Assembly: GCA_017524545.1 (NCBI GenBank)
Contig: JAFXVN010000040.1
Coordinates: 1 to 50,984 of the forward strand
From: Bacteroidaceae bacterium
Lineage (GTDB): Bacteria > Bacteroidota > Bacteroidia > Bacteroidales > Bacteroidaceae
Length of the DNA stretch: 50,984 bases
Reading direction: 5' to 3'
Below are positions 1 through 50,984 of the stretch, piece after piece. The notes under the pieces are model-generated. The model was not told the DNA's origin and ran no database searches. It saw nothing but the letters and a program-made list of their open reading frames with translations. The number at the start of each line of letters is the position of its first letter. The first letter of the stretch is position 1. The position numbers were made by a program, and so were the translations under genes.

Positions 1-34
1 ACTTATATCGATTACCAAACACTATTCAACGACT

Positions 35-1792
35 ATGGCAAAGAAGATTCCTAACATCGAACAAAAGACCCCCTCCAGCTCCCCCCTTAAAGGGGAGACT
101 TCCCCCCTCCCTTTAAGGGAGGGACGGGGCGGGTCTTTCCCATCCGACTACAACGGCATCCCCTATGCCGTCATCATCAACGCCCTGCTTGCTGACTTTG
201 GCTATCAGGACGGCAGGGTGCCCGAGGGGGCAAGGAACACTACGCTCTACCGCCTCGTCCGCCAGCTGCGCTACATCTGTGACTTCAATCCCGCCTACGT
301 CCAGAGCGTGCTGCCCGACTGGGGGCTCCCAGAGGAAGAGGTGGCGCAGACCATCCGCTCCGCCATCGGCACGACCAGGGCGACAGACTTCCCCTACGAA
401 CTCCGGCAGGCCATCAACGGCATCACGAAGCCCGACCTCTCCACCGCCGCCAAGCGACAGGAATATCTCGAAAGGCTCAACCCGCTGCCCAGGAAGATGC
501 CAAAGCTCGTGCGATACATCTACAACCGCTACGGACGCAACGGACGCTCTGCGCTGGTCGCCGCCCTGCCCATGCTCGGCACCCTGCTCGGCAGGTTCGA
601 GAGCCGCTACCTCGACGGCCGCAAGCACCGCCCCGTCTTCATGGCTGTCGTCTGCGGACATGCTGGAAGCGGCAAGGGCTTCATCGCCGACATGCAGGAA
701 TGGCTCCTAAAGCCCATCCTCGAAGACGACGAGAAGGGGCGCAAGGAACTGGAGGCCTACACCCTCGAACGCGAGAAGAAGAAGGGCGCCAAGCAGCTGC
801 CCGACAAGCCTACGCCATGCATGCGCGTGCTCTCCTCCACCAGTTCCAACGGTATGCTGCTGGAACGCGCCAAGGCAAGCCTCGGACAGCCCCTCTGCGT
901 CATCACGGAGGAAATCGACGAGAGCAGCCGCGCCAACAAAAACGGCTCGTGGGCGGACAAGAGCGACATCTTCCGCAAGGCATTCGACGGGGCCATCTGG
1001 GGACAGGACTATCTGACCTATTCGGGCAGCGTACACATCTACGTCAACCTCCTCTTTGCCGGTACCTACGTCAGCGTCCGCAACTACTTCCGCAACGTCG
1101 AGAACGGCCTGATGACACGCTTCTTCTTCACCGAAATGGCACGCGACCTGGGCCGCAACGTCGAGGTGAAATACGACGGTGAGATTAAAGCCGACCGCGA
1201 GGCTGCGGAAATGGTGCAGCGGCTCTACGAAATGGGCACCACAACGACTGTCCCCTGTCCCGACAACATCATCTCCTTCCAACTGCCCCGCGCCAAGCAG
1301 GACGCCTACAAGTTCAACGAAGAGAAGATTGCCGAATGGGAAGCCAGCGGGCCCGACGAAGACCACCGCGACAACGCCATCGACCTGCTGCGCCGCCGCG
1401 CCGCCGTCATCATCTTCCGCGCCGCACAGGTCATGTACGCCCTGGAAGGATGCCGCGAAACGGTCGTCGGGCAGGAAATGGCGCGATGGTACGGCAACGA
1501 GTCGTTCCTGAACCAGTACATCATGTTTGCCGACGACATCAACACCGCCTCGCGCGAAAACGATGCCATCCAGCAACGGCAGGACGCAGCCGCACAGCGC
1601 GTGGCACGCAACAACGCGCTCTTCCGCATCTACGACCAGCTGCCCGAGGAGTTCACGGCCGACGACCTGCAGAAGCTCTTCGACGAAAAAGGCATGAACC
1701 CCGCTGGCCGACACGTCTATCTCAAGCGCATGATAGACCGCGAGCTCATCATGCAGACGCCCACGGGCTACAAGAAAATCATCGACCTGTAG
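35..1792 (+). CDS. P-loop protein, DUF3987/primase-helicase-like
   Basis: 585 residues, no signal peptide, so probably cytoplasmic. A Walker A-like motif GHAGSGKG lies at residues 208-215 and a Walker B-like stretch (LCVITEEIDE) at about 287-296, so it should bind and hydrolyse a nucleotide. Overall layout (N-terminal helical part, central P-loop domain, helical C-terminus) resembles the DUF3987 and VirE-associated proteins that are common in Bacteroidales and usually linked to replication or integrated elements; that assignment is by resemblance only. Residues about 12-34 are a proline/glycine-rich insert encoded by a GC-rich inverted repeat that recurs elsewhere in this window, so the natural N-terminus may begin near residue 36. 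The gene is very GC-rich at third positions, giving long open frames on the other strand that are not genes. Upstream context lies outside the window. Confidence 0.7.
   Translation: MAKKIPNIEQKTPSSSPLKGETSPLPLREGRGGSFPSDYNGIPYAVIINALLADFGYQDGRVPEGARNTTLYRLVRQLRYICDFNPAYVQSVLPDWGLPEEEVAQTIRSAIGTTRATDFPYELRQAINGITKPDLSTAAKRQEYLERLNPLPRKMPKLVRYIYNRYGRNGRSALVAALPMLGTLLGRFESRYLDGRKHRPVFMAVVCGHAGSGKGFIADMQEWLLKPILEDDEKGRKELEAYTLEREKKKGAKQLPDKPTPCMRVLSSTSSNGMLLERAKASLGQPLCVITEEIDESSRANKNGSWADKSDIFRKAFDGAIWGQDYLTYSGSVHIYVNLLFAGTYVSVRNYFRNVENGLMTRFFFTEMARDLGRNVEVKYDGEIKADREAAEMVQRLYEMGTTTTVPCPDNIISFQLPRAKQDAYKFNEEKIAEWEASGPDEDHRDNAIDLLRRRAAVIIFRAAQVMYALEGCRETVVGQEMARWYGNESFLNQYIMFADDINTASRENDAIQQRQDAAAQRVARNNALFRIYDQLPEEFTADDLQKLFDEKGMNPAGRHVYLKRMIDRELIMQTPTGYKKIIDL
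67..137. repeat. GC-rich inverted repeat inside the first gene
   Basis: Two adjacent hairpin-like units (ccccccttaaagggg-type and ccctccctttaagggaggg-type) are read in frame by the gene at 35. Related blocks occur at about 7027-7065, 21351-21395, 22428-22512, 35428-35466 and 43300-43330. All share a C-run, a short AAAG/CTTT centre and a G-run. Confidence 0.75.
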
Positions 1793-2032
1793 AATACTGC
1801 ATCTTTGTTTTCCATAATGTGATTTACGAGCAGCAGCCCATCCGCGACGGACAGGCTGCTGCAAATCTTTTCTCTTCCCCGACTAACAAAACTAACAAAA
1901 CTAACAACCTCCGAAAAGACAAAATTAAGAAATTAAGGAATTAAGAAATGGCTGCAACACTTGCAACAACAAGAAAAGGAGTCATTTTTCACTCTTCACT
2001 TTTCACTTTTCACTTTTTTTTGTATCTTTGCA
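1793..2032. repeat. Intergenic low-complexity repeats
   Basis: No gene is seen here. The stretch contains tandem actaacaaa units (about 1881-1910), an attaag/attaagg run (about 1925-1948) and tandem ttcactttt units (about 1985-2020) ending directly at the -7 element of the next operon. Confidence 0.6.
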
Positions 2033-2040
2033 CCCAGAAA
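2033..2040 (+). promoter_or_regulatory. -7 promoter element TATCTTTG
   Basis: Matches the Bacteroidetes TAnnTTTG element, followed by CA and about 17 nt of leader before the ATG at 2057. The -33 region is occupied by TTCACTTTT repeats. Confidence 0.75.
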
Positions 2041-2056
2041 TCTAATGTATAAGTGT

Positions 2057-2287
2057 ATGAGTTATTCGCAAATGGCTCAACTTGAACTGATGAATGCTAT
2101 GAACAACATCAGTTCAGAAGCAGAATTGAATGAGTTCAAGAACCTCTTGGCTCACTATTTTGCACAAAAGGCTCAGAAGGCAATTGATGCGCTCTGGGAC
2201 AAGGGAGTTATCAACGAGCAAACCATCGAGCAGTGGGGCGCAGAGCACATGCGCACACCATACAGCTATGAGGCGCATCGTTCTTGA
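2057..2287 (+). CDS. Small protein upstream of PIN toxin, probable antitoxin
   Basis: 76 residues starting MSYSQMAQLEL. It is helical and acidic/polar, with no membrane segment. It overlaps the following PIN-domain gene by 20 bp, the layout expected of an antitoxin translationally coupled to its toxin, so the role is inferred from position. An ATG at 2045 is also in frame, but it lies only a few bases past the -7 element, so the start at 2057 is preferred. No DNA-binding motif such as AbrB, RHH or HTH is obvious. Confidence 0.6.
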   Translation: MSYSQMAQLELMNAMNNISSEAELNEFKNLLAHYFAQKAQKAIDALWDKGVINEQTIEQWGAEHMRTPYSYEAHRS

Positions 2288-2687
2288 CACCAACTGCCTA
2301 TTGCAAGCTTTGCCCAGCCACAGCCCGTATCACCAGATATGGACGGAAGTGCTGACTGGCAATGTTTGTCTATGCGTCAATACGGAGATTCTTAATGAAT
2401 ACGAGGAAATCCTGTCTGCGAGGACAACCCCGGAGATTGCACACAATGTGGTTGAAGCCATTGCAAGACTACACACAACTGTTTTTCAGGAAGTGTACAT
2501 CCATTTTGGACTGATTGAGGCTGATGCCGACGATAATAAATTTGTTGATTGTGCAGTCGCTGCCGATGCGGAATACATTGTATCCAATGACTCGCATTTC
2601 AATGTCCTTAAGCAAGTTGGTTGGCCAAAACTGACGGTCATTGCTATTAAAGAATTTTTAATGCAATTGAATAGCGACCGGCAATAA
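2268..2687 (+). CDS. PIN-domain toxin, COG1569-type
   Basis: 139 residues. PIN-domain ribonucleases use a cluster of acidic residues that bind metal; the matching residues here are D7 (LDTN), E44, D94 (in NKFVD) and D108 (in SNDSHF). Length and motif spacing fit the single-domain 'putative toxin-antitoxin system, PIN family' proteins. In active systems such toxins cleave RNA when free of their antitoxin. The ATG lies inside the preceding small gene. All catalytic positions look intact, so the toxin is probably functional. Confidence 0.85.
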   Translation: MRRIVLDTNCLLQALPSHSPYHQIWTEVLTGNVCLCVNTEILNEYEEILSARTTPEIAHNVVEAIARLHTTVFQEVYIHFGLIEADADDNKFVDCAVAADAEYIVSNDSHFNVLKQVGWPKLTVIAIKEFLMQLNSDRQ

Positions 2688-2744
2688 CTATGTTATTACC
2701 TCACTCTTCACTCTCTTTCCTTTGGGTTAAATAATAATAATTCT

Positions 2745-2797
2745 TGCCCTTTTCACCTTTTCACTTTTTCGCCTTTTCACTTTTTTTCGTATCTTTG
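2745..2797 (+). promoter_or_regulatory. TTCACTTTT repeats joined to a -7 element
   Basis: Imperfect tandem units of cttttcac run up to TATCTTTG at 2790-2797. The same arrangement is seen at 1985-2040. The repeats occupy the place of the -33 box. Confidence 0.65.
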
Positions 2798-2807
2798 CAC
2801 GCGAAAT

Positions 2808-3290
2808 ATGCGTACTTTTATGAAAATACCTAAGATACTATTGTGCCTCGGCTTGCTCTGCATGGTCTGCGCAGGGTCGGTCGAGGCTAAGAAGCAGCGT
2901 GTCAAGCAGAAGTCGTTGTATATGGTTGGCGTAGCTATGTCGCTGACAGATTCTGCCGTCTTCCTTACGGACATCCATCTGGTGAAAGACCTTACCGTCG
3001 GGAAAAAGACGAAGTTCCTGATGGACCGCCAGCTCTATTCCCTGCAATTCAGACGATACTTGGAGGCCACGTACAAGGGCGGGCCATACGTCCCGGCTGT
3101 CTTCTTCAGCCCCAAACGCAAGAAGATGGAGCGCCGCTACCTCTCGCTCCACAAGCGCTATGTGCAGAGCAAGGAGCTGCGCATCAACCTGATTGACCAG
3201 AGCCAGTTCCGCTTCCATGCGGAGGAATACATCGAGGACACCGTTTATGAGGGCGGTGCGCCGAAAAAGAAAAATGGCAAGAAGAAGTGA
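2808..3290 (+). CDS. Secreted protein of unknown function
   Basis: 160 residues with a clear signal peptide (hydrophobic core ILLCLGLLCMVCAG, cleavage probably after VEA). There is no lipobox cysteine in the right place. The mature part is basic, with a predicted beta-rich middle and a lysine-rich end (PKKKNGKKK). I do not recognise the family. The start could be 2808 or the in-frame ATG at 2820; the latter leaves a longer leader after the -7 element at 2790. It ends just before the HprK-like kinase, so the two are probably co-transcribed and may act together. Confidence 0.65.
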   Translation: MRTFMKIPKILLCLGLLCMVCAGSVEAKKQRVKQKSLYMVGVAMSLTDSAVFLTDIHLVKDLTVGKKTKFLMDRQLYSLQFRRYLEATYKGGPYVPAVFFSPKRKKMERRYLSLHKRYVQSKELRINLIDQSQFRFHAEEYIEDTVYEGGAPKKKNGKKK

Positions 3291-3292
3291 CT

Positions 3293-4180
3293 ATGGAGCG
3301 CACATACTATTACAGGGTGGGCGGTCACGCTTTGGCTGTCATTTTTACCGATGAGGCAAACGACGACAGGCTTATCCCCTCGTTCGCACCGTTCCGCATA
3401 GAGGAGGAACCAGAAGAGGTGCTTTTCACGATGACCGTGGATGACAGCCTCGACTGGCAGGAGGACGGCGACGAGATTGGCGTGTTCGACTGCGGCGGGT
3501 GCAATCACGGTGTCTATCGCATGGCCGATGGTGGCTATCAGTATGCCGTCCACGATGTGCAGGACGTGCTCTGCAGCCGTATGCGCAGCAATGCCGATTT
3601 CTCGGTCTGCCAGGTGTCGCTCTTCGGCGAGACATGGTCGCAGCGCAACTATGGGCTGAACAACGCCCTGATGATGGCATACGCCTTCGCTGCCGCCTGT
3701 ATGGGGACGATGCTCATGCACGCCTCCGTCATCCGCTGCGAGGGCAAGGGCTATCTGATGACGGCTCCCAGCGGCACGGGCAAGAGCACCCACACGCGAC
3801 TCTGGTACGACAACATCCCCGGTTGCGACCTGATGAACGACGACAATCCTGTGGTGCGCATCATCGACGGTCAGGCCATCGTCTATGGCAGTCCCTGGAG
3901 CGGCAAGACACGCTGCTACCGCAACATACAGGCACCGGTGGGCGGCATCGTCCGCATCCAGCAGCGTCCAGAGAACAGTATTCGCAAGCTCCGTCCTGTC
4001 GAGGCTTTCATCAATCTGCTCCCTGCCATGAGCAACATGAAATGGGACGAGCGCGTCTATAACGGCATTTGCGACGGCATCAGCGAACTCATCCGTCTGG
4101 TCGGGATGTACGAGCTTGGCTGTCTGCCCAATGCCGAGGCCGCGATACTGTGTCACGACACGGTGGCAGGCAAGGATTAA
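3293..4180 (+). CDS. HprK-like serine kinase/phosphorylase-related protein
   Basis: About 295 residues. The C-terminal half has the HprK fold signature: an HASVI strand, a P-loop PSGTGKST (about residues 159-166), a DLMNDDNPVV stretch matching the Walker B region, and GSPWSGK. True HprK phosphorylates HPr. Stand-alone relatives of this kind occur in peptide-maturation clusters (for example lasso peptide PsmC-like kinases), commonly with PqqD-like proteins, which fits the neighbours here. The N-terminal 130 residues are unlike HPr-regulating enzymes. The stop of the upstream gene is 2 bp before this ATG; a GTG at 3287 overlapping that stop is an alternative start. The final residues and stop (GKD, TAA) are supplied by the ggattagagatta repeat. 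Confidence 0.75.
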   Translation: MERTYYYRVGGHALAVIFTDEANDDRLIPSFAPFRIEEEPEEVLFTMTVDDSLDWQEDGDEIGVFDCGGCNHGVYRMADGGYQYAVHDVQDVLCSRMRSNADFSVCQVSLFGETWSQRNYGLNNALMMAYAFAAACMGTMLMHASVIRCEGKGYLMTAPSGTGKSTHTRLWYDNIPGCDLMNDDNPVVRIIDGQAIVYGSPWSGKTRCYRNIQAPVGGIVRIQQRPENSIRKLRPVEAFINLLPAMSNMKWDERVYNGICDGISELIRLVGMYELGCLPNAEAAILCHDTVAGKD

Positions 4181-4212
4181 GGATTAGAGATTAGGGATTA
4201 GAGATTAGAGAT
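4171..4212. repeat. GGATTAGAGATTA repeat at a gene junction
   Basis: Tandem gatta(g/a)(a/g)g units overlap the stop codon of the kinase gene and fill the gap up to the S26 peptidase. The same family in the opposite orientation lies at 27374-27430, where it also supplies a stop codon. Confidence 0.75.
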
Positions 4213-4217
4213 GTGGG

Positions 4218-4745
4218 ATGAAAACGATAATTAAACGCTTGACGCGGGCTTTGCTGACGCCTTGGCGCAGACGCTACCAGAAGCGGAACGGAACGGTCTC
4301 CTCCCAGCCGCGACGTGAGCTGCCCAACGATGTCTGGCTGGGCGAGGTGTCGCAGATGCTGGCCGAGGGCAAGCCCTACGCCATCTATGTCAAGGGTTAC
4401 AGTATGCGTCCCTTCATCGAGCACACACGCGACCGTGTCTTCCTCGAAAAGCGCGACACCTACAGCGTTGGCGATGCAGTGCTGGCACAGATAGCTCCAG
4501 GGCATTATGTCCTGCACCGCATCATCGGGAAGCAGGGCGACAACCTCACGCTGCAAGGCGACGGCAATGTCAGGGGCGTGGAACTTTGCAGGGAACAGGA
4601 CGTGAGCGGCGTGGTGACACAGTACATCCGTCCGAACCGCATCATCCCCGCCGACGACCCGAAGCTCGTCCGCCGCATCCGCCTGTGGCGAAAGCTCCGC
4701 CCAATCAGAAGGTACCTGCTGTTCGTCTATAAAGCAATGGTTTAA
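4218..4745 (+). CDS. S24/S26 family signal-peptidase-like protease, ER-type
   Basis: 175 residues. It has the S26 nucleophile motif YSMRPF (Ser62) and, in place of the lysine of bacterial leader peptidase, a VLHRIIG motif (His100) as in the archaeal/ER/SipW-type Ser-His enzymes, followed by GDGN. There is no strong N-terminal membrane segment; the N-terminus is basic and the C-terminus (YLLFVYKAMV) is weakly hydrophobic. Position between an HprK-like kinase and a PqqD-like protein suggests cleavage of a peptide or small protein handled by the same pathway. This substrate is inferred and no precursor was identified. Confidence 0.8.
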   Translation: MKTIIKRLTRALLTPWRRRYQKRNGTVSSQPRRELPNDVWLGEVSQMLAEGKPYAIYVKGYSMRPFIEHTRDRVFLEKRDTYSVGDAVLAQIAPGHYVLHRIIGKQGDNLTLQGDGNVRGVELCREQDVSGVVTQYIRPNRIIPADDPKLVRRIRLWRKLRPIRRYLLFVYKAMV

Positions 4746-4794
4746 TTTTTCGTTATTACGTAATTACGTTATGACGTTATAACACGATAAAACT

Positions 4795-5064
4795 ATGAAA
4801 ATCAAGAAAGGTTTTGAACTTCGCGAGGTGTGCGGCGAGCACATCATCGTGGCTTACGGCAGAGAGAACATCGACTTCAACAAAGTCATCAGCCTTAACG
4901 AATCGGCAACCTACCTCTGGAAGAACATTGTCGGCAAGGACTTCACGGCAAAGACGTTGGCCGACCTGCTTTGCCAGGAGTACGAAGTGGATGCTGAGAC
5001 GGCAGCAAAAGACGCTCAGACACTGCTCGACGAATGGACGAAGGTGGGGCTTGTTGAAGGGTGA
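4795..5064 (+). CDS. PqqD-family peptide chaperone-like protein
   Basis: 89 residues with the PqqD pattern: an N-terminal beta hairpin, then SLNESATYLWKNI, a helix, and a final winged-helix part ending in WTKVGLVEG. PqqD-type domains (RiPP recognition elements) bind leader peptides and present them to modifying enzymes. Together with the HprK-like kinase and S26 peptidase this forms a compact three-gene set that looks like a peptide or protein maturation module. The 49-bp gap upstream is an ATTACGTAATTACG low-complexity stretch. Confidence 0.8.
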   Translation: MKIKKGFELREVCGEHIIVAYGRENIDFNKVISLNESATYLWKNIVGKDFTAKTLADLLCQEYEVDAETAAKDAQTLLDEWTKVGLVEG

Positions 5065-5136
5065 AAAGTTAAAAGGTTAAAGAGTTAAAGCGTTTATGTC
5101 TTTCCTTTTCAACTTTTCCATTTTTAACCTTTTGCA
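5061..5136. repeat. GTTAAA repeat with inverted partner
   Basis: The left part reads aaaagttaaaaggttaaa and the right part reads ttttccatttttaacctttt, so the two form an imperfect inverted repeat. It overlaps the end of the PqqD gene and the start region of the next gene. Confidence 0.6.
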
Positions 5137-5140
5137 GGAC

Positions 5141-7027
5141 ATGGGCGACACGCTGCGGTTGCCTGTCACGTTCGTCATCATTGAGTTTGTCGGCACCTTC
5201 GCCTTTGCCATCTCCGGCGTACGCCTGTCCAGCACCAAGCAGTTCGACATCTTCGGCGCATGGATTGTCGGTATGGCAACTGCCATCGGTGGCGGAACGA
5301 TTCGCGACCTAATGCTCGGCCTCAATCCCTTCTGGATGACCAACGGCAGCTACTTCGTCTGCTGCGCCCTCGCGGTGCTGGCGGTTGGCATGTTCGGCAA
5401 GTACATCATCCACCACAACTACACTTGGTTCATCTTCGACACCATCGGCCTTGCGCTTTTCAACGTCATCGGCATAGAGAAGACGCTTGCCTTGGGGCAT
5501 CCCTATTGGGTGGCAATCACGATGGGAGCCGTGACGGGAGCAGGCGGCGGTATCATCCGCGATGTCCTGATGAACGACGTGCCCCTCATCTTCCGCAGCG
5601 AAATCTATGCCCTCGCCTGCGTTGCTGGCGGGCTGGCGTATGTGGTTTGTCTGCAATTGGGGCTCAGTGTGGAAATCAGTGCCTTGCTCAGTTCCTTCAG
5701 CGTTATCCTCATCCGCATCCTGGCCGTCAAGTTCCATTGGCAGCTGCCTGTGCTGAAGGGAGAAGACGAGCCTGCCCACGACGAGAACAACATCCTCCGC
5801 ATCATCCTCGTCCCCTTCTTTATTCTTCACTCTTCACTCTTCACGCTTCATTCCCAGACGCAGCAAATCTTCGTCCCGAACGTGCGGACGCTCACCCTGA
5901 CCGTAGGCGACGACCCTACTGCGCCACCCTACATGCCGCTCGGGGGCAGACAGCACATCGACATCGAGTGGGACGAGATGAGCCACGACTACAAGCGCTA
6001 CTTCTACCACATCGACCATCTGGATTGGGACTGGCAACCCACCGACGGCATCTTCGAGAGCGACTATCTGGAGGGGCTCAACGACCAGCTCATCGAGGAC
6101 TTCGAGAAGAGTTTCAACACCACGCAAATCTATACGCATTATCGTCTGCGTGTCCCCTCGAAGGAGATAAAGCTCCGGTTGAGCGGCAACTACCGCGTCC
6201 TCATCTATGAAGAGGACAATAAGGACAATCCTGTGCTGGAGGCTCGTTTCTGCCTTTACGAAAAGGCGGCAGGCATCCTGGCGCAACTGAGCAGCAACAC
6301 CGACATAGACTTCAACCGCAGCCACCATCAGATGACGCTTTCCGTAGGCTATGGCACACTTCCCGTCGTTGACCCGCAGCGCGAGCTGAAGGTCGTTGTC
6401 ATGCAAAACCGCCGCTGGGACAGCCGCATCGAAGACCTTGTTCCCAACGTGCGCAGAGCCAATGGCATAGAGTTCACGCACAACCGGCAGCTCATCTTTC
6501 CCGCAGGCAACGAGTACCACCGCTTCGAGATACTCGACGTGCACCGCACGGCAACGGGGGTGGACCGTATCGAATGGTTCGAGCCTTATTACCACGCCAC
6601 ACTCTATACTGCCGGAATCGACCATGCCTACAGCTATGTCGAGGACCAGAACGGCGTCTTCGTCGTGCGCAGTGCCGATGACTACGACGACTCTACGACG
6701 GCAGAATACATTATCGTCCATTTCTTCCTGCAAAGTCCTCGCTTGCCGGGCGGCGATGTCTATGTCAGCGGTCAGTGGACTGGTCAGACCTTCAATCCCG
6801 ACTGCAAAATGGATTACGACGACATCCGCAAGGAGTATCATGCCGCCATCCTCCTGAAGCAAGGCTATTACAGCTATGAGTTCATACAGCGGGACGGCTT
6901 GACGACCCGGGCGATGGGCAGCTTCTATGAGACGGAAAACGAGTACCAGGTGCTTGTCTATTATCGCGGACAGGGCGCCCGCTACGACCGCCTCGCCGCC
7001 TATAGCGCCATGCACAATGCAAGATAA
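5141..7027 (+). CDS. TRIC-family channel fused to T9SS plug protein (DUF5103)
   Basis: One uninterrupted frame carries two proteins that are normally separate. Residues 1-205 are a TRIC/UPF0126 cation-channel-like membrane protein with about seven membrane segments and the duplicated GGG(T/I)(I/)RD motifs (GGGTIRDLML, GGGIIRDVLM). From about residue 240 (TQQIFVPNVRTLTL...) it is a DUF5103 protein, a family now named type IX secretion plug, periplasmic and acting with the SprA translocon. The joint is a ttcactcttcac repeat translated as a hydrophobic stretch (FFILHSSLFTLHSQ) that looks like the plug protein's signal-peptide core. No ATG lies between the domains, so a separate plug protein would need a non-ATG start. 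A second in-frame ATG at 5096 is an alternative start within repeat sequence. Confidence 0.8.
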   Translation: MGDTLRLPVTFVIIEFVGTFAFAISGVRLSSTKQFDIFGAWIVGMATAIGGGTIRDLMLGLNPFWMTNGSYFVCCALAVLAVGMFGKYIIHHNYTWFIFDTIGLALFNVIGIEKTLALGHPYWVAITMGAVTGAGGGIIRDVLMNDVPLIFRSEIYALACVAGGLAYVVCLQLGLSVEISALLSSFSVILIRILAVKFHWQLPVLKGEDEPAHDENNILRIILVPFFILHSSLFTLHSQTQQIFVPNVRTLTLTVGDDPTAPPYMPLGGRQHIDIEWDEMSHDYKRYFYHIDHLDWDWQPTDGIFESDYLEGLNDQLIEDFEKSFNTTQIYTHYRLRVPSKEIKLRLSGNYRVLIYEEDNKDNPVLEARFCLYEKAAGILAQLSSNTDIDFNRSHHQMTLSVGYGTLPVVDPQRELKVVVMQNRRWDSRIEDLVPNVRRANGIEFTHNRQLIFPAGNEYHRFEILDVHRTATGVDRIEWFEPYYHATLYTAGIDHAYSYVEDQNGVFVVRSADDYDDSTTAEYIIVHFFLQSPRLPGGDVYVSGQWTGQTFNPDCKMDYDDIRKEYHAAILLKQGYYSYEFIQRDGLTTRAMGSFYETENEYQVLVYYRGQGARYDRLAAYSAMHNAR

Positions 7028-7095
7028 AGACCCCCTCTATCTCCCCCCTCTAAGGGGAGAAACAATTGTAAATCGTAAATGGTAAATGATTAAAT
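7028..7095. repeat. Repeat patch supplying the next start codon
   Basis: A degenerate GC-rich block (gaccccctct...ctaagggg) is followed by tandem aaatggtaaat units. The last unit contains the ATG of the permease gene. Confidence 0.7.
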
Positions 7096-8359
7096 GGTAA
7101 ATCGAAAGCCTCTTTCATGGATTCCCACCCTCTATTTGGGTGAGTCATTGCCCTACGCGGCGGTGATGGTCATGTCGCTTGTCCTCTATCAGGAGATGGG
7201 CTTGACGGACACGCAGATAACGCTCTATACAGGATGGCTCGGCCTGCCTTGGGTCATCAAGCCCTTATGGAGTCCGATTGTCGATGGCATCAGGACAAAA
7301 CGCTGGTGGATTCTTACCATGCAGCTGACAATCGGTGCGGCATTGGCTTTGCTGGCCTTTACTCTGCCCACCAGCTTCTGGCTGCAATGCTCGCTGGCTC
7401 TGTTTATGTTGATTGCTTTCAGTAGTGCCACACATGATATTGCTGCCGACGGTTTCTACATCCTCGGTCTGGAGAACAAGGAGCAAGAGCTTTATGTTGG
7501 CCTCCGCAACACCTTTTATCGCATTGGCATGGTGCTTGGACAGGGCGGACTGGTCACGCTGGCTGGACTTTTGCAAGAAAGTGGAGCCTCCATCCCTATC
7601 TCGTGGAGCGTGACGTTCCTGGCAGTTGCAGGCCTGATGCTGATGCTCTTTGCCTATCATTGGCGGATGTTGCCAAAGCCCTCCTCGGACTCCCCAAAGG
7701 TAGAGAAGTTTTCTGTCTTTGAGGACTTCTTTCTTACCCTTAAGGTCTTCTTCACCAAGCCGCATCTCATTACAGCCCTGCTCTTCATCCTCCTTTTCCG
7801 ATTGCCGGAGGGATTGCTTACCAAGATTGTGCCGCTTTTCCTGAAACGCACGGTGGAGGAAGGCGGTTTGGGACTGAGTGACGTCCAGTTCGGCACTATT
7901 TATGGCTCGTTGGGTGTCATCGGACTGCTTGGCGGCGGTATCTTTGGCGGTTGGCTTGTCTCGAAATACAGCCTACGCCGTATGCTTTGGCCGCTTGTGT
8001 TGTGCATAACATTGCCGGATATTGTCTATGTATATCTGAGTTATTATGAAACGCAGAATCTATTCCTCATAGGGTCGTGCGTCTTTATCGAGCAGGCTGG
8101 TTACGGACTGGGCTTTACAGCTTACACGCTTTATCTGGTTCACTTCGCTCATGGCGAGCGTGCCACCTCTGTGTTTTCGTTCTGCACAGCTTTTCAGTCT
8201 CTGGGCGGTGTGATGCTGCCGGGCATGGTGAGCGGCTGGATGTCCGACCAGATGGGCTACGGCCAGTTCTTCATAGCCGTGATGGGCTTCTGCCTCGTCA
8301 CCTTCGCAGTGACGGCAATGGTGAAGTTGCCGGAGGAAGAAAATGAGAAAATAAGATAA
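7094..8359 (+). CDS. MFS permease, AmpG-like
   Basis: 421 residues with about 12 membrane segments. The opening PTLYLGESLPYAAVMVMSLVLYQ and the GWLGLPWVIKPLWSP motif are typical of the AmpG/muropeptide permease branch of the major facilitator superfamily, which brings anhydromuropeptides from periplasm to cytoplasm. The next gene is a DUF1460 amidase-like secreted protein, so the two may form a small cell-wall recycling unit. The first residues MVN come from an ATGGTAAAT repeat, so the start codon appears to have been donated by the repeat. No other start is plausible close by. Confidence 0.8.
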   Translation: MVNRKPLSWIPTLYLGESLPYAAVMVMSLVLYQEMGLTDTQITLYTGWLGLPWVIKPLWSPIVDGIRTKRWWILTMQLTIGAALALLAFTLPTSFWLQCSLALFMLIAFSSATHDIAADGFYILGLENKEQELYVGLRNTFYRIGMVLGQGGLVTLAGLLQESGASIPISWSVTFLAVAGLMLMLFAYHWRMLPKPSSDSPKVEKFSVFEDFFLTLKVFFTKPHLITALLFILLFRLPEGLLTKIVPLFLKRTVEEGGLGLSDVQFGTIYGSLGVIGLLGGGIFGGWLVSKYSLRRMLWPLVLCITLPDIVYVYLSYYETQNLFLIGSCVFIEQAGYGLGFTAYTLYLVHFAHGERATSVFSFCTAFQSLGGVMLPGMVSGWMSDQMGYGQFFIAVMGFCLVTFAVTAMVKLPEEENEKIR

Positions 8360-8365
8360 TAAGAA

Positions 8366-9253
8366 GTGAAGCAAATAATCCCTATTCTCTATTCCCTAAT
8401 CTCTATTCTGCCTCTCTTTGTAAAGGCTCAACCTGTCAGCTACACCCGCGAGGACAGCCTCCGTGTCGTGGAGCTCCTGGAACTTGGCGCAAAGGAAATG
8501 GTAAATGGAAAATTGTCAAATGGTAAATGTTTGACTCTCTTCTACGCCTGCCAGCTGATGAATCTTCCATACGTGGGTCAGACGTTGGAGATTAAGGACA
8601 AGGCAGAGCATCTTGCCATCAACCTTCATGCCCTCGACTGCACGACCTTGGTGGAGAACGTCTGTGCCCTGGCACTCACCACCGGTCACGGCAGCAAGCG
8701 TTGGCAGGACTTCCTTTACTGGTTGCAAAGGCTTCGTTATGATGGAGGGAAGATTGACGGTTACAGCAGCCGCAACCACTACTTCAGCCAGTGGATTCAG
8801 TCTGGCACAAAGCTTGGCCTGGTCAGGGAAGTTGTGCCGCCGGGCAGCATCTCCGTCCCGATGAAGCTCGACCTCACCTATATGAGCAGTCACCCCGAGT
8901 CCTATCCTTTGCTTAAAATCAGCATAGAAGAACGCAAGCTTATCCGCGAAATGGAAAAACGCGCATCTGGAGCCACCATCCACTACATACCGAAGGAAAG
9001 GGTAGGGGACAGCAAGAAGGTGCTCAATTGTATCCACGACGGCGACATTCTCGCCATCACGACCAGCAAGAAAGGCCTCGATGTCAGCCATGTAGGTCTT
9101 GCCGTCTGGGGCGAGGATGGAAAACTCCATCTGCTCAATGCCAGCAGCATCCATAAGAAAGTCGTGCTCGAACCCATGACGCTCTATGACTACATGCAGA
9201 AGCATCCCACCCAGACAGGCATCCGCGTCATCCGCCTGCAATCGCACCCATAA
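8366..9253 (+). CDS. DUF1460 cell-wall amidase-like secreted protein
   Basis: 295 residues from a GTG start 6 bp after the permease stop. DUF1460 proteins are NlpC/P60-like cysteine hydrolases believed to act on peptidoglycan. Here the probable nucleophile is Cys92 in ALDCTTLVENV, and the later DGDILAI...DVSHVGLAVW block supplies the histidine region. The signal peptide core (IPILYSLISILPLF) is encoded by ctctattccctaat repeats. A second repeat-derived insertion, MVNGKLSNGKC, occupies residues 45-55 and appears to be in frame within the domain. The pairing with an AmpG-like permease supports a role in muropeptide turnover. Confidence 0.8.
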   Translation: MKQIIPILYSLISILPLFVKAQPVSYTREDSLRVVELLELGAKEMVNGKLSNGKCLTLFYACQLMNLPYVGQTLEIKDKAEHLAINLHALDCTTLVENVCALALTTGHGSKRWQDFLYWLQRLRYDGGKIDGYSSRNHYFSQWIQSGTKLGLVREVVPPGSISVPMKLDLTYMSSHPESYPLLKISIEERKLIREMEKRASGATIHYIPKERVGDSKKVLNCIHDGDILAITTSKKGLDVSHVGLAVWGEDGKLHLLNASSIHKKVVLEPMTLYDYMQKHPTQTGIRVIRLQSHP

Positions 9254-9296
9254 ACATTTTTCCCGCCATTTCCTTTGCTTGAATGGAATTATTCAC

Positions 9297-9304
9297 TAAC
9301 TTTG
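9297..9304 (+). promoter_or_regulatory. -7 promoter element TAACTTTG
   Basis: A good match to TAnnTTTG, 25 bp before the ATG of the small gene at 9330. Confidence 0.65.
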
Positions 9305-9329
9305 TACCGCGAAAAGATAAACAGACATT

Positions 9330-9503
9330 ATGGAAAAGGAAGAGAAAAAGATAATCGGGCATATCGGTGTCATTGGTCTGCAAAGAATAACGCGGCGCAA
9401 GAAACGTCGCGTGTTGAGTGCAGAAGAAAAAGAAAGACTGATTGCACAAGCAAAGGCTGCTTATGAAATACGTATCAATCCAACTGAAAGAGTATCTCAT
9501 TGA
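9330..9503 (+). CDS. Small basic/acidic protein coupled to a retropepsin gene
   Basis: 57 residues, starting MEKEEKKIIGHIGVIGLQ and containing an RRKKRRVLSAEEKERL stretch, so highly charged with a probable helix. Family not recognised. It has its own -7 promoter and overlaps the downstream protease gene by 41 bp in another frame, so the two are almost certainly translated together. It may be a partner, inhibitor or substrate of the protease; this is inference from position only. Confidence 0.55.
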   Translation: MEKEEKKIIGHIGVIGLQRITRRKKRRVLSAEEKERLIAQAKAAYEIRINPTERVSH

Positions 9504-9879
9504 GCCGTCTTTCCAAATGTGCACGGATTGCGTCCTCTTTTCCGAGGACTATCTCAATCTTTATGCTGCCGATGCTGCGTTGATTGACACAGGGGCAACT
9601 CGCACTTCTGTAAGCATGGATATTATCCGACAGCTTAATGTCCCTTCAAGTCGTCAGGAACTGATAGAGATTGGTAACAAACTGCACGATGTGAATGTAT
9701 ATAACGTGAAGATGATGCTCTCGCCAGAACTGGTGTTCGATTTGGATGTTTACGGGCTGCCCGGGGAAGGCAGAGGCGCAGTAATAGTTGGAATGGACAT
9801 CCTAGGAAAGGGCAAACTGACGATTGAGCCATCCAAAGACAAACGTCACAAAGGAGAACTCCTGATACCAACACCATAA
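9463..9879 (+). CDS. Retropepsin-like aspartic protease domain protein
   Basis: 138 residues. The hallmark ALIDTGATRTSVS contains the D-T-G-A catalytic triplet of retroviral-type (clan AA) aspartic proteases. A second conserved element VIVGMDILGKGKLTI matches the hydrophobic-hydrophobic-G region of that fold. Bacterial single-domain retropepsins act as dimers. There is no signal peptide, so it is probably cytoplasmic. The start at 9463 (MKYVSIQ) is preferred over the in-frame ATG at 9442, which lies deep inside the overlapping gene. Its target is unknown. Confidence 0.8.
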   Translation: MKYVSIQLKEYLIEPSFQMCTDCVLFSEDYLNLYAADAALIDTGATRTSVSMDIIRQLNVPSSRQELIEIGNKLHDVNVYNVKMMLSPELVFDLDVYGLPGEGRGAVIVGMDILGKGKLTIEPSKDKRHKGELLIPTP

Positions 9880-10165
9880 TTCTCATTTTTCAATAGATTA
9901 CGCCTATGGCATAAACAAAGAAAACTTAGACATATAGACAAAAGGCGTCCGCTTGAATCTTGTTTCCGAAATTCTCCCAAAATTAAAGAAACACACGAGA
10001 GTAAAGTCCAAGGATGCTCACGTCACAAGGCGTGGGCTTTTACTCGTATAAGTGTGTTAGGTGTTTGGGAGATACCTCGGAAACGTAGACGAAGTAAGTA
10101 GTCCACGTTTTTTCGTGCGGTCATTTCAAGGAGTAACAAACAATATAATCATCAAACACAAAAAA
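9880..10165 (+). other. Gene-free leader region containing a structured RNA candidate
   Basis: No coding frame is supported. The central part forms the nested hairpin described separately. Beyond it, cacg-tttttt-cgtg (about 10104-10117) could form a small hairpin, and an aggag Shine-Dalgarno-like motif at 10129-10133 is followed by an A-rich stretch before the ATG at 10166. Confidence 0.5.
9962..10084 (+). ncRNA. Candidate structured RNA, long interrupted hairpin
   Basis: Five or more nested helices can be drawn by eye: gtttccg 9962-9968 with cggaaac 10078-10084; tctcccaaa 9973-9981 with tttgggaga 10064-10072; aacacac 9990-9996 with gtgtgtt 10052-10058; gagtaaa 9999-10005 with tttactc 10039-10045; gtcc 10006-10009 with gggc 10034-10037; and cacg with cgtg around an 8-nt loop. 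All are co-linear and separated by internal bulges. It could be a cis-acting leader of the dockerin fragment that follows, or an independent small RNA. A 6S-like rod is possible but not shown. Strand is assumed from the downstream gene. Confidence 0.5.
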
Positions 10166-10384
10166 ATGAACACAAAGAAAGTCATTACGCTATTAGCAGC
10201 GGTGCTGCTGGGTAGTTTGGGAGCATTTGCACAGAGCGGTAACAACGAGCCTATGAGGGGCGACGTTAACGGCGACGGAATTATCGATGTTGCAGACATC
10301 GTCAGTGTTATAAAGATTATGAGGGAAAATGCAACGCCACTATTTCGTCTTTATTTCACTATCTTTCTGCCGCCGACGATGTAG
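10166..10384 (+). pseudogene. Truncated dockerin-type secreted protein
   Basis: The frame begins MNTKKVITLLAAVLLGSLGA, a signal peptide nearly identical to that of the dockerin protein at 10940-12049. It continues with one dockerin-like calcium loop (GDVNGDGIIDVADIVSVIKI) and then stops after a short unrelated tail. The tail (from about 10336) is antisense to the end of the cohesin-like gene. The rest of a normal protein (369 residues in the paralogue) is missing. Most likely a gene fragment left by an inversion or deletion. It could still be made as a 72-residue secreted peptide. Confidence 0.6.
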
Positions 10385-10920
10385 ATTCCCCTCTTCAATT
10401 TACCATTTACCATTTGCCGTCCGCCGAGGTCATAGCATTCACCATTTGACGATTTACCATTTACCATTTGCGGGCTGCTGATTCCTGTGACGATGGATTC
10501 AGCTTCTGTGGCAGCGTAGCTTCTGGCATCCGCATCTGCGAAGCGAATAGTGTATAGTCTGGCGATTCCTTCAGCCGCCTCGCTGTTCATGTTGACAGGA
10601 ATGCGCAGCAGCTCGCCGTCCTTGAACGTGTCGAGGTTCATGCTGTAGAGGATGAACATGCAGTCGCCGTTATCGAGCCTCTCCATGCATAGCGTATGCC
10701 CGTCCGTAGCTTCGCCAATCATGGCATCACCATCCGCAAGTGTCATCCCATCGGGCAGTTCGAGATTGAATTGCAGGGCGGTCATGCCTATAATCCCATT
10801 TGCATTAACGACCAGTTCTGCCTGTGTCCCTGCCTCCGCTTCTAATGGCTCAATGTTGAGCGTCTGTGCTGTCAAGCTGCACGATATTGCAGCCAAAGCA
10901 ATTGTTAGTATGTTTCTCAT
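10351..10920 (-). CDS. Secreted cohesin-like domain protein with sorting-type tail
   Basis: 189 residues. A signal peptide (MRNILTIALAAISCSLTAQ) is followed by a beta-sandwich whose opening (EAEAGTQAELVVNANGIIGMTALQFNLELPDG) has the pattern of cohesin domains, which bind dockerins. The C-terminus YDLGGRQ...GIYIVGGRKIVK matches the tail seen on many Prevotella secreted proteins and probably acts as an outer-membrane sorting signal. Two repeat-derived insertions (MVNGKSSNGEC and MVNGKLK) lie inside this tail, the second splitting the usual GR...GIYI spacing. It lies 19 bp downstream of a dockerin-bearing gene on the same strand. Confidence 0.65.
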   Translation of the reverse strand: MRNILTIALAAISCSLTAQTLNIEPLEAEAGTQAELVVNANGIIGMTALQFNLELPDGMTLADGDAMIGEATDGHTLCMERLDNGDCMFILYSMNLDTFKDGELLRIPVNMNSEAAEGIARLYTIRFADADARSYAATEAESIVTGISSPQMVNGKSSNGECYDLGGRQMVNGKLKRGIYIVGGRKIVK

Positions 10921-10939
10921 TGTTGAATCGTTTTAAGCG

Positions 10940-12049
10940 TTATTGTTGAGACCTTGTCATAACAAATGTAGTATAATTCCATCTGTCAACTACAGAATTA
11001 CCCATATTCCATGCTCCTGTTCCTTCAATACGTGTGGGGTTGTTCAAATCGACAACTGTTCCATGAAAATTTTGAATACAATAGCCACCTAAGCCTGTAC
11101 TATATAAATAAAGGACAATACATATAGAAACAGTCCCCCCTGTTCCAATGCTCCATTCTACATTATTGTATGTGCTTGAGCCATTGTTTGCTTGACCTTT
11201 TCCATTGCTATTTAAAGTAATTGTCCATCTGTCTCCTTCAGAACCATCGCTGTTCTTTTGAGTACAAATCCATGTTCCTGTTATGTCTGGAAGTTCTGTG
11301 GTAAAGGATTTGTTTCCCCCATAATATGTTTGACCGTTTGCCTCAATATATGCGCAATATGTATATGAGGTTCCTGGTGTCAGACCGCTTAATGTGATAG
11401 ATTGTGTGCCATTACTACTTCCAATAGACTGTTTGGCAGAACCATCATTCCAAGTGTATTCGACTCCGCACACACCACTTTCTGGCACATTTTCATAAGT
11501 ACAAGAAACTGTTGCTGTGTTTTTGGTAACATTAGAGCAATCACCAGTTGTTGCAACAGGTGTTGGTAGTTTAAGCGTTATTGTGGAGGCCTCATTCCAA
11601 ATCTGTGTCCTGTAAATGGTATATCCAGAGATGGTTACCTCGTCTTTTACGTCAGAAAAAATGATGGTTTCGCCGTTCTTGTCCTCAACGATTACGTTTT
11701 TTCCTTGCATCCAGGTCGTGGGACACAGCATGTAGAGCGTCTCGCCAGCTTCCACTGTGGCTGTTGCTCCGATGGCCTCATCAATAGACGTATAAGAGGT
11801 CACGACACCGGGGAGCGTCTTGTAGTTCACAGCAGTAGGTTCAGTGGTGCCAAGATAGAAGTAATCGCCCACGGCCACTGTCCCTCCTCCATCTTTCATA
11901 ATCTTGATGACGGCCGTGATGTCAGCCACATCGATGGTTCCATCTTCATTAACATCACCTTTTAGAGGTTCATTGTTACCACTCTGAGCCATTGCACCCA
12001 AGCTACCCAGCAGCACCGCTGCCAATAGCATGAAAATTCTTGTCTTCAT
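10940..12049 (-). CDS. Secreted dockerin/Ig-like/lipocalin-like protein
   Basis: 369 residues. In order: signal peptide ending GAMAQ; one dockerin-type calcium loop directly after it (GDVNEDGTIDVADITAVIKI, about residues 31-50); a middle domain; a fibronectin/Ig-like domain with the usual LSGLTPGTSYTY pattern; and a C-terminal ITGTWICTQK...FHGTVVDLNNP domain that looks lipocalin-like. A dockerin loop right behind the signal peptide is the common Prevotella arrangement, but only one loop is present, whereas cellulosomal dockerins have two. Transcription probably starts at the minus-strand promoter at 12369-12376, leaving a leader of about 310 nt. No catalytic motif is seen. Confidence 0.65.
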   Translation of the reverse strand: MKTRIFMLLAAVLLGSLGAMAQSGNNEPLKGDVNEDGTIDVADITAVIKIMKDGGGTVAVGDYFYLGTTEPTAVNYKTLPGVVTSYTSIDEAIGATATVEAGETLYMLCPTTWMQGKNVIVEDKNGETIIFSDVKDEVTISGYTIYRTQIWNEASTITLKLPTPVATTGDCSNVTKNTATVSCTYENVPESGVCGVEYTWNDGSAKQSIGSSNGTQSITLSGLTPGTSYTYCAYIEANGQTYYGGNKSFTTELPDITGTWICTQKNSDGSEGDRWTITLNSNGKGQANNGSSTYNNVEWSIGTGGTVSICIVLYLYSTGLGGYCIQNFHGTVVDLNNPTRIEGTGAWNMGNSVVDRWNYTTFVMTRSQQ

Positions 12050-12368
12050 CCTGTTTTTGTTTAGTTATAGTTTGATTCATGTCTATCCGATGGGGGTCCC
12101 AGTCTCGTCACCATCTTTGAGTCCTGATATTCAGTTGATAAAACCTCAGGGATTAGTCTTCGCCCAAATCGTTAAGGTCGAAGTAAAGCAGTCTGGTAGG
12201 CTCATCGGCATCCTCGTCGTTGAGGTAGAGCAGCATTTATACATGCCTGTTCTTCGGACGAAATGCGGCGGCGCGCCTGCATCCGTGCTTCGAGGCGTCG
12301 TGAGTTCTCACCATAGAGGAATGTGATCTATTAATATGTCTTATACGTGATTGATTGTTATTTCGTTG
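12050..12368 (-). other. Long untranslated leader of the dockerin gene
   Basis: On the minus strand this runs from the promoter to the dockerin ATG. It holds only short frames: a 25-codon frame from about 12316 that ends at a TAA, followed directly by a 26-codon frame beginning MLLYLNDEDADEPTRLLYFD. These could be remnants of one small gene. No clear hairpin terminator is visible. Confidence 0.35.
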
Positions 12369-12376
12369 CAAAGATA
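12369..12376 (-). promoter_or_regulatory. -7 promoter element TATCTTTG, minus strand
   Basis: TATCTTTGCAACG read on the minus strand. It is the only strong promoter motif upstream of the dockerin/cohesin unit. Confidence 0.7.
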
Positions 12377-12545
12377 ACACTTTTTTATGAAACAAAATGC
12401 TGTTGCGTGGAAAAAGTTGCACCATTTGTGAGAAGCAATAGATACAAATGTCTAATGACCGATATGGGATAATTCATTGTGAACCTTTTTGTCGGATTTA
12501 CGCACAAAACAATGATTTCATGTTCCTATTTTGAGAAAAAAGCTG

Positions 12546-12553
12546 TATCTTTG
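12546..12553 (+). promoter_or_regulatory. -7 promoter element TATCTTTG
   Basis: TATCTTTGCAGG preceded by an A-rich tract, about 80 bp ahead of the flavoprotein gene. The 12377-12545 stretch between the two divergent promoters holds no gene. Confidence 0.7.
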
Positions 12554-12632
12554 CAGGCGTAGCCTGTCTGCCACACTTGCGCGGGCAGTCTTCGTATAGT
12601 CTCTTTTACGCTAACCAACAGAGGAACCTCCG

Positions 12633-13862
12633 ATGACTGTGGCAATTATAGGAGCCGGTGCAGCTGGCTGTTTTTGCGCCGTTTTGCTGAAACGCAGGAT
12701 GCCGGAGGCTGTGGTGGAGGTCTTCGAGGCTGGGAAGCGTCCATTGGCAAAGGTTGCGGTGACGGGTGGAGGACGTTGCAATCTGACCAACACATTCCGG
12801 CAAATCACACAGCTCAGGCAGGCTTATCCCCGTGGCGAGCAGTTGATGAAGCGCGCCTTGCAGCATTGGAGCCAAAGGGACACGATGCAGTGGTGGGAGC
12901 ATGAAGGAGTCCGCCTCGTGACGCAAGATGACGAGTGCGTCTTCCCCGCTTCGCAGGATGCCATGCAGATAGTCGGGACACTGCTCCGGCGGATGCAGGA
13001 AGCGGGTGTCGCGCTGCACACTTCGCACAAGGTGGCCGACATCATTCCAGAACAGGCAGGCTACACCGTCTCCTTTTCCGACGAGAGGCAGAAGCCCCGC
13101 CACTTCGACAAAATCATCTGTGCGATGGGCGGTTGCCCGACGATGGGGCGCCTTGCCCCATTCCGCCACCTCGAAGGCATCTCCATAGCAAAGCCCGTTC
13201 CTTCGCTTTTCACCTTTTGCATCAAAGACCGCAGTCTGACAAGTCTGATGGGGTGTGTGGTCAGTCCCGTAGGTGTCGGCATAGCAGGCACGAAGATGCG
13301 TGCCGAGGGCGCACTGCTCATTACGCACTGGGGCGTAAGCGGCCCAGCCATCCTCCGCCTCTCCAGCTATGCGGCGAGGCACCTTGCCGAGCAAAACTAT
13401 CGGGCACAGCTCTGCGTCAATTGGCTCTGTGCCGGCAACGAGCAGGAAGCCAACGACCTCCTTTGCCGCATGGGGCAGGAACATGCCCGCCGCCAAATGG
13501 CCAATGAGTACCCCCGCCAGTTCACGGCAAAGCTGTGGCAGCTACTGCTCGACCGCGCCCATGTAGATGCCGGGAAGCGTTGGGGCGAACTCTCCCATCT
13601 CGACCGTAACCGTCTGTGTGCCACCTTGATAGGCGATGTCTATCAGATTGAAGGGAAAGGGCAGTACAAGGAGGAGTTCGTCACCTGCGGCGGCATAGAC
13701 CTTGCGAGCATCAACATCGGCACGCTCGAAGCGCGGCGGCACCCCGGGCTTTATTTTGCGGGCGAGCTGCTCGATGTGGATGGCATCACAGGCGGCTTTA
13801 ACCTTCAAGCCGCGTGGAGTATGGCTGCAGTGGCTGCCACAAAAGTCTGCGAGGCAGGTTGA
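12633..13862 (+). CDS. NAD(P)/FAD-dependent oxidoreductase, HI0933/BaiN family
   Basis: 409 residues, full length for the family. It starts with the dinucleotide-binding motif MTVAIIGAGAAGCFCA and carries the family signature VTGGGRCNLTNT at about residues 46-57. Near the end GLYFAGELLDVDGITGGFNLQAAWSMA is the conserved FAD-contacting block. Members are cytoplasmic flavoproteins, some acting on bile-acid intermediates (BaiN) and most of unknown substrate. It is transcribed alone: a promoter at 12546 precedes it, and an array of 21-bp palindromes plus a terminator follow. Confidence 0.85.
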   Translation: MTVAIIGAGAAGCFCAVLLKRRMPEAVVEVFEAGKRPLAKVAVTGGGRCNLTNTFRQITQLRQAYPRGEQLMKRALQHWSQRDTMQWWEHEGVRLVTQDDECVFPASQDAMQIVGTLLRRMQEAGVALHTSHKVADIIPEQAGYTVSFSDERQKPRHFDKIICAMGGCPTMGRLAPFRHLEGISIAKPVPSLFTFCIKDRSLTSLMGCVVSPVGVGIAGTKMRAEGALLITHWGVSGPAILRLSSYAARHLAEQNYRAQLCVNWLCAGNEQEANDLLCRMGQEHARRQMANEYPRQFTAKLWQLLLDRAHVDAGKRWGELSHLDRNRLCATLIGDVYQIEGKGQYKEEFVTCGGIDLASINIGTLEARRHPGLYFAGELLDVDGITGGFNLQAAWSMAAVAATKVCEAG

Positions 13863-13867
13863 CAAAC

Positions 13868-13951
13868 TATTTTCAAGCCTTGAAAATATATTATCAAGCT
13901 TTGAAAATATATTTTCACGGTTTGGAAATATATTATCAAGCCTTGAAAATA
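13868..13951. repeat. Four tandem 21-bp palindromic repeats
   Basis: Exact 21-bp period: units at 13868-13888, 13889-13909, 13910-13930 and 13931-13951. Each has the form TAT(T/A)TTCA-centre-TGAAAATA or a variant and is nearly self-complementary. Unit three has changes in both arms (TTTCAC and GGAAA). There are no spacers, so this is not a CRISPR array. It starts 6 bp after the upstream stop codon. Confidence 0.85.
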
Positions 13952-13980
13952 ATTATGTGGCGTGCCTCGCGGACTTTGTC

Positions 13981-14001
13981 AGCCCACCTCGTGGGTTTTT
14001 G
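13981..14001 (+). terminator. Rho-independent terminator
   Basis: The stem cccac/gtggg around ctc is followed by TTTTT. It is placed just beyond the palindrome array and would end transcription of the flavoprotein gene. Confidence 0.6.
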
Positions 14002-14057
14002 TAGCGTCCTCTTCTGTTTTTTTCTCCGTATTGTTTGGTCATTCTACCTTTTCTTTG

Positions 14058-14065
14058 TAATTTTG
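14058..14065 (+). promoter_or_regulatory. -7 promoter element TAATTTTG
   Basis: A TAnnTTTG match 35 bp before the ATG at 14100. Confidence 0.55.
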
Positions 14066-14099
14066 TGACGGATTTCCTAATTAAACACACACAAAAGAC

Positions 14100-14375
14100 A
14101 TGAAAACTCCACAACATCGCAATGAAGTAACCGAGGCTTTTGCCGACGAATGGTATGTGGGACTTCCCATCCGCCCGCTCCGCAACATGGATGCCAAGAA
14201 CACTCGCCAGCATCTGGCCGTGAAGCTGCTTGGCAACAAGGATGCCGACCCTATGGACATCACAAAGGCATGGCTTGCCCTGACTCCCGAAAAGAAGTGC
14301 AGTATCTGCTGGCACATGACAGGACATCACGAGGCCGTTTTCGTGGAAGACGTTGACAAGCCAAGCTACACCTAA
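14100..14375 (+). CDS. Small conserved-looking protein of unknown function
   Basis: 91 residues, no signal peptide or membrane segment. Contains CSICWHMTGHH with a Cys-x-x-Cys-x-His-like spacing that could bind a metal, though this is only a pattern. It has its own promoter and ribosome-accessible start after an acacacaaaagac leader. Its stop is followed by TTTGACAATT repeats up to the phosphopantetheinyl transferase. Family not recognised. Confidence 0.6.
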   Translation: MKTPQHRNEVTEAFADEWYVGLPIRPLRNMDAKNTRQHLAVKLLGNKDADPMDITKAWLALTPEKKCSICWHMTGHHEAVFVEDVDKPSYT

Positions 14376-14379
14376 GAGA

Positions 14380-14438
14380 TTTGACAATTTGACAATCTGA
14401 CAATTGACAATTAACGATTGAAGATAAATTGTAAAATT
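14380..14438. repeat. TTGACAATT repeat before the transferase gene
   Basis: Tandem atttgacaa/ctgacaatt units run into the start region of the next gene, which lacks an ATG start. Related TTGACAATT sequence lies at 20925-20960 on the opposite strand. Confidence 0.65.
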
Positions 14439-15038
14439 GTGAAATCTAACAAGGAACTCCTTTGCATCAACGACCACATCGCTGACCTGAGCGAGGCGCA
14501 GACGGAAAGGCTGATTGCCTCGCTACCCGAATGGCGGCGCGAGGTGGCTCTGCGCTTCAAGCACTTGCAGGGCAGGCGGGAGTGTGCCATCGGCTATACC
14601 GAACTGTTGCGAGGGCTTCGGCTCTGCTTTGGCATCGGGGGGATGCCCGCCTTTGCCTATAACGAGCACGGCAAACCCAGCTTGAAGGAATACCCCGGCG
14701 TGCACTTCAGCATCAGCCACTGCAAGGAGGCCGTAGGCTGCCTCGTCAGCGACTGCCCATGCGGTCTGGACATCGAGCGCATCCACAAGGCAAAGGAAGA
14801 CCTCGTGCGCCACACGATGAACCCGGACGAGGCGGAAGCCATCTTTTCTGCCCCAAGTCCCGATGTCGCCTTCACCCGCCTTTGGACACAGAAAGAGGCG
14901 GTCCTGAAGCTTGCCGGCACAGGCATCACCGACGACCTGCGCCACGTCCTTGCCCCGGAAAGACTGCAAGGCATCAGCCTGCAGACCGTGGAGAACCTCT
15001 GCCGGGGCTATGTCTTTACTATAGCAGTTAAGAGTTAA
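14439..15038 (+). CDS. 4'-phosphopantetheinyl transferase, Sfp-type
   Basis: About 199 residues from the GTG at 14439; a TTG at 14418 is also in frame and no ATG is available. Sfp-type enzymes transfer phosphopantetheine from coenzyme A to carrier proteins. The motifs are GVHFSISHC (substrate pocket), CGLDIERI (magnesium-binding Asp/Glu) and FTRLWTQKEAVLKLAG (catalytic Glu/Lys), in the usual order and spacing. The N-terminus is uncertain because the upstream region is repeat sequence. The last residues and stop (AVKS, TAA) are encoded by a gttaagagttaa repeat. Confidence 0.85.
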   Translation: MKSNKELLCINDHIADLSEAQTERLIASLPEWRREVALRFKHLQGRRECAIGYTELLRGLRLCFGIGGMPAFAYNEHGKPSLKEYPGVHFSISHCKEAVGCLVSDCPCGLDIERIHKAKEDLVRHTMNPDEAEAIFSAPSPDVAFTRLWTQKEAVLKLAGTGITDDLRHVLAPERLQGISLQTVENLCRGYVFTIAVKS

Positions 15039-15058
15039 GAATTAAGAGTTAAGAAAGA
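15024..15058. repeat. GTTAAGAATTAAG repeat spanning a stop codon
   Basis: Tandem gttaaga/attaaga units contain the TAA of the transferase gene and end 2 bp before the ATG of the GH130 gene. The same unit family joins the ApbE and Crp genes at 24144-24170. Confidence 0.75.
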
Positions 15059-16189
15059 ATGAAAACCTACATCCTCTTTTTTGCTTCACTTTTGTTTTTG
15101 CTGCCTCTGCAGGCACAGATGATTCCCAACACGGAAAAGAAGTGGGCTTGGCTTGGCTTCGAGCGTCCTGCCGGCGTCAATCCGATTGTCCGTCCCGACA
15201 CGGCAAGCCGTTTCTTCTGCCCGATGCACAAGAGCGTGGCGCAGTGGGAGAACAGCGAGACGTTCAATCCCGCTGCAACCATTATCAACGGCGGCATCGC
15301 CCTGCTCTATCGTGCCGAGGACAACATCGCCAAGGGCATTGGGTCGCGTACGTCCCGCATCGGCTATGCCTATAGCGAGGACGGCATCCACTTCCAGCAC
15401 CACGGCGCACCCGTCCTCTTCCCCGGTGGCGACGAGTGGACGGACTTCGACGCCCCGGGCGGCTGCGAAGACCCGCGCGTCTGCATGACCGAGGACGGCC
15501 TCTACGTCATGACCTATACAAGCTGGAACCGCAAGCTGGCACGCCTGAGTGTCGCCACATCGCGCGACCTCGTGCATTGGACGAAGCACGGCCCCATCTT
15601 CTCCGACGAACACAAAAGCCAGCTCAGCAAGGGCTACACGAAGTCGGGCTCCATCGTGACAGAGATAAAGAACGGCCGTCAGGTCATCGCACGCATCAAA
15701 GGCAAGTACATGATGTACTGGGGCGAGAACTTTGTGAACATCGCCACCAGCGACGACCTCATCCACTGGACACCGATGCTGGCTCCCGACGGCAAGCTGC
15801 TGCACGTCATGGACACGCGCAGGGGATATTTCGACAGCCAGCTCGTGGAATGCGGTCCGCCTGCCATCAAGACAAAGAAGGGCATCATGCTCTTCTACAA
15901 CGGCAAGAACCGAGGAGGCGAGAATGGCGACCGCCGCTTTGCCTCGGGTGCCTATTGTGCAGGGCAGGCACTCTTCTCCCTGAAAGACCCCACCCAGCTC
16001 ATCGACCGTCTGGACGAGCCTTTCTTCTATCCCGAGGACGACTTCGAGAAGAGCGGGCAGTACCCCTCGGGAACGGTCTTCATCGAGGGGCTTGTGCCTT
16101 TCCAGGGCAAGTGGTATCTCTACTACGGATGCGCCGATTCGTTCGTCGGCATGGCAATTTACGACCCTGCAAAAGCCAAGAATCGTTAA
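15059..16189 (+). CDS. Secreted glycoside hydrolase family 130 protein
   Basis: 376 residues. A signal peptide (core ILFFASLLFLLPLQAQ) is followed by a five-bladed beta-propeller. Family marks are NPAATI...LLYRAED, GGCEDPRV (the conserved E-D-P-R of GH130) and the late FIEGLVPFQGKWYLYYG. GH130 members act on beta-mannosides; intracellular ones are phosphorylases, while secreted Bacteroides members with this layout are often hydrolases on beta-1,2-mannosides. The signal peptide favours the second, by inference. No other carbohydrate genes are adjacent, so the target glycan cannot be deduced. Confidence 0.85.
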   Translation: MKTYILFFASLLFLLPLQAQMIPNTEKKWAWLGFERPAGVNPIVRPDTASRFFCPMHKSVAQWENSETFNPAATIINGGIALLYRAEDNIAKGIGSRTSRIGYAYSEDGIHFQHHGAPVLFPGGDEWTDFDAPGGCEDPRVCMTEDGLYVMTYTSWNRKLARLSVATSRDLVHWTKHGPIFSDEHKSQLSKGYTKSGSIVTEIKNGRQVIARIKGKYMMYWGENFVNIATSDDLIHWTPMLAPDGKLLHVMDTRRGYFDSQLVECGPPAIKTKKGIMLFYNGKNRGGENGDRRFASGAYCAGQALFSLKDPTQLIDRLDEPFFYPEDDFEKSGQYPSGTVFIEGLVPFQGKWYLYYGCADSFVGMAIYDPAKAKNR

Positions 16190-16248
16190 AAACCGCTTCG
16201 CAAGCAATTTTTTCTGTCGGCACTTTTGGCAGAGTGCGCAAAAAGTGA

Positions 16249-16256
16249 TACATTTG
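16249..16256 (+). promoter_or_regulatory. -7 promoter element TACATTTG
   Basis: TACATTTGCGCC, 9 bp upstream of the bamD ATG at 16266, so the leader would be very short. Confidence 0.65.
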
Positions 16257-16265
16257 CGCCTTGAT

Positions 16266-17171
16266 ATGGAAAAACTTAGAACCTTATTCCTGCTTTTTGC
16301 CTCCTGCTCGCTGTTCCTGATTTCATGCAGCGAATATACAGCCGTGCTCAAGAGCGACGACTACGAATACAAGTACGAGGCAGCCAAGGCACTCTATGCC
16401 AGCGGTCATTACCGTCAGGCATCAGAGCTTTTCGGCATGTTGCTGGCACCGCTGAAGGGAACATCCTACGGAGAGGAAAGCCTCTACATGCTGGCGGAGA
16501 GCAACATGAAGGCAAGGGACTACGAGTCGGCCGCCATGTTCTTCAAGAAGTACTATCAGGCTTATCCCAAGGGCATTTACATGGAGCAGGCTCGCTACAA
16601 CAGCGGATATGCCCTCTACAAGCAGACCCCCGACATCCGCCTCGACCAGACAAGCACGATGGAGGCCATCTCCGAGTTCCAGACCTTCCTGGACTACTGC
16701 CCGCACACAACCCTCAAGGATCAGGCACAGGAAATCATCTATATCTTGCAGGACAAGCTCGTCAACAAGGAGTACCTCTCTGCCAAACTCTATTATGACT
16801 TGGGCACCTACATGATAAATTCAGCGTATGGCGGCAGCAACTACGCGGCCTGCGTGGTGACGGCGCAAAACGCCCTGAAAGACTACCCGTACGCATCGGC
16901 AGAGTTGCGCGAGGAGCTTTCCATCCTGGTGCTCCGCGCCAAGTACCATCTGGCACGCCAGAGCGTCGAGGAGAAGCGTGTGGAGCGTTTCCGCGATGCC
17001 ATCGATGAATACTATGCCTTCCAGAACGACTACCCCGAAAGCAAGCACTTGAAGGAAGCCAAGGCCATCTTCGACCATGCAGAGCGTATCGTGGAGAAGA
17101 AAGGCATAATCCTCGATGACGACGACGACATCCTGAAATACAGCAAAAAAGAAAAGCAGGAAGGAAAATAA
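16266..17171 (+). CDS. bamD: Outer membrane assembly lipoprotein BamD
   Basis: 301 residues. The lipoprotein signal ends at a lipobox (LISC), so the mature protein begins at Cys21 and is anchored in the outer membrane facing the periplasm. The rest is tetratricopeptide-like repeats (ASGHYRQASELF, ARDYESAAMFFKKYYQAYPKG, ARYNSGYALY), as in BamD, which works with BamA in inserting beta-barrel proteins. The next genes, rpoZ and a DUF4293 protein, are the standard Bacteroidetes neighbours. An in-frame ATG at 16092 lies in the preceding gene and is rejected as a start. Confidence 0.9.
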   Translation: MEKLRTLFLLFASCSLFLISCSEYTAVLKSDDYEYKYEAAKALYASGHYRQASELFGMLLAPLKGTSYGEESLYMLAESNMKARDYESAAMFFKKYYQAYPKGIYMEQARYNSGYALYKQTPDIRLDQTSTMEAISEFQTFLDYCPHTTLKDQAQEIIYILQDKLVNKEYLSAKLYYDLGTYMINSAYGGSNYAACVVTAQNALKDYPYASAELREELSILVLRAKYHLARQSVEEKRVERFRDAIDEYYAFQNDYPESKHLKEAKAIFDHAERIVEKKGIILDDDDDILKYSKKEKQEGK

Positions 17172-17206
17172 GGATTGACAATACAAATTAGTTACTACAT
17201 ATAAGT

Positions 17207-17542
17207 ATGGATTACAAGAAATCTACAGCACCCAACGACACCGTCAACAGAGACCCCATGAGCCTCTGCGAAGAGACCGGCAACATCTACGAGAGCGTGG
17301 TTATCATCGGCAAGCGAGCCAATCAGATTTCCGCCGACATCAAGCAGGAACTGAGCAAGAAGCTCTCCGAGTTCGCCAGCACACAGGACAATCTGGACGA
17401 AGTGTTCGAGAATCGTGAGCAGATAGAAATCAGCCGCTACTACGAGAAGCTCCCCAAGGCTACCCTCATGGCCACCCAGGAGTTCATCGACGGCAAGATT
17501 TACTACCGCAACCCAAGCAAGGAGACAACCCTGCTGGACTAA
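17207..17542 (+). CDS. rpoZ: DNA-directed RNA polymerase omega subunit
   Basis: 111 residues. The core NIYESVVIIGKRANQISADIKQELSKKLSEF is the Rpb6/omega fold that stabilises the beta-prime subunit. The C-terminal extension (TLMATQEFIDGKIYYRNP) is typical of Bacteroidetes omega. It is 35 bp after bamD and 10 bp before the DUF4293 gene, consistent with one operon. Confidence 0.9.
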   Translation: MDYKKSTAPNDTVNRDPMSLCEETGNIYESVVIIGKRANQISADIKQELSKKLSEFASTQDNLDEVFENREQIEISRYYEKLPKATLMATQEFIDGKIYYRNPSKETTLLD

Positions 17543-17552
17543 TCAGCCTTTT

Positions 17553-18014
17553 ATGATACAGCGCATACAGACCCTCTACCTGCTCGCAGCCATGATGCTC
17601 TGCATCGGCTGTCTCTGTACGCCCATCGCACACTTCATGGTAAGCGAGAGCGGGGAGATGGTGGATATGTACAACCTGTGGCTTGTGTCGGCCCAAGGCG
17701 GACACCTGTTTTCTTTCTGCCCAGTGCAGATGGGACTGCTTGTCATCACGGCCGCCGCAGTGTTTTTCGACATCTGGCTCTTCAGACGTCGTGCTTTGCA
17801 GATGCGCCTTGCCACAATCTGCATGATTCTGCTTGTGGCATGGTATGCGGCATACGGCATCATCAGCTACTTGCTTTGCGTGGAGATGCAGGCCATTTGG
17901 CGTCCGCATTGGACAGCGGCTCTGCCAGCCGCAGCCCTCATCATGCTTTACCTTGCCTTCCGGGGCATCATGAAGGACGAAATGCTCGTCCGCTCTCTTG
18001 ACCGCCTTCGCTGA
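17553..18014 (+). CDS. DUF4293 family membrane protein
   Basis: 153 residues with four predicted membrane helices. The start MIQRIQTLYLLAAMMLCIG is the usual opening of DUF4293, a Bacteroidetes family of unknown function that regularly follows rpoZ. It is convergent with the phosphoesterase gene on the other strand, 18 bp away; no strong terminator hairpin was seen in that gap. Confidence 0.85.
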   Translation: MIQRIQTLYLLAAMMLCIGCLCTPIAHFMVSESGEMVDMYNLWLVSAQGGHLFSFCPVQMGLLVITAAAVFFDIWLFRRRALQMRLATICMILLVAWYAAYGIISYLLCVEMQAIWRPHWTAALPAAALIMLYLAFRGIMKDEMLVRSLDRLR

Positions 18015-18032
18015 AAAAGCCGGGGGTTCTCC

Positions 18033-19046
18033 CTATTTCAGCATTTCGGCATAGAAGTCGATGGCAGCTTTTACTTTCTCTATAGCCTCGGGCATGGAGC
18101 AGTGAAGCTTGCCACCGCTTGCGTTTTTGTGCCCGCCCCCTCCGAAGAAGCGTGATGCCATCTGGTCGCAGGGGAAGTCGCCGATGCTGCGCAGGCTGAG
18201 CTTCATGGTGCCGGGATGTTCCGTGTCCTCGTTGATGAAGATGCTCAGGCGCATACCGAGCATGGTCAGGGGAATGTTGACGAAGCCCTCTGTGTCGCCG
18301 TTCTTGACCTTGAACCGCCGGCGCTCCTCATTGGTGAGCGTCATTATGGAGGTGTGGCGGTCGTGCAGCACTTTCATGTTGACATAGAGCAGGAAGCCCT
18401 GCAAGCGCAGCCGCCCCTCGGAAGCTGTGTAGAAGACATTGCGGTAGATTTGGTCCTTGTCGATGCCGCGTGCCATGAGGCGGCTGATGTATTCGTAGAT
18501 GATGGGACGGTTGGAGTTGAAGGAGAAGGCGCCGGTGTCGCACATCATGGCGGTGTAGAGGCAGACGGCCTCGTCGTGCGAGATGTCGTCGAGTTCTCCC
18601 GCCTTGCTGAGCAAATGGCAGATGACCTCGCCCGTGGCGCTCATCTCGGGTTCGGAGAATGTGAGCTGGCAGAAGTCGGGGTTCGGGTCCAGATGGTGGT
18701 CGATGAGGATGCGTGGCGCCTTGCTTGCCATGATGTCCTGCTCCATATAGCCAAGCCGGTTGGGCTGGTTGAGGTCGCAGACGATAACGAGTTCAGCCCC
18801 CTCAATAGCTGCCTTTGCTTGCTCCTGCTGTTTCTTGTTTGTATAGATGAGGATGCTGTCGGCTCCCGGCATCCACTTCAGGAAGTCGGGGAAGATGTTG
18901 GGCACGATGATTGTTGCCTGCTTGCCTTTTCTCTCGAGGTAGTGCTTCAGGGCAAGCGATGAGCCGATGGCGTCGCCGTCGGGATTGACGTGGGCGCAGA
19001 TGACAACATTATTTGTCAATTCAAAATTGGTTAAGTCAAAAATCAA
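18033..19046 (-). CDS. nrnA: DHH-family phosphoesterase, NrnA-like
   Basis: About 337 residues. It has the DHH motifs in order: AHVNPDGDAIGSS, VCDLNQPNR, LIDHHLDPN, and the DHHA1 substrate-binding signature GGGGHKNASGG. NrnA-type enzymes degrade short RNA oligonucleotides and dephosphorylate pAp using manganese. The N-terminus is unusual: there is no ATG, the best start is TTG at 19046, and the first dozen residues (IFDLTNFELTNN) derive from a low-complexity ttttgaattgac stretch, so the normal N-terminal helix may have been replaced. Confidence 0.85.
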   Translation of the reverse strand: MIFDLTNFELTNNVVICAHVNPDGDAIGSSLALKHYLERKGKQATIIVPNIFPDFLKWMPGADSILIYTNKKQQEQAKAAIEGAELVIVCDLNQPNRLGYMEQDIMASKAPRILIDHHLDPNPDFCQLTFSEPEMSATGEVICHLLSKAGELDDISHDEAVCLYTAMMCDTGAFSFNSNRPIIYEYISRLMARGIDKDQIYRNVFYTASEGRLRLQGFLLYVNMKVLHDRHTSIMTLTNEERRRFKVKNGDTEGFVNIPLTMLGMRLSIFINEDTEHPGTMKLSLRSIGDFPCDQMASRFFGGGGHKNASGGKLHCSMPEAIEKVKAAIDFYAEMLK

Positions 19047-19079
19047 AATGAAAAGCGTTAGAATGATGATTATTTACTG

Positions 19080-19272
19080 AAGTTTCTGAAGTTAAAATGG
19101 AAGTTAAAGTGGAAGTTAACTCGCTTCGCTCGTGGAAGTTAAAATGGACAATACCAAATATGCCAGCAGCATCCAACACTATCGTCCTGCCAGCTTTGCT
19201 GGCATAACTTCCAGCACGCAGTGCTTAACTCCCTATTTAACTTCATTTTATAACTCCCGAAAATTAAATGAG
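19080..19272. repeat. GAAGTTAA repeats with inverted copies
   Basis: Direct units (ggaagttaaa, at least four between 19083 and 19146) are interrupted by aactcgcttcgctcg. They are mirrored near 19204-19256 by taacttcc/ttaacttc units. A local hairpin (tgccagc...gctggca, about 19187-19204) lies between. No gene is present. The patch separates two minus-strand genes. Confidence 0.65.
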
Positions 19273-19273
19273 T

Positions 19274-20887
19274 TTATAAATCTTTTGTTGGCAGCGACTT
19301 CCCCTGGTCAAGTATTTCCTTGGCTTTGATGACTGTGGGGTCGTCCTTTCCGAGGAACATCAGGTAGTCCCGCATTTCGCCTACATTATATATAATGCTG
19401 CCGTAGATGTTGCGTTCGAAGAGGCGGCGGCTCTTTTGGAGCATGAGGTTGCGGCGGCGCAGCTGATGCTTCTCGCCGAACTGTGCGAACTTCTCCAAGA
19501 GGTTTTCCTTGCGGAGGAACTGCTCCATGCGTTCTGCTGTCCGTAGCGATGTGAGCTTGGCACGGTTCTCGTCGGAATAGGCGAAGGCGAACTGGCGGAT
19601 GAGGCCGTTGAAGAAAGCTTCGCGATAGTAGGATGTTACGCCCGTGGTGTCCTCTGGCACAAAGACATCGGGCATAATGCCGCCGCCGCCATAGACAATG
19701 CGGCCGATGCTGGTCTGGTACTGCTCACCCTCCTGGCGGATGCTGTCCTGCGAGAAGAACTCGCCCCGTTCGTAGCGGGCTATGAGGTCGTTTTCGTACT
19801 CTTCACCGTGTCCCTTCTCGTAGGGTTTCTGGATGCAACGGCCGCTGGGGGTGTAGTATCGTGCAACGGTGAGACGCACCACGCTGCCGTCGCGGAACTC
19901 CATCGGCTCTTGCACAAGTCCCTTGCCGAAGGTGCGCCGGCCCACGATGGTGCCTCGGTCGTTATCTTGGATGGCTCCTGCAAATATCTCGCTGGCACTG
20001 GCACTGCCTTCATCCACGAGCACCACAAGAGGGAGCTTTTGGAAGCTGCCGCGTCCGTCGCTGTAGAATTCTTTGCGCGGACTCTTGCGCCCCTCGGTAT
20101 AGACAATCAGCTTGCCGTCTGGCAGGAACTCGTTGACCATCTGGATGGCGATGTGCATGTAGCCGCCTCTATTCCCGCGAAGATCCACGATGAGCTGTGT
20201 CATTCCCTCCATATTGAGTTTGGCCAGGGCGACAAGCATTTCGGCGTATGTTTGTTCGCCGAAGTTCTTTACGCGGATGAAGCCTGTCTTTTCGCCCATC
20301 ATATAGTAGGCATCGACGCTGACCACCGGGATGTCGCCGCGCACGACGGTGAAGTACTGTAGGTCTGCCGCTCCGTGACGCTTGATGCCGAGCATGACCT
20401 TCGAGCCTTTCTCGCCCTTGAGCCGCTTCATCACATTATCGGTGTCCTTTCCGTTGAGCGTGTCCTTGTCTGCCGTAACAATGCGGTCGCCAGCCAGGAT
20501 GCCCACCTTCTCTGCGGGGCCGCCGTGGATGACGGACATGACATTGACGGTGTCTCTTTCCATCGTGAATTGTACGCCGATGCCGCTAAAGGAGCCTTTC
20601 AGGTCTTCGCTTGCCTCCTCTGCATCCTTCGGGCCGAAGTAGCTGCTGTGCGGGTCGAGCTCGCTGAGTATCTGCGGCATGGCATCCTCGACGAGCGTAT
20701 TCATATCGACTGTATCGACGTAGTTGTTGTCGATGAGTTGCAACAGGTAGCCCACCTTGCTTGTTCCTGTATTGATGATGCTGATACGCCCTGTGGAGAA
20801 GTGGTTGGTATAGAATGTGCCGATGAAGATGCCCACGATGGTGCCAAGGGCAATGAGCAGGGGCGTGAAACGATGCTTGTTATCCAT
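19274..20887 (-). CDS. S41 family C-terminal processing protease
   Basis: 537 residues. A single N-terminal membrane anchor (LLIALGTIVGIFIGTFY) is followed by a PDZ domain (GIGVQFTMERDTVNVMSVIHGGPAEKVGI) and the S41 protease domain with catalytic Ser in VDEGSASASEI and Lys in GRRTFGKGLVQ. A C-terminal extension of about 150 residues is typical for Bacteroidetes members. It should cleave periplasmic or envelope proteins near their C-termini. Upstream on the same strand lies the M3 peptidase-deaminase fusion gene. Confidence 0.9.
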   Translation of the reverse strand: MDNKHRFTPLLIALGTIVGIFIGTFYTNHFSTGRISIINTGTSKVGYLLQLIDNNYVDTVDMNTLVEDAMPQILSELDPHSSYFGPKDAEEASEDLKGSFSGIGVQFTMERDTVNVMSVIHGGPAEKVGILAGDRIVTADKDTLNGKDTDNVMKRLKGEKGSKVMLGIKRHGAADLQYFTVVRGDIPVVSVDAYYMMGEKTGFIRVKNFGEQTYAEMLVALAKLNMEGMTQLIVDLRGNRGGYMHIAIQMVNEFLPDGKLIVYTEGRKSPRKEFYSDGRGSFQKLPLVVLVDEGSASASEIFAGAIQDNDRGTIVGRRTFGKGLVQEPMEFRDGSVVRLTVARYYTPSGRCIQKPYEKGHGEEYENDLIARYERGEFFSQDSIRQEGEQYQTSIGRIVYGGGGIMPDVFVPEDTTGVTSYYREAFFNGLIRQFAFAYSDENRAKLTSLRTAERMEQFLRKENLLEKFAQFGEKHQLRRRNLMLQKSRRLFERNIYGSIIYNVGEMRDYLMFLGKDDPTVIKAKEILDQGKSLPTKDL

Positions 20888-20888
20888 T

Positions 20889-20960
20889 TTTCGATTTCAC
20901 CATTTTACAATTTCACAATTCATTTGTACAATTGTCGGATTGTCCAATTGTCAAATGCGA
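20889..20960. repeat. Repeat at the end of the fusion gene
   Basis: On the minus strand it reads tttgacaattggacaat..., then aattgtgaaattg. It encodes the last residues of the deaminase domain (TIGQSDNCTNEL), contains its stop and runs up to the start of the S41 gene. Confidence 0.7.
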
Positions 20961-23447
20961 GACTTCTATGCCTGCTCTGCGCAGGAGGTCAACGCCATCG
21001 GTGAGGCGGTACTCGCGGCTGTAGATGACGCGCTTGATGCCTGCCTGTATGATGAGCTTGGCGCACTCGATGCAAGGCGAGTCGGTGACGTAGAGCGTTG
21101 AGCCGTCGCTGTTGTTGCCGCTGCGGGCTATCTTGGTGATGGCATTGGCTTCGGCGTGAAGGACGTAGGGCTTCGTTACGCCGTTCTCTTCGCAGACATT
21201 CTCGAAGCCAGACGGTGTGCCGTTGTAGCCATCGCTGATGATCATCTTGTCCTTGACGACGAGGGCTCCCACCTGGCGGCGTTGGCAGTAGCTGTTCTCG
21301 CTCCATATCTGTGCCATGCGCAGGTAGCGGCGGTCGAGTTCGCGCTGCTTGGCCTCCCCCTTCCCCTCCAAAGGAGGGGTGATGAGGCCGTTGCGCTTGA
21401 GCAGAGCCTTGATGTCAGGTTCTTTGCCTCGGAAGTTGACATAGAGCTGCATGGGGTCGGCAGTGCCGCCCTTGGAGAGTATTTCGCTGCGGAAGCGTTC
21501 TGCTGTCTCCTTGTCGAAGATGCCTTTTTCAAGGAAGAGGCTGAAAGCGTCGGCATCGAGCACTTCAGCCCATTTGTAGCTATAGTAGCCCGACGCATAG
21601 CCGCCGCTCATGATATGCGAGAACTGCACGCTCATGTTCGTCTCTGGTACGGTGGGCAGCAGTTGCGTGCGGCTCCAAGCCTTGCGCTCGAAGTCCATAA
21701 TGTCCTCCGTAAGTGGCTCCGTAAGGGTATGATAGGCCATGTCGAGCATACAGAAACTGAGCTGGCGGATGCAAGCGTAGCCGCAGTGGAAGTTACGGCT
21801 TTGGCGGATGCGCTGGATGAGTTCGTCGGGTATGGGTGCACCTGTCTCGAAGTGGAAGGCGAAGGTGTGCAGGAACTCGGGCTCGACGGCGAAGTTTTCC
21901 ATCAGCTGCGATGGCAGTTCCACAAAGTCGCGCTTGACGTTTGTCCCGCTCAATGCCTTGTAGTGCACCTTCGAGAAGATGCTGTGCAGGGCGTGGCCGA
22001 ACTCGTGCAGGAAGGTCTCCACCTCGCTCAACGTGAGCAGGGAAGGCTTTTCTGCTGTTGGCTTTGTCAGGTTCATCACGATGCTGACGTGCGGACGATG
22101 GTCGTTGCCTGCATCGTCGGTGTATTGTTCCTGGAAGTCTGTCATCCAGGCACCACTCTGTTTGCTGGGGCGCGGGAAGAAGTCGGCATAGAGGACTGCC
22201 AGGAAACTTCCGTCGGCATCGAACACCTCGTAGGCTTCCACGTCGGGATGATAGACCTCAATGTCTGGTTGCAGACGGAATGTGATGCCATAGAGCATGG
22301 TGGCGAGACCGAAGATGCCGTCCTTGACGTTCTGGAGCTTGAAGTAGGGGCGCAGCATCTCGCTGTCGATGTTATGCTTGCGGAGCTGTTCCTTGTGGCT
22401 GTAATATGAGAAGTCCCAAGGCAGTAGAAGCCTCTCCCCAGCCCTCTCCAAAGGAGAGGGAGATTTGTCGCCGCACCTTTCCCCCTCTCCTTTGGAGAGG
22501 GTTGGGGTGAGGCTGTTTACCTCTTCCTTCGCCACAGGCATATAGTCTTCGAAGAGTTTCTCGATAAGGTCGTTCACGCGAGCCGTGTTTCCTGCCATCC
22601 TGTCTTTCAGGGCATAGTCGGCAAAGCATTTGTAGCCGAGCAGCTGTGCCAGCTCCAGGCGGAGGTTGACTATCCTGCGGATGATTTCGCGGTTGTCGCA
22701 AGTGTCGCCCTTGCAGCAGATGGTGTTCTTTGCCATATACATTTGGCGGCGCAATTCGCGGTCGTCGGCGTATGTGAGGAAGGGACCATAGCTTGGCGCA
22801 TGGAGCGTAAAGAGCCAGCCCTCTTTGCCGCGTTCCTTGGCAGCGAGAGCTGCGGCTTCCTTTGCTGTGTCGGGCAGACCGGCCAGCTGGTGCTCGTCAG
22901 TGATGTGAAGCGCGAAGTCGTTCGTCTGTTTTAGCTCGTTCTGGCTGAACTGTAAACCGAGTTGGGCAAGCTCTGTCTCAATCGCGGCAAACCGCTCCTT
23001 GTCCTCCTTGCCGAGAAGGGCACCGCTGCGGACAAAGGCATCGTATGTGTCGTTCAGGAGTTTCTGCTGTTCCGGAGTGAGCTGTTTCTCCTTTTCTCCT
23101 TTTAACCCTTTCACCCTTTCAAAAAGCTTCTCGTTGTGCATGATGCGGGCATAGTGTTCCGTGAGCATTGGCGAGAGCTTCTGTGCCAGAGCGTCCATCT
23201 CGTCGCATGTGTTGGCGCTGACCAGATTGAAGAAGATGCTGGTGATGCGCTCTAACAGTTCGCCCGTGCGTGGGGCGATGGTGTTCTCGAAGGTCGGCGG
23301 TTCAGGATTGCCGACGATGGCTTCGATGGCTTCGTCTTCCAGTCGCATCGCTTCGAGGATGGCGGGTTCATAGTCCTCCAGCTGGATTTGCGAAAAAGGC
23401 GCTGTCCCGTGGAGTGTCGGGAAAGAAGGGGAAAGAAGGATATTCAT
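20913..23447 (-). CDS. M3 metallopeptidase fused to dCMP deaminase
   Basis: 844 residues in one open frame. Residues 1 to about 687 are an M3-family oligopeptidase/dipeptidyl carboxypeptidase with the zinc motif HEFGH near residue 480. From about 697 it is a complete deoxycytidylate deaminase with the zinc ligands HAE (near 765) and PCIEC (near 790), plus the GALVVKDKMIISDGYNGTP block. The two are joined by ITPPLEGKGEA, which is the translation of a GC-rich inverted repeat (21351-21395). In most Bacteroidales I believe these are separate neighbours. A second repeat pair inserts about 30 residues (NSLTPTLSKGEGER...SPSPLERAGERLLL) near residues 310-341 of the peptidase. Whether the product is cut or acts as one chain is unknown. 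Confidence 0.85.
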   Translation of the reverse strand: MNILLSPSFPTLHGTAPFSQIQLEDYEPAILEAMRLEDEAIEAIVGNPEPPTFENTIAPRTGELLERITSIFFNLVSANTCDEMDALAQKLSPMLTEHYARIMHNEKLFERVKGLKGEKEKQLTPEQQKLLNDTYDAFVRSGALLGKEDKERFAAIETELAQLGLQFSQNELKQTNDFALHITDEHQLAGLPDTAKEAAALAAKERGKEGWLFTLHAPSYGPFLTYADDRELRRQMYMAKNTICCKGDTCDNREIIRRIVNLRLELAQLLGYKCFADYALKDRMAGNTARVNDLIEKLFEDYMPVAKEEVNSLTPTLSKGEGERCGDKSPSPLERAGERLLLPWDFSYYSHKEQLRKHNIDSEMLRPYFKLQNVKDGIFGLATMLYGITFRLQPDIEVYHPDVEAYEVFDADGSFLAVLYADFFPRPSKQSGAWMTDFQEQYTDDAGNDHRPHVSIVMNLTKPTAEKPSLLTLSEVETFLHEFGHALHSIFSKVHYKALSGTNVKRDFVELPSQLMENFAVEPEFLHTFAFHFETGAPIPDELIQRIRQSRNFHCGYACIRQLSFCMLDMAYHTLTEPLTEDIMDFERKAWSRTQLLPTVPETNMSVQFSHIMSGGYASGYYSYKWAEVLDADAFSLFLEKGIFDKETAERFRSEILSKGGTADPMQLYVNFRGKEPDIKALLKRNGLITPPLEGKGEAKQRELDRRYLRMAQIWSENSYCQRRQVGALVVKDKMIISDGYNGTPSGFENVCEENGVTKPYVLHAEANAITKIARSGNNSDGSTLYVTDSPCIECAKLIIQAGIKRVIYSREYRLTDGVDLLRRAGIEVSHLTIGQSDNCTNEL
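22425..22515. repeat. Paired GC-rich inverted repeats inside the M3 domain
   Basis: ctctccaaaggagag and ctctcctttggagag-type hairpin units in opposite arrangement, translated in frame in the minus-strand gene. Unit structure matches those at 67-137 and 35428-35466. Confidence 0.75.
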
Positions 23448-23465
23448 TATTTATGTCGTTATTCC

Positions 23466-24143
23466 TTAGTGATTGTCGTTGAGGAGCTTTCCGATGTCGT
23501 GGATGGTGAAATGTCCTCTGCCCAAGCGGATGTTTCCTTCCTCGTGCCAGCGGTTGAGGAGGCGGGAGATGGTGAGGCGTGTCTCGCCAATGTAGTGGGC
23601 AAGATGCCGCATTTGGATGATGAGTTCCGTTTCGCCCTCACAGTCGGGGAAGACGGTGCGCAGGAAGTGCAGCAGCCGTTCTTCGGCAGTGTCGAGCCGG
23701 TAGGGACGGAGTGCCGCCTTGCGTTTTTGGGCGCAGGCAGAAAGGGCATTGAGCAAGTTGAAACGGAACACTTCGCTCTTCATCATATAATTGCTTACCA
23801 TTGCTTTGCCCACGTTGAGCACCTTGACGTCTGTCTTTGCCAGATAGGTGTGTTCGTATGTCGGGTACAGGCCAAAAAGCCTGTCTGCTTCGATGACGGC
23901 AGGTCTCCTCAGCAGAGAGCGTGTCGTATAGCTGCCATCGGCGGACTGGTGCTCGCGCAACAACTCGCCTTCGACAAGCCAAAGCAGCTGTGAGCAGACA
24001 TCGCCCTGACGGATGAGCGGCATCTTGGAGGCCGGCAGCTCGTCTATGTCGAGCCGCATAGCTTCTTCCCACCCAAGCAGCTCCGTGCTACTGATGCCAC
24101 CGAGCAAGGGCAGATGCGTAAGAAGGGCGTAGTCGTTTACCAT
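23466..24143 (-). CDS. Crp/Fnr family transcription regulator
   Basis: 225 residues: an N-terminal cyclic-nucleotide-binding-type beta barrel (ASKMPLIRQGDVCSQLLWLVEGELLRE) and a C-terminal winged helix (LAHYIGETRLTISRLLNRWHEEGNIRLGRG). There is no FNR-type cysteine cluster, so its signal is unknown. It lies between the ApbE gene and the M3 fusion gene, and the M3 start is 18 bp after its stop. The start codon and first residues (MVND) are part of an ATGGTAAA repeat unit. Confidence 0.85.
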   Translation of the reverse strand: MVNDYALLTHLPLLGGISSTELLGWEEAMRLDIDELPASKMPLIRQGDVCSQLLWLVEGELLREHQSADGSYTTRSLLRRPAVIEADRLFGLYPTYEHTYLAKTDVKVLNVGKAMVSNYMMKSEVFRFNLLNALSACAQKRKAALRPYRLDTAEERLLHFLRTVFPDCEGETELIIQMRHLAHYIGETRLTISRLLNRWHEEGNIRLGRGHFTIHDIGKLLNDNH

Positions 24144-24175
24144 TTCTCTTGATTCTTAATTCTTAACCCTTAGCT
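24144..24175. repeat. GTTAAGAATTAAG repeat joining ApbE and Crp genes
   Basis: On the minus strand gggttaagaattaag encodes the last residues and stop of ApbE (RVKN, TAA), and the adjoining sequence gives the ATG of the Crp gene. The whole 12-bp gap between the genes is repeat sequence. Confidence 0.7.
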
Positions 24176-25196
24176 TCTCGAACCCCTCGGTACACCATGT
24201 GCGGTAGTTCCCTTGCTCGTCGGAGTAGATGAAGTAGGCCTCCAACTGCGGTTGTTGGCCAAGAACTTGCTTTGCCCCCTCCATTCCTAATACCATGAAG
24301 GCTGTGGCGAAAGCATCAGCCTCGGCACATGTGGGTGCAAGGACTGTGCTCGAAAGGATGTCCTGCTGGGCGGGATAGCCGGTGCTTGGATTGATGGTGT
24401 GTGCTATCTTGCGTCCTTCGTGGACGTAGTAGTTGCGATAGTTGCCGCTTGTGGCGATTGCCTTGCCTGAAATGGCTATGACATCCTGCAGTTCTGCGTT
24501 GGTGGATGTGGAGTCGTCATCGGGCTTGTTGATGCCGATATGCCAAGGTTCGCCTTTCGCGTTGACACCTTCGGTAACGACCTCGCCGCCTATCTCTACC
24601 ATGAAGTGCTCTATCTTGTGGTTTCGCAGCACTTGGGCAGCTCTATCCACGCCATAACCTTTTGCTATGGCACTGAAGTCGAGGATGGAGTGGGGGATGT
24701 CCTTCGTGAGCCTGCCATCCTGAAGGTGTATGCCAGAGAGACCTATCAGCTGGCGAAGACTATCAACCTGTGTGCTGTCGGGCAGTTGGCCGCTCTTGAA
24801 ACCGAAGCCCCAAGCATTGACTAAGGGGGCGACAGTCGGGTCGAAGGCTCCGCTTGTGGCGTCGTTGATGGTGAACGACAGCGAGAGCACTTCGTTCAGC
24901 ATCTCGTCGGTCTCGTTGGTTTCGCCTCTGTTGATTCGGCTGATGGTGCTTTGCGGGTTGAACATGGAGAGAGAAGCATCCACCTTTTGCAGTTCTGCTT
25001 CAATCTCTGCCTTCAGGTCTTTGTCATATAGGTATTTGGCATGATAGAGTGTGCCGAAGACGGTACCCTCGTTGTGCTGGTACTCCTTGGACACTGCTCT
25101 CTGGGTTCCAGGCATCGAATGCCTGAAAAAGAGCAGGCAAACGATGGCAATAATTGCAAGCAGAGCGATGTATAGTTTATGGTTTCTCATCTGCAT
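24156..25196 (-). CDS. apbE: FAD:protein FMN transferase, ApbE family
   Basis: 346 residues with one N-terminal membrane segment (LYIALLAIIAIVCLLFF), so probably anchored in the inner membrane facing the periplasm. ApbE attaches FMN to threonines of proteins such as Na+-NQR and Rnf subunits, using FAD. Motifs seen: DASLSMFNPQSTISRIN, the flavin-site DFSAIAKGYGVD, MVEIGGEV, and HTINPSTGYP with SSTVLAPTCAEADAFATA. It overlaps the upstream DUF6048 gene by 20 bp, so the two are co-translated. No Nqr or Rnf genes are in the window. Confidence 0.9.
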   Translation of the reverse strand: MQMRNHKLYIALLAIIAIVCLLFFRHSMPGTQRAVSKEYQHNEGTVFGTLYHAKYLYDKDLKAEIEAELQKVDASLSMFNPQSTISRINRGETNETDEMLNEVLSLSFTINDATSGAFDPTVAPLVNAWGFGFKSGQLPDSTQVDSLRQLIGLSGIHLQDGRLTKDIPHSILDFSAIAKGYGVDRAAQVLRNHKIEHFMVEIGGEVVTEGVNAKGEPWHIGINKPDDDSTSTNAELQDVIAISGKAIATSGNYRNYYVHEGRKIAHTINPSTGYPAQQDILSSTVLAPTCAEADAFATAFMVLGMEGAKQVLGQQPQLEAYFIYSDEQGNYRTWCTEGFEKLRVKN

Positions 25197-25938
25197 GGTA
25201 GATATTATTCTTCTGTTTCTCCCTTTCTTTCTTCTTGTTCTTTGCCTTCATGATGTTTTGCCCCACATCAAAGACGACGGTCACAGTGCCGCCCCAGCCG
25301 TTGCCGTCGTTTTTCCCGTAGCCAGGGACGAAGTAAGGCTCTCCTCCGTCTGGGTGGCTGAGGCTGAGACGTGCTTTGTAGCGTATGCTCCAGCCGAGGC
25401 GGACGAAACTCCAGAGCTTTGTCTCGACCGCTGCACCGAACTCAAGCCATTGGGCAGTTGCCTTTTCTCCGTCTATCACCAAGGGGATGGTCGTGCCATA
25501 GACAGGGTCGCTGATTGATGGGTTCCCGATGTCGTACTTGAAGCTGCTGAATCCGTAGCGGAAGAGGCCGAAGAGACGGTTGCCGTTGTGCTTCTTGTTG
25601 AAGTTGTAGTCTATGCCGAAGCGCATGTAGGGTGCAGTCGTGCTGAAGGTGTTGCCCGATTCCGCTCCTTCCCGGTGGCAGTCGCCGATGCCGAGGTCTG
25701 CAGCGGGAAAGAACTTGTCGTAGAGGTTGAGTCGTGCGCTGACCTCCATGTTGGCGAATTTGGCGCCCATGGCTTTCATGGCAAAGCCAACGAGGTCGGC
25801 ACTGACAGCAATGCCACTGAGCAGAGGTGCCTTCTCCTTGTCCTTCTGCTTTGGCTTTCCTTTGGCTTGCAGCGAGAGGCAGGCCAGGCTAATCAGAAGC
25901 AGAATACAGGTGAATCTGCAGGTTCTCGGTCGTTTCAT
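25177..25938 (-). CDS. DUF6048 family outer-membrane-type protein
   Basis: 253 residues. A signal peptide (CILLLISLACLSLQA) is followed by alternating amphipathic strands with aromatic ends, as in small outer membrane barrels (MRFGIDYNFN, LFGLFRYGFSSFKYD). The C-terminal tail is Lys/Glu rich. It matches the DUF6048 family by pattern and by its partner, a DUF6452 lipoprotein overlapping it by 50 bp upstream. The two are usually found together in Bacteroidales; function unknown. Confidence 0.7.
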   Translation of the reverse strand: MKRPRTCRFTCILLLISLACLSLQAKGKPKQKDKEKAPLLSGIAVSADLVGFAMKAMGAKFANMEVSARLNLYDKFFPAADLGIGDCHREGAESGNTFSTTAPYMRFGIDYNFNKKHNGNRLFGLFRYGFSSFKYDIGNPSISDPVYGTTIPLVIDGEKATAQWLEFGAAVETKLWSFVRLGWSIRYKARLSLSHPDGGEPYFVPGYGKNDGNGWGGTVTVVFDVGQNIMKAKNKKKEREKQKNNIYHADEKP

Positions 25939-26362
25939 AGTTCACGGAGGGGCGTGTGATGGAGATGGATTCGATAAAATCGTGTGTGGAGCGCACGTCT
26001 TGTATGGTGTGGAATAGCTTTGCTGGGCAGTCGGGCGATTCGTAGTGCACGAGGTTGGTCTTCGTTATCCAAACTGTATCTTGGAAGAAATAGCCATTGC
26101 TATTGATGCTAAATACCAGGGTGTCCTCGTCTTGCCAGTAGCTCAGGGGCAGTGTGAGTTGGGCTGTGCCCACGGAGCGGTTGAGCAGGACGGCATCCGT
26201 GCCGCAAGCTGTGATGGTGAGCGTGTCGTTGATAGCCACCGCCTTGCCGTCTTGATAGAATGCACCGTACATGTTGACGGCGTTGTAGAGCGTACAGTCA
26301 TACGACTCACAGGCGGCGAGTAGGACAAGACTTGACAATATGAACAGAAGCCGTTGCCTCAT
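25889..26362 (-). CDS. DUF6452 family lipoprotein
   Basis: 157 residues. The lipobox LLAAC at residues 14-18 indicates a lipoprotein. The mature part begins ESYDCTLYNAV and continues as a beta-rich domain, the DUF6452 pattern. It is translationally coupled on both sides: 4-bp overlap with the GT2 gene upstream and 50-bp overlap with DUF6048 downstream. Function unknown, probably with DUF6048 at the outer membrane. Confidence 0.7.
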   Translation of the reverse strand: MRQRLLFILSSLVLLAACESYDCTLYNAVNMYGAFYQDGKAVAINDTLTITACGTDAVLLNRSVGTAQLTLPLSYWQDEDTLVFSINSNGYFFQDTVWITKTNLVHYESPDCPAKLFHTIQDVRSTHDFIESISITRPSVNYETTENLQIHLYSASD

Positions 26363-27321
26363 ATCTCTTTCTCAATCTGATAGTTGTTGCGCTCGGGGGC
26401 ATTGCGGCTGATGAGTTCGCCAAGGAAGCCTGCCACGAAAAGCTGTGTGCCAAGAATCATCATCGTGAGTGCGATGTAGAAATACGGACTGCTGGTGACG
26501 AGCGGGTGGGGGATGCCGTTCCAGATGCAATAGAGTTTTGTGCCGCCAACGACCATTACAGCCAGAAAGCCAATCAGGAACATCAGCGTGCCGATGAAGC
26601 CGAACACATGCATGGGCTTGAGTCCGAAGCTGTCTAAGAACCAGAGCGAGAGCAGGTCGAGATAGCCGTTCACAAAGCGGTTAAGCCCCATGAATTTCGA
26701 CTTGCCAAACTTGCGTGCCTGATGGTGTACGCGCTTTTCGCCGATGCGGGTGAAGCCTGCATTCTTGGCAAGGTAGGGGATATAGCGGTGCATCTCGCCA
26801 TAGACTTCAATGTTTTTCACCACTTCCTTGCGATAAGCCTTCAGCCCGCAGTTGAAGTCGTGCAGGTTGTGGATACCGCTCACCTGTCTTGCCGTTGCAT
26901 TGAAAAGCTTTGTGGGTATGGTCTTCGACAGGGGGTCGCCCTTGCTGCGATTCATCTTGTAGCCGCTCACAAGGTCATACCCGTCCTGGGTTATCATGCG
27001 GTAGAGTTCTGGAATCTCGTCGGGCGAGTCCTGCAGGTCGGCGTCCATCGTGATGACCACATCGCCCTGGGCGGCTCCGAAGCCGCAATAGAGGGCAGGA
27101 CTCTTGCCATAGTTGCGGCGGAACTTAATGCCGTGTACCGTGTCGGGATTCTCTGATTTCAGTTGCTCGATGACCTCCCAAGAACGGTCGGTGCTGCCAT
27201 CGCTGACGAATATGACTTCGTAGGAGAAACCATGCGTCTGCATGACGCGCTTTATCCAACTAAAAAGCTCGGGCAGCGACTCATCCTCGTTGTAAAGAGG
27301 AACGATAACACTTATATCCAT
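26359..27321 (-). CDS. GT2 glycosyltransferase, polyprenol-phosphate type
   Basis: 320 residues. An N-terminal GT-A domain (DISVIVPLYNEDESLPELF, metal-binding DADLQDSPDEIP) precedes two C-terminal membrane helices, the plan of DPM1/ArnC/GtrB-like enzymes that transfer a sugar onto a lipid carrier phosphate. It follows the DUF4199 gene, its usual neighbour in Bacteroidetes. The start lies next to aattttgaattt repeats. Confidence 0.85.
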   Translation of the reverse strand: MDISVIVPLYNEDESLPELFSWIKRVMQTHGFSYEVIFVSDGSTDRSWEVIEQLKSENPDTVHGIKFRRNYGKSPALYCGFGAAQGDVVITMDADLQDSPDEIPELYRMITQDGYDLVSGYKMNRSKGDPLSKTIPTKLFNATARQVSGIHNLHDFNCGLKAYRKEVVKNIEVYGEMHRYIPYLAKNAGFTRIGEKRVHHQARKFGKSKFMGLNRFVNGYLDLLSLWFLDSFGLKPMHVFGFIGTLMFLIGFLAVMVVGGTKLYCIWNGIPHPLVTSSPYFYIALTMMILGTQLFVAGFLGELISRNAPERNNYQIEKEI

Positions 27322-27430
27322 CTTATAGCAAATTCAAAATTATTAAATTCAAAATTCAAATGTAGCAGGCATCTCCCCTAATCCCTATTCCCTATTCTCT
27401 ATTCTCTATTCCCTATTCCCTAATCCTTAT
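27322..27430. repeat. TTCAAAATT and CCCTATTC repeats between genes
   Basis: From left to right: attcaaaatt units (27329-27360), then tandem ccctattc/ctctattc/ccctaatcc units (27374-27430). The second run overlaps the end of the DUF4199 gene and supplies its last residues and stop (NKD, TAG). It is the reverse complement of the family at 4171-4212. Confidence 0.75.
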
Positions 27431-27944
27431 TCCTTGCCACCTTCCTCACTGGCAGTGCTGCAAGCAGGGAGACTGGAAGTGCCAGGAAGGCGTTGTAGAT
27501 AATCAGTTGCAGCATTATGTCCCTGACAGTCATATTCTGTATTATCTGCTGCACCTCCTCCATGTTTGCATCGGGCATTATCTGCTGCCAAGCTTGGCGA
27601 TACTCCTCGCTCTGCATGGCATTGGCCAATTGTGAGAGCAGTCGCCCGTTGTCGAACAGCAGGAAATAGGCATATTGTGCGGCATCTGCCAGCAGGCCTG
27701 CCAGCAAGCAGGTCACGAACGACAGGCGAAGAATGTGCAGCCAGTTCACCGAGGGGAACAGACGGCGGTAGTTCGTCAGTTGTCTGTAGAGCATGTAGAT
27801 GCTATACAGCCCCAGTGCCGTACTTAGCAGCGAGAGGAACGGCCGCTCTGAGCCATACATCGTGCAAATAAAGCTTCCAATCCATACCAGTCCGAGCGGC
27901 AGAGCCATCCACCCGGCAGCGTCTATCAGCTTAGGTTTTTCCAT
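27420..27944 (-). CDS. DUF4199 family membrane protein
   Basis: 174 residues with four predicted membrane helices (WMALPLGLVWIGSFICTMYG, FLSLLSTALGLYSIYMLY, FVTCLLAGLLADAAQYAYFLLF, NAFLALPVSLLAALPV). DUF4199 is a Bacteroidetes family of unknown role that habitually precedes the polyprenol-phosphate GT2 gene, as here. The ATG is preceded directly by a ttgaaagttgaaagttaag repeat, with no conventional Shine-Dalgarno. Confidence 0.8.
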   Translation of the reverse strand: MEKPKLIDAAGWMALPLGLVWIGSFICTMYGSERPFLSLLSTALGLYSIYMLYRQLTNYRRLFPSVNWLHILRLSFVTCLLAGLLADAAQYAYFLLFDNGRLLSQLANAMQSEEYRQAWQQIMPDANMEEVQQIIQNMTVRDIMLQLIIYNAFLALPVSLLAALPVRKVARNKD

Positions 27945-27985
27945 TTACTTAACTTTCAACTTTCAACTCCTTATCTACGAGCGTG

Positions 27986-27993
27986 CAAATTTA
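27986..27993 (-). promoter_or_regulatory. -7 promoter element TAAATTTG, minus strand
   Basis: TAAATTTGCACG read on the minus strand, about 40 bp before the DUF4199 ATG. Confidence 0.6.
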
Positions 27994-28087
27994 CGAAAAA
28001 AGACATATATATAATGTAAGAGAGAACGAAAAAAAGCAAAAAGGGATAATTTTGAATTATGTATTTTGTATTTTGAATTATATGTTG

Positions 28088-28095
28088 TACCTTTG
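28088..28095 (+). promoter_or_regulatory. -7 promoter element TACCTTTG for SRP RNA
   Basis: TACCTTTGCA, 13 bp upstream of the predicted RNA 5' end. Tandem ttttgaattatgta units precede it, again filling the -33 region. Confidence 0.7.
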
Positions 28096-28108
28096 CAGCC
28101 GCAAAATA

Positions 28109-28206
28109 TGGGAAAGTCCTATACGGCATGCTCCTTGTGAATCCCCCAGGGCTTGACCGCAGCAAGGGCAGCAGGTCGTAGCGGCGCGATATAGTAAGCT
28201 TTCCCA
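28109..28206 (+). ncRNA. ffs: Signal recognition particle RNA, small bacterial type
   Basis: 98 nt closed by the perfect stem tgggaaag (28109-28116) and ctttccca (28199-28206). The apical part cagggcttgaccgcagcaag, then ggcagcaggtcg, carries the gacc/ggtc stem and the conserved AGCA of helix 8 that binds the Ffh M domain. Length, promoter and placement directly before a tRNA fit a Bacteroidales SRP RNA. Confidence 0.85.
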
Positions 28207-28209
28207 CCC

Positions 28210-28283
28210 GCCTCTTTAGCTCAGTTGGCCAGAGCACGTGATTTGTAATCTCGGGGTCGTTGGTTCGAATCCGACAAGAGGCT
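28210..28283 (+). tRNA. tRNA-Thr (anticodon TGT)
   Basis: 74 nt, CCA not encoded. The acceptor GCCTCTT pairs with AAGAGGC; D arm GCTC/GAGC; anticodon loop TTTGTAA; T arm GTTGG TTCGAAT CCGAC. The anticodon stem CGTGA/TCTCG has one T-T mismatch, which seems to be a normal feature of this tRNA. It starts 3 nt after the SRP RNA and is probably co-transcribed with it. Confidence 0.93.
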
Positions 28284-28326
28284 CTCGGATAGGCGACAGC
28301 CAATCCACATTTACGAACGAAAACGC

Positions 28327-28366
28327 AAAGAGGGTGTGTCAAAATGAATTGGCACACCCTCTTTGT
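28327..28366 (+). terminator. Strong hairpin, probable terminator
   Basis: The 13-bp perfect stem caaagagggtgtg/cacaccctctttg with a 14-nt loop is followed by TCTAT. It ends the SRP RNA-tRNA unit. The U-run is weak. Confidence 0.65.
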
Positions 28367-28373
28367 CTATAAA

Positions 28374-28400
28374 CCACGAATTGCACGAATTACGCCTCAG
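28374..28400. repeat. CCACGAATTGCACGAATTA repeat copy
   Basis: Shares accacgaatt-cacgaatt with 43151-43170 (one mismatch). Both copies lie in intergenic patches. Confidence 0.6.
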
Positions 28401-28455
28401 TAGATTTTCCGTGTCCACTTTGGCGGGCCGCTACACATTGTTATTTGTTAATTAA

Positions 28456-28540
28456 TTGGAAAAACGGACAAAAGCCCGCCAATGCTTGTTGGAAAAACGG
28501 ACAAAAAGATTTATCTTTGCATTGGAAAATCGGACATATA
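28456..28540 (+). promoter_or_regulatory. Three direct repeats around the ATPase promoter, operator-like
   Basis: TTGGAAAAACGGACAAAA at 28456-28473 and again at 28489-28506, with TTGGAAAATCGGACATAT at 28523-28540. Spacing is 33 and 34 bp, about three helical turns, so all sites face the same side. The second abuts the -7 element and the third ends just before the ATG at 28542. Confidence 0.65.
28512..28519 (+). promoter_or_regulatory. -7 promoter element TATCTTTG
   Basis: TATCTTTGCA placed between the second and third operator-like repeats, 22 bp before the ATG. Confidence 0.75.
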
Positions 28541-28541
28541 T

Positions 28542-29918
28542 ATGCTTAAACGAAAAATTGACAGCTATTTAGAGCAGTTTTACAAGCGGACAAACAAGGC
28601 ACTGTTGGTGACTGGTGCTCGGCAGACAGGTAAGTCATTCTCTATACGCCAGTATGGTACGACTCATTACGAAAACTTTGTGGAGATAAACTTCATAGAA
28701 CAGCCCGACGCAGTAGAGATATTGAAGGGGGCGAAAAGTAGTCAGGACATTCTGGTAAGGCTATCGCTGCTGACCAGTACGCCGCTGGTGGCTGGAAATA
28801 CACTCGTGTTTTTCGATGAGGTACAGGAGTGCCCAGAGATAGTGACAGCCACCAAGTTTCTAGTGGACGAGGGCAGTTATCGCTACATACTGAGCGGCTC
28901 GCTGTTTGGTGTGGAGTTGCAGGACCTGCGCTCTGAGCCAGTAGGCTATATGGACGTGAAGGACATGTACCCGCTGGATCTCGAGGAATTCTTCATGGCG
29001 ATGGGTGTGTCGGGGCAGGTGAGGGATGACCTTCAAAAGGCTTTCGAAAAGCAGCAGCCCGTTGACGAATTTGTTCACAAGAAGATAATGGAATTGTTCA
29101 GGCTCTATCTCATCGTGGGTGGTATGCCTGCGGCTGTGCAGAAATATATTGACACGCATAATCTGCAGGACGTGATGGCAGAACAGCAGGCTATCATCAG
29201 ACTGTATAAGCGCGACATTACGAAATATGACAAGAGCCACAAACTCTATATAGACGAGATTTTCGACCTGATACCATCGGAACTTAATGCAAAGAACAAG
29301 CGGTTTATCCTGAAGAACCTGAACGAGAACCTGAAATTCTCGCGCTATGAGAATAGTTTCCTTTGGCTGAAGAATGCTGGTGTGGCGCTGCCTACATATA
29401 ACGTAGAAGAGCCTGTGGTGCAGCTGAAGCTGTCGCGTAGCAGAAACCTGTTCAAGTTGTTCCAAAGCGACATTGGACTGTTGGCGTGTCAGTATGCAGA
29501 AGGTATTCAACTGCGCATCATCAACGATGAGAAGGGCATCAATTATGGCTCGATTTACGAGAATGTGGTGGCTCAGGAATTGCAAGCCCACGGCTTTGAA
29601 CTCTACTACTTTAACAGCAAAAAGCAGGGCGAACTGGACTTCATCATCGAGAAAGACGGCCACACATTGCCCATCGAAGTGAAGTCGGGCAAAGACTATC
29701 AGCGCCATAATGCTCTTAGCAACGTGATGGGTAATGCCGACTACAGAATTCCCTGTGCCATAGTGTTCTGTAATGACAACGTGAGCACGAGCGGAAACAT
29801 CGTCTATATGCCCATCTATATGGTTGCCTATCTGAAGAAGAAGTTCATCGGTGAAGTTATTTACGATGTTGATTTGGAGGGGATAGGCTTCGGTAGGTGC
29901 TCAGGCGGAGGGTGCTAA
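28542..29918 (+). CDS. AAA-type ATPase with DUF4143 domain
   Basis: 458 residues. The N-terminal P-loop is VTGARQTGKSFS (about residues 24-35), the Walker B FFDEVQECPE follows, then an SGSLFGVE sensor; the C-terminal DUF4143 part (NYGSIYENVVAQELQAHGFELYYFN...GELDFIIE...IEVKSG) has a restriction-nuclease-like E/D...ExK core. Such 'archaeal-type' ATPases are scattered, horizontally moved and of unclear role, possibly toxin- or defence-like. The last residues (GFGRCSGGGC) look foreign, because the stop falls in a 20-bp sequence also present inverted at 31114-31133. The three operator-like repeats suggest tight or self-regulated expression. Confidence 0.85.
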   Translation: MLKRKIDSYLEQFYKRTNKALLVTGARQTGKSFSIRQYGTTHYENFVEINFIEQPDAVEILKGAKSSQDILVRLSLLTSTPLVAGNTLVFFDEVQECPEIVTATKFLVDEGSYRYILSGSLFGVELQDLRSEPVGYMDVKDMYPLDLEEFFMAMGVSGQVRDDLQKAFEKQQPVDEFVHKKIMELFRLYLIVGGMPAAVQKYIDTHNLQDVMAEQQAIIRLYKRDITKYDKSHKLYIDEIFDLIPSELNAKNKRFILKNLNENLKFSRYENSFLWLKNAGVALPTYNVEEPVVQLKLSRSRNLFKLFQSDIGLLACQYAEGIQLRIINDEKGINYGSIYENVVAQELQAHGFELYYFNSKKQGELDFIIEKDGHTLPIEVKSGKDYQRHNALSNVMGNADYRIPCAIVFCNDNVSTSGNIVYMPIYMVAYLKKKFIGEVIYDVDLEGIGFGRCSGGGC

Positions 29919-29989
29919 AGCATCCAAGAAGTTGTTCTCGGAAAAAAGTCTAACAAAATGCCCTTGACTTTCCATTTAGAACATTAACT

Positions 29990-30340
29990 TCAGCACAGCC
30001 CGCTCAACTTTTGTTGATTCACTGATAAAAATCTTGTGCTAATCCAACTCATAAAGGAAATACAAGAGCAACAACATAGCAATACCAAACAACGATTACT
30101 TGCTTTACTCATCCGTTTGATATAGCTGATAGCAAATTGTTTTCTTTGGAAAAACGTGGGACTACTTTCACCCTTGTTGTTTTGGTCTGTTAGCAATTTT
30201 AGTTCATCCTTTTTTGAAATAATAAAGGAATATAATAAAGTAAAAACAGACACGAGGCAACTTATCATAGCAAGATGAATAGACCACAAATCAGCCAACA
30301 CAAGACTAATCCATTCTTCGGATAATATATTACTGTTCAT
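29990..30340 (-). CDS. Small membrane protein of unknown function
   Basis: 116 residues with two predicted membrane helices (about 19-41, IHLAMISCLVSVFTLLYSFII, and 84-101, CLVLLCCCSCISFMSWI) separated by a charged stretch with KKDELKLLTDQNNKG. The ATG overlaps the end of the upstream gene by 11 bp, so they were probably an operon. Family not recognised. The AT-rich base use matches the neighbouring decayed gene and differs from the core genes, suggesting transfer. Confidence 0.55.
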   Translation of the reverse strand: MNSNILSEEWISLVLADLWSIHLAMISCLVSVFTLLYSFIISKKDELKLLTDQNNKGESSPTFFQRKQFAISYIKRMSKASNRCLVLLCCCSCISFMSWISTRFLSVNQQKLSGLC

Positions 30341-31621
30341 AACTTAAATAGTTATTAAGAACTTCTTGTGACTTCTCTATGATAAAAGACTTGTCGTGAA
30401 TCTTTGAATCCAATTCTGTCTGAGTTATTCCTATAGAGAAATTGAAAATCTTTTCTGCTGTTTCCTTCAATTCATCTTTCGCTTCGTCTATTAGGCTACC
30501 AATCCTATCTTCTTTTCTTCCAACAATAATGGTAGTTTTTTTCGTCTTATAATCCTCATCATCGGACTTGTCGGTCATTATATCTTTCACCAAATCAATA
30601 GGCATGTTCTTGAAATAACGTGTCTTCTTCTTCTCCTTCTCCCCAGCGATAAGCGTATTCACCGGCTGCGTCTGGTTCTCATCCCTGTCCTCTGCATCCT
30701 CCTCATCATCCCCAAGGGTACCGCATTCCACGAAGAGCATATCCCCATGAGCATCGTCCGTGTGGTCGATACAAGCCGGTACGATGCCCAGCTCCGTCAC
30801 TTCTGCATTGTCATCAGGGTTCATGAGACGAGGCCCAAACATATTGATAGGCTGGATGCGCATGTAGTGGTGTGTTACCCCGTTAATCGTCGAAGTCCCG
30901 ACGCATTTCAGCACGAAGCAAGTATCTTCCTCACGGCAATAGTGAATGTAGCGATACTGCCAGGCATTGTAAGGCCCAGCACAATCCAAGAGACTGTTCA
31001 GCTGGCTCCTCATGGAAGCAATGTTCGTGTAGGAATGCACAGGAATACGGGACGTAGCCCAAGGACAGGAATAAAACTTCCACATCTGATGGTCGCAGTC
31101 CTGATAGGCCAAGTTCTTGGATGCTTTAGCACCAAGGCGCGATTGTAGTCGCGGAACATGTAAGGCATTTGCCAGTTCAGGGGGAAAGCCTGACATACGA
31201 TAAGATTGGACCAGGCAGAGTTCTCGATGGCCGAGAGGTCGCAGGGATGCCCTGTCCTTGTCAGCACCTGCCTAATGACTTCAACGAGGAACGGAAATCC
31301 AATAATTGGCGGGTCATAGGAAGGGTCGCCTCCCAAGTAGATATAGAAAGAGCCGTATGTACCCATCTTGTTCTGGATGTTGCCGGAGGTATTGTTAACC
31401 CAGGGCGGGCATACATAGCCAAGATATTCCTGTGCGTGTCCCGTGCCTCCCCTCTTCTGCTCCCCGTATGAACGCATATAGAAAGAAGCCTCCCAATGCG
31501 CATTGTCGCGTAGGGATGGCATACTAATCTCATTGATATAGATTTCAGCAAGGGAATTATGATAGTTGGAGCCAAAGTGCCCCTCCTTGTCAATTTTATT
31601 GGATAATTCATGGAAATACAT
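30330..31621 (-). pseudogene. Frameshifted gene of unknown function
   Basis: Two overlapping frames make one protein of about 430 residues if a single base is restored near 31133. The first frame runs from MYFHELSNKIDKEGHF (31621) to ...MFRDYNRAL; the second continues GAKASKNLAYQDCDHQMW... to the stop at 30330. The protein has a tyrosine/tryptophan-rich N-terminal part (YGSFYIYLGGDPSYDPP) and an acidic, lysine-rich C-terminal part with coiled-coil character (RIGSLIDEAKDELKETAEKIFNFS). Not recognised. The loss of one G in a G-run suggests either a true frameshift or a sequencing error. The break coincides with the 20-bp sequence shared with 29911-29930. Confidence 0.6.
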
Positions 31622-31682
31622 GTTATTTAGAGGGAAAAAGATATTCTCTTAAATCAAAAAAGAATAATCCAGATTTTTTATA

Positions 31683-31690
31683 TACCTTTG
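31683..31690 (+). promoter_or_regulatory. -7 promoter element TACCTTTG
   Basis: TATACCTTTGCAC, 33 bp before the ATG at 31724. Confidence 0.7.
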
Positions 31691-31723
31691 CACTTGGAAA
31701 AGGTAATAACAAACAAATATTCA

Positions 31724-32233
31724 ATGAAGAGACTTTTGTTCCTGGCTCTGCTGACAGCATTAACCCTAAAGGTCAGCGCACAGATAGATACACCCAAAGA
31801 CATGCCTCAGCTGGAGTTTGTGATGCAGCTAAAGGTTACTCTGGGCGAGACATATTCCTGTGGAGAAACACAACATGGGCAACGCACCGTCATTCCCATC
31901 ACCGGTGGAACCTTTGAGGGGCCAAACATTAAGGGAACCCTCATAAATGGTGGTGCCGACTACCAACTGAACACAAAGGATCGCACGGAGTTAGAAGCCA
32001 TCTACTGCATCAAGACTGACGATGGAGTCTGTATTCACATTCGCAATCGGGGTATCATTTATAACGGAAAGGATGCCGACGGCAAACCGACCTTCTACTT
32101 CCGAGCTACCCCAACGTTCGAAGCTCCCACAGACAGCAACTACGCCTGGCTGAACAATTCACTCTTTGTCTGCACCCCGGAGTTCAGCCCAGACTTCAAG
32201 GGCATCATCCTCAACATCTGGCGCATAAAATAG
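31724..32233 (+). CDS. Secreted DUF3237-type protein
   Basis: 169 residues. A signal peptide (LLFLALLTALTLKVSAQ) is followed by the DUF3237 pattern: LEFVMQLKVTLGE near the start, PITGGTFEGPNIKGTLINGGADYQL in the middle, and a final NNSLFVCTP...IILNIWRIK. DUF3237 forms a small beta barrel of unknown function, here in the periplasm or secreted. It is transcribed alone from its own promoter. Confidence 0.8.
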   Translation: MKRLLFLALLTALTLKVSAQIDTPKDMPQLEFVMQLKVTLGETYSCGETQHGQRTVIPITGGTFEGPNIKGTLINGGADYQLNTKDRTELEAIYCIKTDDGVCIHIRNRGIIYNGKDADGKPTFYFRATPTFEAPTDSNYAWLNNSLFVCTPEFSPDFKGIILNIWRIK

Positions 32234-32295
32234 GTTCGGGGATGTATTACGACACATCCCAATGATTTGATGTTTCAATGAGTTGTATTTTTTTT

Positions 32296-32529
32296 CTATC
32301 GAAGAAGATACCTCACCGCTTTGTAGAGGACGAAGAGCCCCAAGGCTGCAAGAACGCCCCAAATGAGCATCGGGATTGGCTCCAGTACTGCCGCCGAACT
32401 GAAGAAGAACATCAGGGGCGCAACAATCGGCAGGAAGGGTGCCTACCACCACTCCAGCGCCATCATCGTGAACGGAACTTTGTGAAACGCAATCAGCAGC
32501 AAAAGAACTACGCTGCCTGATTGGAACAT
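32296..32529 (-). pseudogene. Remnant of a small membrane protein
   Basis: On the minus strand a 78-codon frame begins MFQSGSVVLLLLIAFHKVPF, is broken by one TAG after 28 residues (...ALEWW), and continues with two hydrophobic segments (APFLPIVAPLMFFFSSAAVL and MLIWGVLAALGLFVLYKAVRY). Removing the stop gives a three-helix membrane protein. No promoter is evident. Function unknown. Confidence 0.4.
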
Positions 32530-32595
32530 TCCGTGAGTGCTGACACAAAAGATTTGCGTCTTAAAGAGTTAAAAATGCTTACAGAACGAAAAAAC

Positions 32596-32623
32596 GTCTT
32601 GTTTTCTGTCGTAAAAACGAGAC
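32596..32623 (+). promoter_or_regulatory. Inverted repeat, probable operator of the AbiE-type pair
   Basis: gtcttgtttt (32596-32605) and aaaacgagac (32614-32623) pair at 9 of 10 positions. The repeat ends 8 bp before the -7 element. AbiEi antitoxins are known to repress by binding inverted repeats at their promoter. Confidence 0.55.
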
Positions 32624-32631
32624 AAAATGTA

Positions 32632-32639
32632 TACCTTTG
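32632..32639 (+). promoter_or_regulatory. -7 promoter element TACCTTTG
   Basis: TATACCTTTGCAACC, 25 bp before the ATG at 32664. Confidence 0.7.
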
Positions 32640-32663
32640 CAACCGAAAATAAAAAAGGAAGTT

Positions 32664-33383
32664 ATGTTGTCGAAACAAGTAGAATTCGCAGTTAGGGGAT
32701 TAAAAAGTGACTTTGTGTTCACTTTTCAAGACCTGAATTTTCCATCTGATTCCAGTGCAAGCGTCATACGCAAACTCAATCGGATGGTAGAAGCTGGCGC
32801 TATTACCAGACTATCGAAAGGCAGGTACTATAAGCCGCGTCAATCTGCATTCGGGACATTGAAGCCGAGTCAGGAAGAAATCGTGAAAGACTTGCTATGG
32901 AAGGACGGTAAGGTGACAGGTTACCTTACGGGTTATTCCATCTTCAATCAATTGGGACTAACGACACAAATTAGCAATATCATTGAAATAGGCACCAATG
33001 TTCGTAGGAATCGGATGCGGCGGGGGAATTATGAAATTCGTTTTATCCTCCAGTCAAACCCCATCAAACAGGCAGATGTGCCGCTGTTCCAGTTGTTGGA
33101 TGCTATTCGTGGAATCAAGGATATTCCTGATACCTCGCTGGCAGATTCCTATCAGCGACTGAAAGCCATCATGCGCGAAATGGAAGAAAAAGCCATTCGC
33201 CGCATTGTGATACTGGCCCTGAACTATCCCCCGATGGTCAGGGCTTTAACGGGTGCAATGCTTGATGAAGTCAGGGATACTACTTTGTCTCAGCCTCTTT
33301 ATGACTCGCTCAACCCTGTGACCTTCTATAAAATTGGATTCAACGCAGAATCATCAACACTAAAAAAATGGAGGATATTATGA
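32664..33383 (+). CDS. DUF6088 family protein, AbiEi-like antitoxin
   Basis: 239 residues. The N-terminal winged helix (DSSASVIRKLNRMVEAGAITRLSKGRYYKP) is the DNA-binding part typical of AbiEi/DUF6088 antitoxins. The following YLTGYSIFNQLGLTTQISNIIEIGT and the basic RRNRMRRGNYEIRF stretch match the family. AbiE systems are type IV toxin-antitoxin and abortive-infection modules in which this protein represses the operon and neutralises the nucleotidyltransferase toxin. Its stop codon overlaps the toxin start (ATGA). The frame is intact, unlike that of its partner. Confidence 0.8.
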   Translation: MLSKQVEFAVRGLKSDFVFTFQDLNFPSDSSASVIRKLNRMVEAGAITRLSKGRYYKPRQSAFGTLKPSQEEIVKDLLWKDGKVTGYLTGYSIFNQLGLTTQISNIIEIGTNVRRNRMRRGNYEIRFILQSNPIKQADVPLFQLLDAIRGIKDIPDTSLADSYQRLKAIMREMEEKAIRRIVILALNYPPMVRALTGAMLDEVRDTTLSQPLYDSLNPVTFYKIGFNAESSTLKKWRIL

Positions 33384-34354
33384 CTCTGCACCAAGATAAA
33401 ACATAGTTCTCAGATGCCATCCGTGTTACATCGGAATATCTCGGTATTCTGCCTATATATGTAGAGAAGGACTATTGGATAACCCATATCCTACAACAAC
33501 TATCCCGAAGCACTCATGCTGGTAATGTGGTATGGAAAGGCGGAACCTCCTTGTCCAAAGGATATGGTTTGATAGACCGCTTCTCATCAGACATCGACAT
33601 TGCTGTTCTTGCCGAAGGTATGAACGGCAATCAGATTAAGACACTCATTTCGAGGGTGAATAAGGAGATGGCTGAAGGCATTCCCGAAAGAGAAGTCACA
33701 GGTGAAACGCGAAAAGGCTCACGTTATCGCAAGACCTACCACTACTACGACAGCACCCTTTCGCCTACGTCAAAGGGTATGAATCTCTTGGGCAATTACG
33801 TGATTGTCGAAATCAATTCTTATGCCAATCCTTATCCATATTTGCGGCGAACGATAAACAGTTTTATCGGACAGTACCTTATGGCAAACGGCTTAGAACA
33901 TTTGGCCGACCAGTACGACATGCATCCATTTGAAGTAAATGTTCTTGATATGCGCCGTACGCTATGTGAAAAGACCGTTTCCCTTTTGCGCTATTCCTTC
34001 GTGCAGCCACCAGTTGAAGGACTTCGAAAGAAGATCCGCCATTTCTACGACCTCCATTTTCTTTTGAATACCAACGAATGCAAGGAATACCTGCGGGGTG
34101 ATTTCATAACCCATCTGTGTGAATTGGTTGAACATGACCAATCAGTTTTTGACGAGCCGCAGGGTTGGAATACCTCCAACATACTCTCTTCGCCATTGCT
34201 TTCATCATTCGAACAACTATGGCCATCGTTAAGTACTGTCTATGAAAACGAACTTAGTCAGTTGGCATACAAGCCGATACCAGCTTCAAGCATGATTAAA
34301 GAAACAATAGGTGGCTTCTTTCGTTTCCTCAACGAATATTTAAGAAAAATATGA
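33380..34354 (+). pseudogene. AbiEii-type nucleotidyltransferase toxin with an early stop
   Basis: The natural start is the ATG at 33380, overlapping the antitoxin stop. After eight codons (MTLHQDKT) a TAG at 33404-33406 interrupts the frame. The sequence then continues uninterrupted for over 300 codons (FSDAIRVTSEYLGILPIYVEKDYWITHILQQL...). The catalytic core WKGGTSLSKGYGLIDRFSSDIDI, with the GGTS and D-x-D of the polymerase-beta fold, lies after the stop and is intact. The likely ancestor had CAG (Gln). Without suppression only re-initiation, for example at the GTG 33527, could make a shortened protein lacking about 50 residues. Confidence 0.8.
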
Positions 34355-34419
34355 ACAAGAAATGACGCACGAAAAGACAGTTTATTGCGCAGCTCAATAG
34401 TTATATGGTAGAAAAATCG

Positions 34420-34427
34420 TATCTTTG
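34420..34427 (+). promoter_or_regulatory. -7 promoter element TATCTTTG
   Basis: TATCTTTGCAC, 20 bp before the GTG start at 34448. Confidence 0.75.
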
Positions 34428-34447
34428 CACAGAAAAACAAAATCGGA

Positions 34448-35881
34448 GTGAAAAAGAACTTTATTTGGATGCTGTTTTTAGTGTTGGCCTGCGTATGTCG
34501 TGCAGAAGACATCACTATTTGCTATAAAGGCACGACGGTGAAAGTGACGCAGAAAGCCAAGGACAGCGTGAATGTGACCGTGGAAGGTGCTAAAGTAAGC
34601 ATAGAGAGCTTCTATACAGACCGCAAGCTTACCTTGAAACTGACAGGCAATAGCGATGACGGACAGCTTAACCTTAAGACAGCAGGCAAAGCAAAGGTAA
34701 CGCTGGATGGTCTGACTCTGACCAGTCAGGAAGGTGCTCCCGTCTGTCTGAAAAACAAGAAGAAGGTGGAGATTGCTGTAGCCAAAGGCACAGAGAATAC
34801 GCTCACCATAACTGCTTGTACAGATACAGCGAACCATAAGGCAGCCACCATCTGGGCAAAGGACAAGCTTCTGCTTTCTGGCAAGGGTACACTGAATATT
34901 ATTGCCACTGGTGACGGTTGCAGAGGCATCAAGACCAAGAAGGACATCATCATAGAGGACTTGATGCTCAACGTAACGACCTCTGGCAACAATCTTGGTG
35001 AGAAGCCCTTCGAAATGGCTTTTGGCGGGCCACTAGATTTCGATGGAGAGATGCCCGACTTCAGCGACTTCCCACCTTTCGGTAACGACAGCTTGAGGTG
35101 CGAGGGGCCACCAGACTTCGATGGCGAAATGCCTGACATGGGAGGCGGTTTTGGCGGGAAGCACAAATATGTGGCTTCCACTAAGGGCATAGCCTCGAAA
35201 GGTAAAGTTATTATCAACAGCGGCAATGTGACAGTCTGAACCAACACAGCCGGAGCGGAAGGCATCGAGGGCAAGGAAGGCATCGCCTTCAATGGCGGCA
35301 ATGTAGATGTGCTGGCCACAGATGATGCCATCAATGCTAATGCCACAATAGAGTTCAATGGTGCAAATGTAAAAGCTCAAAGCATAGGCAATGATGCTGT
35401 TGATGCCAACCCAGCAGGCGGTTTCTTTCCCCCCTCCTTTACGGGAGGGGACGGGGGAGGGTCTCCAGCCATCATCATTCGCGGCGGCACTGTCTATGCC
35501 TGGAGTCAGGTTGGTTCGCCAGAAGAAGGACTTGACAGCGACTTTGCTCCCATCTCTATCGAGGGCGGTACGGTCTTTACCGTAGGCGGTCTCATGGGAG
35601 ACATGCCGTCTGTGCCTACCAACGAGACCGCCAAGCAGCCAACAGTATTGCTAACTGGCCTTAATGTCGTGAAGGATGAACCCATTTATGTCAACGATGA
35701 GAGTGGCAAGACCATCTTCACCATTACCATTCCCTTTTCTATGCGAGGGAGTGCCACTCTCGTAACGAATCCAGCCTTCAAGCTTGGCAGCACCTATACA
35801 TTAAAGACAAAAGATTACGAAAAGACCTTCACTTTCAGCGAACCATTCACGGCATTCCCCTTTCAGTTCAGGAGACAATAA
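34448..35881 (+). pseudogene. Secreted carbohydrate-binding (DUF4353-like) protein with internal stop
   Basis: One 478-codon frame from a GTG start with a signal peptide (FIWMLFLVLACVCRA), broken once by TGA at 35237-35239 within VTV-stop-TNTAGAEGIEGKEG. The protein has the repeating beta-helix pattern of the Cthe_2159/DUF4353 carbohydrate-binding family (ATIWAKDKLLLSGKGTLNIIATGDGCRGIKTKKDIIIED; GIEGKEGIAFNGGNVDVLATDDAINAN), which binds acidic polysaccharides with calcium. Arg CGA to TGA is the simplest change. A GC-rich repeat (35428-35466) adds about 13 residues (FPPSFTGGDGGGS) in frame downstream. The first 263 residues could still be secreted as a truncated protein. Confidence 0.75.
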
Positions 35882-35936
35882 TCATCAAGTATATCCTTAT
35901 AATGATGTCCTGGCTTGACATGGACACATATATGTT

Positions 35937-36158
35937 ATGAAGTACCCATGTGAAAACTGCAAGCTTCGCGCTGCATACGAAAAGAATCCCAAGTCTTTAA
36001 TCGGCCGCTTTTGGCGTTGGCAGATAAACTTCTGCCCAAGTTGGAGAGGCTATTTCAAGTCATTGCCAGCCGAGAAGCAAGAGGAATTATGCAAGAAGTA
36101 TGAGACTATTGGAAATATTGAATCTACTTGCCGTTTTCACAGCCAGTGGCTATCGTAA
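35937..36158 (+). CDS. Small cysteine-containing protein of unknown function
   Basis: 73 residues: MKYPCENCKLRAAYEKNP, then RFWRWQINFCPSWRGYFKSLPAEKQEEL, with five cysteines including one CxxC pair. It resembles small conserved Bacteroidales proteins of the form 'CENCKLRA...INFCPGWK'. A metal- or redox-related role is possible, with no direct evidence. It lies alone between the broken binding-protein gene and the UGSC-like gene. Confidence 0.65.
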   Translation: MKYPCENCKLRAAYEKNPKSLIGRFWRWQINFCPSWRGYFKSLPAEKQEELCKKYETIGNIESTCRFHSQWLS

Positions 36159-36227
36159 GGAGGGTAATTAAACCAAATCGTGTTTCTTCTATCTAATACA
36201 ATATAATAAGGTAAAAGAAAACATAAC

Positions 36228-38267
36228 ATGAGACAACTAATCCTTTCCATCCTTCTTTTGGCACTCCAGCCAGTATGCATCCATGCACAAGGCGACCGTT
36301 TCGTATGTGACGAATCCTGCGACCCGGGCAGCAGCGGTGTTGCAAAGTTCAATGTAGTGAGTCCTGTGGGCTTCTCGACGGTGGAGCCGATAGAGATGGC
36401 TCCGCGACTGACAACGCTCGACGGCAAGACCATCGCCATTGTAGGCGAGGACTTTATGTATAACATTACGCATCCGGAATTGGGTCGTCTTATCAAGGAG
36501 CACTATCCATCGGCCAAGGTTATCATGTACGACGAACTGCCTATTGCAGGGCCGTATCCTGCGCCAGGCATCACTCGGCAGAGCACGGAGCTGTTCCGCC
36601 AGCGGCTCATCGACCTGAAAGTGGATGCTGTGATTGCCGGCAATGGTGGCTGCGGCATCTGTACATCAAAGGAAACGGGGTCGTGCATCGTGGCAGAGAA
36701 GTTGGGCATCCCGTCGGTTATTGTCACAGCTCCGGGTTTTGATGAAGAGGCGCGTTATACCGCCCGCAACAATGGTGTGCCAGTCCTCCGTGTCGCTGTC
36801 TATCCGGGTGCTTTTGCCTCGCATTCGGAGGAACAACTTATTCAGAACACGCGCGAAGTGACTTGGCCGCAGATTGTTACGGCACTCACCACGCCCATCA
36901 CACAGGAGGAATACGTGGCCGCTGAGACTACGCAAGGCATCACCGATGATGTCTTTCATGGTACACTTGATGAGATTTACGACCATTTCAGGACGATGGG
37001 ATGGAGCGATGGTGCTCCGTTTTTCCCTCCCACCTATGACAAGGTGCTGACCTACCTCGACTATACCGACCATGCATGGGACGAGACCATCGCCGTGCTG
37101 CCTGGAGCCAACCGAGCAACCACGACTTGGCATGTGGCAGTCAACGCTTGCATGTCGGGCTGCAAACCTGAGTATATGCCCATCCTTGTGGCTATGACAA
37201 AGGGTATGGCTGGTGGCGACTTCCGCCGCACTTTGTCCAGCACGCACGCTTGGGTGCCTTATTCGTGGCTCAATGGCCCCGTTTCACGACAACTGGGCAT
37301 CAGCAGCAGCCAAGGGGAAATCAATGCGGATGCCAACGCCGCCATCAGCCGCTTTATGTCGCTTGCCCTGCAGAACTTGGCAGGATACTATGTCGGCCAG
37401 AACCGGATGGGGACGTTCGGCTACCTCCAGCCATGGTGTCTGGTAGAGGATGAAGAGGCATGTCAGCGAGTGGGCTGGCAAACGTGGAACGAGCAGCTTG
37501 GCTATGATATCAACGAAAACACCGTCACCCTTGCATCAGCATTGATGTGGGGCAACAACATGGCACCCTCGACTACCGATGCCGAGCGCGTGATGCAACT
37601 CATGGCATGGGACATCGCCGAGCGTTGTCAGTTCGCTTTGGGAAGCGGCAAGCAGTTCACCAATCGCGTGGTGCTGATGACGGAGCCTGTGGCAGGCATA
37701 TTGGCAGCCGACTATTCCACCATCGAATCTCTGGAAGATGCACTCATCGACAATTCCCGACGTTCAGCCTACGAGCGTGCCTTTGCCAACTACTATGCCA
37801 ATCCCGGTAGCCGTAAGGATGGCGGGGAACACACCTTCCGCCAGTATCTGAGCTACATCATCAGTTCCGAGGGTGGCGAGGATACACCCACTCCCGTGTT
37901 TTACGACACGGATGCTGCCACGATGACAACCATACCCACTATGGAGAAAGGAGCGACGGCATTCCTCATTACAGGAGATGCCTCTCGCAACAAGGTGCAG
38001 ACCATGCCGGGCGGCGGATTCTCTACCGTCAGCATCGACCTGCCTGAAGCTTGGGATTCACTCATGAACGCCAAAGGCTATCAGCCGCTCAGCGACTATC
38101 AGTTGGAGCCTTCAGGAACCACAGGCATATCATCACCCGAGGATTCCCAGCCAACTTACAGGAATCGCCCCTACTCAGGCATCTATAATGTCGGAGGTCA
38201 GCGCTTGGGCCGCCGCCCATCTCGCGGCATATACATACAGCGGGGAGAGAAAATGTTTACTCGCTAA
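36228..38267 (+). CDS. Secreted UGSC-like two-domain protein with sorting-type tail
   Basis: 679 residues. A signal peptide (LILSILLLALQPVCIHAQ) comes first. Residues about 60-220 match the UGSC domain; the site usually written U/C-G-S-C is here C-G-I-C (residues 142-145, within GGCGICTSKETGSC), followed by IVAEKLGIPSVIV. A second large domain (about 240-590; GWSDGAPFFPPTYDKV...CMSGCKPEYMPILVAMTKGM) is of the kind often encoded next to UGSC proteins. The C-terminus (YNVGGQRLGRRPSRGIYIQRGEK) is the same tail type as at 10351 and 40156. UGSC proteins are normally cytoplasmic, so an exported, surface-sorted version is unusual. Cys positions suggest a thiol-based redox role. Confidence 0.7.
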   Translation: MRQLILSILLLALQPVCIHAQGDRFVCDESCDPGSSGVAKFNVVSPVGFSTVEPIEMAPRLTTLDGKTIAIVGEDFMYNITHPELGRLIKEHYPSAKVIMYDELPIAGPYPAPGITRQSTELFRQRLIDLKVDAVIAGNGGCGICTSKETGSCIVAEKLGIPSVIVTAPGFDEEARYTARNNGVPVLRVAVYPGAFASHSEEQLIQNTREVTWPQIVTALTTPITQEEYVAAETTQGITDDVFHGTLDEIYDHFRTMGWSDGAPFFPPTYDKVLTYLDYTDHAWDETIAVLPGANRATTTWHVAVNACMSGCKPEYMPILVAMTKGMAGGDFRRTLSSTHAWVPYSWLNGPVSRQLGISSSQGEINADANAAISRFMSLALQNLAGYYVGQNRMGTFGYLQPWCLVEDEEACQRVGWQTWNEQLGYDINENTVTLASALMWGNNMAPSTTDAERVMQLMAWDIAERCQFALGSGKQFTNRVVLMTEPVAGILAADYSTIESLEDALIDNSRRSAYERAFANYYANPGSRKDGGEHTFRQYLSYIISSEGGEDTPTPVFYDTDAATMTTIPTMEKGATAFLITGDASRNKVQTMPGGGFSTVSIDLPEAWDSLMNAKGYQPLSDYQLEPSGTTGISSPEDSQPTYRNRPYSGIYNVGGQRLGRRPSRGIYIQRGEKMFTR

Positions 38268-38339
38268 GCCTTGACTATCCCGAGGCTTGTGTTCAATTGT
38301 TCAGCTGCGCAAGAACATGAATACGGCTCAGATGATGGC
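38268..38339 (+). pseudogene. Remnant of a duplicated esterase-reductase junction
   Basis: 38268-38304 matches the 3' end of the esterase gene (39292-39330) with about three mismatches. The next 35 bp match the start of the flavodoxin-reductase gene (about 39442-39478: aagaacatgaa.acggct). The material between is deleted. It is therefore the scar of an earlier copy of the esterase-reductase pair. Confidence 0.7.
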
Positions 38340-38405
38340 TTTTCCCACTGGTGGGAATTGTTTTTCCCACGTGCGGGAATTTATTTTCCCACTGGTGGGA
38401 ATCCG
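38340..38405. repeat. Three tandem 22-bp palindromic repeats
   Basis: Exact 22-bp period with TTTTCCCAC starting at 38340, 38362 and 38384. Each unit is TTCCCAC-centre-GTGGGAA or, in the middle unit, TTCCCAC/GCGGGAA. There are no spacers. It has the same design as the 21-bp array at 13868 but a different sequence. Confidence 0.85.
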
Positions 38406-38496
38406 TAACCCTCCTGCATTCGGACGTAATTAGAATGATGCCTCGTTCATTAGGCAAAAGTAAAACACACAACAATGACTTTTCCCAAATAACTAT

Positions 38497-38534
38497 AAAT
38501 CCCAAGGTGAAACACTCATGCTTTGGGATTTTTT
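38497..38534 (+). terminator. Hairpin terminator next to the esterase promoter
   Basis: aaatcccaa (38497-38505) pairs with ttgggattt (38523-38531), and a T-run follows to 38534. It sits directly before the -7 element of the next gene, insulating it. Confidence 0.65.
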
Positions 38535-38537
38535 GTG

Positions 38538-38545
38538 TATATTTG
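38538..38545 (+). promoter_or_regulatory. -7 promoter element TATATTTG
   Basis: TATATTTGCCG, 29 bp before the ATG at 38575. Confidence 0.65.
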
Positions 38546-38574
38546 CCGAACAAATCCACGAAACAGATACGATT

Positions 38575-39375
38575 ATGAAGAAGTTTTTATTGATGCTGCT
38601 GGCACTCGTGCTGACCTTGGGCGTAGAGGCACAGCGAGGGAACGGACGCCCGCCACGAGGCGGAAAGCCGGAGCGGACACTGGACACGGTGGACAAGGAG
38701 AAACTGGCTCCATTTGCAGCCAAGAAAATCGATACTCCAGACGGCGTGCTCCACTATCGCGAGGCTCGCATCGATGCAGCAAATGGCGACAAGCCAGCCT
38801 TGGTCATCTACATGCACGGAGCCAGCGGCAGAGGCAGCGACAATACCCGTCAAATGCGTCAGCTGGGCATCTATTCCATCTACGACTACATGCAGCAGCA
38901 CGGCATCAAAGGTTATTTCCTTGTGCCGCAATGCCCGGAGGCTAACTATTGGGCAGGCAATCGAGAGGGCAAACCTTACACGGAACCAGTGAAGAAGCTC
39001 ATCAATCTCTATTTGGAGAAAGGAAATGTTGACAGCACACGGGTTTATATCTTCGGTGTGTCAATGGGTGGAGGCGGCACATGGAAACTCCTTCGCGAGA
39101 TGCCTGGAACCTTTGCCGGTGCCCTAATTGCTTCCGGCGGCAATCGTGACAGAGACTACAAAACCATATCGCAGACTCCCGTTTACATCACAGTTGGCTC
39201 GAAGGAAGGCAAAGACCGTTCCCGCGAATTCCAGCAACTCTTTGAAGACATAAAGCAGGCTGGTGGCGAGGCTAAGTTTGACATATTAGAAGGCCTTGAC
39301 CATCCCGAGACTTGTGTTCAATCGTTCACAGAAGAAAGGATGGGCTGGGTGTTTGGTCACACACGAAACAAATAA
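38575..39375 (+). CDS. Secreted alpha/beta hydrolase (esterase)
   Basis: 266 residues. A signal peptide (FLLMLLALVLTLGVEAQ) is followed by an Arg/Gly-rich linker. The alpha/beta hydrolase domain starts with ALVIYMHGASGRGSDN (oxyanion region) and has the nucleophile elbow VYIFGVSMGGGGTW (Ser in GVSMG); the catalytic His is probably in LEGLDHPETC. This plan fits phospholipase/carboxylesterase or feruloyl-esterase-type enzymes. It begins a run of genes for redox flavoproteins and hydrolases, possibly for a xenobiotic or plant-derived compound; this is inference. Confidence 0.8.
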   Translation: MKKFLLMLLALVLTLGVEAQRGNGRPPRGGKPERTLDTVDKEKLAPFAAKKIDTPDGVLHYREARIDAANGDKPALVIYMHGASGRGSDNTRQMRQLGIYSIYDYMQQHGIKGYFLVPQCPEANYWAGNREGKPYTEPVKKLINLYLEKGNVDSTRVYIFGVSMGGGGTWKLLREMPGTFAGALIASGGNRDRDYKTISQTPVYITVGSKEGKDRSREFQQLFEDIKQAGGEAKFDILEGLDHPETCVQSFTEERMGWVFGHTRNK

Positions 39376-39407
39376 AAGGTTTTCTGAAATACTAAACAAA
39401 TACGATT

Positions 39408-40064
39408 ATGAAGAGAATAATGATTATCGACGGCGGGCCGCGTAAGAACATGAACACGGCTGCTATGATAGAGGCTTTTGCGAATGGAGCAAAGAGCGTA
39501 AGTGACGAAATCGAGGTCAAGACCGTGCGCCTCTATGACATGAGCTGCAAGGGCTGCGTATCGTGTCTGGCTTGCAAGTTGAAGGACTCAAAGTATTTGG
39601 ATGTCTGCGCACGCAAGGATGACTTCACAGAACCGCTTCGCGAAACGGCCTACGCTGACGGCATCGTGTTTGCCTCGCCCATGTATTTCTTCCAGATTAC
39701 GGCACAACTCAGAGCCTTCATCGAGCGCTTGTTCTTCCCCTGGCTGTCGTATAAGGACTACAGCACCCATCCTCCGAAGGGTCGCATACCAACGGCATTT
39801 ATTTATACGATGAATGCCGGAAAAGAGCATCTGCACCTTCAGGAGAACAACATGAAAGAGAACGAGATGATCATCGGCAATGCCTTGGAGAAGCCAGAGC
39901 GCATCCTTGCCGTGAACACCCTTCAAGTGAAGAACTACGACCGCTACGATATGCAGGGCTTCAACCTCGAAGCCAAGCAGCGTTGGCACGAAGAGCATTG
40001 GCAGGAGGAACTACAGAACGCCTTCGATGCCGGCAAACGGATGGCAGAGAAGATAATGGGATAG
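39408..40064 (+). CDS. Flavodoxin-family NAD(P)H-dependent oxidoreductase
   Basis: 218 residues. The FMN-binding opening MKRIMIIDGGPRKNMNTAAMIEAF and the central FASPMYFFQITAQLRAFIERLF mark the NADPH-dependent FMN reductase/flavodoxin fold. CKGCVSCLAC near residues 46-55 is the cysteine pattern of the iron-sulfur-flavoprotein-like subgroup. Cytoplasmic. It follows the esterase by 32 bp. Its 5' end was once duplicated upstream (38305-38339). Confidence 0.85.
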   Translation: MKRIMIIDGGPRKNMNTAAMIEAFANGAKSVSDEIEVKTVRLYDMSCKGCVSCLACKLKDSKYLDVCARKDDFTEPLRETAYADGIVFASPMYFFQITAQLRAFIERLFFPWLSYKDYSTHPPKGRIPTAFIYTMNAGKEHLHLQENNMKENEMIIGNALEKPERILAVNTLQVKNYDRYDMQGFNLEAKQRWHEEHWQEELQNAFDAGKRMAEKIMG

Positions 40065-40128
40065 CAGATTCCGTAATTCTGGTAATTCTTTCCAAGATTC
40101 GGGTAGTGTCTGTTCCGCAGAACTGCCG

Positions 40129-40136
40129 TACCTTTG
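40129..40136 (+). promoter_or_regulatory. -7 promoter element TACCTTTG
   Basis: TACCTTTGCCG, 19 bp before the ATG at 40156. A second transcription unit therefore starts inside the hydrolase/flavodoxin cluster. Confidence 0.7.
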
Positions 40137-40155
40137 CCGACGAAAACAAAACATA

Positions 40156-41298
40156 ATGAACATGAAAAAGATTATGATGTTAATGGCAGCTATGCTGCTG
40201 ACCGCCTGTTCAAAGGACAGCGAAGTGATGGCAGAACCGGTTAATGCTTCTGCAACAGAGGCAGGCAAGACGCTGGTGGTGTACTACAGCTACACGAACA
40301 ATTGTCACGAAATTGTGACCTCTCTGACAAGCCAGATACAGGCTGACGTGATGCGCATAGAACCTGCGGACAGGACGCAGAAGTACGAGGCAAACGGCTA
40401 CGCCATCGGTACGGCACTGCTAAATGCTATCAAGGCTGCACCCAACGATGCAGCGAGTTATCCAGCCATCGACCCCGTAAGCATCACCGACCTCTCACAG
40501 TATCAGAACATCATCATCGTGACGCCCCTGTGGTGGAGCCAGATGGCGGCCATCATGCAGACGTATCTCTTTAATTATGGTGCGCAGATGGCGGGCAAGC
40601 ACGTGGCGCTGATCGTGTCGAGCCATAGCAGCGGCATCAGTGGTGTTGTGGCCGATGCTCAGCGGCTCGTTCCCGATGCCGTGTGGATGGGCGACGCGCT
40701 ATGGATAAACAATAGCAACCATAGTAACCGCGCCTCGCTGATAGAGAACTGGTTGCATACGCTGAACTTCGCAGAAAAGCAAACTACAATGGAGAAAATG
40801 CACATTACTATAGATGGTGTGACACAATCTGCTACACTTGTTGACAATGCCGCCACTCAGGCACTTGTGGAGAGACTGAAAGACGGGGCGGTGACAGTGA
40901 CCCTCAACAGCAGCGGCGGCTTCGAGATTTGGGGAGCGCTGGGCTTCTCACTGCCTACGAGTAACGAGCAAATCAATGCGCAACCTGGAGACATTATTCT
41001 CTACAACGGCTCGAACATCTGTATGTTCTACGGCTCAAACTCGTGGAGTTACACCCGCTTGGGAAAAATTGACGGTCTGACAGAAAGTGAACTGCGCACG
41101 TTCCTAAAGGCTGGCGAGAGCAACATCACCGTCACGCTGTCGCTCTCATCGGGGGCAACTGCCATCAATGGCCTCACCCCCTCTCTCCCGACCTCTCTCA
41201 AGCTCGAGGGGAGTACATACACTCTCAGCGGTCAGCGGCTCGCTCAGGCTCCTGCCCGCGGCATATACATTAGAAATGGTAAAAAAGTAATCTTATGA
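40156..41298 (+). CDS. Lipoprotein with flavodoxin and cyclophilin-like domains
   Basis: 380 residues. A lipoprotein signal (MMLMAAMLLTAC) is followed by a flavodoxin domain (KTLVVYYSYTNNCHEIV...IIIVTPLWWSQMAAIMQTYL), then a cyclophilin-like domain of the DUF-type found with flavodoxins (MHITIDGVTQSATLVDNAATQALVERL...GDIILYNGSNICMFYG), and the tail YTLSGQRLAQAPARGIYIRNGKK. Carrying both a lipobox and a sorting-type tail is odd, since the two imply different export ends. A C-rich stretch (ctcaccccctctctccc, about 41173) before the tail may be another repeat insertion. It overlaps the next gene by 4 bp. Confidence 0.75.
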   Translation: MNMKKIMMLMAAMLLTACSKDSEVMAEPVNASATEAGKTLVVYYSYTNNCHEIVTSLTSQIQADVMRIEPADRTQKYEANGYAIGTALLNAIKAAPNDAASYPAIDPVSITDLSQYQNIIIVTPLWWSQMAAIMQTYLFNYGAQMAGKHVALIVSSHSSGISGVVADAQRLVPDAVWMGDALWINNSNHSNRASLIENWLHTLNFAEKQTTMEKMHITIDGVTQSATLVDNAATQALVERLKDGAVTVTLNSSGGFEIWGALGFSLPTSNEQINAQPGDIILYNGSNICMFYGSNSWSYTRLGKIDGLTESELRTFLKAGESNITVTLSLSSGATAINGLTPSLPTSLKLEGSTYTLSGQRLAQAPARGIYIRNGKKVIL

Positions 41299-41906
41299 AA
41301 CGAGTAATAGTGATTTCTACGAGCCTGCGTCGCGGTTCAAACAGCGACATGCTTGCTGATAAGTTCGTGGATGGTGCCAAGGCCGCCGGAAACGAGGTTG
41401 AGAAGATTTCGCTTGTTGGCAAGAACATCCAATTCTGCAAGGGCTGCATGGGTTGCCAAAAGGCTGCGATTGAGCGAGAGCAGAGTGAAGCTTGCTTCGA
41501 CTCTGCCGAGTGTGAGCAGGCTCGACCGAAGGTCAAGCTGGGTCGATGTGTCATCAACGATGATGTAAACGACATCATGGCGAAGGTGCTACAGGCCGAT
41601 GTCATTTGCTGGGCTACTCCCATATATTATTACGAGATGAGCGGTCAGATGAAGACGCTCATAGACCGCATGAACGCTATGTATGAGTTGGACTACCAGT
41701 TCCGCGATGTCTATCTGCTGACCACCGCAGCCGAGGACGAAGAGCAGACTCCGAAGCGTGCAGAGGCAGGTCTGACGGGGTGGATTGACTGCTATCCGAA
41801 GTCGCGTCTGGCTGGCACTCTCTTCTGTGGCGGTGTGAATGATGCCCGTGAGATAGAGGGAAATGCGAAATTGCAGGAAGCATACGAATTAGGTAAAAAT
41901 CTATAA
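41295..41906 (+). CDS. Flavodoxin-family NAD(P)H-dependent oxidoreductase
   Basis: 203 residues. The opening is MKRVIVISTSLRRGSNSDMLADKF with the FMN phosphate loop, CKGCMGCQKA near residue 48 as the paired-cysteine motif, and ICWATPIYYYEMSGQMKTLIDRM as the flavin-contacting block. Cytoplasmic. The ATG overlaps the preceding stop (ATGA), so translation is coupled. The protein at 39408 is a distant relative. Confidence 0.85.
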   Translation: MKRVIVISTSLRRGSNSDMLADKFVDGAKAAGNEVEKISLVGKNIQFCKGCMGCQKAAIEREQSEACFDSAECEQARPKVKLGRCVINDDVNDIMAKVLQADVICWATPIYYYEMSGQMKTLIDRMNAMYELDYQFRDVYLLTTAAEDEEQTPKRAEAGLTGWIDCYPKSRLAGTLFCGGVNDAREIEGNAKLQEAYELGKNL

Positions 41907-41912
41907 TGCCTT

Positions 41913-43121
41913 ATGAAGAAAGTATCATTAGTCGCAGCGCTGATGGGCTTGATGCTCACGGGCTGCACAGAGAACAAGACAAACGACAGTATGGAACAGA
42001 AACTGACATTAACGCAGGAGTGGGACAAGGTGTTCCCCAAGAGCGACAAGGTGACTCACGAGAAGGTGACGTTCAAGAACCGCTTCGGTATCGAACTCGC
42101 AGCGGATTTGTACATTCCTAAAGTTGACAAGTTGACAAGTAAAAAAGTTGACAAGTCGGATGACACTAACAACTCGCCTACTCGTCAACTCGTTAACTCG
42201 TCAACTAAATTTCCCGCCATCGCAGTAAGCGGTCCTTTTGGCGCCGTGAAGGAACAGTCGAGCGGCCTCTATGCTCAGGCTATGGCCGAGCGGGGTTTTC
42301 TGACTATTGCCTTCGACCCCAGCTACACAGGCGAGTCGGGTGGCGAACCTCGCTATGTATCCTCTCCTGACATCAACACGGAGGATTTCTGTGCGGCGGT
42401 TGATTACCTCATGACGCGCGACGATGTGAACCCTGATTGTGTGGGTATCCTCGGCGTGTGCGGATGGGGAGGCATAGCCCTTAATGCGGCAGCACTCGAC
42501 CCGCGTATCAAAGCCACCGTGGCAACGACGATGTACGACATGAGCCGCGTGTCGCAGAACGGCTACAACGACGAGGGCAACAGCAAAGAGGCTCGTGTGG
42601 CGATGCGCAAAGCCCTGGCCGAGCAGCGGCTAACAGACTACCGCAACGGCTCCTACGAGCGTGCAGGTGGTGTGGTGGAAGATACGACCAACATGCCGTG
42701 GTTCGTTCAGCAGTACCATGCCTACTACAAGACCCCGCGCGGCTACCACGAGCGCAGCCTCAATTCCAACGAGGGCTGGAACAAAACGTCTATCCTACCG
42801 TGGCTCAATGCCGGTTTCCTCAAGTTCACAAGCGAGATTGACAATGCCGTCATGATTCTGCATGGAGAGAAGGCCCACAGCCGCTATTTTGGCATTACGG
42901 CGTATGAGAATATGACGGGCGCAAAGGTCAATCTGCAAGGACAGGACGCGAACCTGCAACCGCTTAACGAGCCTCTCGCCGAACCGTTCGTCGTCACTCG
43001 TGGCAACAAGCAACTCTACATCGTCCCTGGTGCCACCCATTGCGACCTCTACGACGGCGGCGAGAAAAGCTATATTCCCTTCGACCAGTTAGCAGCATTT
43101 TTCCAAGAGAATCTGAAATAG
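41913..43121 (+). CDS. Alpha/beta hydrolase lipoprotein, dienelactone-hydrolase-like
   Basis: 402 residues. A lipobox (LMLTGC) indicates membrane anchoring. The hydrolase core has a cysteine at the nucleophile elbow (GILGVCGWGG), as in dienelactone hydrolases, and a catalytic His probably in VPGATHCDLYD. It resembles the YcjY-type family. A repeat-derived insertion (about residues 70-98, with VDKLTSKKVDK...RQLVNSSTK) comes from gttgacaagttgacaag and reverse-type gttaactcgtcaact units. It ends the flavodoxin/hydrolase operon. Confidence 0.8.
   Translation: MKKVSLVAALMGLMLTGCTENKTNDSMEQKLTLTQEWDKVFPKSDKVTHEKVTFKNRFGIELAADLYIPKVDKLTSKKVDKSDDTNNSPTRQLVNSSTKFPAIAVSGPFGAVKEQSSGLYAQAMAERGFLTIAFDPSYTGESGGEPRYVSSPDINTEDFCAAVDYLMTRDDVNPDCVGILGVCGWGGIALNAAALDPRIKATVATTMYDMSRVSQNGYNDEGNSKEARVAMRKALAEQRLTDYRNGSYERAGGVVEDTTNMPWFVQQYHAYYKTPRGYHERSLNSNEGWNKTSILPWLNAGFLKFTSEIDNAVMILHGEKAHSRYFGITAYENMTGAKVNLQGQDANLQPLNEPLAEPFVVTRGNKQLYIVPGATHCDLYDGGEKSYIPFDQLAAFFQENLK
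42121..42208. repeat. GTTGACAAG repeat inside the hydrolase gene
   Basis: Direct gttgacaag units are followed by inverted counterparts (ctcgtcaac, ctcgttaac). It is in frame and adds about 29 residues. Confidence 0.7.
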
Positions 43122-43400
43122 ACAACGGATTGAACGGATTTCCTTTTCGACCACGAATTACACGAATTGAAGAAGCCCCTGCCGATTATCTCGACAGAGG
43201 CTTCATTTTATCTCCTCCTCCTCGGGCGACTGGGGTCTTTAGAAGAGCCACTGAATGTGGCTCTGGCCCCACAAAGGGGAGCGAATTCCCATTCGCGACG
43301 GAGGGCAAGGGGTTGGGAGGGGGCTTTATTCCAAGCCTTGAGCTTCGCTCGAGACCTCTCCCGCTCGGAAAAGTTCGAGCAAGCTCGGCTTTTCTCTCGC
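43122..43400. repeat. Gene-free patch of mixed repeats
   Basis: It contains a ccacgaattacacgaatt copy (43151-43168; partner near 28376), a degenerate GC-rich block (about 43300-43330), and tandem cttcgctcgag/ttcgagcaagctcgg units (43342-43395). No coding frame here is credible. Confidence 0.6.
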
Positions 43401-44117
43401 TTATTCGAGGCCTTGAATCGTGTCCTCGTTGCTGATGACCGTGGTGCCGCCGGACGAAGAGCCACCGCCGTTGCTGTCCTCATCCGACGAGCCTTTCTTC
43501 TTCCCAGCCGCGATTTGCGCGTCCATGTAGCGGAAGGCCTCGTTGATTTTCAGGATGAGGTCGGTCAGGTCGTCCGAGGGCGAGGTGATGTTCAGCGCGT
43601 CGATGTAGCGGAGCATCTCCTGCAGCTTCTCGTCCACCTCGGCACGGGCGGCACGCAGTTCGCCGCGAACCACCACAGACTGCTCCGCCTGGCGGTTCTG
43701 GATGAGCGACTTTACATCGGCATTCGTCGTGCGCAGAGCGTCCACGAAGTACGTCAGCCCCATCGCCGTCAGCACCGCCGCCTTCTGCTCCTGGTCCCAC
43801 TCCTGCAGCATGTTGTCCAGCTTCGCCGTCTCAGCCAAATAAGCTTCCGAGGGGCGCCACTTGTAGTCCTTGAACACCTGCAGGAGCACGCTCGCCTGCC
43901 GCACCATGCCCTCCTCCGGAAGATAGGTGTAGGCCGTCAGCACTGACTTGAGGAACTGCGCGTACTTGTCGCGCTTCGCGTCCAGCACACCGATGTCGTC
44001 GCTCGTGAAGTTCTTCAGCGAGAGCTTGAAGGCTGTGTCCTCGCGCTGGAAGCGGCGCATCAGCTCTTCGGCCAGTGCGCCCAGTGGACGGAACGTGTTT
44101 CGCAGGTCAGATGCCAT
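43401..44117 (-). CDS. DUF6261-like protein
   Basis: 238 residues from the internal ATG at 44117. It is helical, with no signal peptide, and ends in a Ser/Gly-rich tail (SSDEDSNGGGSSSGGTTV). It matches the DUF6261 family of Bacteroidetes by its FQREDTAFKLSLKNFTSDDIGVLDAKRDKYAQFLKS pattern; function unknown. The coding frame continues upstream without a stop as NIHDVANAFHFSTVEKILGLVMASDL, but the only good start (ATG 44200, MEELKK) is in another frame, separated by an A7 run at 44183-44189. Either a one-base slip in the A-run or ribosomal frameshifting would join them. Confidence 0.65.
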   Translation of the reverse strand: MASDLRNTFRPLGALAEELMRRFQREDTAFKLSLKNFTSDDIGVLDAKRDKYAQFLKSVLTAYTYLPEEGMVRQASVLLQVFKDYKWRPSEAYLAETAKLDNMLQEWDQEQKAAVLTAMGLTYFVDALRTTNADVKSLIQNRQAEQSVVVRGELRAARAEVDEKLQEMLRYIDALNITSPSDDLTDLILKINEAFRYMDAQIAAGKKKGSSDEDSNGGGSSSGGTTVISNEDTIQGLE

Positions 44118-44241
44118 TACCAGCCCGAGTATCTTCTCTACGGTGCTGAAATGAAATGCATTGGCTACGTCGTGAATGTTTCTTTTTTTAATTCTTCCAT
44201 GTTTTTTTAATTTTAATAGTTAATAATTATGTTAATTTCTT

Positions 44242-44598
44242 GGTTTGCCGATGCGTCGGCAAACCAACTTGTGTTCATTTTTCGCTTGCCGACATATCGG
44301 CAAATACAAAAGAGTTCTCATTCTTACGTGCCGACGTGTCGGCAAGCCCTAACCTGACCTCATTCCCCCTTGCCGACCTCTCGGCAACCTCAAACCTCAT
44401 CGCGTTCCTCTTTGCCGACCCATCGGCAACCTCAAACCTGAGTTCATTCTTCCTTTCGGAATCGTCGGCACGTTTTTCGGAGCCTGCGTTTGCCCTTGCC
44501 GACACATCGGCAACCTTGTCGGCGTTCTCTTTTGTCTTTGCCAATGCTTCATCAGATTTGTCTGAGCCTTCGTTTGTCCTTGCCGATACCTCGGCTAA
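44242..44598. repeat. Array of TTGCCGA-nnnn-TCGGCAA palindromes
   Basis: Palindromes at 44242-44265 (10-bp arms), 44286-44303, 44329-44344, 44370-44387, 44412-44429, 44496-44513 and a weaker one at 44580-44598; half sites at about 44463 and 44516. Spacing is irregular, 41-44 bp in the first part. All but the first are translated in frame in TerC as AD(x)SA(x)(x)NE-type segments. Confidence 0.85.
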
Positions 44599-45585
44599 CT
44601 TGTCTGTGTTGAGGTACGACAATAACATAGAGGCCATGAGCAAGCCGATGATAACAGAAAGACTTACCATGATGGGAATCTCTATGCGTGGCATATTCAG
44701 CTCGATACCGACATAAGAAGCAAGAGCATTTATGTAGTCATTCATGCCCAGCAGCATCTTCACTCCCACGAACATCAGGATAATCCCTAGGCCGTATTTC
44801 AGGTATTTGAAGTATTGGGCAATGGCTGCCAAGGCAAAGTAGAGCGCTCGTAAGCCGAGGATGGTAAAGATGTTTGAAGTAAGCACGATGAAGGGGTCGT
44901 GGCTGACACTGAACACGGCCGGAATGCTGTCAACAGCAAAAGCCACATCTGTTGTCTCGATGACCAGCAGGGCAACAAAAAGCGGCGTCGCCAGCGTGAC
45001 ACCATACTCCCTGACAAAGAACTTCTCTCCACGCATCTGACGGGTCACGGGGAAGAAGCGTTTGAACACTCGGATGAGGATATTGTCGGCAAGATTGACC
45101 TGCTGCTCGTCGTTGTGGCTAAACATCTTGAAGCCTGTATAGAGCAAGAACAAGCCGAACAATCCCAGCACCCAGTCGAAACGCTCCACCATTGCTGCTC
45201 CTGCGAAGATAAAGATGCTACGCAAAACAAGTGCGCCCAGTATTCCCCAAAACAACACCTCATGTTGGTACTTGCGCTCTACGCCGAAGAACGAGAAAAG
45301 CATCAGGAAGACAAAGAGGTTGTCCATCGACAGCGATTTCTCTATCAGATAGCCAGCCAAAAACTCCATCGCCTTTTCGTGGGGCTGTACCGGATAAAAG
45401 AAATAGATGCCAACGGCGAACAGCATCGACACGCCTATCCATACGCCCGTCATCTGCAAGGCCTCTTTCACACCTACTTCGTGCTGACCTTTCCTGCCGA
45501 ACATCTTCAGGTCGAGAGCAAGCATCAGCAACACCAATGCATAGAATACTATCCAAGCCCATAAGGGCATTCCCATTATATTCAT
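44275..45585 (-). CDS. TerC-family membrane protein with repeat-encoded tail
   Basis: About 436 residues; the ATG at 45585 overlaps the NhaD stop (ATGA). Nine or so membrane helices carry the TerC/Alx signature (EKSLSMDNLFVFLMLFSFF, VETTDVAFAVDSIPAVFSVSHDPFIV). TerC/Alx proteins are inner-membrane metal (manganese) or tellurite-related transporters. After the last helix an unusual hydrophilic tail of about 110 residues (KLAEVSARTNEGSDKSDEAL, then ADVSARANAG-like units) is made by the palindrome array. The tail is probably cytoplasmic and disordered. It is the last gene of the ion-transport operon. Confidence 0.85.
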   Translation of the reverse strand: MNIMGMPLWAWIVFYALVLLMLALDLKMFGRKGQHEVGVKEALQMTGVWIGVSMLFAVGIYFFYPVQPHEKAMEFLAGYLIEKSLSMDNLFVFLMLFSFFGVERKYQHEVLFWGILGALVLRSIFIFAGAAMVERFDWVLGLFGLFLLYTGFKMFSHNDEQQVNLADNILIRVFKRFFPVTRQMRGEKFFVREYGVTLATPLFVALLVIETTDVAFAVDSIPAVFSVSHDPFIVLTSNIFTILGLRALYFALAAIAQYFKYLKYGLGIILMFVGVKMLLGMNDYINALASYVGIELNMPRIEIPIMVSLSVIIGLLMASMLLSYLNTDKLAEVSARTNEGSDKSDEALAKTKENADKVADVSARANAGSEKRADDSERKNELRFEVADGSAKRNAMRFEVAERSARGNEVRLGLADTSARKNENSFVFADMSASEK

Positions 45586-46928
45586 AATTGCAATAGAGTC
45601 TTTTCCAGCCAATAAAAAGCAATGCCTGCCAGATAGCCAATGAACACAATCCAGCTAACGTGCTTCATGTACCAACCGAAGGTGATTTTCTCCATTCCCA
45701 TCACAATAACGCCTGCAGCGGAACCGATAATCAACATGGAACCACCCACACCAGCACAGTATGCCAGCAATTGCCAGAATATGCCATCAACCGCCATATC
45801 GCCTGTCGCTTCAACTGGGTACATTCCCATACATCCAGCCACCAGCGGAACATTATCGACAATACTGCTCAGCACACCGATGATGCCGGTAATGAGATAA
45901 TGATTGCCATTGAAGGCTGCATTCAGCTCATTACCCAACATGCTCAGCACACCAATAGTTTCCAGACAAGCCACAGCCATCAGGATTCCTAGGAAGAAGA
46001 GGATGGTGGACATGTCGATTTGTTTGAGCACATGAATGACGCGCTTCTGCATGGCGCCATTCTCCTCTTCCTCCTTCAAATGGGCATAGAACACCTCTGT
46101 CACCGTCCATAGAACAGCTAACACCAGCAAAATACCTACGAAAGGCGGCAAGCCAGTGATGCTCTTGAAAACAGGCACGAAAATGAGGCCTCCCACTCCT
46201 AAAAAGAAGATGGTTCTGCGCTCATGGGCTGTAAGACTACCGGCCTGAACAGTTTGTACTTGGTCCGTAGTGACTGCCAACGGGCCTTTCAGCGACCTTG
46301 ACAGTACATACGCAGGAACAACCATAGAGATGACCGAAGGGATTAGCAATTCTACAATAAAACCAGTAGTGGAAATGACACCTTTGTTCCAAAGCATAAT
46401 AGTGGTGACATCGCCGATGGGCGAGAATGCACCTCCGCTGTTGGCTGCAATGATAACAATGGACGCATAGATAATACGGTCGAGCTTGTCAGCAACAAGC
46501 TTCCGCAGAATCATAATCATCACGATAGAGATAGTAAGATTGTCGAGAATAGCAGAAAGGAAGAACGTCATGAATGCGATATGCCACAACAGTCGCTTCT
46601 TGCTGTGTGTCTGCATGATGTTGCAAACAAAGTTGAATCCTCCGTTCTCATCTACTAACTCAACGATGGTCATGGCTCCCATGAGGAAGAACAAAGTCGC
46701 AGAAGTAGCACCAAGGTGTTTCTCGATAACTTCATTTACCGCAGAAACGATACCGCCCTCCTCCACAGAAGTGATATAGTCTGCGGGGGAGAGCATGAAC
46801 AGCGACCAAGTGGCAACGAGCATCAACAATGCAATTGCAGCCTTGTTGATTTTCGTCACACGCTCTATGGCAATGAAGAAATAACCGACACAGAAAACCG
46901 CGACGATGGATAATGTCACTGTTGTCAT
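45582..46928 (-). CDS. nhaD: Sodium/proton antiporter, NhaD type
   Basis: 448 residues with about 12-13 membrane helices. NhaD marks: FFLMGAMTIVELVDENGGF, FFLSAILDNLTISIVM, ANSGGAFSPIGDVTTIMLW and GVLSSIVDNVPLVAGCMGMYP. It exchanges sodium for protons across the inner membrane. It sits between a small protein (46950) and TerC, all on the minus strand with little spacing, so the set is an ion-homeostasis operon. Confidence 0.9.
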   Translation of the reverse strand: MTTVTLSIVAVFCVGYFFIAIERVTKINKAAIALLMLVATWSLFMLSPADYITSVEEGGIVSAVNEVIEKHLGATSATLFFLMGAMTIVELVDENGGFNFVCNIMQTHSKKRLLWHIAFMTFFLSAILDNLTISIVMIMILRKLVADKLDRIIYASIVIIAANSGGAFSPIGDVTTIMLWNKGVISTTGFIVELLIPSVISMVVPAYVLSRSLKGPLAVTTDQVQTVQAGSLTAHERRTIFFLGVGGLIFVPVFKSITGLPPFVGILLVLAVLWTVTEVFYAHLKEEEENGAMQKRVIHVLKQIDMSTILFFLGILMAVACLETIGVLSMLGNELNAAFNGNHYLITGIIGVLSSIVDNVPLVAGCMGMYPVEATGDMAVDGIFWQLLAYCAGVGGSMLIIGSAAGVIVMGMEKITFGWYMKHVSWIVFIGYLAGIAFYWLEKTLLQL

Positions 46929-46949
46929 AATTAAAAGTTCTTTAGATTA

Positions 46950-47342
46950 TTAAAACATTTGACAAATGGTTTTTGCTTCTTCATTTTCGTAAATCAAGGT
47001 GGAGGTTACGGCTTTGTATTTCTGTTGTTGATATTGCTTCAGGAGAAAAGCAGCAAAGCGGCTATCGCGAGAACGAGCAACCTCAAGTAGGTAGTCGCCA
47101 TTAGTGATGGGCTTCGGGCGGAAGTCGCCAATAGCCTTGGACAACTCCTTGCGTGGGGCGGTCAGGATGCAGAGCAGGCGGTAGCCATCTTGCGAGTCGT
47201 ATTCGAAGGTTTCTGCATCGATGATGCTCTGAGGCTGTGTGTAAATAGCTATGGTTCTTATGCCGAAGAATTCAGTTCTGACCTTAATACGAGGGTCAGC
47301 GCAGATGTCATTCCACATCTGCAACTCATTGATATTTGACAT
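46950..47342 (-). CDS. Small cytoplasmic protein, paralogue A
   Basis: 130 residues, no signal or membrane segment. It begins MSNINELQMWNDICADPRIKV and is clearly related over its full length to the protein at 48842 (shared SKAIGDF.PKPITNG.YLLEV, RDS.FAA.LLKQYQQ). Each copy lies immediately upstream of an antiporter gene: this one before NhaD, the other before the CPA1 antiporter. Function unknown; a regulatory or accessory role for the transporter is inferred from this pairing. Confidence 0.7.
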   Translation of the reverse strand: MSNINELQMWNDICADPRIKVRTEFFGIRTIAIYTQPQSIIDAETFEYDSQDGYRLLCILTAPRKELSKAIGDFRPKPITNGDYLLEVARSRDSRFAAFLLKQYQQQKYKAVTSTLIYENEEAKTICQMF

Positions 47343-47375
47343 GTTTGTTTTTGTTTCTAAATTAACTATGATCGT

Positions 47376-48821
47376 TCATTCCTGCTGTCGTGCGATGGTC
47401 AGTAGGATGTCACCGGGCTGCAATTCGAGTTGGCCGTTTGGAACAATGAAGGAGTGACCACGCTTGACCATCATCACTAGGGTTCCATCAGGGAAGTTCA
47501 TATCGCAGAGACGATTTCCTAATGCAAAATCTGCCTCAGTGAGTATATGTTCCGACAGTTTCGACTCCAGTTCGTCGGGAAGTTCTATGCCGAAGTCATT
47601 GTCCTTTTTGGGCTCTTCCGTAGCCAGTCCGAGCCAGCGGGCACAAGTGGTGATAGTAGTGCCTTGTATGGAGAGCGAGAGCAAGGTTATGACGAATACG
47701 ACATTGAAAAGGAAATTGGCGTCCTCGATACCCGCTATTACAGGATAAGTTGCGAAGATAATAGGAACAGCTCCACGAAGTCCAACCCATGAGAGGAAGA
47801 GCTTGGCCTTTGCAGGTACGTGGAAAGGCTGGAGGCAGAGGAATACGGCCAGCGGACGCGAAACGAACATCATAAAGAGACCAATGGCGATGGCTACAAT
47901 CCACACGTCGAGCAAATCGCTGGGATTGACCAATAAGCCGAGCGTGAGGAACATTACGATTTGCAGAAGCCACGTGATGCCCTGCATGAAGGTGGTGGTT
48001 TCGCGACGATACGACATGCGGCTGTTGCCTGCCACAAGTCCTGCCACATAGACAGCCAGATATCCATTCCCTTGAAGCAGGTCGGTGAGCGTAAACATGA
48101 TGAGAATCATGCTCAGCACCAGCACGGGGTAGAGCGAGGCATTGGGCATATTGATGTGGTTTACAATCCAAACCAATGCGCGCCCGAGCAGATAACCCAC
48201 GACACCACCGACAGCCAACTGGTCAACAATCTTTGTCGCCAAATCCAATCCTGTCATATCGCCAGAAGAAGCGATTGCTTCCACAAATGCAATGGTCAGC
48301 ACATAGGCTACAGGATCGTTGGAACCGCTTTCAAGTTCCAGCATGGGGCGTAGATTATGTTTCAGACCGATGCCTTGCGAACGTAGGAGGTTGAAGACGG
48401 AGGCAGAGTCGGTAGAACTGACCGTAGCTGCCAACAACATCGATATGGGTAACGACAGGCCTATGTCAAGGCGAGTCCACTGCGAGAGATAGAATACGAG
48501 CAGGCCAGTAATACCAGAGGTCAGCATGACACCCACCGTGGAGAGCATCAACCCTTGGCCTATCACGGGCTGGATGTCGCGGAACTTTGTGTCCATACCT
48601 CCAGAAAAGAGGATGACGCTGAGCGAGAGCATACCGATGAGTTGCGCGTCCTCGTGGCTGTTGAACTCCAGACCGAGGCCGTCGCTGCCAAAGAGCATAC
48701 CCGTGAATAGGAACAACAGCAAAGTGGGGACACCGAAGCGATAGCCCCACTTGCTGATGACGATGCTGGCGAATATGAGCACCGACCCCATGAAAAAGAT
48801 GTTTTCAGGAGTGAACGTCAT
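47376..48821 (-). CDS. CPA1-type potassium/proton antiporter with TrkA-C domain
   Basis: 481 residues. About 12-13 membrane helices (LLLFLFTGMLFGSDGLGLEF, LLAATVSSTDSASVFNLLRSQGI, LELESGSNDPVAYVLT, LSWVGLRGAVPIIFATYP) mark the NhaP2/CvrA branch of CPA1, which exports potassium or sodium for protons. The C-terminal 70 residues (DFALGNRLCDMNFPDGTLVMMVKRGHSFIVPNGQLELQPGDIL) form a TrkA-C/RCK_C ligand-binding domain that likely gates it. It is flanked on both sides by the two paralogous small proteins. Confidence 0.9.
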   Translation of the reverse strand: MTFTPENIFFMGSVLIFASIVISKWGYRFGVPTLLLFLFTGMLFGSDGLGLEFNSHEDAQLIGMLSLSVILFSGGMDTKFRDIQPVIGQGLMLSTVGVMLTSGITGLLVFYLSQWTRLDIGLSLPISMLLAATVSSTDSASVFNLLRSQGIGLKHNLRPMLELESGSNDPVAYVLTIAFVEAIASSGDMTGLDLATKIVDQLAVGGVVGYLLGRALVWIVNHINMPNASLYPVLVLSMILIMFTLTDLLQGNGYLAVYVAGLVAGNSRMSYRRETTTFMQGITWLLQIVMFLTLGLLVNPSDLLDVWIVAIAIGLFMMFVSRPLAVFLCLQPFHVPAKAKLFLSWVGLRGAVPIIFATYPVIAGIEDANFLFNVVFVITLLSLSIQGTTITTCARWLGLATEEPKKDNDFGIELPDELESKLSEHILTEADFALGNRLCDMNFPDGTLVMMVKRGHSFIVPNGQLELQPGDILLTIARQQE

Positions 48822-48841
48822 GGAAATTTACAATTTGACGT

Positions 48842-49240
48842 TTACTTTTGGAACAAACGGCTGATTATCTGAACCTTCTCGCCCTCGAAGATGAGAGTCG
48901 TCGTGACAATCTCGTAGTTCAACTGTTGATACTGCTTCAAAAGCAAGGCGGCAAACTGATTGTCGCGGGAATGAACAACCTCAAGGAGATAGTTGCCGTT
49001 GGTAATAGGCTTCGGAGAAAAATCGCCAATGGCTTTGGCTAATTCCTCACGCGGGCCAGTCAGGATGCGAAGTAGATGGTCGCCATCCTTCTGCGTATAT
49101 TCATAAATCTCTGCGTCAATGACACTCTGGGTAGGTACATATGTTGCCGTGGTCTTCAGACCAAACAGCGATTTGCTGACGCTAATACGGGCATCAGCGC
49201 AGATGTCTTTCCACATCTGCAAATTCTTGATATTTGACAT
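48842..49240 (-). CDS. Small cytoplasmic protein, paralogue B
   Basis: 132 residues from the ATG at 49240 (MSNIKNLQMWKDICADARIS), which aligns with the start of the paralogue at 46950; an ATG at 49282 is also in frame but adds a tail the paralogue lacks. The conserved core is IGDFSPKPITNGNYLLEVVHSRDNQFAALLLKQYQQ. It is 20 bp ahead of the CPA1 antiporter. No recognised family; the doubling with the antiporters suggests a shared partner function. Confidence 0.7.
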   Translation of the reverse strand: MSNIKNLQMWKDICADARISVSKSLFGLKTTATYVPTQSVIDAEIYEYTQKDGDHLLRILTGPREELAKAIGDFSPKPITNGNYLLEVVHSRDNQFAALLLKQYQQLNYEIVTTTLIFEGEKVQIISRLFQK

Positions 49241-49298
49241 TATTATAGATTCTTTGTTATTAATGTTTGCTGTTATTCTCAATAAGAAAGCAAACAGG

Positions 49299-49718
49299 CT
49301 AACAAAGAATGCGCCTCAACGCTATGACATAATAAAAGCGAGGAGACGCAGCTCCACCCTTTTGAAAGAGTGAAAAGGTAAAAAGGTGAAAAGGTAAAAA
49401 AGAGGAGTGGTTATAAGAATTGCCCGATAATAATTTGCCATGAGCACGGCTTGGCTTGCCATTGCTCTGGGGAAGAAGGCGTGTCGGGCGAGAGCCTCCT
49501 ATGCGCTGTGAACCTCTAGGGTTTATTGCGGCATTGGTGGCGAGCATCAAGCCTCGTTCCAGAACGAAATCATGTGTGCTGGCTTTCTGTACTACGCATG
49601 TCTCCTTCGTTTGTTTGCTGACACACTGCTCCGCAGCATCAGCATCAAACGATGCAACGCCGCAAAACGTCGTGATTGCAAACAACACACGAAGAAAATA
49701 ATGCTTAGTCATAGACAT
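49299..49718 (-). CDS. Small secreted protein, first gene of the ion-transport operon
   Basis: 139 residues. A signal peptide (YFLRVLFAITTFCGVASFDADA) precedes a short Cys-containing mature part (EQCVSKQTKETC) and a basic stretch (RGSQRIGGSRPTRLLPQSNGK). The C-terminal third (FLPFHLFTFSLFQKGG onwards) is the translation of cttttcacctttt repeats, so the original protein probably ended earlier. A strong -7 element lies 17 bp upstream. It could be a leader peptide-like or small envelope protein. Not recognised. Confidence 0.5.
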   Translation of the reverse strand: MSMTKHYFLRVLFAITTFCGVASFDADAAEQCVSKQTKETCVVQKASTHDFVLERGLMLATNAAINPRGSQRIGGSRPTRLLPQSNGKPSRAHGKLLSGNSYNHSSFLPFHLFTFSLFQKGGAASPRFYYVIALRRILC

Positions 49719-49734
49719 TCTTTATATTTGCTTG

Positions 49735-49742
49735 CAAAGATA
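49735..49742 (-). promoter_or_regulatory. -7 promoter element TATCTTTG, minus strand
   Basis: TATCTTTGCAAGC read on the minus strand, before the gene at 49718. It probably drives the whole operon to 44275. Confidence 0.75.
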
Positions 49743-49827
49743 CAACTTTTTCTTTGAACCCCCGTCGCCTTGCCCCACATTTTTAATATATATTAGGCGA
49801 ATCTGCACAGAAAAAGCCCCTTACAGC

Positions 49828-49863
49828 AAAAGCGGACAGCCCCTCTGTCGGCTGTCCGCTTTT
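49828..49863. terminator. Strong symmetrical hairpin
   Basis: Perfect 14-bp stem aaaagcggacagcc/ggctgtccgctttt with an 8-nt loop, with A- and T-runs on the two sides, so it can terminate in either direction. Confidence 0.75.
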
Positions 49864-50160
49864 ATTCTATATGATTGTTTGAGAAGTCGAAATGTTATGA
49901 CCCGCCATGACAATCTCCGTTCTGCATGAAAGATTCCCTTTATAAGTTACAGTATCATTAAATCCTTGACGGAATAGATGCGGCTGAGAGCCTCGTTTGC
50001 ATCGGCAAAGGAACAAACTTTCCGCAAATACATAGCAAATCATCGGAAAAGTGACAAAGATTAACGGAACTGCGGCCAATTTTCTGTCGAAACGACTACC
50101 CTAATCACGGAATTTCCTACCATTATTACCGATGGCGGCACGAGTTACGGAATTTCTTCG
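49864..50160. other. Gene-free upstream region of the AraC gene
   Basis: No coding frame is supported. Two copies of (t/c)acggaatttc (50115-50124 and 50146-50155) lie 31 bp apart just upstream of the -7 element and could be regulator binding sites. Confidence 0.45.
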
Positions 50161-50168
50161 TATCTTTG
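50161..50168 (+). promoter_or_regulatory. -7 promoter element TATCTTTG
   Basis: TATCTTTGCAGCG, 7 bp before the ATG at 50176. Confidence 0.75.
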
Positions 50169-50175
50169 CAGCGTT

Positions 50176-50984
50176 ATGATAAACAAAAGAATCATCCAGA
50201 TAGACAGCGTGGATGCGTACAACAAACTGTACGGATGGGAGACGCTGCACCCGCTGGTGACGGTGGTGAACCACGCCGATCCGATGGCCAGCGACCTAAA
50301 CCATTCGCGGCTGAACTACGGCCTGTATGCGCTGTTCCTGAAACAGGGTGACGGCTGCTCGATACGCTACGGACGCGAGAAGTACGACTATCAGGAGGGT
50401 ACCGTGGTGAGCTTCAAGCCCGGACAGGTGGTCGAGGTGGAATGGGACGAGAGCCGACCCATGCCGCCCTCGCGCGGACTACTGTTCCATCCCGACCTGC
50501 TCTACGGCACACAGCTCGCACGCCGCATCAACGACTACACGTTCTTCGACTACGACCAGCGCGAAGCCTTGCACCTCTCAGAGCGCGAGCAGCACATGGT
50601 GGTGGAACTGTTCGACAGAATCGAGGAGGAGTTGCAGCACCCCATCGACCGCCATTCGCAGACGCTCATCACCGATGCCATCGGCCTCCTCTTGGACTAT
50701 TGCATGCGTTACTACGACCGCCAGTTTATCACGCGACATAAGGTGAACAGCGACATCCTCACCGCCTTCCACCAGCAGCTTCGCGAGTACTTCGTAAGCG
50801 GCCATCCAGAGCGTAACGGTCTGCCCACTGTCGCCTACTTCGCCGACAAGGCCTGCCTCTCGCCCAATTACTTCGGCGACCTTATCAGCAAGGAGAGCGG
50901 CACCACCGCCCAGCGCCACATCCAGGATGCCGTCATTGAGCGCTCCAAGCAACTCCTCATCGAGACCCGTCTTTCCGTCAGCGA
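50176..50984 (+). CDS. AraC-family transcription regulator, 3' end outside window
   Basis: 269 codons visible with no stop, so the gene is cut by the window edge. It begins MINKRIIQIDSVDAYNKLYG. The N-terminal cupin-like sensor part contains SIRYGREKYDYQEGTVVSFKPGQVVEVEW. The C-terminal AraC helix-turn-helix starts at about residue 225 (PTVAYFADKACLSPNYFGDLISKESGTTAQRHIQ) with the conserved first recognition helix; the second half is missing. Such regulators in Bacteroidales often sit next to flavodoxin, reductase and hydrolase genes like those at 38.5-43 kb. Its own target cannot be stated. Confidence 0.85.
   Translation, partial: MINKRIIQIDSVDAYNKLYGWETLHPLVTVVNHADPMASDLNHSRLNYGLYALFLKQGDGCSIRYGREKYDYQEGTVVSFKPGQVVEVEWDESRPMPPSRGLLFHPDLLYGTQLARRINDYTFFDYDQREALHLSEREQHMVVELFDRIEEELQHPIDRHSQTLITDAIGLLLDYCMRYYDRQFITRHKVNSDILTAFHQQLREYFVSGHPERNGLPTVAYFADKACLSPNYFGDLISKESGTTAQRHIQDAVIERSKQLLIETRLSVS

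Follow-up and report, generated by a model that had tools for sequence, protein, structure and literature searches.

Degenerate heptads lying between genes are known from cyanobacteria as short tandemly repeated repetitive sequences, and the REP/REPIN elements that go with RAYT transposases have an inverted-arm structure. According to passages in PMC4679880 and PMC4692102, heptanucleotide long simple sequence repeats (Mrazek 2007) have a period of 7, are mainly intergenic, often lie near start codons and are spread very unevenly among species; the heptad arrays mentioned there are TAACTGA in Beggiatoaceae, GGGAATC in Xanthomonas and similar ones in Nostoc. Protein-coding palindromes of about 100-150 bp that keep the reading frame of the unrelated housekeeping genes holding them are described for Rickettsia, Wolbachia and Methanocaldococcus in parts of PMC10969869 and PMC2996958, and a passage of PMC3733652 gives GTAG/CGTC as the REPIN end tag.

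The degenerate arrays that we found in a stretch of 50,984 nucleotides (the window) of a rumen Bacteroidales genome (G000) resemble the heptanucleotide repeats, as tandem 7-nt units occur above chance, mostly in intergenic DNA, often near starts and unevenly among species. However, they comprise 44 distinct units among 74 arrays in the G000 sample, use period 8 as well, lie in frame inside proteins, make signal-peptide-like segments and donate stop codons. This diversity, together with a start overlap no greater than that of random placement in the same gap, also sets them apart from a TAACTGA-type system, in which a single fixed heptamer stands immediately before start codons. As degenerate intergenic heptads they may also be likened to the cyanobacterial repeats.

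The repeats are real and exceed chance. Intergenic DNA of the window holds eight degenerate 7-/8-bp tandem arrays against a shuffle mean of 0.02, and a further 397 kb of the same genome holds 27 against 0.00 (50 shuffles each), the latter sample not being neutral because its five contigs were known beforehand through GGATTAGAGATTA matches. Coding DNA contains seven arrays in the window and 18 in the other 397 kb, compared with none in 3 shuffles. The four motifs named in the original prediction are members of arrays with period 7 or 8, and the window count of each exceeds every one of 100 dinucleotide shuffles: allowing one mismatch, GGATTAGAGATTA occurs 2 times (mean 0.02), GTTAAGAATTAAG 3 times (0.04) and AAATGGTAAAT 15 times (0.66), and there are 4 exact copies of TTGACAATT (0.51). 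Periodicity peaks at 7, 8, 14, 16, 21, 22 and 28, and period 7 gives 21 arrays in 78 kb of intergenic DNA, against 1 in a single shuffle, and 7 in 370 kb of coding DNA. Arrays are about 20-100 bp long, as in the octad array AAAAGGT[GA] of the intergenic gap at 49360..49406 (coordinates refer to the plus strand unless marked minus). In the own-genome sample of 448 kb, which includes the window and whose gene calls come from a purpose-made script and not from a standard caller, 24 of the 74 arrays lie wholly within called ORFs. Rfam at the gathering threshold returned only a small SRP RNA and a tRNA over the window, with no known structured RNA at the arrays. Backward-read sequence is an invalid control for these motifs because GATTAGG and TTTTCAC are mirror-symmetric, and transition-dominated divergence between units was dropped as uninformative (ts/tv 0.78, where composition predicts 0.41).

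Nineteen borders were aligned with those of up to 11 congeners, one genome per species, so that array gain is read from between-species differences; alleles with missing, opposite-strand or distant orthologs were excluded (68 of 228 cells). At a looser threshold of 17 of 21, which had no shuffle control of its own, 25 of 160 alleles carried an array, with the stop inside it in 14 and the start in 13. Arrays stood at 10 of 19 borders in G000, a share inflated because the window was picked for its repeats, at 15 of 141 in relatives and at 33 of 254 co-directional junctions of the own genome (window included). The outcome named beforehand as contrary to insertion, namely relatives sharing the same sequence at all borders, did not appear in this panel. 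At border 4180/4218, between a gene labelled a kinase in the original prediction (Pfam gave no family for its protein) and an S24-like gene, a GATTAG[AG] heptad array (4169..4223) contains the stop TAA (4178-4180) and extends to the next start (4218). The GATTAGG array is present in 4 of 11 genomes (G000, G020, G036, G005), five of ten relatives have a plain ATGA overlap (G012, G024, G008, G052, G035) and two another spacer (G027, G013), with sisters disagreeing (G036 vs G052, G005 vs G035). The array was thus gained repeatedly at this one border, and its distribution, with the new stop, requires about three gains. The recurrence of one heptad family at this border would be odd if arrival were random. 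In the S24-like/PqqD gap (border 4745/4795), G000 has a TTATTACG octad array (4744..4793) and G020 an unlike array, whereas nine of ten relatives have the ATGA overlap. At 5064/5096, the PqqD gene ends and the following ORF begins within a GTTAAAAG octad array (5057..5103), and the inverted partner of this array (5105..5133) codes much of that ORF's N-terminus, MSFLFNFSIFNLL (ORF 5096-7027; fold z for 5057-5140 = -2.97).

It had been claimed that six codons lie in repeats, and four of them appear array-derived: the stops of the 'kinase', the phosphopantetheinyl transferase (PPTase) and DUF4199 and the start of the permease all lie inside detected period-7/8 arrays. A GTTAAGA heptad array (15019..15063) codes the last PPTase residues (VKS) and the stop, and a TTGACAA array (14379..14421) touches the called start of the same gene, an uncertain TTG. 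A GAATAGG heptad array (27369..27440, minus) codes the DUF4199 tail NKD with its stop. The permease start (MVN) comes from a TAAATGG heptad array (7068..7102), relatives beginning with MKTTKPLLW (G008), MKNKPLSW (G013) or MNKPLSW (G027, from a different array), and array scan and border panel place a further array (8338..8373) where the permease gene stops and the AmiA-like gene starts. For the ApbE stop, which lies within a shorter TTAAGAA heptad array (24147..24174, minus) flagged by the looser panel scan, derivation from the array appears doubtful because the tail LRVKN is common to G020, where no array was found. The Crp start, overlapped by a single AAATGGTAAAC copy with a mismatch, was rejected as array-derived, as the array-free G036 (MVNDYALL) and G052 (MINDYALL) start nearly alike. 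The protein ends in KD ('kinase', DUF4199), KS (PPTase) and KN (ApbE) and the MVN starts (permease, Crp) were confirmed, and such ends occur in 3 of 17 genes with the stop in an array against 5 of the remaining 291 genes (p = 0.007, Fisher). Insertion at borders with adoption of codons is supported by the lineage-specific arrays at 4180/4218 and 4745/4795, but special targeting of borders or codons is not, given also the in-ORF arrays. Placement across all intergenic DNA had suggested targeting (stops 17 vs 3.7, starts 13 vs 3.6); however, targeting was rejected, since arrays placed at random inside their own gap overlap codons about as often (stops 17 vs 13.4 expected, starts 13 vs 15.1).

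Arrays also reside in frame within proteins, where ortholog comparison covered 8 of the 24 in-ORF arrays and the scan for array-coded hydrophobic segments and signal peptides used a looser threshold without its own shuffle control. In the fused glycine-transporter/T9SS-plug ORF (5096-7027), the hydrophobic segment FILHSSLFTLHS is coded by a CTTCACT heptad array (5812..5856); CTTCACT heptads occur there in G000, G008, G035 and G020, octads in G036 and G052 and TTGTC-type heptads in G005, and no array was found in G027 and G012 (eight relatives examined). Likewise, in the AmiA-like protein the signal-peptide-like IIPILYSLISIL is coded by a CTATTCC heptad array (8375..8410), and G008 has different GTTGTCT-type heptads there (six relatives compared). 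AAATGGT arrays are in frame in the same protein (8496..8529; GAKEMVNGKL) and near the C-terminus of ORF 10351-10920 (10392..10469, minus; GGRQMVNGKL). In the M3 peptidase/deaminase ORF, octad arrays (20883..20956, minus) code the C-terminus and stop, a GC-rich palindrome (22442..22501, minus; TLSKGEGERCGDKSPSPLERAGE) in frame in the M3 peptidase is absent in 5/5 orthologs, and an in-frame octad array (23081..23124, minus; RVKGLKGEKEKQ) makes the stretch 1 residue longer than in five orthologs. Clear extra length was seen for the in-frame array of the L024 protein, against 9/9 orthologs, and for the S15-like peptidase loop, which holds element A, an octad array plus an inverted octad array (42120..42209), and is shorter in 18/18 covering orthologs. 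Simple insertion does not explain the arrays of the M3 stretch, the fused-ORF segment and L024 6705, where sequence is replaced with little or no change in length.

A number of arrays form the arms of palindromes dispersed over these genomes. Such palindromes lie in frame in GltB and in the synthases of CTP and GMP, and carA is joined to carB by element A. Like the Rickettsia palindromic elements, elements A and B sit in frame in unrelated conserved genes, with empty orthologs at the CTP synthase site, but the host is a rumen Bacteroidales, the arms of element A consist of 8-bp repeats, and several unlike families share one CTP synthase loop, which different species fill with unlike elements and which is short in 13 of 24 readable congeners (30 loci examined, 6 unreadable). 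The element B site in the L024 protein has other sequence in most relatives. Element B, with two inverted arms and an inner palindrome in each, resembles REP/REPIN elements, but none lies within about 1.5 kb of four Y1 transposase-like matches (one below cut-off), and its mobilisation by a RAYT was rejected, no arm (up to 5 mismatches) being present in L269-L272. It is conceivable, though rather unlikely, that the arrays are pieces of such mobile palindromic elements (Rickettsia palindromic element- or REPIN-like) copied whole, with simple arrays as worn or one-armed copies. The octad arms of element A, its 21-mer in 16 of 61 genomes and the 32 element B arms in G000 agree with this, as do inverted partners within 120 bp for 14 of 74 arrays (2.2 expected) and 28 hairpins in the 448 kb whose 14-bp arms match perfectly, 7 of them inside ORFs (against about 0.15 hairpins expected in uniform random sequence); nevertheless, 60 arrays lack a partner that reaches this score, folding of the GATTAGG and TTATTACG border arrays does not surpass that of shuffled sequence, and the 74 arrays comprise as many as 44 units.

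Alternatively, selection might keep the arrays for a function at borders, in ribosome loading, at transcript ends or as promoters, their codon overlap following from fixed position. TTTTCAC arrays are associated with promoter-like boxes: a TAnnTTTG box lies at the downstream end, or no more than 40 bp from it, in 6/9 own-genome arrays, including that at 1977..2029, and in 11/18 from named loci, compared with 0/9 and 1/18 at the opposite end. Divergent gaps are also richer in arrays than co-directional ones (10/25 vs 33/254, p = 0.0015), and arrays that cover stops tend to be rich in purines when read on the gene strand (mean skew +0.31). However, we judge this explanation unlikely, as junction arrays are gained and lost between sister species with unlike sequences at the same border, 24 of the 74 arrays lie within ORFs, and the other families show little promoter bias (downstream 5/37 and 8/55, upstream 4/37 and 3/55). 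Ancestral arrays that relatives lost by deletion are less probable still; the array and inverted partner at 5064/5096 are scattered on the tree (G000, G027, G036), with possible remnants in other genomes, but deletion would have to recreate the ATGA overlap several times at 4180/4218 and 4745/4795, where the basal pair G012/G024 already has it. That the arrays are an assembly artefact is very improbable, even though the evidence comes from mostly or all metagenomic assemblies, array motifs lie at several G000 contig ends (C3, C13, C19, C29, C57), and 9 isolate genomes (classed by title, none known to belong to this genus) among 80 named loci have no array: in-frame elements occupy the same orthologous site with diverged sequence in separate species (GltB-like L241/L246, CTP synthase G018/G031, DEAD helicase L256/L258), and metagenome-assembled genomes bearing different study labels contain arrays.

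We therefore consider recurrent array insertion filtered by selection, with codons adopted as a by-product, the probable explanation in this rumen Bacteroidales genus. Degenerate arrays of about 20-100 bp with period 7 or 8 would be repeatedly deposited at new sites, perhaps by slippage-prone or templated repair synthesis or by copying of ready-made elements, and those that break genes would be purged, leaving survivors in short intergenic gaps, promoter neighbourhoods, signal peptides and protein loops. Where an array fills a short gap, the upstream gene would stop or the downstream gene would start within it; stops (TAA, TAG, TGA) would often come from the purine-rich strand, whereas the pyrimidine-rich reading may be stop-free and yield a hydrophobic stretch used as a signal peptide or membrane segment. 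Together with an inverted copy, some of the arrays make hairpins, and these, like the GC-rich palindromes, are found as dispersed in-frame elements. Neither a target-site duplication nor an enzyme for array insertion was found. We think it improbable that an active writing process, perhaps error-prone or templated synthesis at breaks, places arrays, in many cases together with an inverted copy, at gene joints and in loops and so steadily yields new stops, starts, loops, signal peptides (repeatedly at one site from different arrays) and fusions such as carA-carB via element A.

These findings carry a warning, as in rumen Bacteroidales a predicted gene start, protein tail or low-complexity loop may be a repeat that was inserted recently. 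They also offer a natural system of many close species in which to trace how simple repeats give birth to stops, starts, signal peptides, loops and gene fusions.

The window lies on contig 68 of a draft genome (G000; 3.6 Mb, 85 contigs), and the closest named relatives of its GT2 gene are gut or rumen metagenome genomes tagged Bacteroidaceae, Prevotellaceae or Bacteroidales. The repeat motifs named in the original prediction are present in the window and commoner than chance. They are real repeats and form part of degenerate tandem arrays whose period is 7 or 8. Across 448 kb (the window and 20 other stretches), 21 intergenic period-7 arrays were found, versus 1 in one dinucleotide shuffle, and the 370 kb of coding DNA held 7; period 9 gave 3 arrays, and the further peaks of the period scan were harmonics (14, 16, 21, 22 and 28). 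Intergenic DNA held 8 arrays in the window and 27 in the rest of the sample (means of 0.02 and 0.00 over 50 shuffles), and coding DNA held 7 and 18, respectively, versus 0 in 3 shuffles.

The search for relatives covered 60 further genomes of the genus, each representing its own species and taken from a larger group. The proposed alignment of orthologous borders (19 borders, up to 11 congeners) showed arrays present or absent by lineage, in 25 of 160 alleles (10/19 in G000 and 15/141 in relatives). Where the gene labelled a kinase, which ends at 4180, meets the S24-like gene that follows, the two share an ATGA overlap in G012, G024, G008, G052 and G035, and are separated by GATTAGG arrays in G000, G020, G036 and G005 and by other spacers in G027 and G013. 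G036 pairs with G052 and G005 with G035 both in an eight-protein concatenated tree and in the 'kinase' nucleotide tree, and in the S24 tree G005 again groups with G035, with G036 beside a group of G052, G012 and G024. It follows that the array arose on about three or more occasions, unless there were several exact restorations of the overlap. Nine of ten relatives show the ATGA overlap at the S24/PqqD border, and the arrays that G000 and G020 carry there are unlike each other. The GT2/DUF6452 border is a 4-bp overlap without array in G000 and nine relatives and a 1-bp overlap in G045, with no data for G005.

A period-7/8 array was found in 34 of 80 named loci, leaving out one further locus whose match was only a run of N, and in none of the nine that are isolates by title. 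Of 198 genomes sampled from the order, 13 contain three tandem copies of TTTTCAC, G000 most often; a few of these genomes belong to distant families. A TAnnTTTG box, the form of the Bacteroidetes -7 box, stands at the downstream end of TTTTCAC arrays in 6/9 of our own and 11/18 named cases, and at the opposite end in 0/9 and 1/18. We infer that these arrays are probably promoter parts, which is consistent with the array-rich divergent gaps (10 of 25). A Bacteroidales small SRP RNA, directly followed by a tRNA, was also seen at 28103-28283. Five G000 contigs (C3, C13, C19, C29 and C57) carry array motifs in their first 30 bases, so arrays may break the assembly. Earlier papers already describe a bacterial heptamer excess, TAACTGA and GGGAATC arrays (PMC4679880, PMC4692102), and palindromes that sit in frame in Rickettsia, Wolbachia and Methanocaldococcus (PMC10969869, PMC2996958); among the matches listed, with most subscription journals outside coverage, no paper dealt with such arrays in Prevotella-like bacteria.

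Proteins also harbor arrays, 24 of 74 lying wholly within called ORFs, and eight of these were checked against orthologs. The S15-like peptidase has two arrays and a loop exceeding that of all 18 covering orthologs, several of which have their own repeat-like KVKSEK stretch. The array at 5549 of locus L024 adds clear length against 9/9 orthologs, and at 9116 of L009 the loop exceeds that of the relatives, with a difference as small as one residue for the nearest. Little or no length is added by the array-like sequence in the M3 peptidase, at L024 6705, in a fused-ORF segment and in the AmiA-like signal peptide. Array-like inserts also lie in frame at a further loop in two orthologs of the L009 7372-10341 protein, L223 (LLKNEKLKAKSEKLGVEGEG) and L224. 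Four in-ORF arrays, plus a fifth that matches more loosely, precede a YDLSGR-like C-terminal motif, a hallmark of sorting domains. On the coding strand, each of the four arrays lying no more than 150 bases inside an ORF start is rich in pyrimidines.

One ORF (5096-7027) joins glycine-transporter-like and T9SS plug domains; the match spans both without a stop in ten congeners and with one TGA in G035, and the remaining congeners have separate matches, a single domain or stops. At a loose threshold, CTTCACT heptads encode its hydrophobic segment in G000, G008, G035 and G020, octads of the CTTTTCACC type do so in G036 and G052, and TTGTC-type heptads in G005, with no array detected in G027 and G012. 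The fusion predates any single array in its ORF. At the same threshold, arrays encode the AmiA-like signal peptide in G000 (CTATTCC) and G008 (GTTGTCT type) and not in four other relatives; in G052 an array lies upstream of the start. Another ORF (20913-23447) combines peptidase M3 and dCMP-deaminase domains, both spanned in G013 and G045, with one part only in other relatives with data.

The S15 insert resembles a dispersed palindrome with octad arms, element A, and 16 of 61 genomes contain its 21-mer exactly, G018 with 32 overlapping matches. In-frame copies lie in CTP synthase, GMP synthase, glutamate synthase, an acetylornithine-type aminotransferase and GcvPB; several of the fragments concerned score below whole-protein cut-offs. 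In G031 (L248, 413-501) element A stands at the carA-carB border, with a single open frame passing from carA through it into carB. Element B is a GC-rich palindrome whose 23-mer was found in 15 of 61 genomes, with 32 occurrences in G000 and none in a backward-read control; it sits in frame in MutS2, UvrA, PurM and a DEAD helicase. One CTP synthase loop, in 24 readable congeners (30 loci), carries element A in 3 and GC-rich palindromes in 6, and is otherwise long in 2 and short in 13. The CTP synthase on the window's own contig (L281, G000:C68:64114-65028) has a GC-rich in-frame palindrome that nearly matches the one in the more distant G015, which hints at transfer. The window's M3 peptidase also carries a palindrome (22442-22501), and an inverted partner lies near 14 of the 74 arrays, versus 2.2 expected. 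Three Y1-transposase-like open frames of 375-408 codons (L270, L271 and L272) were seen, with no element B near them.

Comparison with relatives indicates that the stops and tails of the 'kinase', PPTase and DUF4199 genes (KD, KS and KD) and the permease start (MVN) derive from arrays, as had been predicted. Because the ApbE tail LRVKN also occurs in G020, in which no array was found, the array can have contributed no more than the TAA. A repeat origin of the Crp start was ruled out, as array-free relatives have the same start. Compared with random placement anywhere in intergenic DNA, the arrays overlap gene ends in excess (stops 17 vs 3.7, starts 13 vs 3.6). Placement within the same gaps left no clear excess (stops 17 vs 13.4 ± 2.2, starts 13 vs 15.1 ± 2.5), so the arrays occupy short gaps and the codons come as a consequence. 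The array phenomenon is thus real, lineage-specific and recurrent, and the adoption of codons by neighboring genes is, instead of a targeted supply, a by-product of repeat insertion.
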